DNA from: Mesostigma viride
Lineage: Eukaryota; Streptophyta; Mesostigmatophyceae; Mesostigmatales; Mesostigmataceae
Assembly (NCBI GenBank): GCA_009746045.1
Contig: RPFO01002174.1
Coordinates: 1 to 64,000, forward strand
DNA length: 64,000 bases
Direction of reading: 5' to 3'
The notes beneath the pieces are model-generated. The model made no database searches and was not told where the DNA came from. It saw only the letters and a program-made list of their open reading frames with translations. Below are positions 1 to 64,000 of the stretch, piece by piece. Numbering within the stretch: the first letter of the stretch is position 1; every line of letters begins with the position of its first letter. A program made the translations under genes and the position numbers.

Positions 1-1186
1 CGGGAATACCGGTCTGGTGTGAACATTATTATTGCCCTGGACTGTTTCAGGATTAGCTTGCTGATGCCTTAGAAAGTCGGAATATGCAATCCCATAGCCA
101 TCAGCAGGGCGTGCGGCACTAGGTTTCGACTTGATCCAAGTACAATTGTACTTGCCCACACTGGTGCAACCTTTACTGTGCAATCCAGCAAAGCAGCATT
201 GGGGCGGGGCATATATGCACTGGCAAGCTGTGTTTGAATGCCACAGCCAATTGACTCCTGCCAAAGCTGACCCAGCCTTTATCTGCAAGGTCTACCCAAC
301 TGACACTTGTATTTCACACATGCGCCTAATTGACCGTATGAAGAAGTGGCACAGAAAAGGGTCGCAGCCCCCATAATGTCTCCCCCACCCATGACTCGTT
401 AATTGTGATTGGCCAGGCCTTGAAGCGTCAAGTGTGTGTAGTCGCATAGTCCTGTAATCACGATCGGTGTAGAGAACAGGCAAAGTTTCCAGGAAGCAAC
501 ACAAACGGCAAGAAGGCGACAGTGAGCATGACCTACAAGGTGTCTTGTCTGCATCTCATTCATGCCCGTACCCCTGCACCTGGCACGGCGAATCCTGCTT
601 TGCTGCTCTAGCTGCTCATGTAGATGTTGACAGGCTGCGGGTGACAGTACAAGGCTGACCAGATGCTGGTGGTTTCAAGCCAGCGCTGCACCAATGTCAA
701 TCAAAGACTTCTCTAAGGCAGGAGGGGTGGAGAGGCAAGTTAAAGTAGGCATGGTCGATGGACGGCAAGTTGTCAAGCGCTGCAAGCCATGGTATTGCAT
801 GCAGTCGTGTAGCATTTGGTTGCAAGGTCCTCTCTGATTATCATCACAAACCACAGGAACCTAGGGGACCATTTTCTATGGGCAGCCCATTCTCAACATC
901 CATGCTAAGTGGACACAACAGAAGATGCCGATGATTGAAGCTAGTTACTCAGTGGATTGAACAAGGACATGCAGCCTACCATATCCCCGGTGGGCAAAGT
1001 GGGCCCGTACTTCCTTGCCGCCTTAACATAATGTCACGCTATACCCTTGTTGCGCAACGGGACGCTTGCCCCCCATTGCCATGTCAACCATGACTCCCCA
1101 TATGTAACATGCCATGCCCCTTACCCTACGTGAGCCTGTGGGCCCTTACACCTCTTATGCCTCGGTGAGCCTATTGAAACACTTAC
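1..1186. other. No gene recognised
   Basis: I see no convincing coding exon, RNA gene or repeat boundary here. Short open frames have no recognisable domain. It may be an intron or the 3' part of the minus-strand gene whose exons start at 1187. Confidence 0.5.
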
Positions 1187-2470
1187 CCTCGGTGAGCATG
1201 TTGAGGGCGAGGTCATCGAACCAGACGGCGCCCGAGTGCCAGCGGAACATGACGTAGACCTGCAACGAGTAGATGGCCACGTCCGGGTCGATCACGCCCG
1301 CCTTAAACTGCCAGTCGTGGCTGCCCACGTCGAAGTTGATGGTGTAGCCCCACAGCTTGGTGCATGGGGCGTCAGGGACGTGCGAATGCGGGGGGTATCG
1401 GCATCCGGTGAGTTCCTTCCTCCAAATATAAGCAAGGATGGCTGCATGGCCAAGATCTTAGGCGAAAGCGAACTCTAGATATGCACGCTTTTCTACAATC
1501 GCCATCTGCCCATCCGTTTCCCATTAACGAAACGAAAGGCACCCTTTCATGTCACTACTACGGCCTGCCTTTAATGCACATAGATACCTTTAAAGTTGCT
1601 ACTATAGTGGGTCTACCTGTAGCGCATACAGAGGCCTTTAATGATACTACTTGCATGTCATGCTGCTTCCAGAGGTGCATGGCATGAGGGTCCACGGCAT
1701 TGAAAAAGCCTTCATCAACTTAAGTTTTTGTTTACGTTTAGCTCCCCTCAGTTTAAGTATGAGACCAACCAACTGTCCTCTCTGCTAGGGCCTGCTTGTC
1801 CCACCACGCAGCGCAGCGCAAGGGGACCCTGGTCACGTCCAACATGGCTACATGCATCACGGCACACAGGATCTATCTATCCACCACTGACACGCCGATG
1901 AGACAGCAGCCCCACGGGGACCGGCGAGAAGAGGCCTGCCGGTTCACAGCAGACAGATGCTGCCTAGGATAGCTGCAAAACATCATGCACGAGGAATATA
2001 CACAATTGCATGCATCAAGGATAGCTGCAAGTCACTAAATGAATAGCGATGTGTTCGGTGCCAGCCCAAGGTTCCCACTTGGCTCAGCCTTGAATGGCCG
2101 GCCTGTACCAGGATCACCATCTCATCACAGAACACACTCACCCAGTCACTCTAGAGAGCGTTAGAGAGCACAATGGCCACCCAACCCAGCATCCTTGACC
2201 GCAATATCCATGTAGATGGCGTAGCCCGGCTCCAACCGGTCACTGTAAGAGGGATACTATAGCTCAGCATCCTTGAACGCGATATCGATGTAGATGGCAC
2301 AGCCGTAATAGCTCCAACCGGTCACTGTAGGAGCGATACTATAGCTCACCATCCTTGAACGCGATATCGATGTAGATGGCATAGCCCGAGTCCACGGAGC
2401 CGGAGACCTTCTCAGCACGGCTCCACCCCGACACGACGACCGCCGACGGCACCGGCTGGTCCAGCACCAC
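1187..2470 (-). CDS. Carbohydrate-binding-like (jelly-roll) domain protein, two internal exons
   Basis: Two minus-strand exons read as consecutive parts of one jelly-roll domain of the kind attached to carbohydrate-active enzymes. The first (2470 down to 2350) follows a CCCCCCGCAG acceptor, encodes about 40 residues including VVVSGWSRAEKVSGS and YAIYIDIAFKD, and ends at ATG|GTGAGC. The second (about 1385 down to 1187) contains LWGYTINFDVGSHDWQ and ends with VMFRWHSGAVWFDDLAL before G|GTAAGT; its acceptor is not clear. The order SGWSRAE, YIDI.F.DG, LWG..F..G.HDWQ, VWFDD.L is typical of these domains in algal and bacterial glycoside-hydrolase-like proteins (from memory). The intron is about 1 kb. 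The upstream and downstream exons are not identified, so enzyme class and substrate are unknown. Confidence 0.6.
2189..2400. repeat. Tandem duplication across an exon-intron boundary
   Basis: An ~75-82 bp segment containing the 3' end of the 2350-2470 exon, its splice donor and the start of the intron occurs about three times in tandem (about 2189-2261, 2262-2341 and 2342-2400). The outer copies have diverged: GTGAGC has become GCTGAGC or GCTGGG on the minus strand. Only the copy joined to the full exon keeps a good donor. Confidence 0.7.
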
Positions 2471-2945
2471 CTGCGGGGGGGGGGGGGGGTAAGCAACCGT
2501 GGGCATGGGATGCACTGGTTGTCTCCTTGATGTGATGCATGCACGCATGGGACGTGCCAGCGCATGAAGCATGCACGCATGACAAAGCCTCGTATTCCGT
2601 GTCCGTGTGACAAATGCGTGTGTGACGACCGAACGATGCTCCCTGCAGTGTGCCGTACCAGTACATGTCGAAAACTAATTTTCTGGGCCCATGTGTACTT
2701 TGCTAGCCCAAGGGTCTGCCAGCCCAGGTCTCCCTCGGGAGCCGTTCAGCGTCGCTGTCTCACAGCACCTGTCCAGTGCTGGTGCGTCGCAGCGCCCCTT
2801 CTGCATTTTTTTTAACAAGTTTTTTTTTTTTTTTAACAAGCAGATCCATCACACCTTAAGCCACAAGCATGGTTGATCGTGCTGGCAGCTCCCTAAAGCT
2901 GCCACATCCTTCCCCCCGAACAGCCTCTCAGTCCGCTAGAGTCTT
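2471..2945. other. Intronic or intergenic sequence with homopolymer runs
   Basis: Contains a G run next to the acceptor of the preceding minus-strand exon (about 2475-2489) and T runs at about 2808-2834. No gene is recognised. Confidence 0.4.
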
Positions 2946-3211
2946 CGATGCCAAGTTTCCTCCCCACCGCGGTCGTGTCCTTCCCCTTTGATGCGGCCAC
3001 ACCGTTGCGCGTTCCTGCTGCCCACTTTCCCCCCCCGCCGTCATGTCCTTCCCCTTTGATGCCGCCACACCGTTGCGCGTTCCTGCTGCCCACTTCCCCC
3101 CCCACCGCCGTCATGTCCTTCCCCTTTGATGCGGCCACATCGTTGCGCGTTCCTGCTGCCCACTTTCCCCCCCACCGCCGTCATGTCCTTCCCCTTTGAT
3201 GCCGCCACACC
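2946..3211. repeat. Minisatellite, ~68-bp unit, left block
   Basis: About four copies of a ~68-bp unit that includes CGTTGCGCGTTCCTGCTGCC and a C-rich stretch ending in CCTTTGATGCCGCCACAC. The array resumes at 4263 in the same register, so both blocks were one array before the palindromic element inserted. It probably sits in an intron upstream of the DUS3 exon. Confidence 0.85.
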
Positions 3212-4262
3212 AGTTGTACAAGCTAGTGCTTATACTTTTTATGCGCAAGCCTTTTAGCTAAGGTTAACGCATATTCTTACATCCTGCGCAGGATGTAAGA
3301 ATATGCGTTAACCTTAGCTAAAAGGCTTGCGCATAAAAAGTATAAGCACTAGCTTGTACAACTTAAAACCTTTGCGCGTTGGGGCGGAATATTAAGCGGC
3401 TCCCTAACTAGGGTTTTACTTCCGCATCGAATTACTAATTCGATATCGAATTACTGATTCGATATGTATCCCGGGAAGGTCCGATATCTACCTCGCTAGG
3501 CGATTAATTAGGTCCGACCGGTGCCCCGGCGGATCCTCCCAAATAATCCCTACTCGGCACTGGCCCCACGAGGTTTCGAACCCATGACTTCCGCGCCGCG
3601 CCGGTTCTAAGTTGTACAAGCTAGTGCTTCTACTTTTTATGCGCAAGCCTTTTAGCTATAAGGTTAACGCATATTCTTACATCCTGCGCAGGATGTAAGA
3701 ATATGCGTTAACCTTAGCTAAAAGGCTTGCGCATAAAAAGTATAAGCACTAGCTTGTACAACTTAGAACCGGCGCGGCGCGGAAGCGCAGGATGTAAGAA
3801 TATGCGTTAACCTTATAGCTAAAAGGCTTGCGCATAAAAAGTATAAGCACTAGCTTGTACAACTTAGAACCGGCGCGGCGCGGAAGTCATGGGTTCGAAA
3901 CCTCGTGGGGCCAGTGCCGAGTAGGGATTATTTGGGAGGATCCGCCGGGGCACCGGTCGGACCTAATTAATCGCCTAGCGAGGTAGATATCGGACCTTCC
4001 AGGGATACATATCGAATCAGTAATTCGATATCGAATTAGTAATTCGATGCGGAAGTAAAACCCTAGTTAGGGAGCCGCTTAATATTCCGCCCCAACGCGC
4101 AAAGGTTTTAAGTTGTACAAGCTAGTGCTTATACTTTTTATGCGCAAGCCTTTTAGCTAAGGTTAACGCATATTCTTACATCCTGCGCAGGATGTAAGAA
4201 TATGCGTTAACCTTAGCTAAAAGGCTTGCGCATAAAAAGTATAAGCACTAGCTTGTACAACT
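3212..4262. mobile_element. Palindromic element 1 (AGTT...AACT, TSD ACACC)
   Basis: The element is bounded by ACACC direct repeats (3207-3211 and 4263-4267) inside the minisatellite. It consists of near-perfect ~152-bp palindromes (3212-3363, about 3612-3763, 4111-4262) and one half palindrome (about 3785-3862). They are separated by a ~248-bp spacer present once in each orientation. Each palindrome begins AGTTGTACAAG and ends with its complement. The palindrome edge carries TAGCTAAAAGG (for example 3715-3725), which fits the Pol III A-box. The spacer carries GGTTCGAAACC (3892-3902), which fits the B-box or tRNA T-loop. No open frame of note is present. The AGTT/AACT ends and 5-bp TSD match those of the copia elements in this window. 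Confidence 0.8.
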
Positions 4263-4575
4263 ACACCGTTGCGCGTTCCTGCTGCCCACTTCCCCCCACC
4301 GCCGTCATGTCCTTCCCCTTTGATGCCGCCACACCGTTGCGCGTTCCTGCTGCCCACTTCCCCCCCCGCCGTCATGTCCTTCCCCTTTGATGCCGCCACA
4401 CCGTTGCGCGTTCCTGCTGCCCACTTCCCCCCCACCGCCGTCATGTCCTTCCCCTTTGATGCCGCCACACCGTAACTTGCGCGTTCCTGCTGCCCACTTC
4501 CCCCCACCGCCGTCATGTCCTTCCCCTTTGATGCCGCCACACCGTTGCGCGTTCCTGCTGCCCACCTGTTGTTGC
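4263..4575. repeat. Minisatellite, ~68-bp unit, right block
   Basis: About four to five further copies of the unit seen at 2946-3211. The array ends about 40 bp before the DUS3 exon acceptor. Long open frames through it on both strands are repeat artefacts. Confidence 0.85.
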
Positions 4576-4614
4576 CCCCCAACACTGCCACGCGCTTCCC
4601 CCCCGACCCTGCAG

Positions 4615-4761
4615 GGTGCCGGGTCGGCGCTTCTCCTCAAGTCTCAGCGTATCGAGAACATCGTGCGCATCACGTCGCGCGTGCTGACCTGCCCCCTGAC
4701 GGTCAAGCTGCGCACGGGGTACTACGATCGGGAGAACACCGCGCACAAGCTGCTGCCGCAT
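4615..4761 (+). CDS. DUS3: tRNA-dihydrouridine(47) synthase (DUS3-like), one internal exon
   Basis: A 49-codon exon follows CCCTGCAG and ends before GTGCGT. It contains GAGSALLLKSQRIENIVR, then LTCPLTVKLRTG and AHKLLPH. In the DUS3 family (FMN-dependent reduction of U47 in tRNA) the matching stretch reads roughly GGGSAL...IV..M...L..PLTVK.RTG....N.AH.LLP, so the match is good across the whole exon. VK.RTG lies in the TIM-barrel core near the FMN and RNA sites. No other exon of this gene is visible: upstream is the minisatellite and downstream is LINE and LTR sequence, so the next exon would be beyond the 35 kb insertion or lost. It may belong to a live gene with a huge intron or be a relic. 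Confidence 0.65.
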
Positions 4762-4849
4762 GTGCGTGTGGCACTCCCCTTGTCCCATCGCAACCCACTG
4801 GCAAACTTGCGCGCGCCGGGCACCGGCGCGGCGCGACCCGGACCTATGT

Positions 4850-5036
4850 GACATGCACAACTGCTTGAAGATGCAGGGCTTCTGGGACTATCCGTATTCC
4901 GCGCCCCCATGATTGACAAGGAGAAATGGGCTGCCATCTGCGATAAGCACCTTCCCGAAGGGTATGCTCCTGTTTTCTCCCCACGGGCCCCGCGGCCCGT
5001 TGCTAGCCAGGGTAGAAGTCCGCAGGTGGAGGTTAT
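4850..5036 (+). pseudogene. LINE 1: C-terminal ORF fragment, split by copia B
   Basis: The frame contains GLSVFRAPMIDKEKWAAIC and resembles the end of the other LINE in this window (GLSVIWKKMMDKAKWAQV, about 52015). The frame is cut by the 5' LTR of copia B at 5036. It continues in phase at 40408 after one copy of the GTTAT target duplication, reaching a stop near 40492. This links both flanks of the 35 kb insertion. Confidence 0.6.
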
Positions 5037-5695
5037 AGTTAGCATATTGGGGCACCAATGTGCTAGATGGATGCAGGATGAGGAGACCTTTCCAACGCCG
5101 TGTCAACCGCCTAGAACAGACAAGGGACTAGAAAGATATCAGGTCCCGAAGTACTGCCGACCGGCGGGCGAGGGCGGTGCATGCACTCTCAGGGCAGAGT
5201 GGACAGGACACGTGGCAGGCCGTGCCTGCACAGGCTTAGCCTGGACTCTCACGTGACTGGGACACAGTGTACTGAGGGCTCAACGGGCCTGTGGCTAGTA
5301 GAAGCCAGTAGCCAGCCAGCAGGTCTGCAAGGATGTAAGTCCATGCAGGACTGTGGCAGGTCCTGTGCTGTCCTAGACACAGGATAGCCAGAGGTTTCCT
5401 GTATGCTGCCTGCAACAAGGATGCAGGGCAGCGATACGAGGCTCTGGCAATGTAGCGTTGCCCAGCGTTGCTCATGACCGAGGAACAAGGATGGAACGAG
5501 GTTGCATATAGCTCGAGGCTCAATGAGGCAACGAGCGTCTTCACACACGAACCTTGGTCGTCACGACGAGTGGCGAGCCTATCGAGGGTCGTAGGCCTGG
5601 TGTGAGGATAAAGGTTGCTAGCCAGCAGCCTAGGGTCATTCCAGCCGGCAAGGACCAGGAGCTCACAAGCTCTGCTGACGAGTTGCTGCGCAAGT
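5037..5695 (+). repeat. 5' LTR of copia B
   Basis: Starts AGTTAGCATATTGG and ends GCGCAAGT. Compared by eye with the 3' LTR, it differs by about six substitutions and a 4-bp CTAG indel. The ends are not TG...CA. Confidence 0.85.
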
Positions 5696-5720
5696 CGTAC
5701 TATTGCTTCCAAGCGCTTTC

Positions 5721-6866
5721 ATGTCTGGTTCATCGTCAAGCAGCCACGGTGCTGGTGAGGCGAACGAGCAGAGAGACGCGCAAGCGTTTTTCCCCTACCG
5801 TAACCAAGCAAACGCTCCAACATTCGTGCAAGCGGCCTACGTAGCGAGGCACTTGGCAGAAGAGGGGTGGGTGGCGGTGAGTGGGGGAGGCAGCAGGCCA
5901 GCGGCGGCGGACCCGATTATACAGCGGGCTCGCGTCGTGATTTCTTCGGGTGAGACGGGGCGAGTGGCGGTGGAGGAGTTGGTGCGCATTCGTGACGCGC
6001 TAGCTGAAACTGCTAATCGTGTGGAGGTCGCCTACCAGGGCGCCCATATCACGCTAGCCGGTCTCGACCTAGCCAGGGAGGCGCTTAGCCAGATCGTGGC
6101 AACAGCGCTCGGCAGCACCAGACTGTTGTCACTGTTCAACCACTGGGTGGCGACAGCAGTGCTAGGAGAGGGGGTACCAGACGCCGACATAATCCGGAAC
6201 GCCCGAGCTCGCGAGGCGGTGAATCCTTGGAGCACGGCGGAGGTATTTGCTCAGACTATTGAGAATCTTGTTGCCATCCTTTTGCAAGAGTCGAGAGGGT
6301 ACGCGGACAGGTTCTTTATTACCACGCAGCCTTTCGGAGTGTACTCCAGGCTTGATACACCGAGGCCGGAAACCACCACTGCGTGGGGTCCGGAGGTGGA
6401 GATTGTCGCGAGTGTCGAGAAGACGCCTGAAGACGTCCATTTTGAGTGGACCGACACGCCAGAGGGCTCCGTCAAGCGCTCGGCCCAGCAGCAGATAAAC
6501 GAGGGCGACGGCACTACAGAAACCTACGAGGAGAGGCAGAGAGCTGATCTGCATATCCCTCGTGAGGTGACTCACGAGTACGATCGTTACGGCCGAGGCG
6601 AGCAGAACGAGCTTGTCGGCGGCGGTAAGCGGTGGGTACGCGATCTTGCTTGGCATCGCAACCCAGGTGAGACACAACATCCAGTCGAACGCAAGGAAGA
6701 CGGGCGACCTGTGACCTGCGTGCTGGGAGAGTTTAACCCAGACCTCCAGATTGTCGCAGCAGCAGCAGCCGCACCGGTTGCTGAGGGTGTTGAGGAGCGT
6801 CCAGACCGTGAGGAGGGGCAGGCGAGTGCTAGCCAGGAGGCGGCCTCGTCTGGAGTAAGTGCGTAA
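5721..6866 (+). CDS. Copia B upstream ORF (ORF0), unknown function
   Basis: A 381-codon ORF lies between the 5' LTR and gag. It starts at an ATG followed by a Ser-rich stretch. I recognise no domain. The middle is mostly alpha-helix-like and the last ~120 residues are polar, charged and Ala-rich. Copia A and copia C each carry an unrelated-looking ORF in the same position, so this is a positional feature of the family. It could be an N-terminal gag-like module or an accessory protein. Sequence similarity between the three is too weak to see by eye. Confidence 0.55.
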   Translation: MSGSSSSSHGAGEANEQRDAQAFFPYRNQANAPTFVQAAYVARHLAEEGWVAVSGGGSRPAAADPIIQRARVVISSGETGRVAVEELVRIRDALAETANRVEVAYQGAHITLAGLDLAREALSQIVATALGSTRLLSLFNHWVATAVLGEGVPDADIIRNARAREAVNPWSTAEVFAQTIENLVAILLQESRGYADRFFITTQPFGVYSRLDTPRPETTTAWGPEVEIVASVEKTPEDVHFEWTDTPEGSVKRSAQQQINEGDGTTETYEERQRADLHIPREVTHEYDRYGRGEQNELVGGGKRWVRDLAWHRNPGETQHPVERKEDGRPVTCVLGEFNPDLQIVAAAAAAPVAEGVEERPDREEGQASASQEAASSGVSA

Positions 6867-6920
6867 GCCTGAGTGGGTTCCAGCAGCCATATCTGCGTGT
6901 GTTGTCTGTAGTATTTTATA

Positions 6921-8280
6921 ATGCTTCGTAACACGCGCGGGAGCGGCAGCGGGAGCGGGGCGGGAGCGGGGGATGGCGGTGGTGAGGCAAGGGCAGATAC
7001 AGGAGGCCCCGTCAGCGTCGTGCCAGAGGGACAGGCAATCCCAACGGCAGAGGGCGCCAATGGCAGGAGGGCATCCAACCGGAAGAGGAAAGAGGTGGCA
7101 CAAGGGGAGGAGCGTGCGGGGTGGCCAACCGACGGCGTGTTGCTGACGGGGGAGGGCCATGATGATGCTGAACGTCAAGCACCTGGTAAGAGACCACGTG
7201 TGCCTGAGTCTGGTGTTCCTGCAGCTAGTGTTGCTGCGCCATTAGCACCTGTAGGAGCTGCAGTCATTGGCAGTGACCCTCGTGCTTTGCCTGGGACTAG
7301 ACCTCACATGAGTGCTGTGGCTGTGATGAATGGCCAGAAGCCTCTCAAGCCTCCTCCTGTGGGACAGGAAGAGCTAGACAAGTGGTTGGAGGATATGGAG
7401 CTAGTTTCTTGCTCTGTAGATCCCACTGTCAACCTTGTGCAGGTATTCCACACATCCACGACTAATAGGGATTCCAGTGGTGAGCGTGTGAGGGACAAGG
7501 CTAGGCAAGCTGTCAAGGACAAGCTGACTTGGTCTCAGTTCCTAGAGGGCCTACGTCAGGAGTTCTCTGATAAGGTACTCAACCTCACTAATCACTATAA
7601 ACTCAGCTATGATACCTTTGAGATCAAGGGCACGGTAGCTGAGGAGCTGCAACGGCTCCCACGCATCAGGGAGAAGGGAGCCAAGCATGGCTTCAATCTT
7701 ACTGATAGAGCAGTGGCAGATTACTTCCTGGATCGCATGGGGCTGAGTGTGGATGGGAGAAATGCAGCTAGGATGTTTGCTGATCAGACAGATGGGACAT
7801 GGACAGCCTTGCGAAGGGTTATTTTCAACATCCGTCCATCTGACAATGCTGCTTAATTGCAAGGCAATCCAGGTGACTGGTGCCCCTTCAGCCTCCGCTC
7901 ATCAGGTCCATGGTGATGCCCCTGGGCAGGGTGCTCAGGCAGATCCCAGGCCTAGTAGGCGTCAGAGGGCTAACAGGCGCAGGCAGAATGGAAACCAGGG
8001 TGGCAAGGGCCAGCAGCAGGGATCCAAAGGCAAGGGTCAGCAGCAGGCTGGTGGTCACCAGGGTGGTCAGCAGAACAAGGGTGGCCAAGGGCAAGGCAAG
8101 AGCCAGGGCCAGGGCACCCAGGCCAGTCAGAGCAGCCAGAACCAGGGTGGCCTGAAGAAGGCTGCTGCTGGGAAGGATGAGAAGTGCTTTGGATGTGGCA
8201 GGACGGGTCATTGGCGACGTGACTGCCCAGACCAGGCCAAGTCTGCTGGAGCAGGCTCTGGCCAGGTGGATAAGCCATGA
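6921..8280 (+). pseudogene. gag: Copia B gag with zinc knuckle, one frameshift
   Basis: The first part (6921-7856) is 311 residues: an Ala/Gly/Arg-rich start, then a capsid-like region with EELDKWLEDMEL and later DRAVADYFLDRMGLS. That region matches the position and style of copia C gag. The nucleocapsid part is in another frame (to 8280): a Gln/Gly/Lys-rich stretch, then the knuckle CFGCGRTGHWRRDC (CX2CX4HX4C). The frame change near 7850 is most simply one indel. The frame ends in TGA at 8278-8280, directly followed by CTT, and pol continues in the same frame. Confidence 0.75.
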
Positions 8281-9356
8281 CTTGATGTGTTGTCCCCTGT
8301 AAATAGTCAATCACCCCTAGTGGGACGAACAGTTGTACATAGTAATGGGGGTGTCCCTCTTGTGCAGCAGCAAGGGGTTGGGAATGATGAGGTGCTTCCA
8401 CTCAATGATTGCAATAACGCTGCTGCAGCAGTGGAATTCCCTGTGCCTGTGGCAGGTGCAGGGTCTCCAGTTGTTGGGGTTGACTCTGGGAGTCAAGCCG
8501 CCAGACTGGAAGGACCTGCAGCTTCTGTGGGAACCGGGGCTGGCTCTGGGAGCCGAGCTACCTTGGAGGAGGTCCCTGGAGCAAGAGAACAGCAGGTGGG
8601 TCGTGCTATCCCAAGCACACAGTCTTTGTCACGTTCCTCTCTGTGCAGCCAAGCTGACAGGGGGTTGAGCTGTGCTCAGGCTGGGAACACTCTACACCAT
8701 ATCTTTGGCCACTCTAAGCAGGCAGAGATGTTTGCTTGGAAGATTGGCAAGGAGCCTTTGCTTGAGGCCTGCAGTGCATCTGCTCAGAATTGTGTCTGTC
8801 AGGAGAATGCTGTTCGCCTCCCACAGTCCCATGCCAGAGAACCTGCTAGAGAGCGGGGGGATATCCAGGTGGACATCCAACACATCAGGGGCATGTATCT
8901 GTTGGTGGGGGTGGATAGGTTTAGCAGATATAGGTTGCTGACCATTCTACCTGGAATGCAGGAGCATCAGCTGTTGATGGGTCTCCAGTCTTTGTTGCCA
9001 GGCTTTGGGGTGTACACCAAGGTGCAAGCTGACTTGCAGTTTGACTGCTTGATCAAGCTGGCTGACCAGCTTCCTTGCAAGTTGGTGGTGGTCCCTAGGG
9101 AATGCCATGGGCAGCAGAGAGCTGTAGAGAGATCTATACGTGAAGTAAAAACAGTGGTGCTAGCAGCTAGTAGGAGTGTGCCTGTTGTGGCATCAGCTCT
9201 AGAGCGAGCAGCTTGGTGTAAGGGGATTGAGGAGCAGCTTAACCACAGGGTAACCTATTACTATGATGGTGTGGCAGTCTCTCCCCTGGCATTGCAGTTT
9301 GGTATGCTATCACAGGACGTGGTGGCAGCCTGCCTGAAGAAGGCAGACAGGGTGTT
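8281..9356 (+). pseudogene. pol: Copia B pol segment 1: GAG-pre-integrase and integrase core
   Basis: Open frame continuing from the gag UGA with no nearby ATG. It contains HHIFGHSKQAEMF (GAG-pre-integrase type), QVDIQHIRGMYLLVGVDRF (first catalytic Asp), VQADLQFD (second Asp) and RAVERSIREVK (Glu), as in rve integrases. There is no DTG or DSG protease motif between the zinc knuckle and the integrase, where copia normally has it. The frame breaks at GTGTT|C where the PAT-like element enters and resumes at 11319. Confidence 0.8.
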
Positions 9357-11318
9357 CATGTCCCACGTAGCTCCCACAAAAACCAGCATCTTCATTAAAA
9401 CAATAAGTGGAAGCATACATGTGACACTAATTGACATGCCCGGAGGCACGCCGTTCAAGGCCCTTCATGAAGTACGTTGCCCTAGAGGCAACCAAGACAC
9501 GGGTGGGTGGGTGGGGAGCAAAGAAAGAGGCCGACAAAACCAGCCAGAGCGGCTTTTAGTCGCAAAACCTCCCTTATCCCTAGCTAACTGACGTCATTAA
9601 ACCCTTATGTTTAGTGGATGCTAGTAAGACGCTAACCGTACAGACCGGGGGTAGAATATCCCGAATCTGCACGGCTAGTATTAAATAATGCGTAGGTTGT
9701 TCTTTTCAGGGGCACTGCACCTCACGCCCCGTTCCGCCCGGGTATAATCAACCCAAGCGCGGAACGCACATTTTATTTAATTCATTTTTCAACCATGCAC
9801 TATATTGCATCTACTAATCACAAAAGCTCTAGCCAAACAGCTACGAGTAAACACTACGACCTATAAGCCGCTCATCCAGCGGCCTCTTGTTCCCGCATTC
9901 ACGTATAGAAGAAACTCCGTTCAAAGAACCCCGATTCATGTCCCACGTAGCTCCCACAAAAACCAGCATCTTCATTAAAACAATAAGTGGAAGCATACAT
10001 GTGACACTAATTGACATGCCCGGAGGCACGCCGTTCAAGGCCCTTCATGAAGTACGTTGCCCAATCACCCCCGCCCTGGCTTTCCCTTGAAGCCGCACTC
10101 CACCTTGCTCGTTGTCACAAGTGACCGCCCTGCCGCAAAACGGGAGCCCCCCCACATCGGGAGGCGTGTGCCCGGCGGCTGTGGATGCGTGGCCAGGCCC
10201 AAAAAGGCCCAGCGCATTTGCACTGCGATTGCGCACGGCCAGCCTATCATGACCCCTCTCGGGGCCCCGAGTCGGTACCGCTATGGCCGTCTCCCCATAG
10301 ACCCGGGGTGCTTCGAGAAAAAACGTGGACCTAGCCCAGGCCCCGCCAGCCCGGATGCCCGAGGCCACAGCCCCAGGCACCTGGCTGAACGAGAGTCCGT
10401 TCAGCCAAGACCGCATTCCCCCCCGAGGTTTCTATGCGTGGGGAAAAAATTTCTAGCTTAGGCGCTTTTCCCATCGCCGTCCCCAGCCCCAACCACCCCC
10501 CCCTCGGCGGAAGGCAATTGCAAAGTTTGCTGGCCAGCAGCAATTTCCGAAGAAAAAGCCGCAGGCCGCGGACCGAGACACGGGTCGCCAGTGCCAGCCA
10601 TCCGGCTCCAACCCGGGGTGCAAGCATCCCCAGGTACGGAGCACCAGCTCGCGCACTGGGCCGACCAAGCGACAGTTGAGCACCTGTCACGGCATCCGGC
10701 CCACCAAAGACCCCAAGCTGGGGAAAAGGTGCGGACCGGAGGTAATCATTTTCTTTTCTTTTAGTTAACCGGGCGAGGAACTACGCCTGACCGGTTAACA
10801 ACTGGAAGTCTCACCACTGGCCAAGTGGCCAGTGCAACCAGTGCTTGGGATTTTGCTCCGCAGCACCCATAGCTGCGGCTGCCGCCGCAACGACAACGAG
10901 CAAAGAAAGAGGCCGACAAAACCAGCCAGAGCGGCTTTTAGTCGCAAAACCTCCCTTATCCCTAGCTAACTGACGTCATTAAACCCTTATGTTTAGTGGA
11001 TGCTAGTAAGACGCTAACCGTACAGACCGGGGGTAGAATATCCCGAATCTGCACGGCTAGTATTAAATAATGCGTAGGTTGTTCTTTTCAGGGGCACTGC
11101 ACCTCACGCCCCGTTCCGCCCGGGTATAATCAACCCAAGCGCGGAACGCACATTTTATTTAATTCATTTTTCAACCATGCACTATATTGCATCTACTAAT
11201 CACAAAAGCTCTAGCCAAACAGCTACGAGTAAACACTACGACCTATAAGCCGCTCATCCAGCGGCCTCTTGTTCCCGCATTCACGTATAGAAGAAACTCC
11301 GTTCAAAGAACCCCGATT
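9357..11318 (+). mobile_element. PAT/DIRS-like non-autonomous element 1 (split direct repeats)
   Basis: Arranged A1-B1-A2-B2. A1 is 9357-9482 and A2 is 9937-10062 (126 bp each); B1 is 9516-9936 and B2 is 10898-11318 (421 bp each). Between A1 and B1 lie 33 bp, between B1 and A2 nothing, and between A2 and B2 835 bp. Split direct repeats are the hallmark of PAT-type tyrosine-recombinase retrotransposons. The host frame is restored exactly by removing the element, with no target duplication beyond a shared TT. No RT, RNase H or recombinase is encoded. Open frames in the 835-bp core are Pro/Gly/Arg-rich and occur on both strands, so I treat them as non-coding. Confidence 0.8.
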
Positions 11319-11902
11319 CTCCAGGTTGAGGCGTAAGGACAAGGGCTGGAAAATGCTGAGGCCCCAGGTGGGACTGAGGGTCAGGATGTGGAAGGAACCG
11401 TCATTACCAGGCAAGCGTGGCAAGTGGCAAGATGGGCTGGTAACCCATGTGGAAGAGACTAACCATTCTTGTCTGGTGGCTTTGGAGAGTAATCCCAAGC
11501 ACATGTGCAGGCTATCCTGGGCTCACGTCAAAGAGAGAAGGCCAACTGCAATCTGGCCTGAAGACGGCCCTGATCCTCCCTTGGAGGGAGATGAGCAGGA
11601 TGAGAGCCAGGCAGTAGATGCTAACCCGCCATGCTTGGATTATGGTCTGTCCTGGATGGATGAGGGTGAGCAGGAGTCTGCTGAGACGTCTGTCACAAGG
11701 CCACAGGTGGCCAGGGCTGCACCACAGTCCAGGGGGCTGCTGATGGCGGACATCATTCGAGCTCTGCAGAACAGCAAGCGTGATCCCAAGGTATCTAAGC
11801 TCACGGGATGGGGGTCATGTGGGGCACCAGCACTAGAGGTGGATACCAACTCACAGGTGTCCATTCTAAGGGTAGAGGATGCTGCAGGCTTGCAGTGGTC
11901 AT
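11319..11902 (+). pseudogene. pol: Copia B pol segment 2: post-integrase domain and start of protease-like domain
   Basis: Resumes with KDKGWKMLRPQVG and HMCRLSWAHVK, the post-integrase SH3/chromo-like region also seen in copia A and C. It reaches LEVDTNSQVSIL, the presumed protease active-site strand (DTN, not DTG). It is then cut at GTCAT by palindromic element 2. Confidence 0.75.
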
Positions 11903-12852
11903 AGTTATTATAAATAGTGACGTGAACTTAACGCGGAATTGATACCGGCGAGTGGTTTTCGCCGGATAAATAGTGACGGACCTGATTGCCAAGTGGCAAA
12001 AAGGTTCCGTCACTATTTATAATAGCTAAAACGTCGTAGTGTGGGGGTCGATATCTATCGTACCGCTGATGCCTACTGTACTGCAGTACCGAATCTCGCC
12101 TTAGCGATATTCCAACCGGGCATATTTTCCCTTCTGGCACTTTCGTTTGGCCTTCTGGTATCAAATCCTTCCGGTATCCGGAAATACCCGTGTCACCACA
12201 GGGATTCGAACCCCCGACTTACGAGGTCTTAGTTATTATAAATAGTGACGGAACCTTTTTGCCACTTGGCAATTAGGTCCGTCACTATTTATCCGGCAAA
12301 AACCACTCGCCGGTATCTATTCCGCGTTAAGTTCACGTGAACGTGGCGCGGAATTGATACCGGCGAGTGGTGTTCGCCGGATAAATAGTGACGGACCTGA
12401 TTGCCAAGTGGCAAAAAGGTTCCGTCACTATTTATAATAACTAAGACCTCGTAAGTCGGGGGTTCGAATCCCTGTGGTGACACGGGTATTTCCGGACACC
12501 GGAAGGATTTGATACCAGAAGGCCAAACAAAAGTGCCAGAAGGGAAAATATGCCCGGTTGGAATATCGCTAAGGCGAGATTCGGTACTGCAGTAGGCATC
12601 AGCGGTACGATAGATATCGACCCCCACACTACGACGTTTTAGTTATTATAAATAGCGACAGAACCTTTTTGCCACTTGGCAATCAGGTCCGTCACTATGT
12701 ATCCGGCGAAAACCACTCGCCGGTATCAATTCCGCGCCACGTTCACGTGAACTTAACGCGGAATCGATACCGGCGAGTGGTTTTCGCCGGATCAATAGTG
12801 ACGGACCTGATTGCCAAGTGGCAAAAAGGTTCCGTCACTATTCATAATAACT
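11903..12852. mobile_element. Palindromic element 2 (AGTT...AACT, TSD GTCAT)
   Basis: Flanked by GTCAT at 11898-11902 and 12853-12857 and inserted in copia B pol. Inverted repeats of the type AGTTATTATAAATAGTGACG alternate with a spacer present in both orientations. An A-box-like TGGCAAAAAGG (12409-12419) is followed 41 bp later by GGTTCGAATCC (12461-12471). On the same strand GTCACTA and TGGTGAC can pair around the T-arm, hinting at a tRNA-like fold without a D-arm. No coding capacity is visible. Confidence 0.8.
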
Positions 12853-12974
12853 GTCATCCCCTAGCTGCCTAGCTGTGTCTGATTTCTCTGGGAATGTGTC
12901 CATGAAGATCTTGGGAGAAGTGAGTGTGCCTATCCTGGGGGTGCCCACCACGTTCCGTGTGGTTGAAGGGTATC
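12853..12974 (+). pseudogene. pol: Copia B pol segment 3: protease-like domain middle
   Basis: Encodes the stretch with SDFSGN, MKILGEVSVPILG and FRVVEGYQ. This equals the copia C region between its DTN motif and ILGQNFL. The frame is cut at GTATC by copia A. Confidence 0.75.
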
Positions 12975-13588
12975 AGTTAACGTAAAGGATTTACGTTAGA
13001 TGGATAGAGATTGTTACGCTCTTTCCAACGGCACCTTGAACGCCTCATTTGGCTAAGGAACGTAAAAGTTATGACGTTTCCTAGGCTGTGCCGACAGTAC
13101 CCGGCGCGCCACTGTGGGCGCGTACGGACACAGGATGTACAAGTGTCACTTTGATAGTCCGCAGGACGTTGACAGGACTTGTACAGGACTTGATGGTCAA
13201 TTGATAGGTAGGCGCGCTGTAGCGCGCCAGGACCTATGAGACAATTGATGCTGAGCAGCGTACGGATAGGTCCACAGGACTAGCCGTATGGACAATTGAT
13301 AGATCTGCGCGCCAAAGGCGTGCCAGAGTCTGTGTGATCAATTGATTGACAGTTCAGCTGTGACAGTGCAGCTGAATACTTGGACGCGTCCCTAGCAACC
13401 TATATGTGTGACTTGGTAGCACCGGGACGCTAGTTCTTGCGTGCACGTTCTCTTGGCACTGCGACCCTGTCGCCTGTGCTGCGTGCAGTCTTGGAAGTGA
13501 CGTGACTTACGTCTGTGTTCCTTATTCATAATAAAGGCAACATTCCTGCAAGAACCATGGCGGAATTCTGTGCAACCCTCTCACAACT
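12975..13588 (+). repeat. LTR1 of copia A
   Basis: Begins AGTTAACGTAAAGG and ends CTCTCACAACT, 614 bp. By eye about three substitutions separate it from LTR3. Confidence 0.85.
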
Positions 13589-13612
13589 CGTATTACTCGC
13601 CTTTTCACGATC

Positions 13613-14362
13613 ATGCCGAATTCCGAAGACTTCCGCATTCCTACCGATGAGGAAGTAGCTGCTCCGCCGGCAGATCCCTTACCGGCTCCGCGTCCGCGTG
13701 AGCCAAGGCCGGCTGCTCCATCGTGGCAAGCTCTCCTTGACGAAGTCACGATTTCACTCGACGAATTACATCGTCGACAGCGAGCAGCGCTCCCGTTGCT
13801 GGGAGATTTTCCCGAAGACCCCCGCCTGCCGCAGCTGGTGCCGGCGATTCGTGGTCCATTACACCAAATCCGAAATATTCTTTCGGCTTTTACGGTCCAG
13901 GTCCGCGAAGGCCTGCGTTCCGTGAACGAAGTCACCACCGCCATTGAGGAGGTGGATAACGCAATTTCATCGCTCACCGGGTACCAGCGCAACTTACAAA
14001 ACTGGGCCTCGAAGCGCACGGGGGGCGCGCCGGTGGTCACTACAAATTTGTTTCAAGACCTCGCGTTGCTTTCGCTGCTCACTCGCGGCGTTCGCACTCG
14101 CGAGCGCCAGGTCCTCATAAACCTGGTGGCATTTCTCTCGGCCTTGCGTGAGTGGATCCCAGCGGGCTGGGAGCTTCTTTCCATTTTTACGCATCCTCTT
14201 CGCCTCGTCGCGCGTTGGCGCATTGCAATTTTTGACCCGACGCAAAACCCGGCGAATACACCGGTTTTGATCCATACCGGTGCAGGTCCGGCTCACACGC
14301 CGGAAATGGAGGATCCCGAGTTTGCATATGAGTACTGTGATTTTCGGGGCCTTGACTACTAA
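13613..14362 (+). CDS. Copia A upstream ORF (ORF0), unknown function
   Basis: A 249-codon ORF 24 bp after the LTR. It has a Pro/Ala-rich N-terminus, then a long helical region with EVTTAIEEVDNAISSL and a hydrophobic stretch around LINLVAFLSALREWIPAG. No recognised domain. The position before gag matches ORF0 of copia B and C. It could be a capsid-like or accessory protein. Confidence 0.55.
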   Translation: MPNSEDFRIPTDEEVAAPPADPLPAPRPREPRPAAPSWQALLDEVTISLDELHRRQRAALPLLGDFPEDPRLPQLVPAIRGPLHQIRNILSAFTVQVREGLRSVNEVTTAIEEVDNAISSLTGYQRNLQNWASKRTGGAPVVTTNLFQDLALLSLLTRGVRTRERQVLINLVAFLSALREWIPAGWELLSIFTHPLRLVARWRIAIFDPTQNPANTPVLIHTGAGPAHTPEMEDPEFAYEYCDFRGLDY

Positions 14363-14526
14363 GAACGTCGGCCATTTTTCCAGTGCTCGTCGGCGTTTAG
14401 TCGATTTTTCAACGGCGTTTCGCGGGGGCGGCGGCGACACCGGTGCAGGCGGCAATAGTCGACAGTTGTACATACTTTCTTTTGCTGCTTTACTCAGGTG
14501 TTTGCTAAGACAGCTTGTAGTACATC

Positions 14527-15770
14527 ATGGCGGACGGGCGCCGTACCAAGGGTGCCCCAGCCAGTGGTAATAATGGAGGTGCAGGTAGTGGGACCGCTCA
14601 CGTAGATGACGTGGGGGTTACCGGCGAGATTACCAATGTACCTATCAATAATAATACACATGCTGTCTCTGGATATGATCTCACCACACAGGGTCTCCTT
14701 ATTGTTAATCAGCTGCAACCTGTCACTTCAGACTCTAAGCCAAAGCAGGCAGAGGAGTTTGTGGAAGGACTAGAGGGGTTTCCAAGTTTGTACGGTGGTA
14801 CAAACTATTATCAGATCTGGATAGGCAGCCAGACTTTTGGCAAGTGCACAGATCAGATTAAAGACCTCACTAGAGAGTGCAAGAAGGCCAACAAGGCCTG
14901 GGCAGTCTACGTGGCAGAGCTGAGGGAGCTGCTAGAGGATCAACGGAGGAAAGTGGGGATCCATTGGCAGTGTCAGGATATGCCCCAATATGCCTGACAG
15001 TCTTTTAATTGAGTGTGCTAGTTTCGGGTATACCGGAACTTATATGACTACTTTCTTCTACATTTTACTAAATATATTAGTTAGCTAAATATCTTAGTTA
15101 GCTGACATCCGTACCCTAGTGGTACTGTAACCAGTGGTACTGTAGCCGTCTGACAAAATTTGCCTGGCTCCGCGCTACGCGCCGACCCTATGTTCACTAA
15201 GTGCTGCCCTGGAGGCGCAATGTCCTTGTACTTGCATACTAGTGATCTGACGCATCATTTTAGTGTTGATGTAAGCCACCCACTTGTGTGTGGCGGCTGG
15301 ATGCACTTTAACTTATACCGTAGATTATTTCCAGATCGACGGATACTGCGACAGTGTGTTTTTTCCACTTAATGTTGCCCCTGCAATTGTCATGGCTACC
15401 CGTTTGTACGCCGACTCAAAGTCAATATATAAAATCAGTAAAGCATTATTCGATCTTTAAGCCTGCCACCTGTCTTACATTTTGACAGGCAGGATAAATA
15501 CCAAGGGTGGGAGGTTAAAGGAGACCTTATCCAGAACTTCCTCAACTATTGTAAAATGGTTGAGGAGGGCAGGGCTCATGGCTTTAATGTTGCTGACAAC
15601 AGAGCCCTGACTAACTGGCTCAAGGTTTCTGGGCTGGACAAGGCAACACGTGGCTCTTTAAAGGTCATGTGTGCCCCACACTCTACCCTAAAGGCCTACA
15701 AGGTCATAATCAAACAGGCACTCGAGGCAGAGGAGCTGTTTGAGGGTGGAGTGCCAGCTGTGAAGGCTAC
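14527..15770 (+). pseudogene. gag: Copia A gag, N-terminal and capsid part, interrupted by a solo LTR
   Basis: Starts at ATG 14527 and runs to HWQ at 14970. It is cut by a 517-bp solo LTR and resumes in the same frame at 15493 with DKYQGWEVKG, because LTR plus TSD is 522 bp and divisible by three. It includes RALTNWLKVSGLD, equivalent to the copia C gag stretch with DDFLGSLGLD. It is then cut at GCTAC by the palindrome array. Confidence 0.7.
14971..15487. mobile_element. Solo LTR of an unrelated LTR element (TGTCA...TGACA)
   Basis: 517 bp flanked by GGCAG at 14966-14970 and 15488-15492. It begins TGTCAGG and ends TTTTGACA, the usual TG...CA form, unlike the copia elements around it. It has no coding sequence. 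Removing it with one TSD restores the gag frame. Confidence 0.8.
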
Positions 15771-17768
15771 AGTTACGTTAAATAGTGCCGGAACCTTTTG
15801 CCGCCTGAGGCAAATCGGTCCGTAACACTATTTTGCCCGGAATAACCACTTCCGAGCACCCAAGTTAATTCGGCCGAATTAACTTGGGTGCTCGGAAGTG
15901 GTTATTCCGGGCAAAATAGTGTTACGGACCGATTTGCCTCAGGCGGCAAAAGGTTCCGGCACTATTTAACGTAACTAAAACCTGGCCTCGTGGAGGGGGG
16001 ACGAAGAGCCCGAGACATCCGCCTAGGCCGCTGAGCACGCACCACTAAATGCGCCGGAGCTGCCTCAGTGAGGATTCGAACCCCTGACCTCCAAGGTGCA
16101 CAGGTTTTAGTTACGTTAAATAGTGCCGGAACCTTTTGCCGCCTGAGGCAAATCGGGCCGGAACACTATTTTGCCCGGAATAACCACTTCCGAGCACCCA
16201 AGTTAATTCGGCCGAATTAACTTGGGTGCTCGGAAGTGGTTATTCCGGGCAAAATAGTGTGACGGCCCGATTTGCCTCAGGCGGCAAAAGGTTCCGGCAC
16301 TATTTAACGTAACTAAAACCTGGCCTCGTGGAGGGGGGACGAAGAGCCCGAGACATCCGCCTAGGCCGCTGAGCACGCACCACTAAATGCGCCGGAGCTG
16401 CCTCAGTGAGGATTCGAACCCCTGACCTCCAAGGTGCACAGGTTTTAGTTACGTTAAATAGTGCCGGAACCTTTTGCCGCCTGAGGCAAATCGGGCCGGA
16501 ACACTATTTTGCCCGGAATAACCACTTCCGAGCACCCAAGTTAATTCGGCCTTACGTTAAATAGTGCCGGAACCTTTTGCCGCCTGAGGCAAATCGGGCC
16601 AGAACACTATTTTGCCCGGAATAACCACTTCCGAGCACCCAAGTTAATTCGGCCGAATTAACTTGGGTGCTCGGAAGTGGTTATTCCGGGCAAAATAGTG
16701 TTCCGGCCCGATTTGCCTCAGGCGGCAAAAGGTTCCGGCACTATTTAACGTAACTAAAACCTGGCCTCGTGGAGGGGGGACGAAGAGCCCGAGACATCCG
16801 CCTAGGCCGCTGAGCACGCACCACTAAATGCGCCGGAGCTGCCTCAGTGAGGATTCGAACCCCTGACCTCCAAGGTGCACAGGTTTTAGTTACGTTAAAT
16901 AGTGCCGGAACCTTTTGCCGCCTGAGGCAAATCGGGCCGGAACACTATTTTGCCCGGAATAACCACTTCCGAGCACCCAAGTTAATTCGGCCGAATTAAC
17001 TTGGGTGCTCGGAAGTGGTTATTCCGGGCAAAATAGTGTTCCGGCCCGATTTGCCTCAGGCGGCAAAAGGTTCCGGCACTATTTAACGTAACTAAAACCT
17101 GTGCACCTTGGAGGTCAGGGGTTCGAATCCTCACTGAGGCAGCTCCGGCGCATTTAGTGGTGCGTGCTCAGCGGCCTAGGCGGATGTCTCGGGCTCTTCG
17201 TCCCCCCTCCACGAGGCCAGGTTTTAGTTACGTTAAATAGTGCCGGAACCTTTTGCCGCCTGAGGCAAATCGGGCCGGAACACTATTTTGCCCGGAATAA
17301 CCACTTCCGAGCACCCAAGTTAATTCGGCCGAATTAACTTGGGTGCTCGGAAGTGGTTATTCCGGGCAAAATAGTGTGACGGACCGATTTGCCTCAGGCG
17401 GCAAAAGGTTCCGGCACTATTTAACGTAACTAAAACCTGTGCACCTTGGAGGTCAGGGGTTCGAATCCTCACTGAGGCAGCTCCGGCGCATTTAGTGGTG
17501 CGTGCTCAGCGGCCTAGGCGGATGTCTCGGGCTCTTCGTCCCCCTCCACGAGGCCAGGTTTTAGTTACGTTAAATAGTGCCGGAACCTTTTGCCGCCTGA
17601 GGCAAATCGGGCCGGAACACTATTTTGCCCGGAATAACCACTTCCGAGCACCCAAGTTAATTCGGCCGAATTAACTTGGGTGCTCGGAAGTGGTTATTCC
17701 GGGCAAAATAGTGTGACGGACCGATTTGCCTCAGGCGGCAAAAGGTTCCGGCACTATTTAACGTAACT
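15771..17768. mobile_element. Palindromic element 3: seven-palindrome array (TSD GCTAC)
   Basis: Flanked by GCTAC at 15766-15770 and 17769-17773 in copia A gag. Palindromes of ~206 bp lie at 15771-15976, 16109-16314, 16447-16551 (half), about 16552-16755, 16888-17093, 17226-17431 and 17563-17768. Spacers of ~132 bp lie between them; the first three read in one direction and the last two in the other. Spacers start AAAACC and end GGTTTT and carry GGTTCGAATCC (for example 17120-17130). At the 17.0 kb junction, GCCTCAG (17053-17059), CGGCAAAAGG and the T-arm followed by CTGAGGC (17134-17140) could form a tRNA-shaped 89-nt unit with a 7-bp acceptor stem. Confidence 0.85.
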
Positions 17769-17773
17769 GCTAC

Positions 17774-18167
17774 CCACGCAGGTGGGCGTGCCCAGGGGGG
17801 CTCCAGGGCGTCTGAGGCTGAAAGAAGCCAAGGAGGGCGTGGGGGCAACCATAACAAGCGGAAGGCCAACCATTCACCCGACCCTGACGGGCAATCACAT
17901 GCCAAGTCGGTGTTCAGGAGGGTGGGTGGCAAGCCCAAGCCGGGTAACGCGCCTGACAACGGGGGAGGAGGCCAGGGCAAGTCAAAGATCCAGTGCTACC
18001 TGTGCAAGGGGTGGGGGCACATCAAGAAGGAGTGTCCCAGCTTCAAGAAGACCCAGGGCCAGGGCAGCAACAAGAACAACAACAACAAAAACAACAACAA
18101 CAAGAACAAGTCCCAGGCAGGCCAGCCTTCAAAGGGCAGTCAACAAGAAGAAAGCAAGGAGCAATGA
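17774..18167 (+). pseudogene. gag: Copia A gag, nucleocapsid part with zinc knuckle
   Basis: Resumes after the palindrome array with a Gly/Arg/Gln-rich basic stretch. It includes the knuckle CYLCKGWGHIKKEC (CX2CX4HX4C) and an Asn/Lys repeat tail. It ends at TGA 18165-18167, which is followed by CTG. The frame stays open past the UGA to about 18308. Confidence 0.75.
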
Positions 18168-19760
18168 CTGTCTGAGGCAACCCCTACACACCTTAATTCA
18201 CCCAAGGGGGAGGCCAGGTGCTCCAATGCAGATTTTATATCTGGGCAACAAGAGGGTGATCTCCAGGTTCAGGTGGCCCCAGGTCACCTGGAGAGGTACA
18301 GGTTCCTATGAAGACGTCCTTGACAGCTGGTGCAGCTGTAAGAATGTCTGACCCCATGCATCCTCGTGCTGGGCACGAGGGTGGACCTCTCATTTTGAGA
18401 GAAACCAATGTACAACCACAGAGGGGTGTGAAGGCCTCTGGTGGTATGCATGTGGTCCCTGCTGGCGGTCCAGGTGTTGGGCATGAGCAGGGTGACTCAG
18501 GCTCTGAGTCAGAACAGGATGGAAGTCAGCATGGTGATGCTGGACAACCTGACAGCACAGTCCTGACTGTGCCAGGGACTGCTTCCTCTGTGTACCAGGA
18601 GTTGGGTGCCCGAATCCACAACATGTTTGGGCATGCCACTTCTCTGTCAAACAACTTTGCCTTCCGTATGGGCAGGGCACCCCTTCTTAAGGCGTGTCAG
18701 CAAGCTGCCTCACGGTGTAAGTGCCAGTTGTCCTCCAACAAGCCCAGGAAATCACATGCCAAAGCTCTACCTCAGAGCATTGGTGATCTGCAGTGTGATA
18801 TCCAACACATCAGGGGCATGCAACTGTTGGTGTGCGTGGACAGGTACACAAATACAAGGTGCTAGAGCATTTACCTTCTATGAAGAACAGGTACTTGCTG
18901 GCTGCCCTGCAGAATGTAAGAGCCAAGTTTCCTACCACAAGGATCCAGGTGGACATGCAGTTTCAGCATCTCAAGGGTGATCCTACCCTTCCTGAGTTGC
19001 TGGTTACACCTAGGGAGGCTCATGGGCAGCAGGGTGCTATCGAGAGGGCAATCCAGGAGGTCAAGAAATTGATCATCTCTGAAGACTGGGTACCCTTGTC
19101 TGCACCTGCACTTGTCAGGAGTGCATGGCTGAGGAACGTGGAGCAGCAGCTGAACAGCAGGGTTAACTTCTACTATGATGGAGTTGCTGTCAGCCCAATG
19201 GGTCTATATCATGGCCTGTGCCCACCACATGTGCTGGAGGGCTGGAAACATGCTGCACATGTCACCTTTGCCAAGCTGAGGGAGAAGGACCGGGGTTGGA
19301 AGATGCTGGAGCCACAAGTGGGTCAGAAGGTCCTAGCTTGGAAGGAACCTAGCCTTTATGGCAAACGTGGTAGCTGGAGTCCTGGGGTGGTTACCCAGGT
19401 TGATGAAGCTAGCCACGCATGCTTGGTCAGCATGGAGGACGAACCAAAGCATGTACACCGGCTGAGTTGGTCATATGTCAAGCCTAACCTGATGAATGAG
19501 GGCAGTCAGGCACAAGGCTCACAGGATCTGCAGGATTTTCAGGTCCCAAGTGACATCACTGACGCAACGACCACATCTGTTGCAGGGGAATCTGTCAGCC
19601 CTGGCCAGGTTGCAGAGGTACTTGTTGAACAGGCTGCAAGGTCAACAGCTGGGGAGTCAACTGTCAAGCCCAAGGCACTAACCAAGCCCAGGGGGACAAG
19701 TTTGGCTGGATTGATTGGGGCTCTACAAAGGCCAAGAAGCAGCCCAAGGTAGCCAAGCTC
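18168..19760 (+). pseudogene. pol: Copia A pol: integrase region, frameshifted
   Basis: Three frames are needed. Readthrough frame to about 18308, then 18308-18850 with HNMFGHATSLSNNF and the first integrase Asp (CDIQHIRGMQLLVCVDRY), then 18850-19752 with VDMQF, GAIERAIQEVKK and the post-integrase KDRGWKMLEPQVGQK. Another indel near 19745 leads into the protease-like frame. The shifts look like random indels because they fall inside conserved motifs. Confidence 0.75.
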
Positions 19761-21790
19761 AGGTGGCATGGCAATCTGGGGCTGGACACTGCCTTAGAGG
19801 TAGACACTAATTCTCAGGTTTCCATCATTGGGACCAGGGCTGCAGCAGGGTACAGCATGACTGAACCCAGCTATCAGTTTGTGTCTGACTTCAGTGGCGG
19901 GGTACACGTGAAGGTACTGGGTGAGGTATTCATTCCTATCCTTGGACAGGACACTGCTTTTTGTGTCTTGGAGGGCTATCAAGGACCTGCTCTTCTGGGG
20001 CAGAATTTCCTATGCCAGGATGGGGTAGTGATCACGTCCTCTCTCCTGACTAAGGAAGGGGCTGGTCAGGTCCCACTGATTAATTTCAGGACCACTCACC
20101 TATCACGTGCAGTAACCAGGACGGTTAAGCGTGTGCAAGTGTGCCAGGGGCAGGAGCCCTTGGTTGATGACCTCATATTGCCAGCTGCTAGTCATCCAAG
20201 CAGTTTGGGCATTGGTCCTCACTCACTTGCTGGACACAGCCCTATCAACTACCAAGGCCTGGTGAAGCTCATGTCCTCTCCCATTATGTGTCCCCAGGTC
20301 ACACTGGGTCTGATTAAATCTGGGGAGGACTGGATCTCCAAGAAATGCGTGGAACCTGTCAATGACCTGCCTCCTGCACGACGTCTACTCAAGCTCAAGT
20401 TTGTCATCAAGATGAAGGAGGTGGACGGGGTCAAGGTACCACATGTCAGGCCAGTGCTGAATGAGTTCAAGGGTACTGGTGAGTGCACTGCTGAGGAGTT
20501 GTATACCCCTGGCATGTTGCATGACACTTGGAGGCTGCTGCTGTGTGTATTTCTAGGCCTTCTCAACAAGGGCTTGGACTATGGCTCAGTGGTGGTAGAC
20601 TTCAAGAGGGCATTTCTGGAGGGGGATGCAGATGTGGCACAGGAAAAGTGGGAGGGCAAGACGCCTTTCTATGTTAGGGTGCCTGCTGTATGGAAAAGGG
20701 ACATCCACACTGAGTTCCTTAAAATCCTCAAGGGCCTGGAGGGCCTGAGGTCAAGTCCAATAATCTGGAGGGAGACTCTCAACCGTTTCCTGAAGGAGCA
20801 TTGCAACTTGAAGGTCTCTCCTGTAGACCCCTGTCTGTTTCTGGGGCAATGGGAAGGCCTACCAGTGTATGCTTCGCTGCACGGGGATGACCTACATCTG
20901 ATAGCTCCCACGTCGTGGCTTAAGGAGCTGATCTCCATCATTAAGTCCAAGTTTCCTCTGGGTAGGGAGCAATGGCAGGTGGAGAATGAGCCTCTGCTGT
21001 TTGTGGGCATGGAGGCCACACTGGTGAAGAAGGGGGGGAGTGGCGTATGCTGCTGGTGGGGGGCAATGATTATCAAGAGACCCTCATTAGCAAGCTTCCT
21101 CCAACCATCACACAGGCACTGTGTCCCATGGTGAGGGGCATGGTTGCTTGGGTGGCAGGCATTTCCAGGCCAGACCTTATGGTCATAGCCAGGTTGCCTG
21201 ATGACATGCTGGTGGAGCTAGGGTCTGCCAAGGTGGCTGATCAGGTCAGGGCTTCATCTGGCATTCTGTTGTCTGCAGTGGATTTATCACAACCCATTTG
21301 CATGGAGCTGTATGTGGATAGCTCAATGGACAGCAGGCAGGTCTCCAAGGTCAGGGGCAGGGCTGCAGGGCTCTTTGTGCTCAGACAGGAAGGCCTGGGG
21401 AGTTTGGTGAGCTGGTTTAGTCGCCTGCACAAACGGGTGGCTGTCAGCAGTGATGTGGCAGAATGCAGGGCTATTTGTGAAGGCATTCACACAAGCCTTT
21501 ATCTGAAGGAGTTGCTTCATCAGATGACTTCTAACACTCCTTGGCCACTTCAGGTTACCACTCTTCTAAAAACAGACTCCATGGGGATGGTGCAGTTTGT
21601 GCACAGGCAGATGGCCAGAAGTAGGGACTTGGATTATCTCCTTCTTAAGGAGTTGTCCTCCTTGGCCAATATTGAGCATATCCCTGGGGTTGACAATCCT
21701 GCTGATGCTTTGACCAAGCTAGTGCAGAAGGCAGCAGTGCAATACAAGGTTCTTCAGTCTCTGATGGACCCATCTCAGCAAGCTGTCTAA
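19761..21790 (+). pseudogene. pol: Copia A pol: protease-like domain, RT and RNase H
   Basis: Contains LEVDTNSQVSIIG, GEVFIPILGQ and ALLGQNFL (retropepsin-like, DTN), then the RT with VVVDFKRAFLEGD, LEGLRSSPIIW and YASLHGDDLHLI. After a frameshift near 21045 comes RNase H with YVDSSMDSRQVSKVRGRAAG, AECRAICEGI, TDSMGMVQFVH and NPADALTKL. The domain order is integrase, protease, RT, RNase H. Confidence 0.8.
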
Positions 21791-22740
21791 GCTGGTGCAT
21801 GGTTATAGGGCATTGGAGAGCAGATTGTGTGGTAGTGTCAGCATTGTGACTGGCATAATACCTGTATTTTAGTCTGTACTAAGGCTCATGGACCATGGTA
21901 CACTCACTCTGATTTTAATCAGGATACAGCCAGGTTTTGGCTGGGGTTCATGCTGTTGACTACACAAGGTTGACAGGTCCATTACAGACCATGTATTCTA
22001 TTTTAAAAGAAATGTATATTTGTACATACCTCTCACAATGGTCTGGGAACCTTTATTCTGGGGTTTATAGGGCGGGGTTCGATTCCCTGGTATTATGTTT
22101 CTACAAGCTGGCCTGTTCAGGTGTTTGCCTGTTCAGACTTCCCTAGTTCCCCAGGGCAGGATTTAATTGTTGCCTATGTGTTTCATTTTGTCATTTGTTT
22201 GCTGTGGCAGTTTACCATCTGGCAAGTAGACGGGCGCCGTAAGACGGGCGCCAATAGACCCCTGTTGAGAGAATGACAGGCAAACTATTGTAATACGCCT
22301 TACTTTGTCAAGTGGTATTTTAATTGTCATGGATTTATTGTACTTATATTGAATATGTACTGGGTTTTATGGGATTAGTATCTGGGATTAATGTAACTCA
22401 CCGCCAGAAGGTCATTGTACTGGAGGCTCTACCGAGGTGATGGGATTAATTCCTGGAGAAGACCTCATAGAATTAACCTGTATGTATTTAATTTTGTGTG
22501 TTCCTAATATCTGGTGGTACTCTGTAATGCCACTTCCATAGGTTTTTATCCATTTCTCATGGAATGGTTTTCCCTGTGGCAGATCTGTTTCTTTTCCAGT
22601 TCCTTAAAAGAAAGGGCTGGGGGAATGGCAATGGCCATTAAAGACATCTGTTCAAGCTTCAAGCTGGAGTGAAGGACATTTCAAGCTACTTCAAGGGTCC
22701 CTGGCAGGGGATGTGATCCCTAAAGAAAAGAAGGGATTGG
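21791..22740 (+). promoter_or_regulatory. Copia A 3' UTR with tRNA T-arm mimic and polypurine tract
   Basis: At 22073-22089 the sequence CGGGGTTCGATTCCCTG forms a 5-bp stem (one G-U) with a 7-base TTCGATT loop, exactly a tRNA T-arm. Directly before LTR2 a purine run (AAAGAAAAGAAGGGATTGG) is the likely plus-strand primer site. Confidence 0.7.
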
Positions 22741-23357
22741 AGTTAACGTAAAGGATTTACGTTAGATGGATAGAGATTGTTACGCTCTTTCCAACGGCAC
22801 CTTGAACGCCTCATTTGGTTAAGGAACGTAAAAGTTATGACGTTTCCTAGGCTGTGCCGACAGTACCCGGCGCGCCACTGTGGGCGCGTACGGACACAGG
22901 ATGTACAAGTGTCACTTTGATAGTCCGCAGGACGTTGACAGGACTTGTACAGGACTTGATGGTCAATTGATAGGTAGGCGCGCTGTAGCGCGCCAGGACC
23001 TATGAGACAATTGATGCTGAGTAGTGTACGGATAGGTCCACAGGACTAGCCGTATGGACAATTGATAGATCTCCGCGCCAAAGGCGTGCCAGAGTCTGTG
23101 TAATCAATTGATTGACAGTTCAGCTGTGACAGTGCAGCTGAATACTTGGACGCGTCCCTAACAACCTATATGTGTGACTTGGTCGCACCGGGACGCTAGT
23201 TCTTGCGTGCACGTTCTCTTGGCACTGCGACCCTGTCGTCTGTGCTGCGTGCAGTCTTGGAAGTGACGTGACTTACGTCTGTGTTCCCTGTTATTAATAA
23301 AGGCAACATTCCTGCAAGAACCATGGCGGAATTCGTGGCATTCACTCTCATACAACT
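22741..23357 (+). repeat. LTR2 of copia A complex
   Basis: AGTTAACG...TACAACT, 617 bp. It differs from LTR1 and LTR3 at several shared sites and in its last ~25 bp, so it comes from a different copy. Confidence 0.85.
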
Positions 23358-24071
23358 GAAACCCTCATTAGCAAGCTTCCTCCAACCATCACACAGGCAC
23401 TGTGTCCTATGGTCAGGGGCATGGTTGCTTGGGTGGCAGGCATTTCCAGGCCAGACCTTATGGTCATAGCCAGTTTGCCTGATGACATGCTGATGGAGCT
23501 AGGGTCTGCCAAGGTGGCTGATCAGGTCAGGGCTTCATCTGGCATTCTGTTGTCTGCAGTGGATTTATCACAACCCATTTGCATGGAGCTGTATGTGGAT
23601 AGCTCAATGGACAGCAGGCAGGTCTCCAAGGTCAGGGGCAGGGCTGCAGGGCTCTTTGTGCTCAGACAGGAAGGCCTGGGGAGTTTGGTGAGCTGGTTTA
23701 GTCGCCTGCACAAACGGGTGGCTGTCAGCAGTGATGTGGCAGAATGCAGGGCTATTTGTGAAGGCATTCACACAAGCCTTTATCTGAAGGAGTTGCTTCA
23801 TCAGATGACTTCTAACACTCCTTGGCCACTTCAGGTTACCACTCTTCTCAAAACAGACTCCATGGGGATGGTGCAGTTTGTGCACAGGCAGATGGCCAGA
23901 AGTAGGGACTTGGATTATCTCCTTCTTAAGGAATTGTCCTCCTTGGCCAATATTGAGCATATCCCTGGGGTTGACAATCCTGCTGATGCTTTGACCAAGC
24001 TAGTGCAGAAGGCAGCAGTGCAATACAAGGTTCTTCAGTCTCTGATGGACCCATCTCAGCAAGCTGTCTAA
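23358..24071 (+). pseudogene. pol: Truncated second copy of copia A pol (RNase H end)
   Basis: Starts abruptly at the equivalent of 21077 and is almost identical to 21079-21790, through YVDSSMD, TDSMGMVQFVH and NPADALTKL to the stop. It lacks everything upstream. Confidence 0.85.
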
Positions 24072-25027
24072 GCTGGTGCCTGGTTATAGGGCATTGGAGA
24101 GCAGATTGTGTGGTAGTGTCAGCATTGTGACTGGCATAATACCTGTATTTTAGTCTGTACTAAGGCTCATGGACCATGGTACACTCACTCTGATTTTATT
24201 CAGGATACAGCCAGGTTTTGGCTGGGGTTCATGCTGTTGACTACACAAGGTTGACAGGTCCATTACAGACCATGTATTCTATTTTAAAAGAAATGTATAT
24301 TTGTACATACTTCTCACAATGGTCTGGGAACCTACATACTGGGGTTTATAGGGCGGGGTTCGATTCCCTGGTATTATGTTTCTATAAGCTGCATGGCCTG
24401 TTCAGGTGTTTGCCTGTTCAGGCTTCTCTAGTTCCCCAGGGCAGGATTTAATTGTTGCCTATGTGTTTCATTTTGTCATTTGTATGCTGTGGCAGTTTAC
24501 CATCTGGCAAGTAGACGGGCGCCGTAAGACGGGCGCCAATAGACCCCTGTTGAGAGAATGACAGGCAAACTATTGTAATACGCCTTACTTTGTCAAGTGG
24601 TATTTTAACTGTCATGGATTTATTGTACTTATATTGAATATGTACTGGGTTTTATGGGATTAGTATCTGGGATTAATGTAACTCACCGCCAGAAGGTCAT
24701 TGTACTGGAGGCTCTACCGAGGTGATGTGATTAATTCTTGGAGAAGACCTCATAGAATTAACCTGTATGTATTTAATTGTGTGTTTCTAATATCTGGTGG
24801 TACTCTGTAATGCCACTTCCATAGGTTTTTATCCATTTCTCATGGAATGGTTTTCCCTGCATGTGGCAGATCTGTTTCTTTTCCAGTTCCTTAAAAGAAA
24901 GGGCTGGGGAAATGGCAATGGCCATTAAAGACATCTGTTCAAGCTTCAAGCTGGAGTGAAGGACATTTCAAGCTACTTCAAGGGTCCCTGGCAGGGGATG
25001 TGATCCCTAAAGAAAAGAAGGGATTGG
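24072..25027 (+). promoter_or_regulatory. Second copy of copia A 3' UTR with T-arm mimic
   Basis: Near-duplicate of 21791-22740 with a few indels. The T-arm mimic at 24354-24370 and the purine tract before LTR3 are both kept. Confidence 0.7.
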
Positions 25028-25641
25028 AGTTAACGTAAAGGATTTACGTTAGATGGATAGAGATTGTTACGCTCTTTCCAACGGCACCTTGAACGCCTCA
25101 TTTGGTTAAGGAACGTAAAAGTTATGACGTTTCCTAGGCTGTGCCGACAGTACCCGGCGCGCCACTGTGGGCGCGTACGGACACAGGATGTACAAGTGTC
25201 ACTTTGATAGTCCGCAGGACGTTGACAGGACTTGTACAGGACTTGATGGTCAATTGATAGGTAGGCGCGCTGTAGCGCGCCAGGACCTATGAGACAATTG
25301 ATGCTGAGCAGCGTACGGATAGGTCCACAGGACTAGCCGTATGGACAATTGATAGATCTGCGCGCCAAAGGCGTGCCAGAGTCTGTGTAATCAATTGATT
25401 GACAGTTCAGCTGTGACAGTGCAGCTGAATACTTGGATGCGTCCCTAGCAACCTATATGTGTGACTTGGTAGCACCGGGACGCTAGTTCTTGCGTGCACG
25501 TTCTCTTGGCACTGCGACCCTGTCGCCTGTGCTGCGTGCAGTCTTGGAAGTGACGTGACTTACGTCTGTGTTCCTTATTCATAATAAAGGCAACATTCCT
25601 GCAAGAACCATGGCGGAATTCTGTGCAACCCTCTCACAACT
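25028..25641 (+). repeat. LTR3 of copia A complex
   Basis: AGTTAACG...CTCACAACT, 614 bp, followed by the target duplication GTATC. It is the true partner of LTR1. Confidence 0.85.
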
Positions 25642-25955
25642 GTATCAGGGGCCTGCCATTCTAGGTCAGAACTTCTTGTGCTTGCCAGGGGTGAGGATAT
25701 CCTCTGAGGAGCTAGCATTAGAAGGGCAGGGCCGCCTTCCCTTGCAGAGATATCGCTACTCCCAGGGTCTTAGTGTGGCTGTGAGGGCTGTGAGGGGTCA
25801 AGAAGCAGAGGGTCCTGATACCAAGGAGCCCATTGCTGGGGACCTGCTGATCCTCCCTACTACGTTTGACCCACGTGAGTTGGGTGTGCAGAGGTACCAG
25901 ATCCCAGGAACGAGTCCTGTACCTTGGCGCAAGCTAGTGGAGATGATGCAAAGCC
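25642..25955 (+). pseudogene. pol: Copia B pol segment 4: protease-like domain end to start of RT
   Basis: Continues segment 3 after copia A with YQGPAILGQNFLC (retropepsin C-terminal ILG motif), then a linker. It is cut at AAGCC by palindromic element 4. Confidence 0.75.
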
Positions 25956-26838
25956 AGTTAGGTTAAATAGTGCCGGAACCTTTTTGCCGTTGGGGCAAAT
26001 CGGGCCGGAACACTATTTTGCCCGGAATAACCACTTCCGAGCACCCAAGTTAATTCGGCCGAATTAACTTGGGTGCTCGGAAGTGGTTATTCCGGGCAAA
26101 ATAGTGTTCCGGCCCGATTTGCCCCAACGGCAAAAAGGTTCCGGCACTATTTAACCTAACTAAAACCTGGCCCCGTGGAGGGGGAGTGGAATAGACCTGG
26201 AGACAACCGCCTGGGCTACTGCACGCAAATGATATTGCGCCGGAACTGTCTCTGGCAGGTTTCGAACCCCTGACCTCCAAGGTGCACAGGTCTTAGTTAG
26301 GTTAAATAGTGCCGGAACCTTTTTGCCGTTGGGGCAAATCGGGCCGGAACACTATTTTGCCCGGAATAACCACTTCCGAGCACCCAAGTTAATTCGGCCG
26401 AATTAACTTGGGTGCTCGGAAGTGGTTATTCCGGGCAAAATAGTGTGACGGACCGATTTGCCTCAGTGGGCAAAAGGTTCCGGCACTATTTAACGTAACT
26501 AAAACCTGTGCAACTTGGAGGTCAGGGGTTCGAATCCTCACTGAGGCAGCTCCGGCGCATTTAGTGGTGCGTGCTCAGTGGCCTAGGCGGATGTCTCGGG
26601 CTCTTCGTCCCCCCTCCACGAGGCCAGGTTTTAGTTACGTTATATAGTGCCGGAACCTTTTGCCCACTGAGGCAAATCGGTCCGTCACACTATTTTGCCC
26701 GGAATAACCACTTCCGAGCACCCAAGTTAATTCGGCCGAATTAACTTGGGTGCTCGGAAGTGGTTATTCCGGGCAAAATAGTGTGACGGACCGATTTGCC
26801 TCAGTGGGCAAAAGGTTCCGGCACTATTTAACGTAACT
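25956..26838. mobile_element. Palindromic element 4 (AGTT...AACT, TSD AAGCC)
   Basis: Flanked by AAGCC at 25951-25955 and 26839-26843 in copia B pol. It has three palindromes and two different spacers. The left palindrome differs in the GGCAAA region from the array at 15.8-17.8 kb; the right ones are close to that array. The B-box GGTTCGAATCC occurs near 26527-26537 on the plus strand, and a second spacer carries it on the minus strand. GCCTCAG (26460-26466) and CTGAGGC (26541-26547) can pair around it. Confidence 0.8.
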
Positions 26839-27100
26839 AAGCCCCAAGATGGCTAAGGCATGGACTCTTGGCTTTGTTGCTTCTGGGCATGAGTGGATAG
26901 TTGCCAACTGTGCAGAGCCTGTGGATGCCCTCCCAGAGGATCACCAGCTGCTCAGGTTGATGTTTGTCCTCAAGCTCAAGGAGGTGGATGGCGTGCAGGT
27001 GCCACATGTTAGACCAGTTGTGACTGAGTACCATGGCACTGGACAGTTAGCAGATGAGGAGCTTTACACACCAGGGATGCTGCATGATACATGGAGGATT
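26839..27100 (+). pseudogene. pol: Copia B pol segment 5: RT fingers
   Basis: Encodes LMFVLKLKEVDGVQVPHVRP and ELYTPGMLHDTWRI, equal to the RT start in copia A and C. The frame is cut at GGATT by the second PAT-like element. Confidence 0.75.
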
Positions 27101-29066
27101 CATGTCCCACGTAGCTCCCACAAAAACCAGCATCTTCATTAAAACAATAAGTGGAAGCATACATGTGACACTAATTGACATGCCCGGAGGCACGCCGTTC
27201 AAGGCCCTTCATGAAGTACGTTGCCCTAGAGGCAACCAAGACAAGGGTGGGTGGGTGGGGAGCAAAGAAAGAGGCCGACAAAACCAGCCAGAGCGGCTTT
27301 TAGTCGCAAAACCTCCCTTATCCCTAGCTAACTGACGTCATTAAACCCTTATGTTTAGTGGATGCTAGTAAGACGCTAACCGTACAGACCGGGGGTAGAA
27401 TATCCCGAATCTGCACGGCTAGTATTAAATAATGCGTAGGTTGTTCTTTTCAGGGGCACTGCACCTCACGCCCCGTTCCGCCCGGGTATAATCAACCCAA
27501 GCGCGGAACGCACATTTTATTTAATTCATTTTTCAACCATGCACTATATTGCATCTACTAATCACAAAAGCTCTAGCCAAACAGCTACGAGTAAACACTG
27601 CGACCTATAAGCCGCTCATCCAGCGGCCTCTTGTTCCCGCATTCACGTATAGAAGAAACTCCGTTCAAAGAACCCCGATTCATGTCCCACGTAGCTCCCA
27701 CAAAAACCAGCATCTTCATTAAAACAATAAGTGGAAGCATACATGTGACACTAATTGACATGCCCGGAGGCACGCCGTTCAAGGCCCTTCATGAAGTACG
27801 TTGCCCAATCACCCCCGCCCTGGCTTTCCCTTGAAGCCGCACTCCACCTTGCTCGTTGTCACAAGTGACCGCCCTGCCGCAAAACGGGAGCCCCCCCACA
27901 TCGGGAGGCGTGTGCCCGGCGGCTGTGGATGCATGGCCAGGCCCAAAAAGGCCCAGCGCATTTGCACTGCGATTGCGCACGGCCAGCCTATCATGACCCC
28001 TCTCGGGGCCCCGAGTCGGTACCGCTATGGCCGTCTCCCCATAGACCCGGGGTGCTTCGAGAAAAAACGTGGACCTAGCCCAGGCCCCGCCAGCCCGGAT
28101 GCCCGAGGCCACAGCCCCAGGCACCTGGCTGAACGAGAGTCCGTTCAGCCAAGACCGCATTCCCCCCGAGGTTTCTATGCGTGGGGAAAAAATTTCTAGC
28201 TTAGACGCTTTTCCCATCGCCGTCCCCAGCCCCAACCACCCCCCCTCGGCGGAAGGCAATTGCAAAGTTTGCTGGCCAGCAGCAATTTCCGAAGAAAAAG
28301 CCGCAGGCCGCGGACCGAGACACGGGTCGCCAGTGCCAGCCATCCGGCTCCAACCCGGGGTGCAAGCATCCCCAGGTACGGAGCACCAGCTCGCGCACTG
28401 GGCCGACCAAGCGACAGTTGAGCACCTGTCACGGCATCCGGCCCACCAAAGACCCCAAGCTGGGGAAAAGGTGCGGACCGGAGGTAATCTTTTTCTTTTC
28501 TTTTAGTTAACCGGGCGAGGAACTACGCCTGGCCGCCGGGTTAACAACTGGAAGTCTCACCACTGGCCAAGTGGCCAGTGCAACCAGTGCTTTTGGGATT
28601 TTGCTCCGCAGCACCCATAGCTGCGGCTGCCGCCGCAACGACAACGAGCAAAGAAAGAGGCCGACAAAACCAGCCAGAGCGGCTTTTAGTCGCAAAACCT
28701 CCCTTATCCCTAGCTAACTGACGTCATTAAACCCTTATGTTTAGTGGATGCTAGTAAGACGCTAACCGTACAGACCGGGGGTAGAATATCCCGAATCTGC
28801 ACGGCTAGTATTAAATAATGCGTAGGTTGTTCTTTTCAGGGGCACTGCACCTCACGCCCCGTTCCGCCCGGGTATAATCAACCCAAGCGCGGAACGCACA
28901 TTTTATTTAATTCATTTTTCAACCATGCACTATATTGCATCTACTAATCACAAAAGCTCTAGCCAAACAGCTACGAGTAAACACTGCGACCTATAAGCCG
29001 CTCATCCAGCGGCCTCTTGTTCCCGCATTCACGTATAGAAGAAACTCCGTTCAAAGAACCCCGATT
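27101..29066 (+). mobile_element. PAT/DIRS-like non-autonomous element 2
   Basis: Almost identical to the copy at 9357-11318, with the same A1-B1-A2-B2 order and a ~835-bp core. The frame of copia B RT (WRI then LLSIY) is restored exactly by removing it, with no TSD beyond a shared ATT. Two near-identical copies in one host element point to recent activity. Confidence 0.8.
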
Positions 29067-29183
29067 TTGTTGAGCATTTACTTGTCTTTTCTGCAGAAGG
29101 GGATACCCTATTATAGCTCTGTATTGGTAGATTTCAAGAGGGCTTTTCTTAAGGGTGATCAGCAGGAAGCACAGGATACTTGG
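29067..29183 (+). pseudogene. pol: Copia B pol segment 6: RT first catalytic Asp
   Basis: Encodes YYSSVLVDFKRAFLKGD and EAQDTW; the Asp of LVDFKRAF is the first RT catalytic residue. The frame ends at the following insert. Confidence 0.75.
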
Positions 29184-30187
29184 CGCGCACAATACCACCT
29201 TGGTCATAATGGCTTCGCGTTCCCCATCCGAAAGTACTAATCCCGTCTCCGCTTCCATGGCCGTGATCTCCAGTTCGATTCTGCCCCTCCTCTTCGCGGT
29301 GACAATCATGAAGTTGGTGCGAGCTTTCTCCACGAGCTTCTCGCGGCCGGCGAGCAATATCTGGAACGCGGGAAGGGGCAACGGAGACCAACACGACGTG
29401 GACAGGACGTCTCAGAGATATGCGATGAAGGCCTGAGATGCATTGAAGGCCTGCCCTCCAAAACGATGCTTGCCTTACAAGGTCGGTTATGCTGCACACG
29501 GTTGCAAACTACATTCAAAATTGGCGGCGAGCTTAATTTACAAAATACATCCTAACTCGAACCCACAGTTGGAAATTGGCTCGTTATGCCACTACGTGCT
29601 CCGTCATGCTCCATGCTACGACAGCTACGTTCTGTTGCAATATTTTACCTTGGCACGAGCGTCGTCCTTGCCCTGAAGCCCTTGGCGGGCAACGAGCGTG
29701 TTCATCACCTGGCTAAACTCGGCCCTCATACCTACGAGCTCATTTCCCAGGTTACTGACCGCCCGCGACAGATCTGCTACCGTGTGCTCAAGCGTGGGCG
29801 CCTGCCCGTTCTCAGAAGCTGCTGGGGCACGACCAGCGTCCTGCCAGCGGGAATCCAGCATTTCATATCGCCTTGTCTTTTTGGCGGGCGGAGCGGCGGA
29901 GCGGGACCCTACTGGTCCGACCTCCCCGTGCGGCGTACCATTGTTCTTGCTAGACATGGCGGACAGCCACCAGGAGCAAGGGACAAGCCTTTGGCACACA
30001 CGGCAAGCCAGCAGGACAAGATGTAGAGCCAGCGGAAGCACCGGACAGGCGCGCGAAAATCAAACGCGAGCAGTTACGCGCAAATGGACGATGAGGACCG
30101 ATGCAGCAGTGCTTCCCAAGCCCCTTCATGGCGAATTTGACATTTACCGGTAAAGCGGGTATGTATTAATTTGACATTTCGCTGTGG
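29184..30187 (-). mobile_element. Unidentified ~1 kb insert in copia B
   Basis: Copia B is collinear with copia A and C on both sides, so this is foreign DNA. I find neither a clear TIR nor a TSD. On the minus strand, 29957 down to 29649 is a 103-codon open exon starting MSSKNNGTPHGEVG, with a coiled-coil-like stretch (LSRAVSNLGNELVGM). It ends at AAG|GTAAAA. A second open stretch (about 29400 to 29200) holds LAGREKLVEKARTNFM and ITAMEAETGLVLSDGERE. These look like real coding exons but I do not recognise the protein. At 30174-30199 CATTTCGCTGT is repeated directly. Confidence 0.5.
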
Positions 30188-30972
30188 CCATTTCGCTGTT
30201 AAGGTGCCTGCAGTGTGGAGGGCAGAGCTGAAGACGAGGTATCTGAGGATTCTCAAAGGCGTGGAAGGCCTTAGATCGAGTCCCATCATCTGGAGCAAGA
30301 GCTTGGAGAAGTACCTCAGGTCTGTCTGTGGTCTCTCAGTCTCTCCAGTTGATCCTTGTCTGTTTCAGGGTAGCTATGAGGGGCTGCCAGCGTTTGCCTC
30401 CCTGCATGGTGATGATCTGCATCTCCTGGGCCATCCCACTTGGCAAGAGTTGACTCTGGCCAGGATCCAGAAACGGTTTGAACTGGGTAAGATCCAGTAC
30501 ATGGTTGAGAATGAGCCCATGGTGTTTTGTGGAATGCAGGCGACCTTGATCCAACAACAGGGTACATGGTCCATCAAGCTGGAGGGTGGTAAGGATTATC
30601 CCTGCAGCAGATCATAGATGCCTTGCAGGAGCCCATCACCCAGGCCAGATGTGCAACAATACGAGGTATGTTGGCATGGCTGGCCAGCATTTGTGCTCCT
30701 GACCTGTTGGTACTGAGTCGGTTGACCGATTCCCAACTGGTTGAGGTGGGTGCTGAGAGAGTGGTAGAGGCTGTTCGCATGTCTCCCCCTCTCATGCTGG
30801 GTCCTTTGGATTTGTACAGGCCTTTTGACATGATGCTCTATGTGGACAGTTCTATGGATAGTAGGAAGGTCACAGAGGTCAGGGGCCGTGCAGCAGCATT
30901 AATATCCCTGGTGCAAGAACAGTCCTCTCTGGTCTGCTGGTACAGTCGGTTGCAAAACAGGGTAACTCCCAG
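30188..30972 (+). pseudogene. pol: Copia B pol segment 7: RT catalytic core and RNase H start
   Basis: Contains KVPAVWRAELKTRYLRILK, VEGLRSSPIIW, FASLHGDDLHLL (catalytic DD preceded by HG) and the RNase H start YVDSSMDSRKVTEVRGRAAA. One frameshift is near 30605. It is cut at CCCAG by copia C. Confidence 0.75.
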
Positions 30973-31606
30973 AGTTAATATTGCCTGGCAAGCAATATTA
31001 TTCTACTAAGCTACTTGGCTTGTAGAGATTCTACTTCCGGTTACTACAATCCAGAAACGGGTTCATTCTGATGAGTATTGCTCGAGATAGTAGTATGAGC
31101 AAGATACTGTTCTACTACATTCTACTTGGATTCGGTGATTCTACGGTGGTTCTTCAAGTGACGCGTGGCATACGACGTCTTGTCACAGTGTACGATAGGA
31201 CATTTAGTCTCCGACACTGCGGTCTATTCAATGCTATTGATTAGACGTAACAAATAGTGACAGGACTTGTGCGACAGGACACTGATGTGACTATTTATGG
31301 ATAACGAGTCGAGATCTGCTGGTCCAGAGTGAAGGACAGCAATATTGTGAGATGATCTGTCCTATCAGTCATCTGGATGTGACTGCGTCACAATTAGTAT
31401 ATAACGAGCAGGACGCTGCCACTTGGTAGCACCACTTTCCCTGCACCTGTGTCCTCGCACCTTCGGCGACGGTTCTCACGTGCCTCGTGCGTTCTGTGCT
31501 GGTAGCCATAACCAGCAACGTAAACCTATTGATTAATATAACTACTTCCTCTGTAGATATTAATCAGTGCAGGCTGAACCACAGTTCAGCCACAGTTTCA
31601 TTAACT
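30973..31606 (+). repeat. 5' LTR of copia C
   Basis: Begins AGTTAATATTGCC and ends TTCATTAACT, 634 bp. The ends form a short inverted repeat AGTTAAT/ATTAACT. Confidence 0.9.
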
Positions 31607-31687
31607 CGAATTACAAGCGAGTTCGTAATCTACTGATTACGGCATTGATTTCTGGTGTCGGCAATTTTTACGGTGTTTTTCCATTAT

Positions 31688-32251
31688 ATGGGAAACACGC
31701 GTGAATATCGTGAGCCATCTCCCGAGCGTGCGTCGGCTCCATCGTCTTCAGGCTTTAATTTCAACGTTCAACGTACGGCGTCAACTGCTGCGCTGCATTC
31801 GCGTGCTGTTCAACCTTCGCTGTCTCAAGCGCTCGTCAGCCGGCCGCCAGTTTCTAACGATCTGCATCAGTTCGTCGACGACCTTACTCAAGATTTGGAA
31901 ATCCTGTCGGAAAATTCCCATATTTTCCGAAGGCTTGCAGCGTCGGGATCAGACGAGCAAGCTCAAGTAATTTCGGCGCTTCGCACCTACGGCTTGGGTG
32001 TTCTGGCGTTGGCGACAGCGTGGTCTGGAATTTCGGCGACTCTTCCGACTGTCGCAGTTCCGGTTAGCAACAACGGGTGGGCGTCGTCAGTCAACGGTAT
32101 CATAAACGTCGCTGCTTCGATTCAGCGGCAATCAAACGCTGAGGAGCCAGGTGAAAACAGCGAGGGGCTTCCTGATTTATATCCGAGTATTGTGCAGCAG
32201 ATTTTGGATAACGTATTGCAGTTTCCGCGCGACGATATGCGGCTGGATTAA
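31688..32251 (+). CDS. Copia C upstream ORF (ORF0), unknown function
   Basis: A 187-codon ORF from ATG 31688, 82 bp after the LTR. It has a Ser/Pro-rich N-terminus, then predicted helices (DDLTQDLEILSENSHIFRRL) and a final acidic stretch. No domain is recognised. Because copia C is young and its other frames are open, this ORF is probably expressed. The same position is occupied in copia A and B. Confidence 0.6.
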   Translation: MGNTREYREPSPERASAPSSSGFNFNVQRTASTAALHSRAVQPSLSQALVSRPPVSNDLHQFVDDLTQDLEILSENSHIFRRLAASGSDEQAQVISALRTYGLGVLALATAWSGISATLPTVAVPVSNNGWASSVNGIINVAASIQRQSNAEEPGENSEGLPDLYPSIVQQILDNVLQFPRDDMRLD

Positions 32252-32402
32252 ATTTTCTGTTATAATTAACAGAGAATTAATTCAGGAAAATTTTTTTTCG
32301 TGGTTCCAGAGCTTAAGGGATTAATTTATTAATTCCCCAGCAGTATTCTTTCTTCAGCATCGGCATCGGCATCGACAGTTGTCATCGGCATTCGCAGCGA
32401 CC

Positions 32403-33451
32403 ATGCAGGGTTTGGAAGACGGCGAGATACGCGGCGAACAAATGCTGCGGGGTCAGAATTTTAATCAGAATTTTAATCGCCCAGCAGCAGCAGAGCAGCC
32501 CCGCAGAGCCAAGGCCCAGGAGGGCTTTGCTATTCTTAACCAGCTTCCCAGTCTCAAGGAGCACTGGACTGTTAAGGATAAGGATATTACCATTAGGCAC
32601 CTTAAGGGATATAAGGGCTTATATAATGGTAACAATCCTCTGCAGGTGCTGTGTATGTCACAGTACCTTCTTAAGTGTCCCAAGAGGGTGCAGAAGTATG
32701 TAAATGACAAGTTTGAGGATGGAGATTCCTGGGAGGTTTTTATAGCTGAGTTTGAGGTGTTCCTAGATGATAAGAGGGCTAGTGATGGCTCCTTTTGGAA
32801 GAAGGAGTACATTGATTTCAAGGCTGAGGGTCTGATTCTGCAGGCATTTGAGGATTTTCAGGAGCTCAGGCACAATTGTGCTGGCAAGGGGTATGTAGTG
32901 TCAGATGAGATTGCCATGGATGATTTCCTAGGTAGCCTGGGATTGGATGAGGTCACCTTGGATAACCTGCAGGTGCACATGCGTACATGCACCACCTGGG
33001 CTGCTATGGTGGCCAAGATCAAGGATTATTTCAGGGGCAAGTATGTGGGAGGCAAGAAGGAGGCAGACAAGGCCAGGGAGAAGCAGAAGGAGAAGGATAA
33101 GGTGGATATGGCAGCTGCAGCAGGGGGCAGTGTTCCCAAGGTCAAGGGCAACCAATGGGGGGGCAGCCCTCCAACGGTTATGGTCCACCAAGGTCAGGGC
33201 CTTCCAAGCGGGGGGGCTTCCAGGCCAAGGGCTTCAGTGGCTTCAAGCGTCGTGGAGGTCCTTCCCAGGAGCAGCCAGCGGCTCAGCGTCCCAGATTTGA
33301 TTTCAACAGGGTGGGGTCCCAGCGGGGACCACCTGGGGTGGGGACACCTCGTATCACATGTTATTTCTGTCACCAGCAGGGCCACATCCGTAAGGACTGC
33401 CCTAGCTGGCGTAAGCAAAGGGGCCAAGGTGGGTATAACAACCCAACCTGA
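32403..33451 (+). CDS. gag: Copia C gag polyprotein with frame change at a G7 run
   Basis: Starts at ATG 32403. The capsid part includes WTVKDKDITIRHLKGYKGLY and DDFLGSLGLDEVTLDN, which is conserved in A and B. In the linker, the seven-G run after CAAT near 33155-33162 marks a switch to the next frame. That frame carries GFSGFKRRGG and the knuckle CYFCHQQGHIRKDC (CX2CX4HX4C) and ends at TGA 33449-33451. In the gag frame the run reads G GGG GGC, the shape of a -1 slippery heptamer; a lost G is the simpler alternative. The protein packages RNA into virus-like particles in this family. Confidence 0.75.
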
Positions 33452-36400
33452 CGGGCTCAGCCTTCCCTGGGCTTGCTAGGGTCCGCCAGGGAGGGGGCTA
33501 AGAGTGACCCCCCCATTACTCTGGATGAAGTTGATTTGCTCCCTGCACAGGTTGAGAGTCTCCCACTTAAGGTTGAGAGTCCCCCTGCACAGGTTGAGGG
33601 TGCATCCATGGAGGAAGAACACAATGGGGTAGTGACTGGGTCTTCCCACGTCACCATGGTGAAAGCAGTTACCACAAGGCAACAACGTTCCCACATGGCT
33701 CTTGGAGGTAGTTTGCGTACTCCTTCAATGTTGGAGCGTGGAAGTCCTGCCTTAGGGCAGGAAGCTCCTCTAGAGGAGGAGGGTGAGGCTGATGGCCTGA
33801 ATGATGCAATGGGGAGCATGGTTGTAAGTGAGCGTGCTGTTCCCAGCACCTCACCTGTATTTAATAAAATGTCTCTTGTGTCAAACATTGCATTGAGATT
33901 GCATCACATGTTTGGTCATGCTGCCCAGGCACTCCAGTTTGCAAGGAGGCTGGGAGGGACATCTTTGTTTAATGCAGTAAAACAGGTTGCTGAGGCTTGT
34001 TCCTGTAGGCTGGTTGCTCCCAAGCCTAAGAAGTCTCATGTCAGACAACCTGTGTTGCAGCCTGGATATGTACAATGTGATATCCAAGAAATCAGGAAAC
34101 TGATTTTGTTGGTTGGTGTTGATAGATATACCAAGTACAAGGTGCTGGAGCTGTTGCAAGACAAGTCTAAGCCATGTTTGGTGGCTGGGCTCCAGGCTAT
34201 CAGATCCAGAATGAAACCAGTGATCCAGCTGCAGTGTGATTTAGAATTTGAGTGCTGCATGGGGAATGAAGACCTCCCTGAGTTATTTATTGTACACAGG
34301 GAGTCCCATGGCAGTCAAGGCGTGGTGGAGAGGACAATCAGAGAACTCAAGACTATTCTGCTGACGGAGAAGAAGATTCCAAGATTGGTTCCAGCTATTA
34401 TCAAGACGGCCTGGTTAAGGTCAGTTGAGGACAGATTGAATGTCAGGGCATCCATGTATGTTGGAGAGGTCCCTGTGACTCCATTATCATTGCATCTTCG
34501 GGAGCTCCCTACTGAGGTTGAGCAAGCCTGGAAAGATAGCCTTATGTTCAAGTTTGCCAAGTTGAGGCAGAAAGACAAGGGCTGGAGTGTTCTGAAACCT
34601 GTTGTTGGCCAGAGGGTAATTGTGTGGAAAGAGCCCAAGCTTGCAGGCAAGCGTGGTAGCTGGCACCCTGGAGTAGTGACCAGGGTGGAACTAGCTGGGC
34701 ACAAGTGCTGGGTGAAGATGGAGGATCCTCCCCAGAATGTGCACCGTCTGTCGTGGTCATATGTACGTCTAAGGGGTGCTGAAGCAGAGGCAGTAGCTCC
34801 TGATGTGACAACCTTGCCAGTTGGTCATGACGTCATCCCTGATCATCACGTTCAAGCTGGAAGTAATCCCCGGGTAAGTCCTGGCCAGACCCCTGGATCG
34901 GTTAACTTTCCATCCTTAGGACAGGCAGATGTGGTCCCCTCTAGCCTCACTAAGCATAGAGGTGTGGGCCTGAAAGATGTGGTGCTGGCTATGCAAAAAG
35001 CCAAGCAAGGACCTCGGGTGTCCAAGCTCAGCCAGTTGGAGGAGTCCGAGGATGCTGTCCTAGAGGTAGATACCAATGCTGAGGTTTCTGTTATGGGATC
35101 TCAACATACAGGTCAACGGCAGGTGCTTTCGCCTAGTTGTGCTTGGGTGTCTGACTTTAGTGGCAGGACACACATTATGGTATTGGGAGAGGTGCTGGTA
35201 CCCTTCATGGGTGAGGATGTCACATTTCTTGTGCTTGAAGATTATGATGGCCCTATCATCTTGGGTCAAAATTTTCTGAGCTCTCCTAGAATTGTTGTGG
35301 CATCTGATAAGCTGAGAAAGTTTGGCTGGGGTAGCATACCCTTGGTCAATTTTAAAACCTCCCTTGCCAGTGTATTTAATTCTGTGAAAGCGATCAAGAA
35401 TGTGCAGTGGCCTGAGAATCAGATTCCTGTGGCTTCCAGTCTTGTTATGCCAGCTGCTCTACACCCTAGCAGTATTGGTATTACTAAGAGATCACTGGCT
35501 GCTCATTCTCCTCTTAGCTATGATCAGCTTGTCCAGGAAATGAGTTCTCCTCTAATGTTTGAGGCCTGGAGGCTAGCATTTGCCAAGGCTCTAGAGGAGT
35601 GGTTGCAGTTTGACTGCTGTCAGCCTGTGAATGAAGTTCCCCCATACAGTACACGGTTGAAGCTCAGATTCGTCATCAAGCGGAAGGAGGTGGAGGGGGT
35701 GTCTGTTCCCCATGTGCGTCCAGTTCTCAATGAATACCGTGGTACTGGGGATCTTCTGGGCGAGGAGTTGTATACACCTGGGATGCTACATGATACATGG
35801 CGTATTTTATTGTGCCTGTATGTCGGTATGCTGAACCAGGGTGCTGATATGTCTTCAGTTCTGCTAGATTTCAAGAGAGCATTTCTGAAGGGTGATCCCA
35901 GTGTGGCTCAGCAGGTGTGGCATTGTGAAACTCCATTTCATGTGCCAGTTCCTGTAGCCTGGCAGGCAGAGCTCCAGTCTAGCTACCTGCTGATTCTGAA
36001 GGGTCTAGAAGGTCTCAGGTCCAGTCCCATCATTTGGAGGCTCACCTTGGAAGACTTCTTGACTAAACACTGTGGGTTGAAGGTGTCATCTGTGGACCCA
36101 TGTTTATTGCTGGGTAGGTGGCATGATTTACCTGTGTATGCTAGCCTGCATGGTGATGACTTGCACTTGATTGCTCCCACTAAGTGGTTGAGTCAGTTTG
36201 TGCCCATCATTAATGATGCATTTCCTTTGGGAAAAGAATTGTGGCAGAAGCCTGGAGAGGCTGTCACGTTCTGTGGAATGCAGGCTACATTGGTTCAGGA
36301 GGGGAGTCAGTGGCTGATTAAGCTGCAGGCGGGCAATGACTACAAGAGTACCATTCTTCAATCTGTTCCAGAGGTCATGACGTCATCCATTGCACCTGAG

Positions 36401-37048
36401 CTGAAAGGCAAGTTGGCCTGGTATGGCAGCATTTGTGGGCCTGACATGATGGTCCATAGCAGATCCCCTGATGATGTGCTAATTCTGGAGGAGCCTTCCC
36501 AGATTATTGCACATGTTAACAAGTCTCCTGGTATTACTTTAGCTGGGATTGATTTGTCTTTGCCATTTTCCTTGGATATCTATGTTGATAGCTCCATGGA
36601 TAGCAGGCAAGTTTCTAAGGTCAGAGGCAGGTCAGCTGGCTTGTTTGTGCTTCAGCAACATAGGCCTAGTCTTGTGGCCTGGTACAGTCGTCTTCAAAGA
36701 AGGGTTGCTGTGAGTTCAGATGTCTCTGAGTGCAGAGCCATTTGTGAAGGGATTCAGTCCAGTTTGTACATCAAGGAGCTGTTGCTAGCTATGGCTTCAG
36801 TGACTCCTCATACTCTTCAGATGGAAACCTTGATCCTTTCAGATAACATGGGCATGGTCCAGTTTGTGCACAAGCAGTTGGCCAGGAGCAGAGATCTGGA
36901 TTATCTCCTGTTGAAGGAGTTGGCAGGTCTGGTGGATATTCAACATCTTCCAGGTTCTGAGAATCCTGCTGATGCCTTGACCAAGTTACCTCACAAGTCT
37001 GCTGAGCAATATAAGCTTCTTTACAAGCTGATGAGCTCCTCTGTGTGA
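33452..37048 (+). CDS. pol: Copia C pol polyprotein (INT-PR-RT-RH)
   Basis: Open frame directly after the gag UGA (next codon CGG); the first ATG is only at 33608, so it is likely made by readthrough. Numbering from codon 33473: GAG-pre-integrase HHMFGH about 144; integrase D203, D256, E286; post-integrase SH3/chromo-like region 368-432; retropepsin-like domain with LEVDTNAEVSVMG (D533) and ILGQNFL (about 596); RT with LLDFKRAFLKGD (D799) and YASLHGDDLHLI (H893-D896); RNase H D1039, E1086, D1124, D1167 with NPADALTKL. Copia elements normally run PR-INT-RT-RH with DTG or DSG and YVDD. Here the protease lies after integrase with DTN, and the RT box is HGDD. All catalytic acids are present, so it may be active. 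Confidence 0.85.
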   Translation, partial: RAQPSLGLLGSAREGAKSDPPITLDEVDLLPAQVESLPLKVESPPAQVEGASMEEEHNGVVTGSSHVTMVKAVTTRQQRSHMALGGSLRTPSMLERGSPALGQEAPLEEEGEADGLNDAMGSMVVSERAVPSTSPVFNKMSLVSNIALRLHHMFGHAAQALQFARRLGGTSLFNAVKQVAEACSCRLVAPKPKKSHVRQPVLQPGYVQCDIQEIRKLILLVGVDRYTKYKVLELLQDKSKPCLVAGLQAIRSRMKPVIQLQCDLEFECCMGNEDLPELFIVHRESHGSQGVVERTIRELKTILLTEKKIPRLVPAIIKTAWLRSVEDRLNVRASMYVGEVPVTPLSLHLRELPTEVEQAWKDSLMFKFAKLRQKDKGWSVLKPVVGQRVIVWKEPKLAGKRGSWHPGVVTRVELAGHKCWVKMEDPPQNVHRLSWSYVRLRGAEAEAVAPDVTTLPVGHDVIPDHHVQAGSNPRVSPGQTPGSVNFPSLGQADVVPSSLTKHRGVGLKDVVLAMQKAKQGPRVSKLSQLEESEDAVLEVDTNAEVSVMGSQHTGQRQVLSPSCAWVSDFSGRTHIMVLGEVLVPFMGEDVTFLVLEDYDGPIILGQNFLSSPRIVVASDKLRKFGWGSIPLVNFKTSLASVFNSVKAIKNVQWPENQIPVASSLVMPAALHPSSIGITKRSLAAHSPLSYDQLVQEMSSPLMFEAWRLAFAKALEEWLQFDCCQPVNEVPPYSTRLKLRFVIKRKEVEGVSVPHVRPVLNEYRGTGDLLGEELYTPGMLHDTWRILLCLYVGMLNQGADMSSVLLDFKRAFLKGDPSVAQQVWHCETPFHVPVPVAWQAELQSSYLLILKGLEGLRSSPIIWRLTLEDFLTKHCGLKVSSVDPCLLLGRWHDLPVYASLHGDDLHLIAPTKWLSQFVPIINDAFPLGKELWQKPGEAVTFCGMQATLVQEGSQWLIKLQAGNDYKSTILQSVPEVMTSSIAPELKGKLAWYGSICGPDMMVHSRSPDDVLILEEPSQIIAHVNKSPGITLAGIDLSLPFSLDIYVDSSMDSRQVSKVRGRSAGLFVLQQHRPSLVAWYSRLQRRVAVSSDVSECRAICEGIQSSLYIKELLLAMASVTPHTLQMETLILSDNMGMVQFVHKQLARSRDLDYLLLKELAGLVDIQHLPGSENPADALTKLPHKSAEQYKLLYKLMSSSV

Positions 37049-37824
37049 GTTGAGCAATTCCAGTTGGAGCTTTGAGTTTGGTGACTGATTGGGTGAGAAG
37101 AGCTAACATAGAGCTGGGCTCTGTTATGCTGAGAGCTGTGATGCTCTGAGGGCAGTAATGCTCTGTGTACATATGTGTATAATACTGTATTCTATGTAAT
37201 GCTCAGTCATGGAGCATGATGTTGGTTGGGGGTTTGTCCTCAGTTTGAGGTTTGTCTCAACCAAAGGGATTTTATAGGGCAGGGTTCGATTCCCTGGGGC
37301 TGCTTAGGCGGATTTTCCCGGATTGGCTGGCCCATCAACCTTGCTGGTGAGGTGGCGACAGGTCCCCCTAGTTTTGTCCCAGACAGAGGAATGTAGTTTG
37401 TCATGTGCTTAATATATTTTGTGATGTGCTATTTCTCAGTCCATGGTGGGCGCCAGTTCTGATAACTATCAATGTCTACCTGATAAGGTCTTGTGGGTAA
37501 CTTGTGGGGTTCCAATCAGGAGCCATTATGGTGATGATTCCATTTTGGTCATTATTCTGGTTAGCCACAAGCTGCTATTCCAAACACTTGGCTTTCTACT
37601 TCCAGTGGATAGGGAATTCATTGTAATTCGTCATGGCTGAGATGTGTTGTGATCTGGTGCTTGATTAATCCCGAGCAGAGACTACAGAGAGCTGGGAGGG
37701 ATGTCAAGTGCTATGCATGTTGTTTCTATATATGTGTTGCCAAGCCTAACAGCTCTAAAAGAAAGAAAGGGCTGGAGTTAATATGGCTGTTACGTCCAAG
37801 CTCTAAAAGAGAAGAAAGGGCTGG
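37049..37824 (+). promoter_or_regulatory. Copia C 3' UTR with T-arm mimic and polypurine tract
   Basis: At 37280-37296 CAGGGTTCGATTCCCTG forms a perfect 5-bp stem with the tRNA-type loop TTCGATT. Purine-rich copies (AGAGAAGAAAGGGCTGG) lie before the 3' LTR as the likely plus-strand primer. Confidence 0.7.
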
Positions 37825-38452
37825 AGTTAATATTGCCTGGCAAGCAATATTATTCTACTAAGCTACTTGGCTTGTAGAGATTCTACTTCCGGTTACTACA
37901 ATCCAGAAACGGGTTCATTCTGATGAGTATTGCTCGAGATATGAGCAAGATACTGTTCTACTACATTCTACTTGGATTCGGTGATTCTACGGTGGTTCTT
38001 CAAGTGACGCGTGGCATACGACGTCTTGTCACAGTGTACGATAGGACATTTAGTCTCCGACACTGCGGTCTATTCAATGCTATTGATTAGACGTAACAAA
38101 TAGTGACAGGACTTGTGCGACAGGACACTGATGTGACTATTTATGGATAACGAGTCGAGATCTGCTGGTCCAGAGTGAAGGACAGCAATATTGTGAGATG
38201 ATCTGTCCTATCAGTCATCTGGATGTGACTGCGTCACAATTAGTATATATCGAGCAGGACGCTGCCACTTGGTAGCACCACTTTCCCTGCACCTGTGTCC
38301 TCGCACCTTCGGCGACGGTTCTCACGTGCCTCGTGCGTTCTGTGCTGGTAGCCATAACCAGCAACGTAAACCTATTGATTAATATAACTACTTCCTCTGT
38401 AGATATTAATCAGTGCAGGCTGAACCACAGTTCAGCCACAGTTTCATTAACT
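37825..38452 (+). repeat. 3' LTR of copia C
   Basis: 628 bp, AGTTAATATTG...TTCATTAACT. It lacks the 6 bp AGTAGT-type insertion of the 5' LTR. Confidence 0.9.
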
Positions 38453-38803
38453 CCCAGCAGTGACATTGCTGAGTGCAGGGCAATCTGTGAAGGGCTTCAT
38501 ACTGCTCTTTACTTGAGGGAGCTATTTTACCAGCTATGTCAAGTGGCTTCCTGTCGGTTGCAGATGCACACACTGGTAAGAACTGACAGCATGGGCATGG
38601 TGCAGTTTGTGCACAGGCAGCTGGCCAGGAGCAGGGACCTTGATTATTTGTTGCTCAAGGAAATGTCTTGCTTAGCTAACATTGAACATGTGGCTGGCGT
38701 GGACAACCCTGCAGATGCTCTCACCAAGCTGGAGGAGAAGGCTGAGCTGCAATACCCTTTGCTTCGTGGGCTCATGGCCTCCAAGGGGGGAGGGCCAGAG
38801 TAG
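38453..38803 (+). pseudogene. pol: Copia B pol segment 8: RNase H end
   Basis: Joins segment 7 across copia C (NRVTPS then SDIAECRAICEGL) and contains TDSMGMVQFVHRQLARSRD and NPADALTKL before the stop. Confidence 0.8.
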
Positions 38804-39739
38804 ACCAAACAGCCTTGCTCTAGGTGGGAGGCATCCCAGTGGGCTGGGCAGCCACGTGGTGGCTGACAGCAGGTCCTTCAGAGTTCAGACACACTCTGCT
38901 GGACAGGGGTCAGGGTGGAGTCACTCCCCTGGCTGAGAATTTCGCCTGGCTCTGTCATGGGGCTGCAGAAGAGTCTTAAGGACTTCGTAATGGGCCTTGG
39001 GTCTTCATGGAATGGACCCTGCAAGGGCAGCCCAAGTGTTGGCTCTAACAGGTTGCTGTACATTTGTATATATTCTCTGTAACCAACCTGTTGCATGCTA
39101 ATAAAATCCCTGGTTGTGTGACCATGTTGGACGTGGTTGCCAGGGGCCTCACTATGGGTTATACTTCTTTATAATAAAATCTTGTTGTTGTCATGTCATG
39201 TTGTTTGTCATGCTCAGTTCCAGGAGCTGATCCAAACCTGGAGGATATGGGGTGGGGTTCGATTCCCCAGCTGACCTCAGTCAGCCTGGCATGTGTGAAT
39301 CCTGAGTTTATCCCTCAGTGAGGACATGGGCTCCCCATGTGTTGGCTAACATTTGTCAGGGCTCTCTCAGTCTTTGGAAGGATTTAAAAGATAAGGGAGG
39401 CTCCGTGGCGGGCGCCATATGAACGGGCGCCTGTGATAACTGGATGACCAGGAACTCACAATAGTACGCTCATGGACTCCTCTATCCAAACTCCTCTGAC
39501 TAAGTGAAGACCTAACTTTAATCTACACCAGGTTCCCAAAGAAAGGGTTGGGATGTCATGTGGGTCAGAGGGCAACCTTTGAACCAATGAGCAGGCCTAG
39601 CTAATATTTGGAGGCACCTCAGGTTCCAAAAGAAAAGGCAGGTCTGGTCTCTGGGAGGGATCAGATGTCTGAAGGCTTGTGGGGACAGTGGCTGATAGGT
39701 TCTCAGGCTGGTCCAAGCTCCAAAACAACAAAAGGTTGG
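38804..39739 (+). promoter_or_regulatory. Copia B 3' UTR with T-arm mimic
   Basis: At 39253-39269 TGGGGTTCGATTCCCCA is a perfect 5-bp stem with a TTCGATT loop. A purine/A-rich tract (AAAACAACAAAAGGTTGG) precedes the 3' LTR. The rest has no visible feature. Confidence 0.65.
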
Positions 39740-40402
39740 AGTTAGCATATTGGGGCACCAATGTGCTAGATGGATGCAGGTTGAGAAGACCTTTCCAACG
39801 CCGTGTCAACCGCCTAGAACAGACAAGGGACTAGAAAGATATCAGGTCCCGAAGTACTGCCGACCGGCGGGCGAGGGCGGTGCATGCACTCTCAGGGCAG
39901 AGTGGACAGGACACGTGGCAGGCCGTGCCTGCACAGGCTTAGCCTGGACTCTCACGTGACTGGGACACAGTGTACTGAGGGCTCAACGGGCCTGTGGCTA
40001 GTAGAAGCCAGTAGCCAGCCAGCAGGTCTGCAAGGATGTAAGTCCATGCAGGACTGTGGCAGGTCCTGTGCTGTCCTAGACACAGGATAGCCAGAGGTTT
40101 CCTGTATGCTGCCTGCAACAAGGATGCAGGGCAGCGATACAAGGCTCTGGCAATGTAGCGTTGCCCAGCGTTGCTCATGACCGAGGAACAAGGATGGAAC
40201 GAGGTTGCATATAGCTCGAGGCTCAACGAGGCAACGAGCGTCTTCACACACGAACCTTGGTCGTCACAACGAGTGGCGAGCCTATCGAGGGTCGTAGCTA
40301 GGCCTGGTGTGAGGATAAAGGTTGCTAGCCAGCAGCCTAGGGTCATTCCAGCCGGCAAGGACCAGGAGCTCACAAGCTCTGCTGACGAGTTGCTGCGCAA
40401 GT
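39740..40402 (+). repeat. 3' LTR of copia B
   Basis: 663 bp, AGTTAGCATATTGG...GCGCAAGT, followed by the GTTAT duplication. Confidence 0.85.
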
Positions 40403-40407
40403 GTTAT

Positions 40408-40630
40408 TGGTCCTGAGGATAGCCGCTACACTACCGCCTCGTCTGCCATTACAGTAGAGGACAGCTCGGATGAGGATTACATCCCCATCTAGTGCTTAAC
40501 GGTTGGGGGATGATGCAGACGATATTTGTTTAAACTTTTGTGTAATTATTTTTCTAATGAGATTAGCATAGTACTCCGTGGCATGCCTTTGCGCATGACA
40601 CGCAAGTACTTACTTACTTACTTACGGTTT
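40408..40630 (+). pseudogene. LINE 1: end of ORF and 3' tail
   Basis: Continues the frame broken at 5036 to an acidic C-terminus (VEDSSDEDYIPI, stop about 40492). A 3' UTR follows and ends in a short (TTAC)n tail at about 40605-40625, as LINE 3' ends do. Another LINE begins at once after it. Confidence 0.6.
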
Positions 40631-41250
40631 TCTGGCCTGCGCTATGGGACATCCTCGAGCTGTTCCGGATCCCCCGCCCCCTTACTGCTGTCATCGGCAA
40701 CCTGTATGAGGGGTCCACCACTTCGGTGCGCACTTCTTACGGGACCACGCCACGTACCATGCATGCCCTTCACGGAAGGGTGTGTGGCAGGGCTGCGTGC
40801 TGTCGCCCTACGTACCTGTTCATTATTGTGGTCGAATACGTAATGATTCAGGCGCGCAAGCGATTTGCCCGCATCGTGGGTAGGGAACCAGGGGTGCAGG
40901 TTGCCAACCACTTCTGGCATGGCGGAGCGGAAACGGAGATTCGGCTGGCGGACATCATCTATACGCAGACGACACCACCCTCTTCGAGGACACTGGGCCC
41001 TGCAGACATGGCTTGACTGCATGGCTATCGAGGCCCGTGCAGTGGGGCATGAGGTCAGCAAGAAGACAGAGGCTAGCTCTGGCGATTGGGCTCACCCACC
41101 CACCGGCCGCCACCCCTCTATCTCCTTGACGGCTCTCGAGTCCTGTATTGGGATCGACCGCGTCAAGCTGCTGGGCAGCCCGCTTCCCAGCTGCGAGGCT
41201 GATGTGGACCACCGCATCTCCCTCGCCTGGCACGCTTTACGCCATTACCG
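40631..41250 (+). pseudogene. LINE 2: reverse transcriptase fragment
   Basis: Degenerate non-LTR RT read across several frames: ALWDILELFRIP and LIGNLY-type residues, then VWQGCVLSPY (the QGxxLSP box), LFIIVVEYV, then YADDTTLFED (catalytic YADD, about 40965-40990) and RVKLLGSPL. It is cut at CATTACCG by the hAT-like element and continues at 51474 with ALWRKPLGK. Confidence 0.75.
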
Positions 41251-41823
41251 CACTGAACAGGCATATACGCAATACGCAATCGTACGGGGCCCATGGGTAT
41301 TGGGTATAATACGCTCGTACGGGGTATTATACGCAAATCGTACGGTGACTCTTGAAAATGCTGTTTTTTTAATGGTTCAGGGGGTTCCTCAACATTCTGA
41401 CCAATCAGGCATGTTTTCTTTGTGTTCTTGCAATGCATCACATGCCTATATGTGACACATCATCTCATGACATTGGCATTACCGTTGCTGCTTACAAGTA
41501 CAAGCAAGCATTGTCCTGTTTAATTGTTAAGTCTGTTAAAAGCACACCATAACAAAGGTGTATGCACAATCAGTGCACACCTGAAAAGGATAATAACACA
41601 AGTAGATATGCATGCACAATGACACTTGCAGAGGTATAGAGATTGCTGCCACCATTACTGTAGGTCGAACTTAAAACCACGTCATCTCTGGCAGCATGGA
41701 ATTGCTATATACTACGACTGAAATATGTACAGCACACAGATCTGACAGTTGGCCAACTTGCCAAAAGTAATAAGACATTATGCCAGAAACGGACATCTTG
41801 CCTACTCGTGGTAGGCCACCATG
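41251..41823. other. Left arm of the hAT-like element
   Basis: TACGCAA-type subterminal repeats, then AT-rich sequence. No gene is visible. Confidence 0.5.
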
Positions 41824-41944
41824 CCCCATGCACACCTGGATTTGTACTACATTTTTCAAATTGTACTTCAGTTTTGAAAGTTGCATTTTCATGCATTTAA
41901 AGGGTCAACTAAAGTCTTTGAGGAAAAAAAAGTTCGTCGGCGGC

Positions 41945-42475
41945 CGTTGCACCGTTGCACCGTTGCACCGTTGCACCGTTGCACCTCAAATTGCATATAT
42001 GCACACACGTTTGCACATGCAATGGTTATCCATGGGATTTATGTAGGTGGATGGGTCATGCAAGGGTTACCTAGATGCTCATGACACCGTGCCACCGTGG
42101 CGCCGTTGCACCGTTGCACCGTTGCACCGTTGCACCTCAAATTGCATATAAACACACACCTTTGCACATACAATGGTTATCCATTGGGATCTATCTAGGG
42201 TAATGGGTCATGCAAGGGTTACCTAGACATGCTCATGACACCGTTGCATCGTGGCATCGTGCCACCGTGCCACCTTGGCACCGTGGCACCGTTGCACCGT
42301 TGCACCGTTGCACCGTTGCACCTCAAATTGCATATAAACACACACCTTTGCACATGCAATTGTTATCCATGGGTTTTATGTAGGTGGATGGGTCATGCAA
42401 GGGTTACCTAGATGCTCATGACACCGTTGCACCGTTGCACCGTTGCACCGTTGCACCGTTGCACCGTTGCACCTT
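41945..42475. repeat. Left subterminal 9-bp arrays (CCGTTGCAC)n
   Basis: Four blocks (about 41948-41986, 42103-42136, 42285-42321, 42421-42471) of three to six 9-bp units. Each is followed by CTCAAATTGCATATA-type sequence and separated by a ~140-170 bp longer-period repeat containing ATGGTTATCC and GGGTCATGCAAGGGTTACC. Confidence 0.85.
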
Positions 42476-42760
42476 AAATTGCATATAAACACACATCTTT
42501 GCACGTGCATTGGTTATCATGGGGTATATTGCATGCATCAACCAAAATAATCACATGTCATTGAATCACATACTGAACGTAAATCCATTTCCGTGTAAAA
42601 CATGGCCACTAGCAAACACATGTATCTTATGCCCACCATTATGCAACATGACCATGCATGGACAGTTGGCATGTTGGGCTTCATTCTTGCAACAAGACTA
42701 GCATGCTTGACAGGACAAAGAGACGCCTTTACTCCTATCGAAGCTTTCACACATTCCCCA

Positions 42761-45700
42761 TCATTCCCATGCTTCCTCCTCCTCATCATCGCTACTCTCG
42801 CTACTCTCACAAACAAAAGAAAGTTGGGGCTCTTCCGCCCCCGTCTCAGCGTCGGCCGCGGCACCATCCTGAAAAAACTTTTCGCGGCCAAAGGCATTAG
42901 CCGCATGAGGGCACCCGCAGATGAACTTTAAGACTTCCTCCAACGTGGTGTAGGTCGCTCCCTTGCCGTCGGACCAAACCGTCTCGATCTTCAAAGCCCC
43001 GCCATTCTCATGTACTTCTGTGACCCACCCGTGAAAACGGGTCTTGGCAGCACCCCACAAGGCGCACAGCCTTCTCCCTTTCAGCGCGTGCAGCCCGTGC
43101 TCAACAAAGTGTGCCGCACATGCAGCTTTTGACGTCGCTGCAGCAGCTTGCTGTGTTTGAAAACCAGCAAAGTGCACGTGTGGATGGTCATCTAAGGCCT
43201 GGAGGGTTGCACGAGATAGCTTACGTGCTGCTGTCAGCGACGGAGTGTGGACAGCCTGCCCTGATGCACCAACTGTCCAGTGTTGAACGATGATTTCCGA
43301 TGCCGACACCGTCAGGCCCGGCCCACCGCCTGCGAGCGAGAGCTTGTTAAACTGCCCTTCCCAGGAGGGTGAGTAAAACACGGAAACAGTCAGAGTCCCG
43401 CGTGAACGAACAGTAGACGCATCCACGACCTTCACCAAGAGCTCCTCTGGCCAGGGCATGCCTTCCCCGCATGTCACCGCAGGTCTCTTGATGATGAGAA
43501 AGTCTCCGCGGGAGATAATGCCGGGATTTACGGAAAAAATATGATCCGCAGTCGCAATGGTCCGTGCACCACCGGTGGCATCCGCAGGAGAATTGGAGGC
43601 AACTCCAGTAGGAGGATTGGAGGCAAGCGTGGCAGGCGTGGCAGATGCGGCCGGCAGGCGCTCAGCCTCGCGTCGCGCCCGGTGAATGGCAGTTTGCACC
43701 TCGTGCCGGCGGTTGCCTGCATGGCTGATAATTGGGTGCAGCGGCGCTTCCAAAGCACGGGCAGCCCGCATCACCGCCTGATCCCCTGCACTGTGGAGGC
43801 AAAAAGGGAGGGGCTTGTGTTTTTGCTGCTCCCTGCACTCCGTCAGAGCTTGGATCATGCGGTCAAACACCGACGCTTCTTCTTCCACTTGCTCCGGCTC
43901 AGCGGGGAAGCCGCGGATCTCCTCGTTGAGCTCTGCTTGCTTTGCATCCGTCATGATGTCTGGAAACACTCGGTTGAGTTTAGAGCAATGACGGCGGATT
44001 GCGCGATCGCCATCCCAATCCGCAAACGCGGCAACACCTGGGCTGCCCTTGGGCGCCTTGGTCGCCTCCATGACTAGCACGCCGCGGAGCTCTTTGCCAT
44101 CACTCACACGCTTCGAAGAGACAGTAACCATGTCGCATGGCTCCTCGTTCGGCCCAAGAGGCCTCCAACAGTTGGCGGGCACATCAGCTAACGCCTCTGC
44201 CGTGGCAAGTCGGTAGCGCAAAAAGCAGTCATCACCAACGTCCGCCCCTGCACCTTCATCGTGATGGCCGAATAGCTCGATATCAAATATCTTGCTGACC
44301 GGCCGATGCTCCACCACAGGTTGGTTGGTTGACGCGTCCATAACCACGTCAGCAGACTTGACCCAACGCCCAAGATCTGGGTCTATGCAGCCTCGAAGCC
44401 ACGTTGTGAAGTCCAGCGCTGCATTGACGAGCTGCAAGCAACAAGCATAGAACAAACAGTTGCAATAAGAGGCGAGTAAGCAAGGTGATTATTGGTTAAC
44501 TATGGCATGCTACATATGGAAAAGAAGAAGAACCCGGAAGAAATTCATAGTATTTTAAAGAAAACCAACCTTGGCAGATGGCGGCAGTGGGTTTATTGTC
44601 GCCATGCTCCCGAATGGGCCTTGCTCGTAGTAGTGTGCAAAGGCACGCGTCAGCCCTTGCAACACATCTTGAAATGTCAGCATGAGCACCGGTGCGAGAT
44701 CTGACACGCGGTTCTTCATCCCGTTGTACCACCGGATAAACCAACCAAATCTCTGATCAGCGTCATTATGGGTGTGCCCCGGGGGCAGGCGGCACACCCT
44801 GATGAGAGAAAAGAGACGGCGGTTAATGAGAACCGCTAGAAAGCCCAATAGCTCGCTATTCATGTTGTCCCCACCCCCGTCCACTTGAAGGACGAGTGTC
44901 GTGGCAAGGCCAAACTCGCGGATCTCAGGATTGCGGGACCTTTCCCATGGTCGCTCAACCACCACTTCCAACAATTGGTGTGTGAGCAGCGTCGCAGTGA
45001 CACGCCCTGAATTACCAGAAACCTCAGAATTGGCTACCCAAGGCATAATCACCCAGAAGTACGTCCTCACTCCATGCAAAATCGAGCAAACCAGCTGGTA
45101 GGGTATATGTAGCTTGCGGCTGCTAAGCCACTCTTTCGAGGCGCTGCCCCTGGTTGGAACCGCCGTCTTCATTTTCGCCAGACCATCGATGACTATGGAA
45201 ACAAAATAGTGCTTGGCGCCCTCAAACCTTCGTTGCAGGTAAGCCATCCGTTCCCCATTAAAGAAGTCGGTGTGATCAGCTAACTTCTCTTTGAAAGCCT
45301 CCCACCGGGCCCGGTCAGTGGTACGATAAGACAAGATGGCATCCTTTAACTTCCGGCAGCGGGAGCACTCACCCATAATTTTCGTGCGATATTTCTCAAT
45401 CCGGACTCGCATGCTTACTCTCACTGCTTCAAAAATTTTCCTGAAAAGCGACATGCTAACTACAGGTGTTCCGTAGTCCTGCTGCTCTGCAGTGTAGTCC
45501 GAGTATAAAGTCTTCTTGCACGGTTGCTCAATGATGCTGGCGCCATCCCGGGGATCCTTCTCAACTGCTGGGCAGAACCAACGCCGAATCCACAGCTCAC
45601 AAAGCGCCTTGGCCTCCCCAATCTTGGCAGACACTGACCGGGATACCCCAATGCGCCGTCCAGCAGTGCTACCCAAGCCGGACTCCAAATCACGATCACC

Positions 45701-46276
45701 AGGCAAAGGTCGAGGGCGGGTTGTCTCCTTGACAGCCGCGTGCCACATATTGGGGTTGATATACAAAGCACGGCGGAAAGCGGCTTCACACATGCGATGC
45801 CGAAACGGGGTTGCCGACTCTGGCTGATGCCTGTCAGCTGGGTAAGTAACGTAGCCATCCACTGCGAAAAGGAAGCCCTCATCTCGACTGCGTTTGTGAC
45901 GCAAGCTCCCCGGAATTTCAGTTTCTCGCTGGCCGGCCTGAAAAAGCTGGTTCTTTATAAACTCTTTCCGATCCGCAGGCTTCTTAGACCACATGTCGGT
46001 CCTCATCGCTCTTATCTCCTCGAAATGCACGCTTCGCAAACAATGGCGGCCACACCCACAGTCCCAGTCCCTGCTAAGTGCCGCAGCACAGGACGCATCT
46101 GTGGTGCATTTTGCTAAGACGGCGGCAGCGCTAAGACGGAGCCCTCGTCTCGCCATGACGAGCAACACGACCACCAGGACAAGCAGCGAGAATAGCATTC
46201 CAAAAACCTGCGCCCCCGCATCGGGCTCCATAATGCCCAGGCCCTTCATGGCTTTAGGAACTGCGTAATAATACAT
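42761..46276 (-). CDS. DUF7869-like putative transposase of the two-gene element
   Basis: Exon 1 runs from ATG 46276 to about 44571; a ~139-bp intron (GTTGGTTTTC...TTGCTTGCAG) follows; exon 2 runs from about 44431 to 42761. It totals about 1,130 residues. Exon 1 has a Cys cluster (CGCGRHCLRSVHFEEIR), ECSRCRKLKDAIL and QVDGGGDNMNSELLGFL, then CRLPPGHTHNDADQRFGWF. The D..GDN.N...L and GHTH.D.D..FG boxes are those of DUF7869-type proteins, an RNase H-like fold proposed as DDE-like. Exon 2 is Ala-rich with several Trp and a strongly acidic C-terminus (ESSESSDDEEEEAWE). The first ~45 residues are hydrophobic (LVLVVVLLVM), so translation may start at the MARRG Met. It lies between inverted arrays and presumably acts on them or on the TIRs; this role is inferred. 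Confidence 0.7.
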
Positions 46277-46309
46277 GGCTTTAGGAACTGCGTAATATTA
46301 TACGGCCGC

Positions 46310-46465
46310 CCCCTCCCCCTCCCCCTCCCCCTCCCCCTCCCCCTCCAGCTTCCATCGCTTCCATCGCTTCCATCGCTGGTGCTTCCATCGCTGGTTCATT
46401 ATCCCCTTGCTTCCATCGCTGGTTCATTATCCCCTTGCTTCCATCGCTGGTTCATTATCATAATT
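46310..46465. repeat. CCCCCT run and TCCATCGCT minisatellite upstream of the transposase gene
   Basis: About five CCCCCT units (46308-46344), then short TTCCATCGC repeats, then three copies of a 28-bp unit with TTCCATCGCTGGTTCATTAT. It lies in the 5' region of the minus-strand gene and may affect its promoter. Confidence 0.7.
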
Positions 46466-46510
46466 ATCCTTTACATGCAAAGACAGGGCATTCTGGCCAG
46501 GAAAATTTGG

Positions 46511-46785
46511 TGGTGCAACGGTGCAACGGTGCAACGGTGCAACGGTGCAACGGTGCAACGGCCAGTGATTGGCCCGTTCTTGATTTGCTGACATGCAGCC
46601 TAGTAAAAATTGGCCGCAAATTCGTCCGGTCGTACGTGGGCACAAGATTTGCGGCCAATTTTTACTAGGCGCATATCACAAAATCAACTACGGGCCAATC
46701 ACTGGCCGTTGCACCGTTGCACCGTTGCACCGTTGCACCGTTGCACCGTTGCACCGTTGCACCGTTGCACCGTTGCACCGTGCCA
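46511..46785. promoter_or_regulatory. Central palindrome flanked by 9-bp arrays between the divergent genes
   Basis: (GTGCAACGG)n at about 46512-46560, then a palindrome with arms GCCAGTGATTGGCCCG (46561) and CGGGCCAATCACTGGC (46690), inner arms at 46599-46621 and 46646-46669, then (CCGTTGCAC)n at about 46706-46780. The whole ~270 bp is an inverted repeat placed between the two divergent genes. The same 9-bp unit marks both ends of the element. Confidence 0.75.
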
Positions 46786-46940
46786 CCACCACCGGTGGCA
46801 CGGCGTGCCACCACCCATTTGTACTCCGTGCCATGGTGCCACCACCGACTCAATAATTCGTGCACTTGGATGCATTTCGTGGAAATTTTCAGCCATTCTG
46901 GCCAGGTATTGGCGTAGTTCGGAAATCCGGATAGCTGAGA

Positions 46941-49749
46941 ATGGCTAGCGGCGTGCAGCCGCAGGCAGGTATTGAAAACAATGGCGGGGATGCCGGACAT
47001 GTGGAGCATGCCAGTGAACAGGACGCAGTAGCACCACCGGGGCAAGAGAACACAATGGATACAGGCCCTGTATCAGTGGGCGCTGTAGGTGATGAAGTAC
47101 AGAAGCAAAGGGCATCAAACGTGTACGTCAGGGGAGCAGTCAATGAACTTCATAGAATGAATGCCTCCGGTGCTTCGGATGAGGAAACCGAGCAAACAGC
47201 CAAAACGGATGGGAAATCTCAGGTAAATTTATGACAGGGGAAATCCGGTTGTTATTTTACCAAAGGAATATTACAATAAGTGCAGTTCTTGGCGTTTGGA
47301 ATCATGACATTGCTTGTGCTATTGCTCTTGAATTGCATTTTACCAAAGGAATATTACAATAAGTGCAGTTCTTGGCGTTTGGAATCATGACATTGCTTGT
47401 GCTATTGCTCTTGAATTGCATTTTACCAAAGGAATATTACTAAGTGCAGTTCTTGGCGTTTGGAATCATGACATTGCTTGTGCTATTGCTGTTGAATTGC
47501 AACAGGCAGCATCGCAGGACCCACCTGCGCACAAGTGCCTCGTCAAGTATCTGGGATATTTGGGGGTGCTCGTGAAGGGAGCCGGCAGCCTCTCGATTGC
47601 ATCCCGGGGTGCTACTGCGGCCAAGCCAGTTGTGCTTCACATGCTCGACGTGGGCAAGGGTTTTCCAACCAACAGCAGGTTCATCAACGGTATTCCTCAG
47701 ATAACCGTTCCAGAGCACAACATCACACGAGCTCACAACTTCTACACGCTGTCTGATGAAAAGGATTCCCTGGCCCAACTAGACACCAAGAGTGACTGGC
47801 CTCCGCTGTATGTTTCGTGCAAAAAGGCTGGCTCTCGTAGCACCGCCAAGGTGACGTCGTTCTCCATCGGTGACCGATCTGCAGTCATGCGGATCCTGAG
47901 CTAATGCGTGACCTGCGTGCCACTCCCACGGGCAACACCGTTGTGCGGCTTGTCATCCTCGGACTCGCTTGTGTGAGGGCAGCCAGCACTGGCCATGAGT
48001 ACCAGTCCTTTGTGGCGTTGGTGCGTCCCATTTACAGCTGCGGGGAAGGAGAATGGACGGTTACCTCATTCGCCTCCGGTGAAATCCGTGTAGCGTGGTG
48101 CCGACCATATAACTTGACGGTTGACCCTGCCGCCACCGCCGAATTGCATTGCCATTCGAGTACTACCTTGGCGGATGCCATGGCGGACATCACGTCAGTG
48201 TTTACCCGCCAGGAGTCGCGCATCAACCAGTTAAGGAGCGCGACCAACAAGACCACCGGGCAGGGCTATCTTGTAAGTATCTCAGATCGGTTTTGCATTG
48301 TTGACATTCATATGCCTAAACATGCCATGCGCAATCCAACCGCAGCCGAGCGCAAACCACACTGGCGCATATTATCAATGTGCATACTAGAAGACACCAT
48401 CAGGAGCACTCTATTTGTAAGCACCATAAAACATTAATTATTGTTGATGTAAAATGTCAATCTCTGTATGCGTGCATGTTTACAATTCAGGTGCTCGCTG
48501 TCGTCCCGCCTGCTCCATCCGATGAAGATGAAGATGAAGATGAAAGCGGGGGCGATGCCAGCTATGACCTGGAGGATGAAGAGGAGGTGGAGGAGGAGCA
48601 CAATGATGGGGAAGGGGGGGGTGACGATGGCAGCGAGGAACAAACATCACCCGTCAAGCCCAAGAAGCGCGCCTCGACGGCGGCGGGGGGGGGGGCCAGC
48701 GGAGCTTGCGCCCTGCACGCCAGCTTGAATACCAGGGCGGGAAGGCACTGCCGCCTCGCGCAGCAAAGTCAGCACCGTCCGAGAGTGCGATGCCAGCAGC
48801 TCCCCCGGCAGCTCCCCCGGCAGCTCCCCCGGCAAAGTGGCTAGCGCCCCTTACTCAGGGGTTGCAAGCAGCACAGGCAGCAATCGCAGAGCTGAAGGAC
48901 TGGGTGGGGTTTCAAGCGAAGCAAGGGAGGAAGAAGGCGCCGCCGTCTGTGGCTATGCAGATCGCTGATTTGAATGCAAAGGTTTCCAAGTGCCAATCAT
49001 CATTGGCAGCGCGTGCAAAGCCGGCTGCCGCCCCAGAGAACCCCGCGACTGCGAAGCTGAAGGAACAGGTCAAATCCCTGACGGAGAGGGTTGATGCTTT
49101 GGAAAGGGAACGAGTGCCATGCACGCCTGTTGAATGTGCTCCAACCTCAAGCCGCGGCACGGAGATTCACCGGCCGACCATTCCTGCTGCGCCTCCCACA
49201 TTGCGGCAACGTGAAGGCTTCACCGGCATGCAGGGGGCAGAATGGCAGCCGGCACGCCGTGAGCCAGAGCCGCGCAAGCGCGCACCCGCGATGGATGGGG
49301 CAAGGAAGCTGGATTGGCAAGATGAGCCAGAGCCGCGCACGCGCGCACCCGCGATCGATGAGGCAAGGAAGCTGGATTGGCAAGATGAATCGCATGGCCT
49401 GTACGAGCCTTATGACTCCTATTATATGGCCCACGGTGAGCCCTTGCAGGGCGCTTACCGTTATGCCGCCACGAGGGAGCCAGATAGGCCACATTATGCT
49501 GAGGGACATTATGCAGCAACTCAGCATACTCGTCTCACGACTCACAGCAACTTTGATGATGAACGCATGCGTGCTCGCAGCGCCCCCCGCCCCCCGCCCC
49601 CGCCCCTCCATCGCGGAAAAGGCATCAGCCGTACTCGCAAGATGCAAATGAGCGAGGGGAACCAGTTTATTATGGTTCATGTTCATATTGATCGTGTTTG
49701 CACCTCTTTGTCAGTTTTCAGCCATTTATTCAGCTTTTTTATGCTGTGA
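46941..49749 (+). CDS. Accessory protein of the two-gene element (spliced, two apparent indels)
   Basis: Exon 1 is 46941-47222 (ATG, ends CAG|GTAAAT). Exon 2 starts at 47506 after TTGCAACAG and ends near 48272 at CTT|GTAAGT. Exon 3 starts at 48491 after TTCAG. Exon 2 changes frame near 47900 and exon 3 changes frame at a G9 run near 48690; both are probably indels. Features: a Gln/Glu-rich start; an unrecognised globular exon 2 with HMLDVGKGFPTNSRFING; an acidic Asp/Glu block (48524-48640); a basic patch; a coiled coil (LKEQVKSLTERVDALERE); and two copies of a ~21-residue repeat with EPEPR.RAPA.D.ARKLDWQD. I do not recognise the family. By analogy with Spm TnpA it could bind the 9-bp arrays. 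Confidence 0.6.
47245..47505 (+). repeat. ~89-bp tandem triplication in intron 1 of the accessory gene
   Basis: Three near-identical units containing TTTTACCAAAGGAATATTAC and GGCGTTTGGAATCATGACAT. Only the last unit runs into the acceptor TTGCAACAG; the first two have lost the AG context. Confidence 0.8.
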
Positions 49750-49957
49750 TGTATTAGTTGGCGAACAAAGGAATTGTGGTTGCGATCACGTAGTACTTGC
49801 TTCTCCATATGTTACATGTAGGAGACATTGGAGACAATGCTGATAATCAATTAATATTTGTCTCAAGTAATCATCATCAATATTTTATTTTGCCATGTGC
49901 TTGCATTACTTGCGTAGGAAAAGTCAACAAATGATGTGTCAAGACATGTCACGGTGG

Positions 49958-50382
49958 CACGGTGCAACGGTGCAACGGTGCAACGGTGCAACGGTGCAAC
50001 GGTGCAACGGTGCAACGGTGCAACGGTGCAACGGTGCAACGGTGCAACGGTGCAACGGTGCAACGGTGCAACGGTGCAACGGTGCAACGGTGGCACAGTG
50101 GCACCCCACGTTGGGCAGTGCTTGTGGGCAATATAACATTAGTATTGGACGTTATGTTACCTCGTGACACCATACAGCATCATAAAATGGTAGTTTTATG
50201 GTGCAACGGTGCAACGGTGCAACGGTGGCACAGTGGCACCCCACTTTAGGCAGTGCTTGTGGACATTATAACATTAGTATTGGACGTTAGGTTACCTCGT
50301 GACACCATACAAAATCATAAAATGGTAGTTTTATGGTGCAACGGTGCAACGGTGCAACGGTGCAACGGTGCAACGGTGTCAA
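49958..50382. repeat. Right subterminal 9-bp arrays (GTGCAACGG)n
   Basis: A block of about fifteen units (49958-50092), then two shorter blocks (about 50201-50227 and 50336-50378) separated by ~110-bp repeats with GGCAGTGCTTGTGG and ATTAGTATTGGACGTTA. They are in inverted orientation to the left-end arrays. Confidence 0.85.
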
Positions 50383-50496
50383 AACATGATGAGACACTTA
50401 CCTCCTACCTTTGGACCTAAGAGAGGTACAAAATAACAAAGTTGAAAAAAATCAATTTGTACTTGTGCTGTAGTACAAATCCAGGTGTGCATGGGG

Positions 50497-51465
50497 ATGC
50501 AATATTGATCTACGTGAAGCAAGAATCCATGTGGGCTGCCAATAATGTGGCTAGCGTGCAGGATACCATGCATGCCAGCAACCTGACCCAGCTTCCCTAA
50601 ACCATTAACACATATGGTACGGTGGCTGGCTAGCAGCAGCCGGCATGGCTAAATAAGGCATTTATGTGCATCGCGAGTCACACCAAATACCCCGCAGCCT
50701 GCAACGTAATGCCTCCGGCGGCCTCTTGCACTCGCTCACTCTTGCCTCCTTCGCATACGTGGCGCCCATGATATGGCGGGTGCTAGCCTTGCTCGGGTGG
50801 TAGAACCCGAGAATTTTGCATCCAAAAGTGTGCACGTCACTGAGCTTTTAGTTACCTGTCAGCTGCCCTTTCTTGTTGAGATTCTGTTCTTTCACGATGT
50901 GTGTCCAGACAGGCTCGAATACTGCCTGCATCTCGTCGGCCCCATCATCATCGTGTTCCATAGACCCACACCATCACCGTCGCTAGCCATGGTGCATGCC
51001 TGGATGTCAATTGCGCTACGATTAAATGTTAGGTGCCAGATGCGCGCCCTTGTTGGCAGACAACATAACTTCGTCACCTACTTTCCTCGTCCTTCGTCTC
51101 CTAGACCCTAGTCCGACACGCAGCAATCTGCAGCTGCCAGTGCACGTAAAAGTACAGTCGTACACGGCCAGCTTGGCACCTGCACGCCCGTTTATTTGTC
51201 GCGGAGTTAGAGGTCGCCTCAGTCTAGTTCCGGCTCCACGTGCCGTCCAAAATGATGCCAAAAGCTACTTCGAACACGGTTCATACGCAAAAAAATACGC
51301 AAAAAATACGCAATACGCAAAAAATACGCAAAAAATACGCAATACGCAAAAAATACGCAAAAAATACGCCGTGCGTATTTTTTTACCCATTTTAATACGC
51401 AAATCTTGCGTATGACGTATAATACGCATCGTACGGCGTATTATACGCCGTATGCCTGTACACTG
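50497..51465. other. Right arm of the hAT-like element
   Basis: An open frame of 112 codons (50773-51111) has no recognisable domain. From 51287 the sequence is dominated by TACGCAAAAAA repeats up to the TIR. Confidence 0.5.
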
Positions 51466-51473
51466 CATTACCG

Positions 51474-52310
51474 GGCCCTGTGGCGCAAGCCCCTTGGCAA
51501 GATCGAGAAACAGGACCTGTTTAAGGTCCTCGTCCTTCCTGTTCTTACGTATGGGGCCGAGACGTGGACGTACCCTCACCGCCGACCTGGCCCGCAAGCT
51601 GGACGGCGCGGTCACGTACCAACATGCTGCGATCCATTTTCAGAGTATAGGATATGCTGCTCATCATTGTCCGCAATGAGGACCTTTACCTTGGCATGCC
51701 ATATATCACCAGCACCATTAAGCAGCGGCGCCTGCAGCTCGTAGGGCACCTAGCTCGCACCAACCAGGTAGACACCTCATGTGGCCCCCCCGCGGGACTG
51801 CGACCAGCTCTGACAGCCTGGCCGGCCGGCACCTCCTGACGTGGGCCGGGCCCCGTGATGTTAGACGCCGCAAGGCCCGCACCTTCAAAGAACAGCTATA
51901 TTGCTATATTGCATGCTAGCTATCTTTAGTGCAAGCTAGTGCAAGCTCCCTCCTCATTGTGTATAGAGTATATACAAGCCATATAGTAGAGGACATGGTC
52001 GGGAGGCCTAGAGTAGGCCTCTCCGTGATTTGGAAGAAGATGATGGACAAGGCCAAGTGGGCCCAGGTCATAGAGGACAACGAGCCCCCCCCAGTGGGGA
52101 AGCGCCCACGTGTGGAAACCCGCGGGAGGCACGCCAGACAGCTCCCCTAGGGTAGCGTGATGTTGTTTAGATAGATGTTGTAGGTATAGCTGATGTAGAT
52201 AGATTATTAGACCGGTAGGACTGTTTGCACCCATCCATCCATCCATCGGGGTTAATTAATGCTCCGTGACTCCCCAACGGGAGCACGAGTCTAATTAATT
52301 AATAAATAAA
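51474..52310 (+). pseudogene. LINE 2: RT C-terminal region and 3' tail
   Basis: Continues from 41250: LFKVLVLPVLTYGAETWT, then (other frames) LTADLARKLDG, ITSTIKQRRLQLVGHLAR and WAGPRDVRRRKARTFKEQL, then GLSVIWKKMMDKAKWAQV. This order is typical of the region after the LINE RT thumb. A 3' UTR follows with (CATC)n and a tail of ATTAATTAATAAATAAAT near 52290-52312. Confidence 0.75.
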
Positions 52311-53604
52311 TGGGGACGAGGTGCGTCACCTATCGTGGGAAGCTAGAACGCCCGGCGCGGCCGCTACAACTAGGCACTACGGCTGCTACGTGGCATGCCC
52401 CTCTGTTAATCCACTCACGGTCCTAAATTTAGGATCGACTTTGTCCTAATTTGTCCTAGAGGTCACTATAACCGAGGTACCGGGTAGGGGGGGTCACTAT
52501 ATGGTCCGAACCCCATGTGGACGGTACCCGCCGTGATGTACCCGATCTGTGGTACCGGCACATGGCACCCGGATTCCGTACCCGGGTACCGGGTAGATGC
52601 GCGGGAAAGTAGGTACCTCGACCAAAAATATAACCGATTTTGGAGCGAAAAAGTGGGTGCGGGAATGATGTGCATGAGGTGGATATGGCAACCTGACAAT
52701 CGTGGCCGGCGTTTTCACGTGCGTTTATCATTTCGGGCGCCCAGTAGCAAAAACAGAAAGGTTGTTAGTTATTATGCTTAAAGTCTGTGAAAATTTTCTG
52801 CGCAAGTTGTTATGTGTAGCGCTGTAGCACAGCGGCACAACACAAATGGGTCGCAGACCGCCTGCTCGCGGAGGGTCGATTTTGGCACAAACATGTTAGT
52901 GTATTAGGAATGGTGGTATGAATCAAGCCAGAAAATTTTTGTGGACGATTTTGCTTATAGTCTGGAGTTTAGGAACGGAGATTAGACATGGGAGCGCCTG
53001 GGCCGTGATATTCTTGCCCGATTTCCATTGTCGACCATGTTTTAGGGACGTTCAGGCTGCGCAGCGAGCGCACCTTATAGGTCTTCACTTTCGGTATTTC
53101 TTGGACCTAGAACGCAGCACAAGCGTGGTTTATATCATTTTCGAACCGGTTGGCCAGCTTTGGTGCGCTCTGCTCTCGGAAAGCTGACCTGACTGCGGAT
53201 TTCAGCGACTTTTTTGCAACCATCTGGAAGTGGCGACGTAAGTAGCAGGTTCGTGCCGGGTTGTCCTAGATCATGAGTGTAACTGGCAACGCTGTTGTGG
53301 TGTTTTGAGTCAGCCAGCTATGCCTAAAAAGAGGGGACGCTCTCTGTGCACATAACTGTCACACATAGTTGGTTTACGTCATACCATTTTTTATGTCTCT
53401 ATCTTCGTCGTCCGCTGCAGCTAAAACACGCATGCGTAAGAGCAGTTTTACTCATGTGTTAGTTATAAACCATGGTCCTATGGCCTGCAGTCGTTCAGGG
53501 TGTTCTCAGACAGTATATACAGTATGGTTTACGTGTTACATCATGCACGTACCCTGAATTCGCTCACAAAGCGTTGCATGTTAGCACAACGTTGTTTTGT
53601 AACT
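52311..53604. other. No gene recognised
   Basis: Includes a GC-rich stretch with repeated GGTACCGGGTA-like words (52475-52620). An 89-codon open frame at 52918-53187 has no known domain. Confidence 0.4.
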
Positions 53605-54191
53605 CACTACATTTCGCCACCGCGGAAACCCAATTTATGCGAGAATGTGGTTCCGTCAATACGGCGGGGGTTACAAATTCAATTTCGAAGTTCGGCACCG
53701 TCGGATACCAGTAAAGCAACACTTGTTATCTAGAATCGCGCCATTTGGCATCAATTGGCCAGTTCTGAAAATTCGATGAAATCTCTAGTCCTTGGTCGAA
53801 TATTTCCCTCCGATTTGGATGACGAAAATCGAGTACGAATTTCTTAGTACAGTCCACCGTTTAGTTCAGTTCAGTTAATTCCCACGCCGCTTGCTGACCT
53901 GACGGAGGCCAAATTCGTACTGAACACTATCGCAAGTACGGTCGATACTAAAAATTGCTACTTCCGAGATGTCTGACGGAATTCCTGCTAGGTCCATGCT
54001 TTGGTACTGGACGGATGCTGAAATTCACTGCGGTTCTGTCCGAATGAGGAAAATTGTCAGAAATCTACTCTCGATACGAACGTAACGAGAATTTCAAGTA
54101 TCTGACGCTCGGAGAGCTGCCACCGTTTTCCCCTACTTGACCGAACCACATTCCCCGCTAAAAAAGGTGTCCTAGGCGGCGAAATGTAGTG
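53605..54191. mobile_element. Miniature CACTA-like element
   Basis: CACTACATTTCGCC at 53605 is mirrored by GGCGAAATGTAGTG ending at 54191. A second inner match (GAATGTGGTTC near 53643 and its complement near 54143) supports a ~70-bp imperfect TIR. It is 587 bp and non-coding. A 3-bp TSD expected for CACTA is not seen. Confidence 0.5.
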
Positions 54192-54935
54192 TTCATTGGG
54201 CTGCATTAATGGGTTAGTTGCAATGCAAATGCAATGTTTTTTCATCGCTGGGTGGTGGCCAGCATGTCCGTGATGTCAAAGAAGGTTTGGCATATGCTTA
54301 TTAGAGAAAGTTTACCGTAAGGGGTGGGCCATGTTCAAGCCGGGCAACCTCAGCAACCATGCAACAGTATATTGCATTACCTGCACCATCTGTGACACCG
54401 TTAGGCACGCGTACGTATACATACAGGCAGCCACAGCAGGGTATGGCCTTGTTATACGCTGCCCCGCCATCCCAAGGTCTCGTAGGGTCCCATGCGTTTG
54501 TAAGATGCTCAAGGGACCGTGTGGATAGCATGGTAATGCGTTGATATACTTATTGGTCCTATTGGTCCTAAATTCACCATTTTGCCAATTTTCCCGTTCG
54601 AGGTGTGGTATGGGGGCAGTGCCCATTTAGGTGGTAAATGTTGTCTTTCCCAGGTTTTTGACAGAAATTCAAAAGGTGTATTATCTGCCATGGGCCCCAA
54701 TGCCAGGGTCAAATGTTCATGTTTGCATGCATATTTGATACGTCTTACGGCTGAAACGCAGTATTGCCAAAGTTATCCCGTGACAAGGCCACGAGCCACG
54801 AGATAGCCATGGCTGACGGCGGAGCTCATAACTTTCACGTTTGAGAACCGAATTTAGCCGTGAATATCACAATCGACGTGTCTTTCTACGACGCACATGC
54901 TGATATAATTTCCCGCAGCTATTACGCAATATACG
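54192..54935. other. No gene recognised
   Basis: Only short frames on both strands; nothing supports a gene or a repeat. Confidence 0.4.
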
Positions 54936-56337
54936 ATGAGCAAACGCCTCTCGACGCAACGCAGCCTGGCGGCTGCGCTCGGCAATGAAAATATGTCTGC
55001 AGCCCCGGCGGCTGCAGCTACGCCCACCGGCCCAGCAGGCAGCGGCGCCACTAGCCAAGCTCTAATGGTCGCCCAGCCCCCTTTCGGGCTCGCCTCGCCA
55101 GCAGCGTCGCCTGAACCCAAGCGCAGTCGCCCTGCCGAGCCGACCTGGGAAGCGTTCGACTTTGACGCCAGCCAGCCCGGCTTTTTTGACAAGCTCAACC
55201 CCGACAAGATCCTGAGCTACGTGTTTTTCGGATCGTATGCCTGGCTTCTCGAGATGTGCATGCAAGCAACTCTTCCATCAGGGCCGCCTCAATTTCCAGC
55301 AACGCCCCCACTCCTTCGACACCATCCTCAAATGCCGCCGCCCCCACCTTCAGCTACGCGTCCTTTTCTCCCTCCTTGGCCGCTCCCTCGAGGAGCTTTG
55401 GCCCCCCACGCCCCTCACCACCACCTTAACCGAATCCTCCATCCGCTCACTCCTCAAGGAGGCCCTCGAGCAGCACGTGGCCCCCATCGCTGCAGATGTG
55501 GCGGCCATGGGCAGCACGCTGACTGCCGAGCTCCCCCTCCTCTCCACCATTTCCACCGCCACCTCCACCCTCCTCGCCTCCTCCACCGCCACCATCCCGG
55601 CCTCCTCCGACGCCATCACTGCCCAGCTCCGCGACATCGACCAGCGCCTCAAGGATTAATTTATTAATGCAATCGCTATCGAGGTCCTGCAGAACACCGC
55701 GCGCCTCACCGCCCAGGCAGTGAAGGACATTGCCGCCAAGCCAGCCCCTGCTGGCCTGGCCGGCGATGCTCCTCCCATCACGACCTGCCGGGCGGACATG
55801 CTTAAGCAACATACCACCTCCACCACCTCCGCCGTCGCAGCCTAGCTCCAACGGCAGACGCTTGACCTCCGCGAGGAGGCCGAGCTCGCCAAGCGCAGCC
55901 TCAACGTCATCGTCAAGAACTTCGACATGGAGGAAGGTGAGAATTCCGAGAAGCTTGCACGTGCGTTTGAGAGCAAAATCCTTGCACGCATGGGCCTCCT
56001 TGGTGAGATTAAGCTGACCGCCCACCGCCTCCCCCGCGCGCGGGGTAAGGCCGGGGCGTCTCCGCTTCTTCTCATCTTTGAGAGCCCAGCGGACAAGATT
56101 TCGTTTCTCAGACGCCGCAAGCGGCTCGAGAAGACTCACTTCACCCTTGACGACGACTTGACCCTGGCGCAGCAACAACGGCGACGGGAGCTATGGCCGA
56201 CCTACCTCCAGCTCCGGCAGACCAAGGCGGGCCAGCCGGTGTACTGGAAGGGGGCGGCCATCTACATCGGCCACAAGCCCTGGCACGCGACCCCCTCGAC
56301 CACCGCGGCCCTAGCGACTCCAGAAGCCCCAGCCTAG
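54936..56337 (+). pseudogene. LINE ORF1-like protein, frameshifted
   Basis: Starts MSKRLSTQRSLAAALG, Ala/Pro-rich. After a frameshift near 55250 it continues with LTESSIRSLLKEALEQHVAP and a Thr/Ser/Ala-rich coil to a stop at 55659. The last frame (about 55850-56337) has RSLNVIVKNFDMEEGENSEK, then LLLIFESPADKISFLRRRK and DDDLTLAQQQRRRELWP. That order (RNA-binding strand, then DK..ILR..., then DLT..Q...R.EL) is the RRM plus C-terminal domain of L1-type ORF1 (Transposase_22 type). At least one in-frame stop and one shift make it defective. No RT follows. Confidence 0.7.
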
Positions 56338-56812
56338 GGGAATACAGCAGCAGTAGTGTAGAATAGTTAGACAGTGGCCTTGTACATGCCCGCCTACTAC
56401 AGGCACTATACCAGCTTAGGCCTAGCCTTTTTAGTCATGTACATGTGTGCCTATGATGTGCCACCCTCCAGATGATGCCTAGCTTTATTTAATTATGCAG
56501 TGCCCATGCAGGGAGTCACTCTCTGCTGAGATGCCATGCCCTAGCTCTTGTATAGCTATGCTGATCAATCTTCCCCACCTATGACGGGCTCCCCTTAGCT
56601 GGGAGTTGCCCGAGACTCTGGGTGGTGCAGGTGCCCTAGTGCACCTAGAGCAAGTGTTGTCTACATTCCCACCCTTGCAGGAAGTAGCTTAGAATGTATT
56701 ATAGGCCATATGCCCCTTCTCTGGGCTATGTGCTACATATACTCCCAACGGAGTTATGTTCCTAATTAATTAATTAATTAATTAATTAATTAATTAATTA
56801 ATTAATTGATAC
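56338..56812 (+). repeat. LINE 3' UTR with (TTAA)n tail
   Basis: Non-coding, ending in about eleven TTAA units at 56764-56807. The tail resembles that of LINE 2 (ATTAATTAAT near 52290). Shared words after each tail (TAGACCGG.AGGA.TG, CATCCATCC) suggest one LINE family. Confidence 0.65.
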
Positions 56813-57697
56813 GTCAAACTGGTCCTAAATTTAGGACTTTTTCTGGGAAAATGAACACTCGGTTTGTTACTTGATGCATTTTATCGTATCTATAAAGAAA
56901 GATACAATAGACCGGCAGGATTGTATGTCCATCCATCCGGTACTCACGAGAGCACGTGTTTCATTACTGATGGTGGCGATAATTTACTGCTTCTTTCAGC
57001 CATGGTTTCCTTTCAAGTTTTTGCACTCGGCCACATGTGGCGCTTTCAACTTCCGGAACAACTGCTGACTTGGCCATCGTGTGGCTTTTCGCCAATAAAA
57101 CTTGGGCACGGCACGGCACGGCCACGTGCGGCGTGGCACCCAAGGGGCTTTCGTCTAACTCTCTAGTGTCCTTGGTGCAGCAACGTGATTCTCCGGCGCA
57201 AAAACTACAAGTAGACCGGCGCGGCGCTACAAGGGCCAATATAACAGCGAGTGAGTGTTATGTGCCCCCAGCTCAGTGCTAAGTGCCAATATAACAGCGA
57301 GTGAGTGTTATGTGCCCCCAGCTCAGTGCTAAGTGCCGACAGATCACTGCAAAGTGGCCTTCAGCGCCACCTACGGAGTTGTTGTTGTCGGTTGTTGTTC
57401 TAGAGGGCGGTTTGTGGCGGAATGATGGCAGAGGAGTGTTCTTACACACCCAATCGTGGCGTCACCTGTAGTAGGGTCGACTTGTATGCACGGCCACTCT
57501 GTGGCAAACGGAAACGAGAAAGTAGAGCAGCACCGCCAAATTGTGGCCTATGGACCCTTTGCCCAAGGGTATTGTACCGCCACTAAATTTGGTGCGACAA
57601 CGTCACAAGTGGCGGCACCATAACGCCATACAAGAAACATTGCTTGCAGCGTTCAAACATACTTCGTCATTTGTATTTGTCCATTTTATGAAATTGG
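56813..57697. other. No gene recognised; one 49-bp tandem duplication
   Basis: GCCAATATAACAGCGAGTGA begins two direct copies of a ~49-bp unit (57234-57283 and 57284-57333). Otherwise no feature. Confidence 0.5.
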
Positions 57698-57893
57698 GCT
57701 GAACCACCTTCGAGAGAGTGCAATACGAAGGCGATTCCGCAGCTGCCCAGCCATGCAAGCATGGCTATGCGGGCGGCTGCACCCAGAAAAATTAATTTAA
57801 TATCGTTGGGGTACTATGTACCCCATATCAGATATTAAACTGATAAGAACAGATACTACACTTGATCTTAGCCAAAAGGCCGAGAATAGGTAT
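57698..57893 (-). ncRNA. U2: U2 spliceosomal snRNA
   Basis: Read on the minus strand, the RNA starts ATACCTATTCTCGGCCTTTT and continues through GGCTAAGATCAAGTGTAGTA. This is the near-invariant U2 5' end including the branch-point-pairing GUAGUA (complement at 57850-57861). Stem-loop II has GGGGTACATAGTACCCC. The Sm site AATTTTTCTG maps to 57784-57793. Stem-loop III follows, then stem-loop IV with stem CGCCTTCG/CGAAGGTG and loop TATTGCACTCT, where U2B'' binds. Its ~196 nt equals the usual plant and algal length. I could not find a plant-type upstream sequence element. It may be a functional gene or a dispersed copy, but all conserved domains look intact. Confidence 0.9.
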
Positions 57894-58348
57894 GAATTGA
57901 GTGGGCACCATGCAGTCATTATGTGCCACAATGACTCGGGAAACGGGAGCCGCGCTGCTTTTCTGCAATCGCAACGGTTTGTTCCTACATCTACGGCCTC
58001 AGAGCATTATTCGTGAGCGCCGGGCGTCATACCGGTTCGCTAAAGCGAGGGCATTTGAACGGCGCGGTTTCTTCGCCAGTTGCCGCCAGTCCTTGCGAAA
58101 TGCCAGCCGTATTGTGGACGGCGTGGCGCGGCGTGGCGCGGCCCTTTGCCACCTTCCTGGAAAACCATCGTACGTGTTCGCGGCAATTTTTTACTACTGA
58201 CCCTAATGCTGTTGCCGAATGCCAAAAACACATTCCGCGTCTGTCACTCGTAGCGAAGAAGACTGCTCGTGTTTTTTTGTTTTGTTTTGTTTGTTGTTTT
58301 TTTGTCCCGGGGCCGTGCTTTATTATTAACCCTTATAATTATTAGTCC
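57894..58348. other. U2 upstream region, no gene recognised
   Basis: Probably contains the U2 promoter, reading leftward. I cannot assign elements. Open frames here are short and lack domains. Confidence 0.35.
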
Positions 58349-58378
58349 GAAAAGTGTATGTGATCGCATACACTTTTA
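58349..58378. repeat. Perfect hairpin
   Basis: AAAAGTGTATG and CATACACTTTT separated by TGATCG form an 11-bp stem. Function unknown. Confidence 0.6.
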
Positions 58379-59805
58379 CTTAACGTAATAAACCACGTAA
58401 TTCCCGGAGCGCCGCGCCACCCGTGACGGAGGGAAGTTGCCCGGTGGGTCTGGGAACACTTAGGGACGAAGGTGATGCGTAGGTTTGGGGGGGTTATTCG
58501 CCATAGCTTGGTAATTACAACGTGCATTGAGGAAGTATCACGTGACTTTGGCGGGAAATTTTCACTCGCGCGCGCGCGCAACGAGATATGGCTGCCAACG
58601 TGCCGTTATCAGGGAAATTTGCGTCTCGCGGCTAGAAACGGTTTAGAATGTTGCTCAGAATGATGATGCGTGATTTTCGTAGGTCAGGCATGGCCAGATT
58701 TTTAGGATTGGGAAAATACAGGTAGGAAAATACTGCCTTCTTGGTCGTCAGTGCCAGACAAGTCATCGCCTATCATATGTCGATTTTCTCCTTATGGCCG
58801 GGCAGCCTGCGCCAGCCCGAGCATCCAGGTTTGCTACGGGATGTCCCCTGCAGCATTTGCTGCGAATGCGGACGCATTTATAGGTCATCTTTGAACGAAA
58901 CATCAACCTGGTAATCATAAAGGATGCATGCTTGACGCGGCTATGTCGGCCTATGCCCGTAGAGCCACGGTATCTGTGAGTTATGGTGGTCCCGGCCAGC
59001 GGACCCCGGGCAGGACATGAACGAGCTGGGTACGACAACGTATTTGCGTGTTGTTTGCAGCGGAATTCGTCTCCCATGCAATATATATGACGATTTTATC
59101 TTTGCATATTTCAGCAAGCTTTCATGCCTGTTGTAGAGAGTGGTTTCAGCCCTGAAAGTGCCCAGTTTATGGCATATCTTTGGAGTGTATCATTCCGTTA
59201 GTGCAGGTAGGCAACGTGTTTGTATTCCAGCACTTTTGGCAGCATTTTATAGCTTTTTATAATGCATTATTGTGTGCATGTCATAGATAGCTGTTTACAC
59301 GCGCGTAACCCACACACATATATGAGCACGTTATATAGAGGTAATGGGTTATCCGGGTGGTCTGACCCAAGGAAACCCCCATTGGACTATCCAACTAAGT
59401 TGTCCTATGTTGGTATTGAGGTTCCCTACCCTCCCTGGGAAAAAAGTGGGGGGTAAACTTTTCCTTGGGAAAAAAAGATCGTCTTTTGGCCAACTTTGAC
59501 TAGAGCTATCATCCAAATGATTTGATAAAGCCATGGTATTATTGCATATTCTGAAAGCCCTTGAAGTGTAGATACTCCTAGCATCTTGGTTGGGGGTATT
59601 TGGAGTTGTGGCCTGTGAGTTATGATTTTTTTCATTTTCAGGGGTATGAAAGTGCCAAAAAAGGGTCAGCGGACTATGGGTTAAAACGTCGCCTTGCAGG
59701 CTCGCACACGGGGACAAGCCGCTTTGTCGACGACGCTGCCTGCCGTTAAATATATCAATCTAAGAGCGCGGTGGTCTCCTCCTAGCTTGCATACCCCGCG
59801 CCACC
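58379..59805. other. No gene recognised; CCT8 upstream region
   Basis: No domain-bearing frame. The last ~150 bp (GC-rich, ending GCGCCACC before the ATG) should hold the CCT8 promoter and 5' UTR. Confidence 0.4.
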
Positions 59806-62800
59806 ATGCTAGGCCCAGGTCTGCAATCCCTTCTTAAAGAAGGGCATCAACACATCAGCGGGTTGGACGAGGCCGTCCTCAAGAACATAGATGCGTGCAA
59901 GCAGCTTTCGCAGATTAGTCGAACCTCGCTAGGACCACATGGTGAGAATCCTTGCCTTGAAATTTCCCCTCCTACTGGAACGTTCGTCGACACATTGGAA
60001 TCTCTGTCAGGGGGAGAAATGCGGCTCCGGGGGCAGTGCTTGGAGTCCGAGTTATTTTTTGCCAAATGTTTGCTTCTGACACCTGCTCTGGACAACCTCT
60101 GTGCCGCGTGCGCATCAGACGGTTGCTCTTAGGAACAGAAAAAGGCACTACTTCAAGATTCCTCCTTCGGTTTGCTGCTATTGAAAAACCTGGTCGCACT
60201 AGTGTGTCTCTAATAAGAGCGTGTCCTATAAACGCGCCGTATGACCAACGGCACTGTGGATGCTCACCACTCTTTCGAACGTGGTCTATGTGTTGAAAAA
60301 TATCGCTTCCTGCGTCGGCCCAACAACTTGTAGGCCTGCTGTTGTAGGGCACTGACGGTTGCCGTGAGGCTTGGCCTTTTATAGCATGGGACCGGTGAAA
60401 TGCAGGCAACGGTGGAAAGTTCATGACCGTCCCGCACACGTGGGTATCCGGAACTCTGAGCGGTTGCCAAGGAGCTGCAGCGCTGCAGTCATTTTCTCCA
60501 GGTTGTCCTGGGGGTTCTGTGCAGAGGGGGGAGGTAGATGAGAGGCATGCCATCATGGGAAGTGAACGGTGCCACGTCCACGGGCAGTGCGGTCACGTGT
60601 CTGTAGCCATGTCACCCCTCCTTTGGTGATGCATGCCTCTCGATGGTTTGTGGCCCCTTCTTTGCTTTCCACTGGCATATGCCCCCGGCACAACTACCCC
60701 TCCAGGCACCCTTGCGCCACTGACCAATCACCCACATTGACATTCGCGCTCAACTGTTTCTACCCCTTTTCCCTCTTTTCTGCCCCCCCCTCTCCCGTGT
60801 CCTCTTTTCCTGCTTTCCCCCCTTCCCTCCTCCCCCGCTCCACTCACCCCCACGGCCCCTTTCCTGTTTCCACCCCGTTTCTGATTCTCTCCTTCCCCCT
60901 TCTCCTTCACACTCCTTACCTATCCTCCCATCCACCCACCCCAGGCATGAACAAGATGATCATCAACCACCTGGACAAGCTGTTTGTGACGAGCGACAGC
61001 GCGACCATCATGTCGGAGCTGGAGGTGCAGCACCCGGCCGCCAAGCTGATCGTGCTCGCCGCCAAGGCGCAGCAGTCTGAGGTGGGCGACGGCGCCAACC
61101 TCGTCGTCTCGCTCGCGGGGGAGCTGCTGCAGAACGCGGAGAGCCTGCTGTGCGACGGGTTGCACACGAGCGAGGTCATCAACGGCTACAACATGGCGCT
61201 GCGCAAGGTGGGAGGCATGCATGTGCGGCTGTGACAAGCTGTGCGCTGCATGTACCTACACAGCGTCATGCACATGTCGTGACAGGTGACAGCATGATGC
61301 TTCGGAAGGTGGGGAGCATGCACGCACGAGGACGGGGCGCGCACAAGTCCGGCCACCACCACGCCGCTTTAGTCATGCATCGACCAAAATGTTCATTATT
61401 GTGCAGTAATCCTTATATTTATTACCATTTTCCCTATGGATCTCATCAGTCTCTTGTTCTCCCCGCATACGCACACACACATACGCACACACACACATAT
61501 GCACACACACATGCACATACACACATATACACATTTCCCTTTCTTCCCGCTCTGCTCCCCCTCCTTCCCCCTACTCCCCGCCCCCCCCTCTAGGTCCTTG
61601 ACCTGCTGGGTGAGGCGGTCATCCCTGGCTCAGACAAGGTCGACGTGCGCAACGTGGCGGACGTGGTGCCCCAGCTGAAGAGCGCGATTGCCGCGAAGCA
61701 GTTTGGGCGGGAGGAGGTGCTGGCCAAGCTGGTGGCCGAGGTGGGTGGTGGCAACCATAAGAAATGAAGCATAACAAGCCAATCATAAAATAGAACCACC
61801 ATGAGGGCATCTGATGGTGTGGATAGGTTTTGGGTGCGCGTGCCTGTTCACGTGCGCCACGACCGCTGTCTTGCTTGCTTTCGTCTCATTTGGTGACAGG
61901 ACCAGCTAGGCTTTGCACGGGTTGCTTAGGGTTACGAGCCATGCATGTGATTACGAGCCATGCATGGGATACAAGTGAATACCAGACTCGGCTGTTCCTG
62001 CCTTCTCAACAGTCCAGTTTTGCTGGAGTCGCGTATCAGGATAGTTCTGTTGGGTGGCAGAGCTGTCAGACATGGGGCAGAGGATGATGGCCACACCAGG
62101 TTGCACGCCTGTGGAGGGGGGACAAGGTGAGGGGTGAAGGACGGCGGGGGGGAGGGGCAGCAGTGGGGGAAGAAGGCATTTAGAGGGGGTACGAAAGGGG
62201 ATGACAAGTTGCAGTGCTGCCGGACATCGGGCGGGGGTGATGGGGCCAAAAGGGACAGGGAAATGAACCGATACAGTTAGTAAGTCCACCGCTGCCAGGC
62301 ATGCGTGGGGGAGGAATATGAAGGAGCAGGAAGAGCAGCCTTGTATTGGGTGGTTGGGTTGGTGAACAATGCGTGGCCGAGGCTGCAAGGGGTTGGGGAT
62401 ACAAACGGCAAGGAGAAGAGGTTGGGAGCAGAATGGCGGAGTAGGTAGCCCGACAGAACTACCTATATCACCCGATAATGACCACCCCTCTCAATGCCTT
62501 TCCCTCGCTGCTTCCTTGCCCCCCCTGCCTTCCTTCCCCCCCTTCCTTCTCCCCCCGCAGGCGTGCAACCTGGTGTGCCCGAAGAACCCCGGCTCGTTCA
62601 ACGTGGACAATGTGCGCATGGCCAAGGTGGTGGCCGGCAACCTCAACCAGAGCCTCGTCGTCAAGGGCCTTGTGCTCACGCGTGACGCCGAGGGGACGAT
62701 CAAGCACGTCAGCAAGGCCAAGGTGAGGCATGGGGACGATCAAGCATGTCAGCAAGGCCAAGGTGAGGCGGGGGGGTGTGTGTGAAGAAAACTTCAACGT

Positions 62801-64000
62801 AAAGAATGCCAAGGCGAGGCACGCGGGGGGGTAAAGAATACTTCAATCGTACAAGTGCCACTACAGAATACGTACGGGTGTCAGGTTGAGGCGATTGAGG
62901 TGGTAGGAACGTGCTGTAGCAGTTAACCTGCTGAGCCTACGTTTTGGTTTTTGTGGCTCATCCGTCAAGTTGTTTGTATGGTAGGAACAAAGGTAGAAAA
63001 AGGTGGACAGACAATTGATGATGGAGTCAGTCAGCGAGGTGCTTCCCCACGAAGGACTTTGAAATTACAACATGGTTGAAAGTTGTAGTTGCGGTATATG
63101 TCGCGCACGGTAAGTTCGGTTAAGGTAGCGCGCGGGAGGTGTCCTTGAGATGAGGAAATTGAAGTGCCGAGTGATTGTCCTTTTGAAGGTGGGTAAAACC
63201 TGTCGTTGACCCACCTGCTGTTTACCCACCTGTCATTTACCCACCTGCCATTTAGCTGGGTGAAACATTGTTACTATTCTCCCATGCCCAATTCAGGCCA
63301 AAGTAGTGTCTTACCTGAGGGCTACCGTAGCCCTTCCTCCGCCTCACCAATGGTCTTGTCAACCCCCTCATGGGGGAGCCAACACGCTGTTTGACCTAAC
63401 CTGCGGAGCCTCCTTTGCTTGTTGATGCCATTCCCCGTGTGTTTTGCCGCCGTGTATGCCGACGCCAACACCCATGTATTGTTTTATGAGCGTGCGTGTC
63501 ATGCTCCGCTTGTGTGTCATGCGCTGCTTGTGTGTGGCGGCATGGTGCGCTGCCAGGTGGCGGTGTTTGCGAGCGGTTTTGACACGAGCGACACGGAGAC
63601 CAAGGGCACGGTGCTCATCCAGAGCGCCAACCAGCTGGAGAACTACATCAAGTCGGAGGAGAACAAGATGGAGGAATACGTGAAGGGGATCGTGGACGCA
63701 GGTGGGTGGGGCTGGCGGCGCATCGCCGCGGGGAGGTGGGGTGTATTGCGACCTGTGCCACGGGCAGCATGTGTCACGGCGCCGGATGCGGTGTGTTGCG
63801 CTGGTTTGAGGGAGAGAAGATGCGGAAGAGCTGCAGGCTAAGCAGCTTTGCGAGGCATTTCTGTGGCCAACATGGGTAGAGTTTTAACATGATGGTCGTG
63901 CCGGCATATTTTGCATCAAACTGATACCATGTCATTTGCTGATATGGCAACGAGGACATCTGGGTGACACCATGGTGTTTTGGGGGGAGATGCCCTGCCG
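59806..64000 (+). CDS. CCT8: T-complex protein 1 subunit theta (CCT8), 5' five exons
   Basis: One of eight subunits of the cytosolic chaperonin that folds actin, tubulin and others using ATP. Exons: 59806-59941, 60945-61207, 61594-61740, 62561-62722 and 63557-63701. All have GT-AG introns, most with C-rich acceptors, and phases agree. The start CCACCATG is followed by GLQSLLKEGHQHISGLDEAV. SLGPHGMNKMIINHLDKLFV is the theta version of the group II chaperonin start with its ATP-binding loop. Later come NAESLLCDGLHTSEVINGY, ACNLVCPKNPGSFNVDNVR and VAVFASGFDTSDTETKGTVL, the last typical of CCT8. About 240 of the usual ~550 residues are here; the rest lies beyond the window. It is the best-preserved host gene in the window, so it is probably functional. 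Confidence 0.93.
62683..62770 (+). repeat. 40-bp tandem duplication of the CCT8 exon 4 splice donor
   Basis: A segment beginning GGGGACGATCAAGCA and running through the AAG|GTGAGGC donor occurs twice with a 40-bp offset (donors after 62722 and 62762). Using the second donor would shift the frame, so the first is the likely one. Confidence 0.8.

Follow-up and report, generated by a model that had tools for sequence, protein, structure and literature searches.

Mobile elements made mostly of palindromes and carrying part of a tRNA gene may copy by folding back on themselves

Introduction

How does a short stretch of DNA made mostly of palindromes multiply in a genome? The question is raised by a 64-kb stretch of Mesostigma viride DNA (the window), in which four such insertions, E1 to E4, lie among three LTR pairs. 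A preliminary description had interpreted them as TRIM-like satellites with palindromes in the part of LTRs, inserted by the copia integrase. The palindrome elements are mostly mirror-image DNA surrounding a piece of a tRNA gene, and many of them are present in the genome. To our knowledge, their layout matches no known element family, and a description of the combination of features was not found in the openly accessible literature, judged by titles and abstract openings.

Results and Discussion

Layout, families and mobility of the palindrome elements

The four insertions described before were all recovered in the window, with AGTT at the start, AACT at the end (4/4) and target duplications (TSDs) of 5 bp each (Table 1). 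They are 883-1998 bp long, two of the four exceeding 1000 bp, and consist, in agreement with the preliminary description, of long near-perfect palindromes (P) and of spacers (S); the P measure 152-212 bp. Using a score of >=25 as cutoff, 14 zero-loop palindromes were found in 64 kb, all 14 within E1-E4. The longest stop-free stretch in the elements has 117 codons; they are apparently non-coding, as had been proposed. Units are usually arranged as (P S-)n P (S+ P)m, so that all spacers point to one central P with the same end. Most of the outer arm of the leftmost P of E2 is gone. The breakpoints of partial P concentrate at the palindrome centre, with 9 of 15 located within 6 nt of it versus 1.03 expected.

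Table 1. Positions of the palindrome elements, their parts and the neighbouring LTR elements in the window.
Feature	Position	Strand	Remarks
E1, family 1	3212..4262	.	P S- P [half P] S+ P; TSD ACACC
E1 left terminal P	3212..3363	.	152 bp, perfect
E1 spacer S- B box	3572..3582	-	GGTTCGAAACC
E1 central P	3610..3763	.	slightly imperfect
E1 additional half P	3785..3864	.	begins at palindrome centre
E1 spacer S+	3865..4110	+	B box 3892-3902; TTTT ahead of next P
E1 right terminal P	4111..4262	.	152 bp, perfect
LTR pair A (putative copia)	5037..40402	+	LTRs 5037-5695, 39740-40402; AGTT..AAGT; TSD GTTAT; nested insertions
E2, family 2	11903..12852	.	damaged P, S-, P, S+, P; TSD GTCAT
E2 spacer S- B box	12202..12212	-	
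E2 central P	12231..12442	.	212 bp; arm types a/b
E2 spacer S+ B box	12461..12471	+	
E2 right terminal P	12641..12852	.	arm types b/a
Copia B	12975..25641	+	LTRs 12975-13588, 25028-25641; AGTT..AACT; TSD GTATC; candidate helper type
E3, family 3	15771..17768	.	P S- P S- halfP P S- P S+ P S+ P; TSD GCTAC
E3 spacer 1 B box	16072..16082	-	
E3 spacer 2 B box	16410..16420	-	
E3 additional half P	16447..16551	.	ends 2 nt beyond palindrome centre
E3 spacer 3 B box	16851..16861	-	
E3 spacer 4 B box	17120..17130	+	
E3 spacer 5 B box	17458..17468	+	
E4	25956..26838	.	P S- P S+ P; TSD AAGCC; left part = diverged family 3 subfamily
E4 spacer S- B box	26258..26268	-	
E4 Rfam tRNA match, weak, full-length	26460..26548	+	22.9 bits, below the gathering score of 29; covers P arm and spacer
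E4 spacer S+ B box	26527..26537	+	
Copia C	30973..38452	+	LTRs 30973-31606, 37825-38452; AGTT..AACT; TSD CCCAG

In the 440-Mb assembly the window elements fall in at least 4 multi-copy families. A total of 71 loci was fetched, yielding 63 complete-ended clusters, and a 5-bp TSD was found in 54 of these 63, with one insertion (L015 and L030) counted as two clusters. The exceptions were 3 clusters in tandem repeats (8-9 bp), 1 with 4 bp and 5 without a TSD. Tabulated over the fetched clusters, ends and TSDs upheld the picture drawn from the window, other ends or lengths being exceptions only. In a further family, known only via its B-box junction, 5/5 loci with divergent B boxes agreed with the others in their ends and had 5-bp TSDs. 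Together with two reciprocal empty sites, the 5-bp TSDs support the mobility of the palindrome elements.

A tRNA-type B box in the spacers and their divergent order

The B box GGTTCGAANCC was found in all 11 window spacers (0.04 expected), in each case at the spacer end toward the element centre. Genome-wide, the B-box junction pattern gave 1,788 matches and the reversed control 0; with so many matches in one assembly, the group is big enough for direct tests. Downstream of the B box, the first TTTT was located at the P edge in 6/6 representatives of families or subfamilies. A boxes were only suggestive, with 0 mismatches in three of the six representatives (block-shuffle p 0.04-0.10) and 1 mismatch in the other three (p 0.44-0.59). 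The spacers are predicted from these motifs to carry a tRNA-derived RNA polymerase III (Pol III) promoter. A B box of tRNA origin and a T-run end are also features of tRNA-derived SINEs, which lack terminal inverted repeats and whose TSDs and 3' tails vary; the palindrome elements share the B box and the T-run and differ in their terminal repeats and mostly 5-bp TSD.

A working tRNA gene in the elements was considered and dropped; ARAGORN at default settings found none, and the T stems seem broken. At relaxed settings the program reported many low-quality tRNAs with long 'introns' spanning the inverted repeats, which were set aside. Rfam miRNA matches within P probably represent the palindrome itself. 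Retrozymes carry a hammerhead ribozyme in their terminal repeats; the 37 Rfam matches obtained for the 64-kb window (E<=5) include no hammerhead family.

The preliminary description had the spacers in either orientation. Both orientations do occur, but their order is non-random. Among 35 adjacent spacer pairs, taken from the first 100 of the 1,788 junction-pattern places, 32 were divergent, 3 tandem and 0 convergent, as expected if fold-back took place at one RNA end. Elements usually read P S- P S+ P. Tandem layouts were found at the fetched loci L030, L033 and L011, and one convergent junction at L081. As E1 was the query, the family 1 counts lean to dimers, and the junction-pattern tally is preferred. 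It may also be that dimers are simply passed on as such. The loci L015 and L030 represent one insertion but differ in their number of units, and monomers may therefore have arisen by deletion. The preliminary description had overlooked both the divergent layout and the presence of a B box in every spacer.

Ends shared with the neighbouring copia elements

All three LTR pairs of the window start with AGTT and have a 5-bp TSD, and two of the three (B and C) end with AACT. AGTT..AACT with 5-bp TSDs had previously been given for copia A and C, which applies to C and also to B, but not to A with its end AAGT. In 20 fetched copia-B LTRs, AGTT was found at the start of 19 and AACT at the end of 20, the latter end having been located by seeking AACT near the aligned end, followed by internal or host sequence. 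The copia TSD length was read from the window elements alone. Palindrome elements and local copia have AGTT..AACT termini and the 5-bp TSD in common, and this makes insertion of the former by a copia-type integrase, as proposed in the preliminary description, plausible. The sequence common to the ends of both comprises four letters only. Copia B showed a weak match to a copia RT (RVT_2; 29.1 bits, under the cut-off of 31.6), and copia C has 66% DNA identity to the RT region of B. Used as a protein query, the copia C polyprotein yielded one relative, and no match among solved structures.

The P/spacer junctions read AACT/(T)ARRACC and GGTTTT/AGTT (slash at the border), or variants thereof. Compared with the strings of the local copia elements, copia-type PBS and PPT were absent from these junctions. 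Within E1, CGAATTAC, which belongs to the sequence following the copia C LTR, or the equivalent strings of copia A/B, occur twice per strand, and E2 contains one PPT-like string; none of these is at a junction.

Orientation and variation of the palindromes

In family 2 the P are imperfect, so that their arm types (a/b) reveal the orientation; this reading was made in family 2 alone. The terminal P were inverted in 13/13 elements with both intact, among them 4/4 monomers. This count leaves out the rows with a damaged terminal P, namely E2, L054 and L079 (right P b/a each) and L080 (right P a/a). Read in family 2, the terminal P are TIRs and not LTRs, which contradicts the part assigned to them before. 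Many whole elements are inverted repeats.

Spacers differed less within than between elements in family 1 (0.0074 versus 0.0197; 0/2000 permutations) and family 2 (0.0023 versus 0.0094; 0/2000 permutations), while family 3 showed no within-element homogeneity (0.0088 versus 0.0089; 962/2000 permutations). For families 1 and 2, we count this in favour of the reading given below, the spacers of an element probably deriving from one template; gene conversion after insertion could be an alternative source of the identity. In family 1, variants were mirrored in both P arms 97 times versus 25.7 expected, and 41 were one-sided. In family 2, the arms of one P differed more (0.0384) than the arms of different elements (0.0282). 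The difference lies near the P centre, indicating that this part is not rebuilt.

A possible cycle of self-primed copying

In our best reading, to which we assign a probability of about 0.45, these are non-autonomous elements with inverted near-perfect palindromes as termini, which would make a Pol III-type RNA, be copied by self-primed fold-back and be inserted by a copia integrase. Judging from the position of the motifs, Pol III would start in a P, close to the end of S that bears the B box, and the transcript would cross S and stop at the T-runs at or in the next P. A copia reverse transcriptase would then copy this RNA, and the palindrome-bearing 3' end of the cDNA would fold back and prime the second strand. 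The missing P arm would be rebuilt in this way, and a synthesis continuing through S would result in a head-to-head arrangement, P S- P S+ P. The AGTT/AACT ends, shared with copia, would be joined to the target by the copia integrase. Insertion produces a 5-bp TSD, as nearly every complete copy shows. One site documents the loss or gain of S-P units within an existing insertion, for which recombination between copies of P is the presumed cause. The cycle has a gap, since a terminator at the spacer end, where TTTT was observed, would exclude the second P; the model has no solution for this. Whether the elements represent a retroelement class of their own is a tentative, rather doubtful extension. 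In such a class, without LTRs or a tRNA primer, one P arm and S would hold nearly all information, and Pol III transcription and hairpin self-priming would be followed by insertion through a borrowed copia integrase needing only an AGTT/AACT end.

Alternative explanations and known systems

Possible, although we consider it doubtful, is a foldback-type DNA transposon with P as TIR, cut or copied by an unseen transposase with 5-bp TSDs, its arms homogenised by fold-back or cruciform repair and the tRNA piece being a passenger or having another role. The inverted terminal P of family 2, the missing copia-type PBS/PPT and the many whole elements that form inverted repeats agree with such a transposon, and breaks near the P centre are what cruciform or hairpin cleavage would yield. 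It leaves unexplained the identity of termini and TSD length with local copia, the B box in each window spacer and, both ends being alike, the predominance of divergent dimers. No transposase linked to P ends was seen in the 64-kb window, whose sole transposase-like locus (DUF7869, 41.9-50.4 kb) has unrelated repeats. In foldback elements (FB, Galileo), long inverted repeats form most of the non-coding element, and the TSD length is other than 5 bp. The palindrome elements resemble them in being non-coding and dominated by long inverted repeats, but each arm is made of palindromes and the internal unit bears a B box. Galileo is placed in the P-element superfamily, as classed by its transposase, in an excerpt of PMC3573991. 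Even for a DNA transposon, the B box kept in spacers of unlike families and the divergent layout require explanation.

Improbable is the reading as a TRIM-like LTR retroelement, with palindromic LTRs and moved by copia via ordinary tRNA-primed reverse transcription. It draws on P S P monomers with a 5-bp TSD (4 whole ones in family 2; L040, L044, L045 and L046 in family 1; L071 in family 3), on the copia-like termini and TSD and on tRNA-derived promoters known in TRIMs (Helenus, PMC10886601). With inverted terminal repeats in all readable monomers and elements of family 2, and without copia-type PBS or PPT at the junctions, the elements are not TRIMs as defined, and for family 2 this reading is already contradicted. 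Moreover, head-to-head dimers are not produced by LTR strand transfer. What is shared with TRIMs is the short length, the lack of long frames and the fixed TSD, while the terminal repeats (family 2) are not direct. Helenus, or TRIMp3, is short and without coding capacity, contains tRNA-derived Pol III boxes, has a 5-bp TSD in fungal and plant families and is thought to be mobilised by autonomous LTR elements such as Copia (Kojima 2024, PMC10886601). The palindrome elements are likewise short and non-coding, with a 5-bp TSD, a tRNA-type B box and copia as suspected mover. In Helenus, however, the tRNA-like sequence lies within LTRs and PBS and PPT are present (PMC10886601), whereas here the B box lies in the spacer, inverted palindromes form the terminal repeats (as read in family 2), the junctions are free of copia-type PBS/PPT and the units are mostly head-to-head. 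The string 'palindrom' does not occur in the main text of PMC10886601. For the Cassandra TRIM the same paper gives LTRs and a 5S-derived Pol III promoter and describes no palindromic termini. Common to both would be a Pol III promoter derived from a small RNA gene in an LTR-type mobile context; Cassandra differs in its 5S-derived promoter and LTRs from the tRNA-type B box and palindromic termini found here.

Very unlikely are satellites of Penelope-like elements. Penelope elements with pLTRs have direct and inverted terminal repeats, junction palindromes, a mostly head-to-head arrangement and a proposed self-priming, according to excerpts of PMC3846280, and head-to-head units and junction palindromes are indeed what the two groups have in common. 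In these excerpts, Penelope elements code for an RT and have TSDs of 8-10 bp or none, versus mostly 5 bp, AGTT/AACT ends and no long frames here, and fixed AGTT ends suit an integrase. An assembly artefact at palindromes difficult to assemble is scarcely credible. Chimeric reads are possible from perfect palindromes, and at L026 and L042 the flanks form short inverted repeats and a normal TSD is missing. Against an artefact, dozens of sites differ in their flanks and TSDs, reciprocal empty sites exist and the same layout recurs across families of unlike sequence.

If self-primed fold-back copying with copia integration is true, an integrase can act on DNA that has no LTRs, PBS or PPT, and the strand-transfer machinery is replaceable by a palindrome. 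SINE-like promoters, Penelope-like self-priming and copia integration would be joined in one element, and long near-perfect palindromes would persist in the genome through rebuilding at each jump. In the tentative retroelement class, the rebuilding of both ends and both halves by hairpin self-priming would resemble the end-copying of hairpin-telomere viruses. A scan of viral contigs with the P-arm pattern gave 0 matches. The composition of the target sites, analyzed for 66 sites, showed only a weak bias.

Palindromic elements in the window and throughout the assembly

The four palindromic insertions of the window, E1 to E4, were confirmed with the coordinates, AGTT and AACT ends and 5-bp duplications given in the preliminary description (Table). 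A palindrome scan of the whole window placed all 14 zero-loop palindromes scoring at least 25 within them. E1, E2 and E3 represent families 1, 2 and 3 of elements built from near-perfect palindromes (P) and spacers (S+ or S-, by orientation). The window is one stretch of an assembly of 440 Mb, which was searched with E1, one E2 unit and one E3 unit. At least 160, 238 and 224 alignments were obtained, with 40 candidates scored per search from first-look sets of 259, 314 and 985, respectively. We are aware that alignment counts are not copy counts, because a single element yields several alignments.

Layout was analyzed for 71 fetched loci (L011-L081), copies of E1 itself being excluded; such copies are L009 and L010, which represent the E1 insertion. 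By scripted reading, 63 of the 71 clusters carried AGTT and AACT at both ends together with flanks. The tabulation of target site duplications called for earlier gave 5 bp in 54 of these 63, 8-9 bp within tandem repeats in 3, 4 bp in 1 and none in 5. L015 and L030 are one insertion, therefore 62 of the 63 are distinct, with part of the loci compared over short flanks only. As these two share the site and differ in unit number (four versus three P), loss or gain of S-P units also takes place at existing insertions. Reciprocal empty sites were found for L012 (joined flanks 98.5% identical over 395 nt, ungapped) and L023 (95.8% over 430 nt, one gap). Instead of a normal duplication, the P S P monomers L026 and L042 had inverted copies of host flank (32 and 17 bp, respectively), perhaps through aberrant one-ended joining. 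Further copies of the window region with E1 and E2 occur on contigs C1106 and C1101, the former also with E3, and would represent haplotigs or duplications.

Spacers with a putative tRNA-like promoter

B boxes, A boxes and T-runs are established signals for Pol III. The motif GGTTCGAANCC was present in every one of the window's 11 spacers, with one copy each and none elsewhere in the window, against 0.04 copies expected. We interpret the stretch containing it as a tRNA-like 3' half. The full-length tRNA match from one unit reached 22.9 bits, under Rfam's 29. In all six representatives the first TTTT past the B box borders the following P. A boxes were uncertain in those scanned.

A pattern consisting of a P end and the B box only matched 889 + 899 times (1,788) in the assembly, its reversed control 0 times. 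The first 100 of these places formed 65 clusters, with spacers arranged -+ in 29, single in 33, --+ in 2 and -++ in 1. Adjacent pairs among these 100 were divergent in 32 cases, tandem in 3 and convergent in 0. As divergent pairs prevail (32/35), most spacers point outwards from a central P and have their B box at the inner end. The fetched loci included tandem forms (L030, L033, L011) and a single convergent junction in the composite L081.

The same pattern turned up an additional family, of which 8 loci were fetched. All five with divergent B boxes were P S- P S+ P dimers with 5-bp duplications and AGTTAGG...CCTAACT ends, L089 with a single-letter change near one end. In L086 and L088 the entire element is palindromic (about 1.09 kb), and the other three contain broken P copies. 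The remaining loci of the eight, L084, L085 and L087, are decayed relatives in which no clean duplication was seen.

Terminal palindromes and possible copying from one template

The arms of a family 2 palindrome can be told apart close to its centre, which defines arm types a and b. In all 13 elements whose terminal P were both intact, including 4 of 4 monomers, the outer arm at either end was of type a, hence the terminal P are inverted. Four rows with damaged terminal P were left out of this count (right P b/a in three, a/a in L080). Either orientation was found for the central P, which in a symmetric dimer just reflects the strand that is read. By their orientation, the terminal P of family 2 are to be regarded as TIRs, not LTRs. 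The initial proposal of palindromes acting as LTRs of TRIM-like elements fails on this orientation, read in family 2, and on the absence of copia-type PBS and PPT from P junctions.

In families 1 and 2, spacers of one element diverged less from each other than spacers of different elements; family 3 showed no such difference. Among 82 P copies of family 1 (32 loci), arm variants were mirrored 97 times versus 25.7 expected with independent arms, and 41 variants were one-armed. Private variants were present in each P and both arms of several elements (L012, L035, L039, L041, L045) and lacking in this form in L011, L034, L037 and L047. In family 2 the arm-arm difference inside one P (0.0384) exceeded that between elements (0.0282), because the differences between arms lie within some 20 nt of the centre; most variants away from it were common to both arms. 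Such patterns could result from the copying of a single template at every jump or from gene conversion of elements already inserted. The palindrome centre was no more than 6 nt away from 9 of 15 partial-P breakpoints, against 1.03 expected, suggesting that hairpins or cruciforms are opened at their tip, either in the cell or in the intermediate.

Link to copia and proposed mechanism

All three LTR pairs of the window start with AGTT and have 5-bp duplications; two of them end in AACT, the third in AAGT. Pair B gave a weak copia reverse transcriptase match (RVT_2, 29.1 bits versus a cut-off of 31.6), and pair C is 66% identical to B in DNA over 1.4 kb overlapping this region. Twenty fetched copia-B LTRs started with AGTT in 19 cases (AGTA in one) and all ended with AACT. 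The copia-B PPT agaagggattgg and the post-LTR sequence cgtattactcgc were absent from P junctions. Four end letters and a duplication length, the latter read for copia from the window's copies, suggest a link that is strong for non-canonical ends, though not proof. Short hairpins seen by eye directly after AGTT in all three LTR families indicate a possible kinship with P.

Our best reading is that Pol III would make the element RNA, fold-back self-priming would copy it and copia integrase would insert it, the integrase step being the better supported. The fold-back step would explain why dimers are divergent, palindromes rebuilt and termini inverted. For this step there is published precedent in Penelope elements, whose head-to-head copies with palindromes are explained by their authors through proposed self-priming (PMC3846280). 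A DNA transposon of the foldback type is the main rival. Helenus, Ajax and Cassandra are TRIMs carrying small-RNA promoters (PMC10886601). The papers found by literature searches, as judged by titles and abstract openings, included no description of palindromic termini, Pol III box and divergent units together.

Other features of the window

The U2 spliceosomal RNA gene marks the genome as eukaryotic. The DUF7869 locus is perhaps another transposon, and its repeats bear no resemblance to P. The exon-like pieces resemble a chaperonin CCT theta gene.

Features of the window
Feature	Position	Strand	Remark
Minisatellite	2949-4601		~70-bp units; E1 inserted into it
E1	3212-4262		ACACC
E2	11903-12852		GTCAT
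E3	15771-17768		GCTAC
E4	25956-26838		AAGCC
LTR pair A	5037-40402		hairpin 5037-5070
LTR pair B	12975-25641		hairpin 12978-12998
LTR pair C	30973-38452		hairpin 30977-30999
Motif in copia C LTR	31252-31300		AAATAGTGAC...GTGACTATTT, resembling arm motif of E2-E4
Pair of 2-kb segments	9355-11318, 27099-29066		99.2% identical, sub-repeats rearranged
DUF7869 protein gene	44555-46276	-	amid CCGTTGCA-type repeats, 41944-50370
U2 spliceosomal RNA gene	57694-57891	-	158 bits
Exon-like pieces	59806-63841	+
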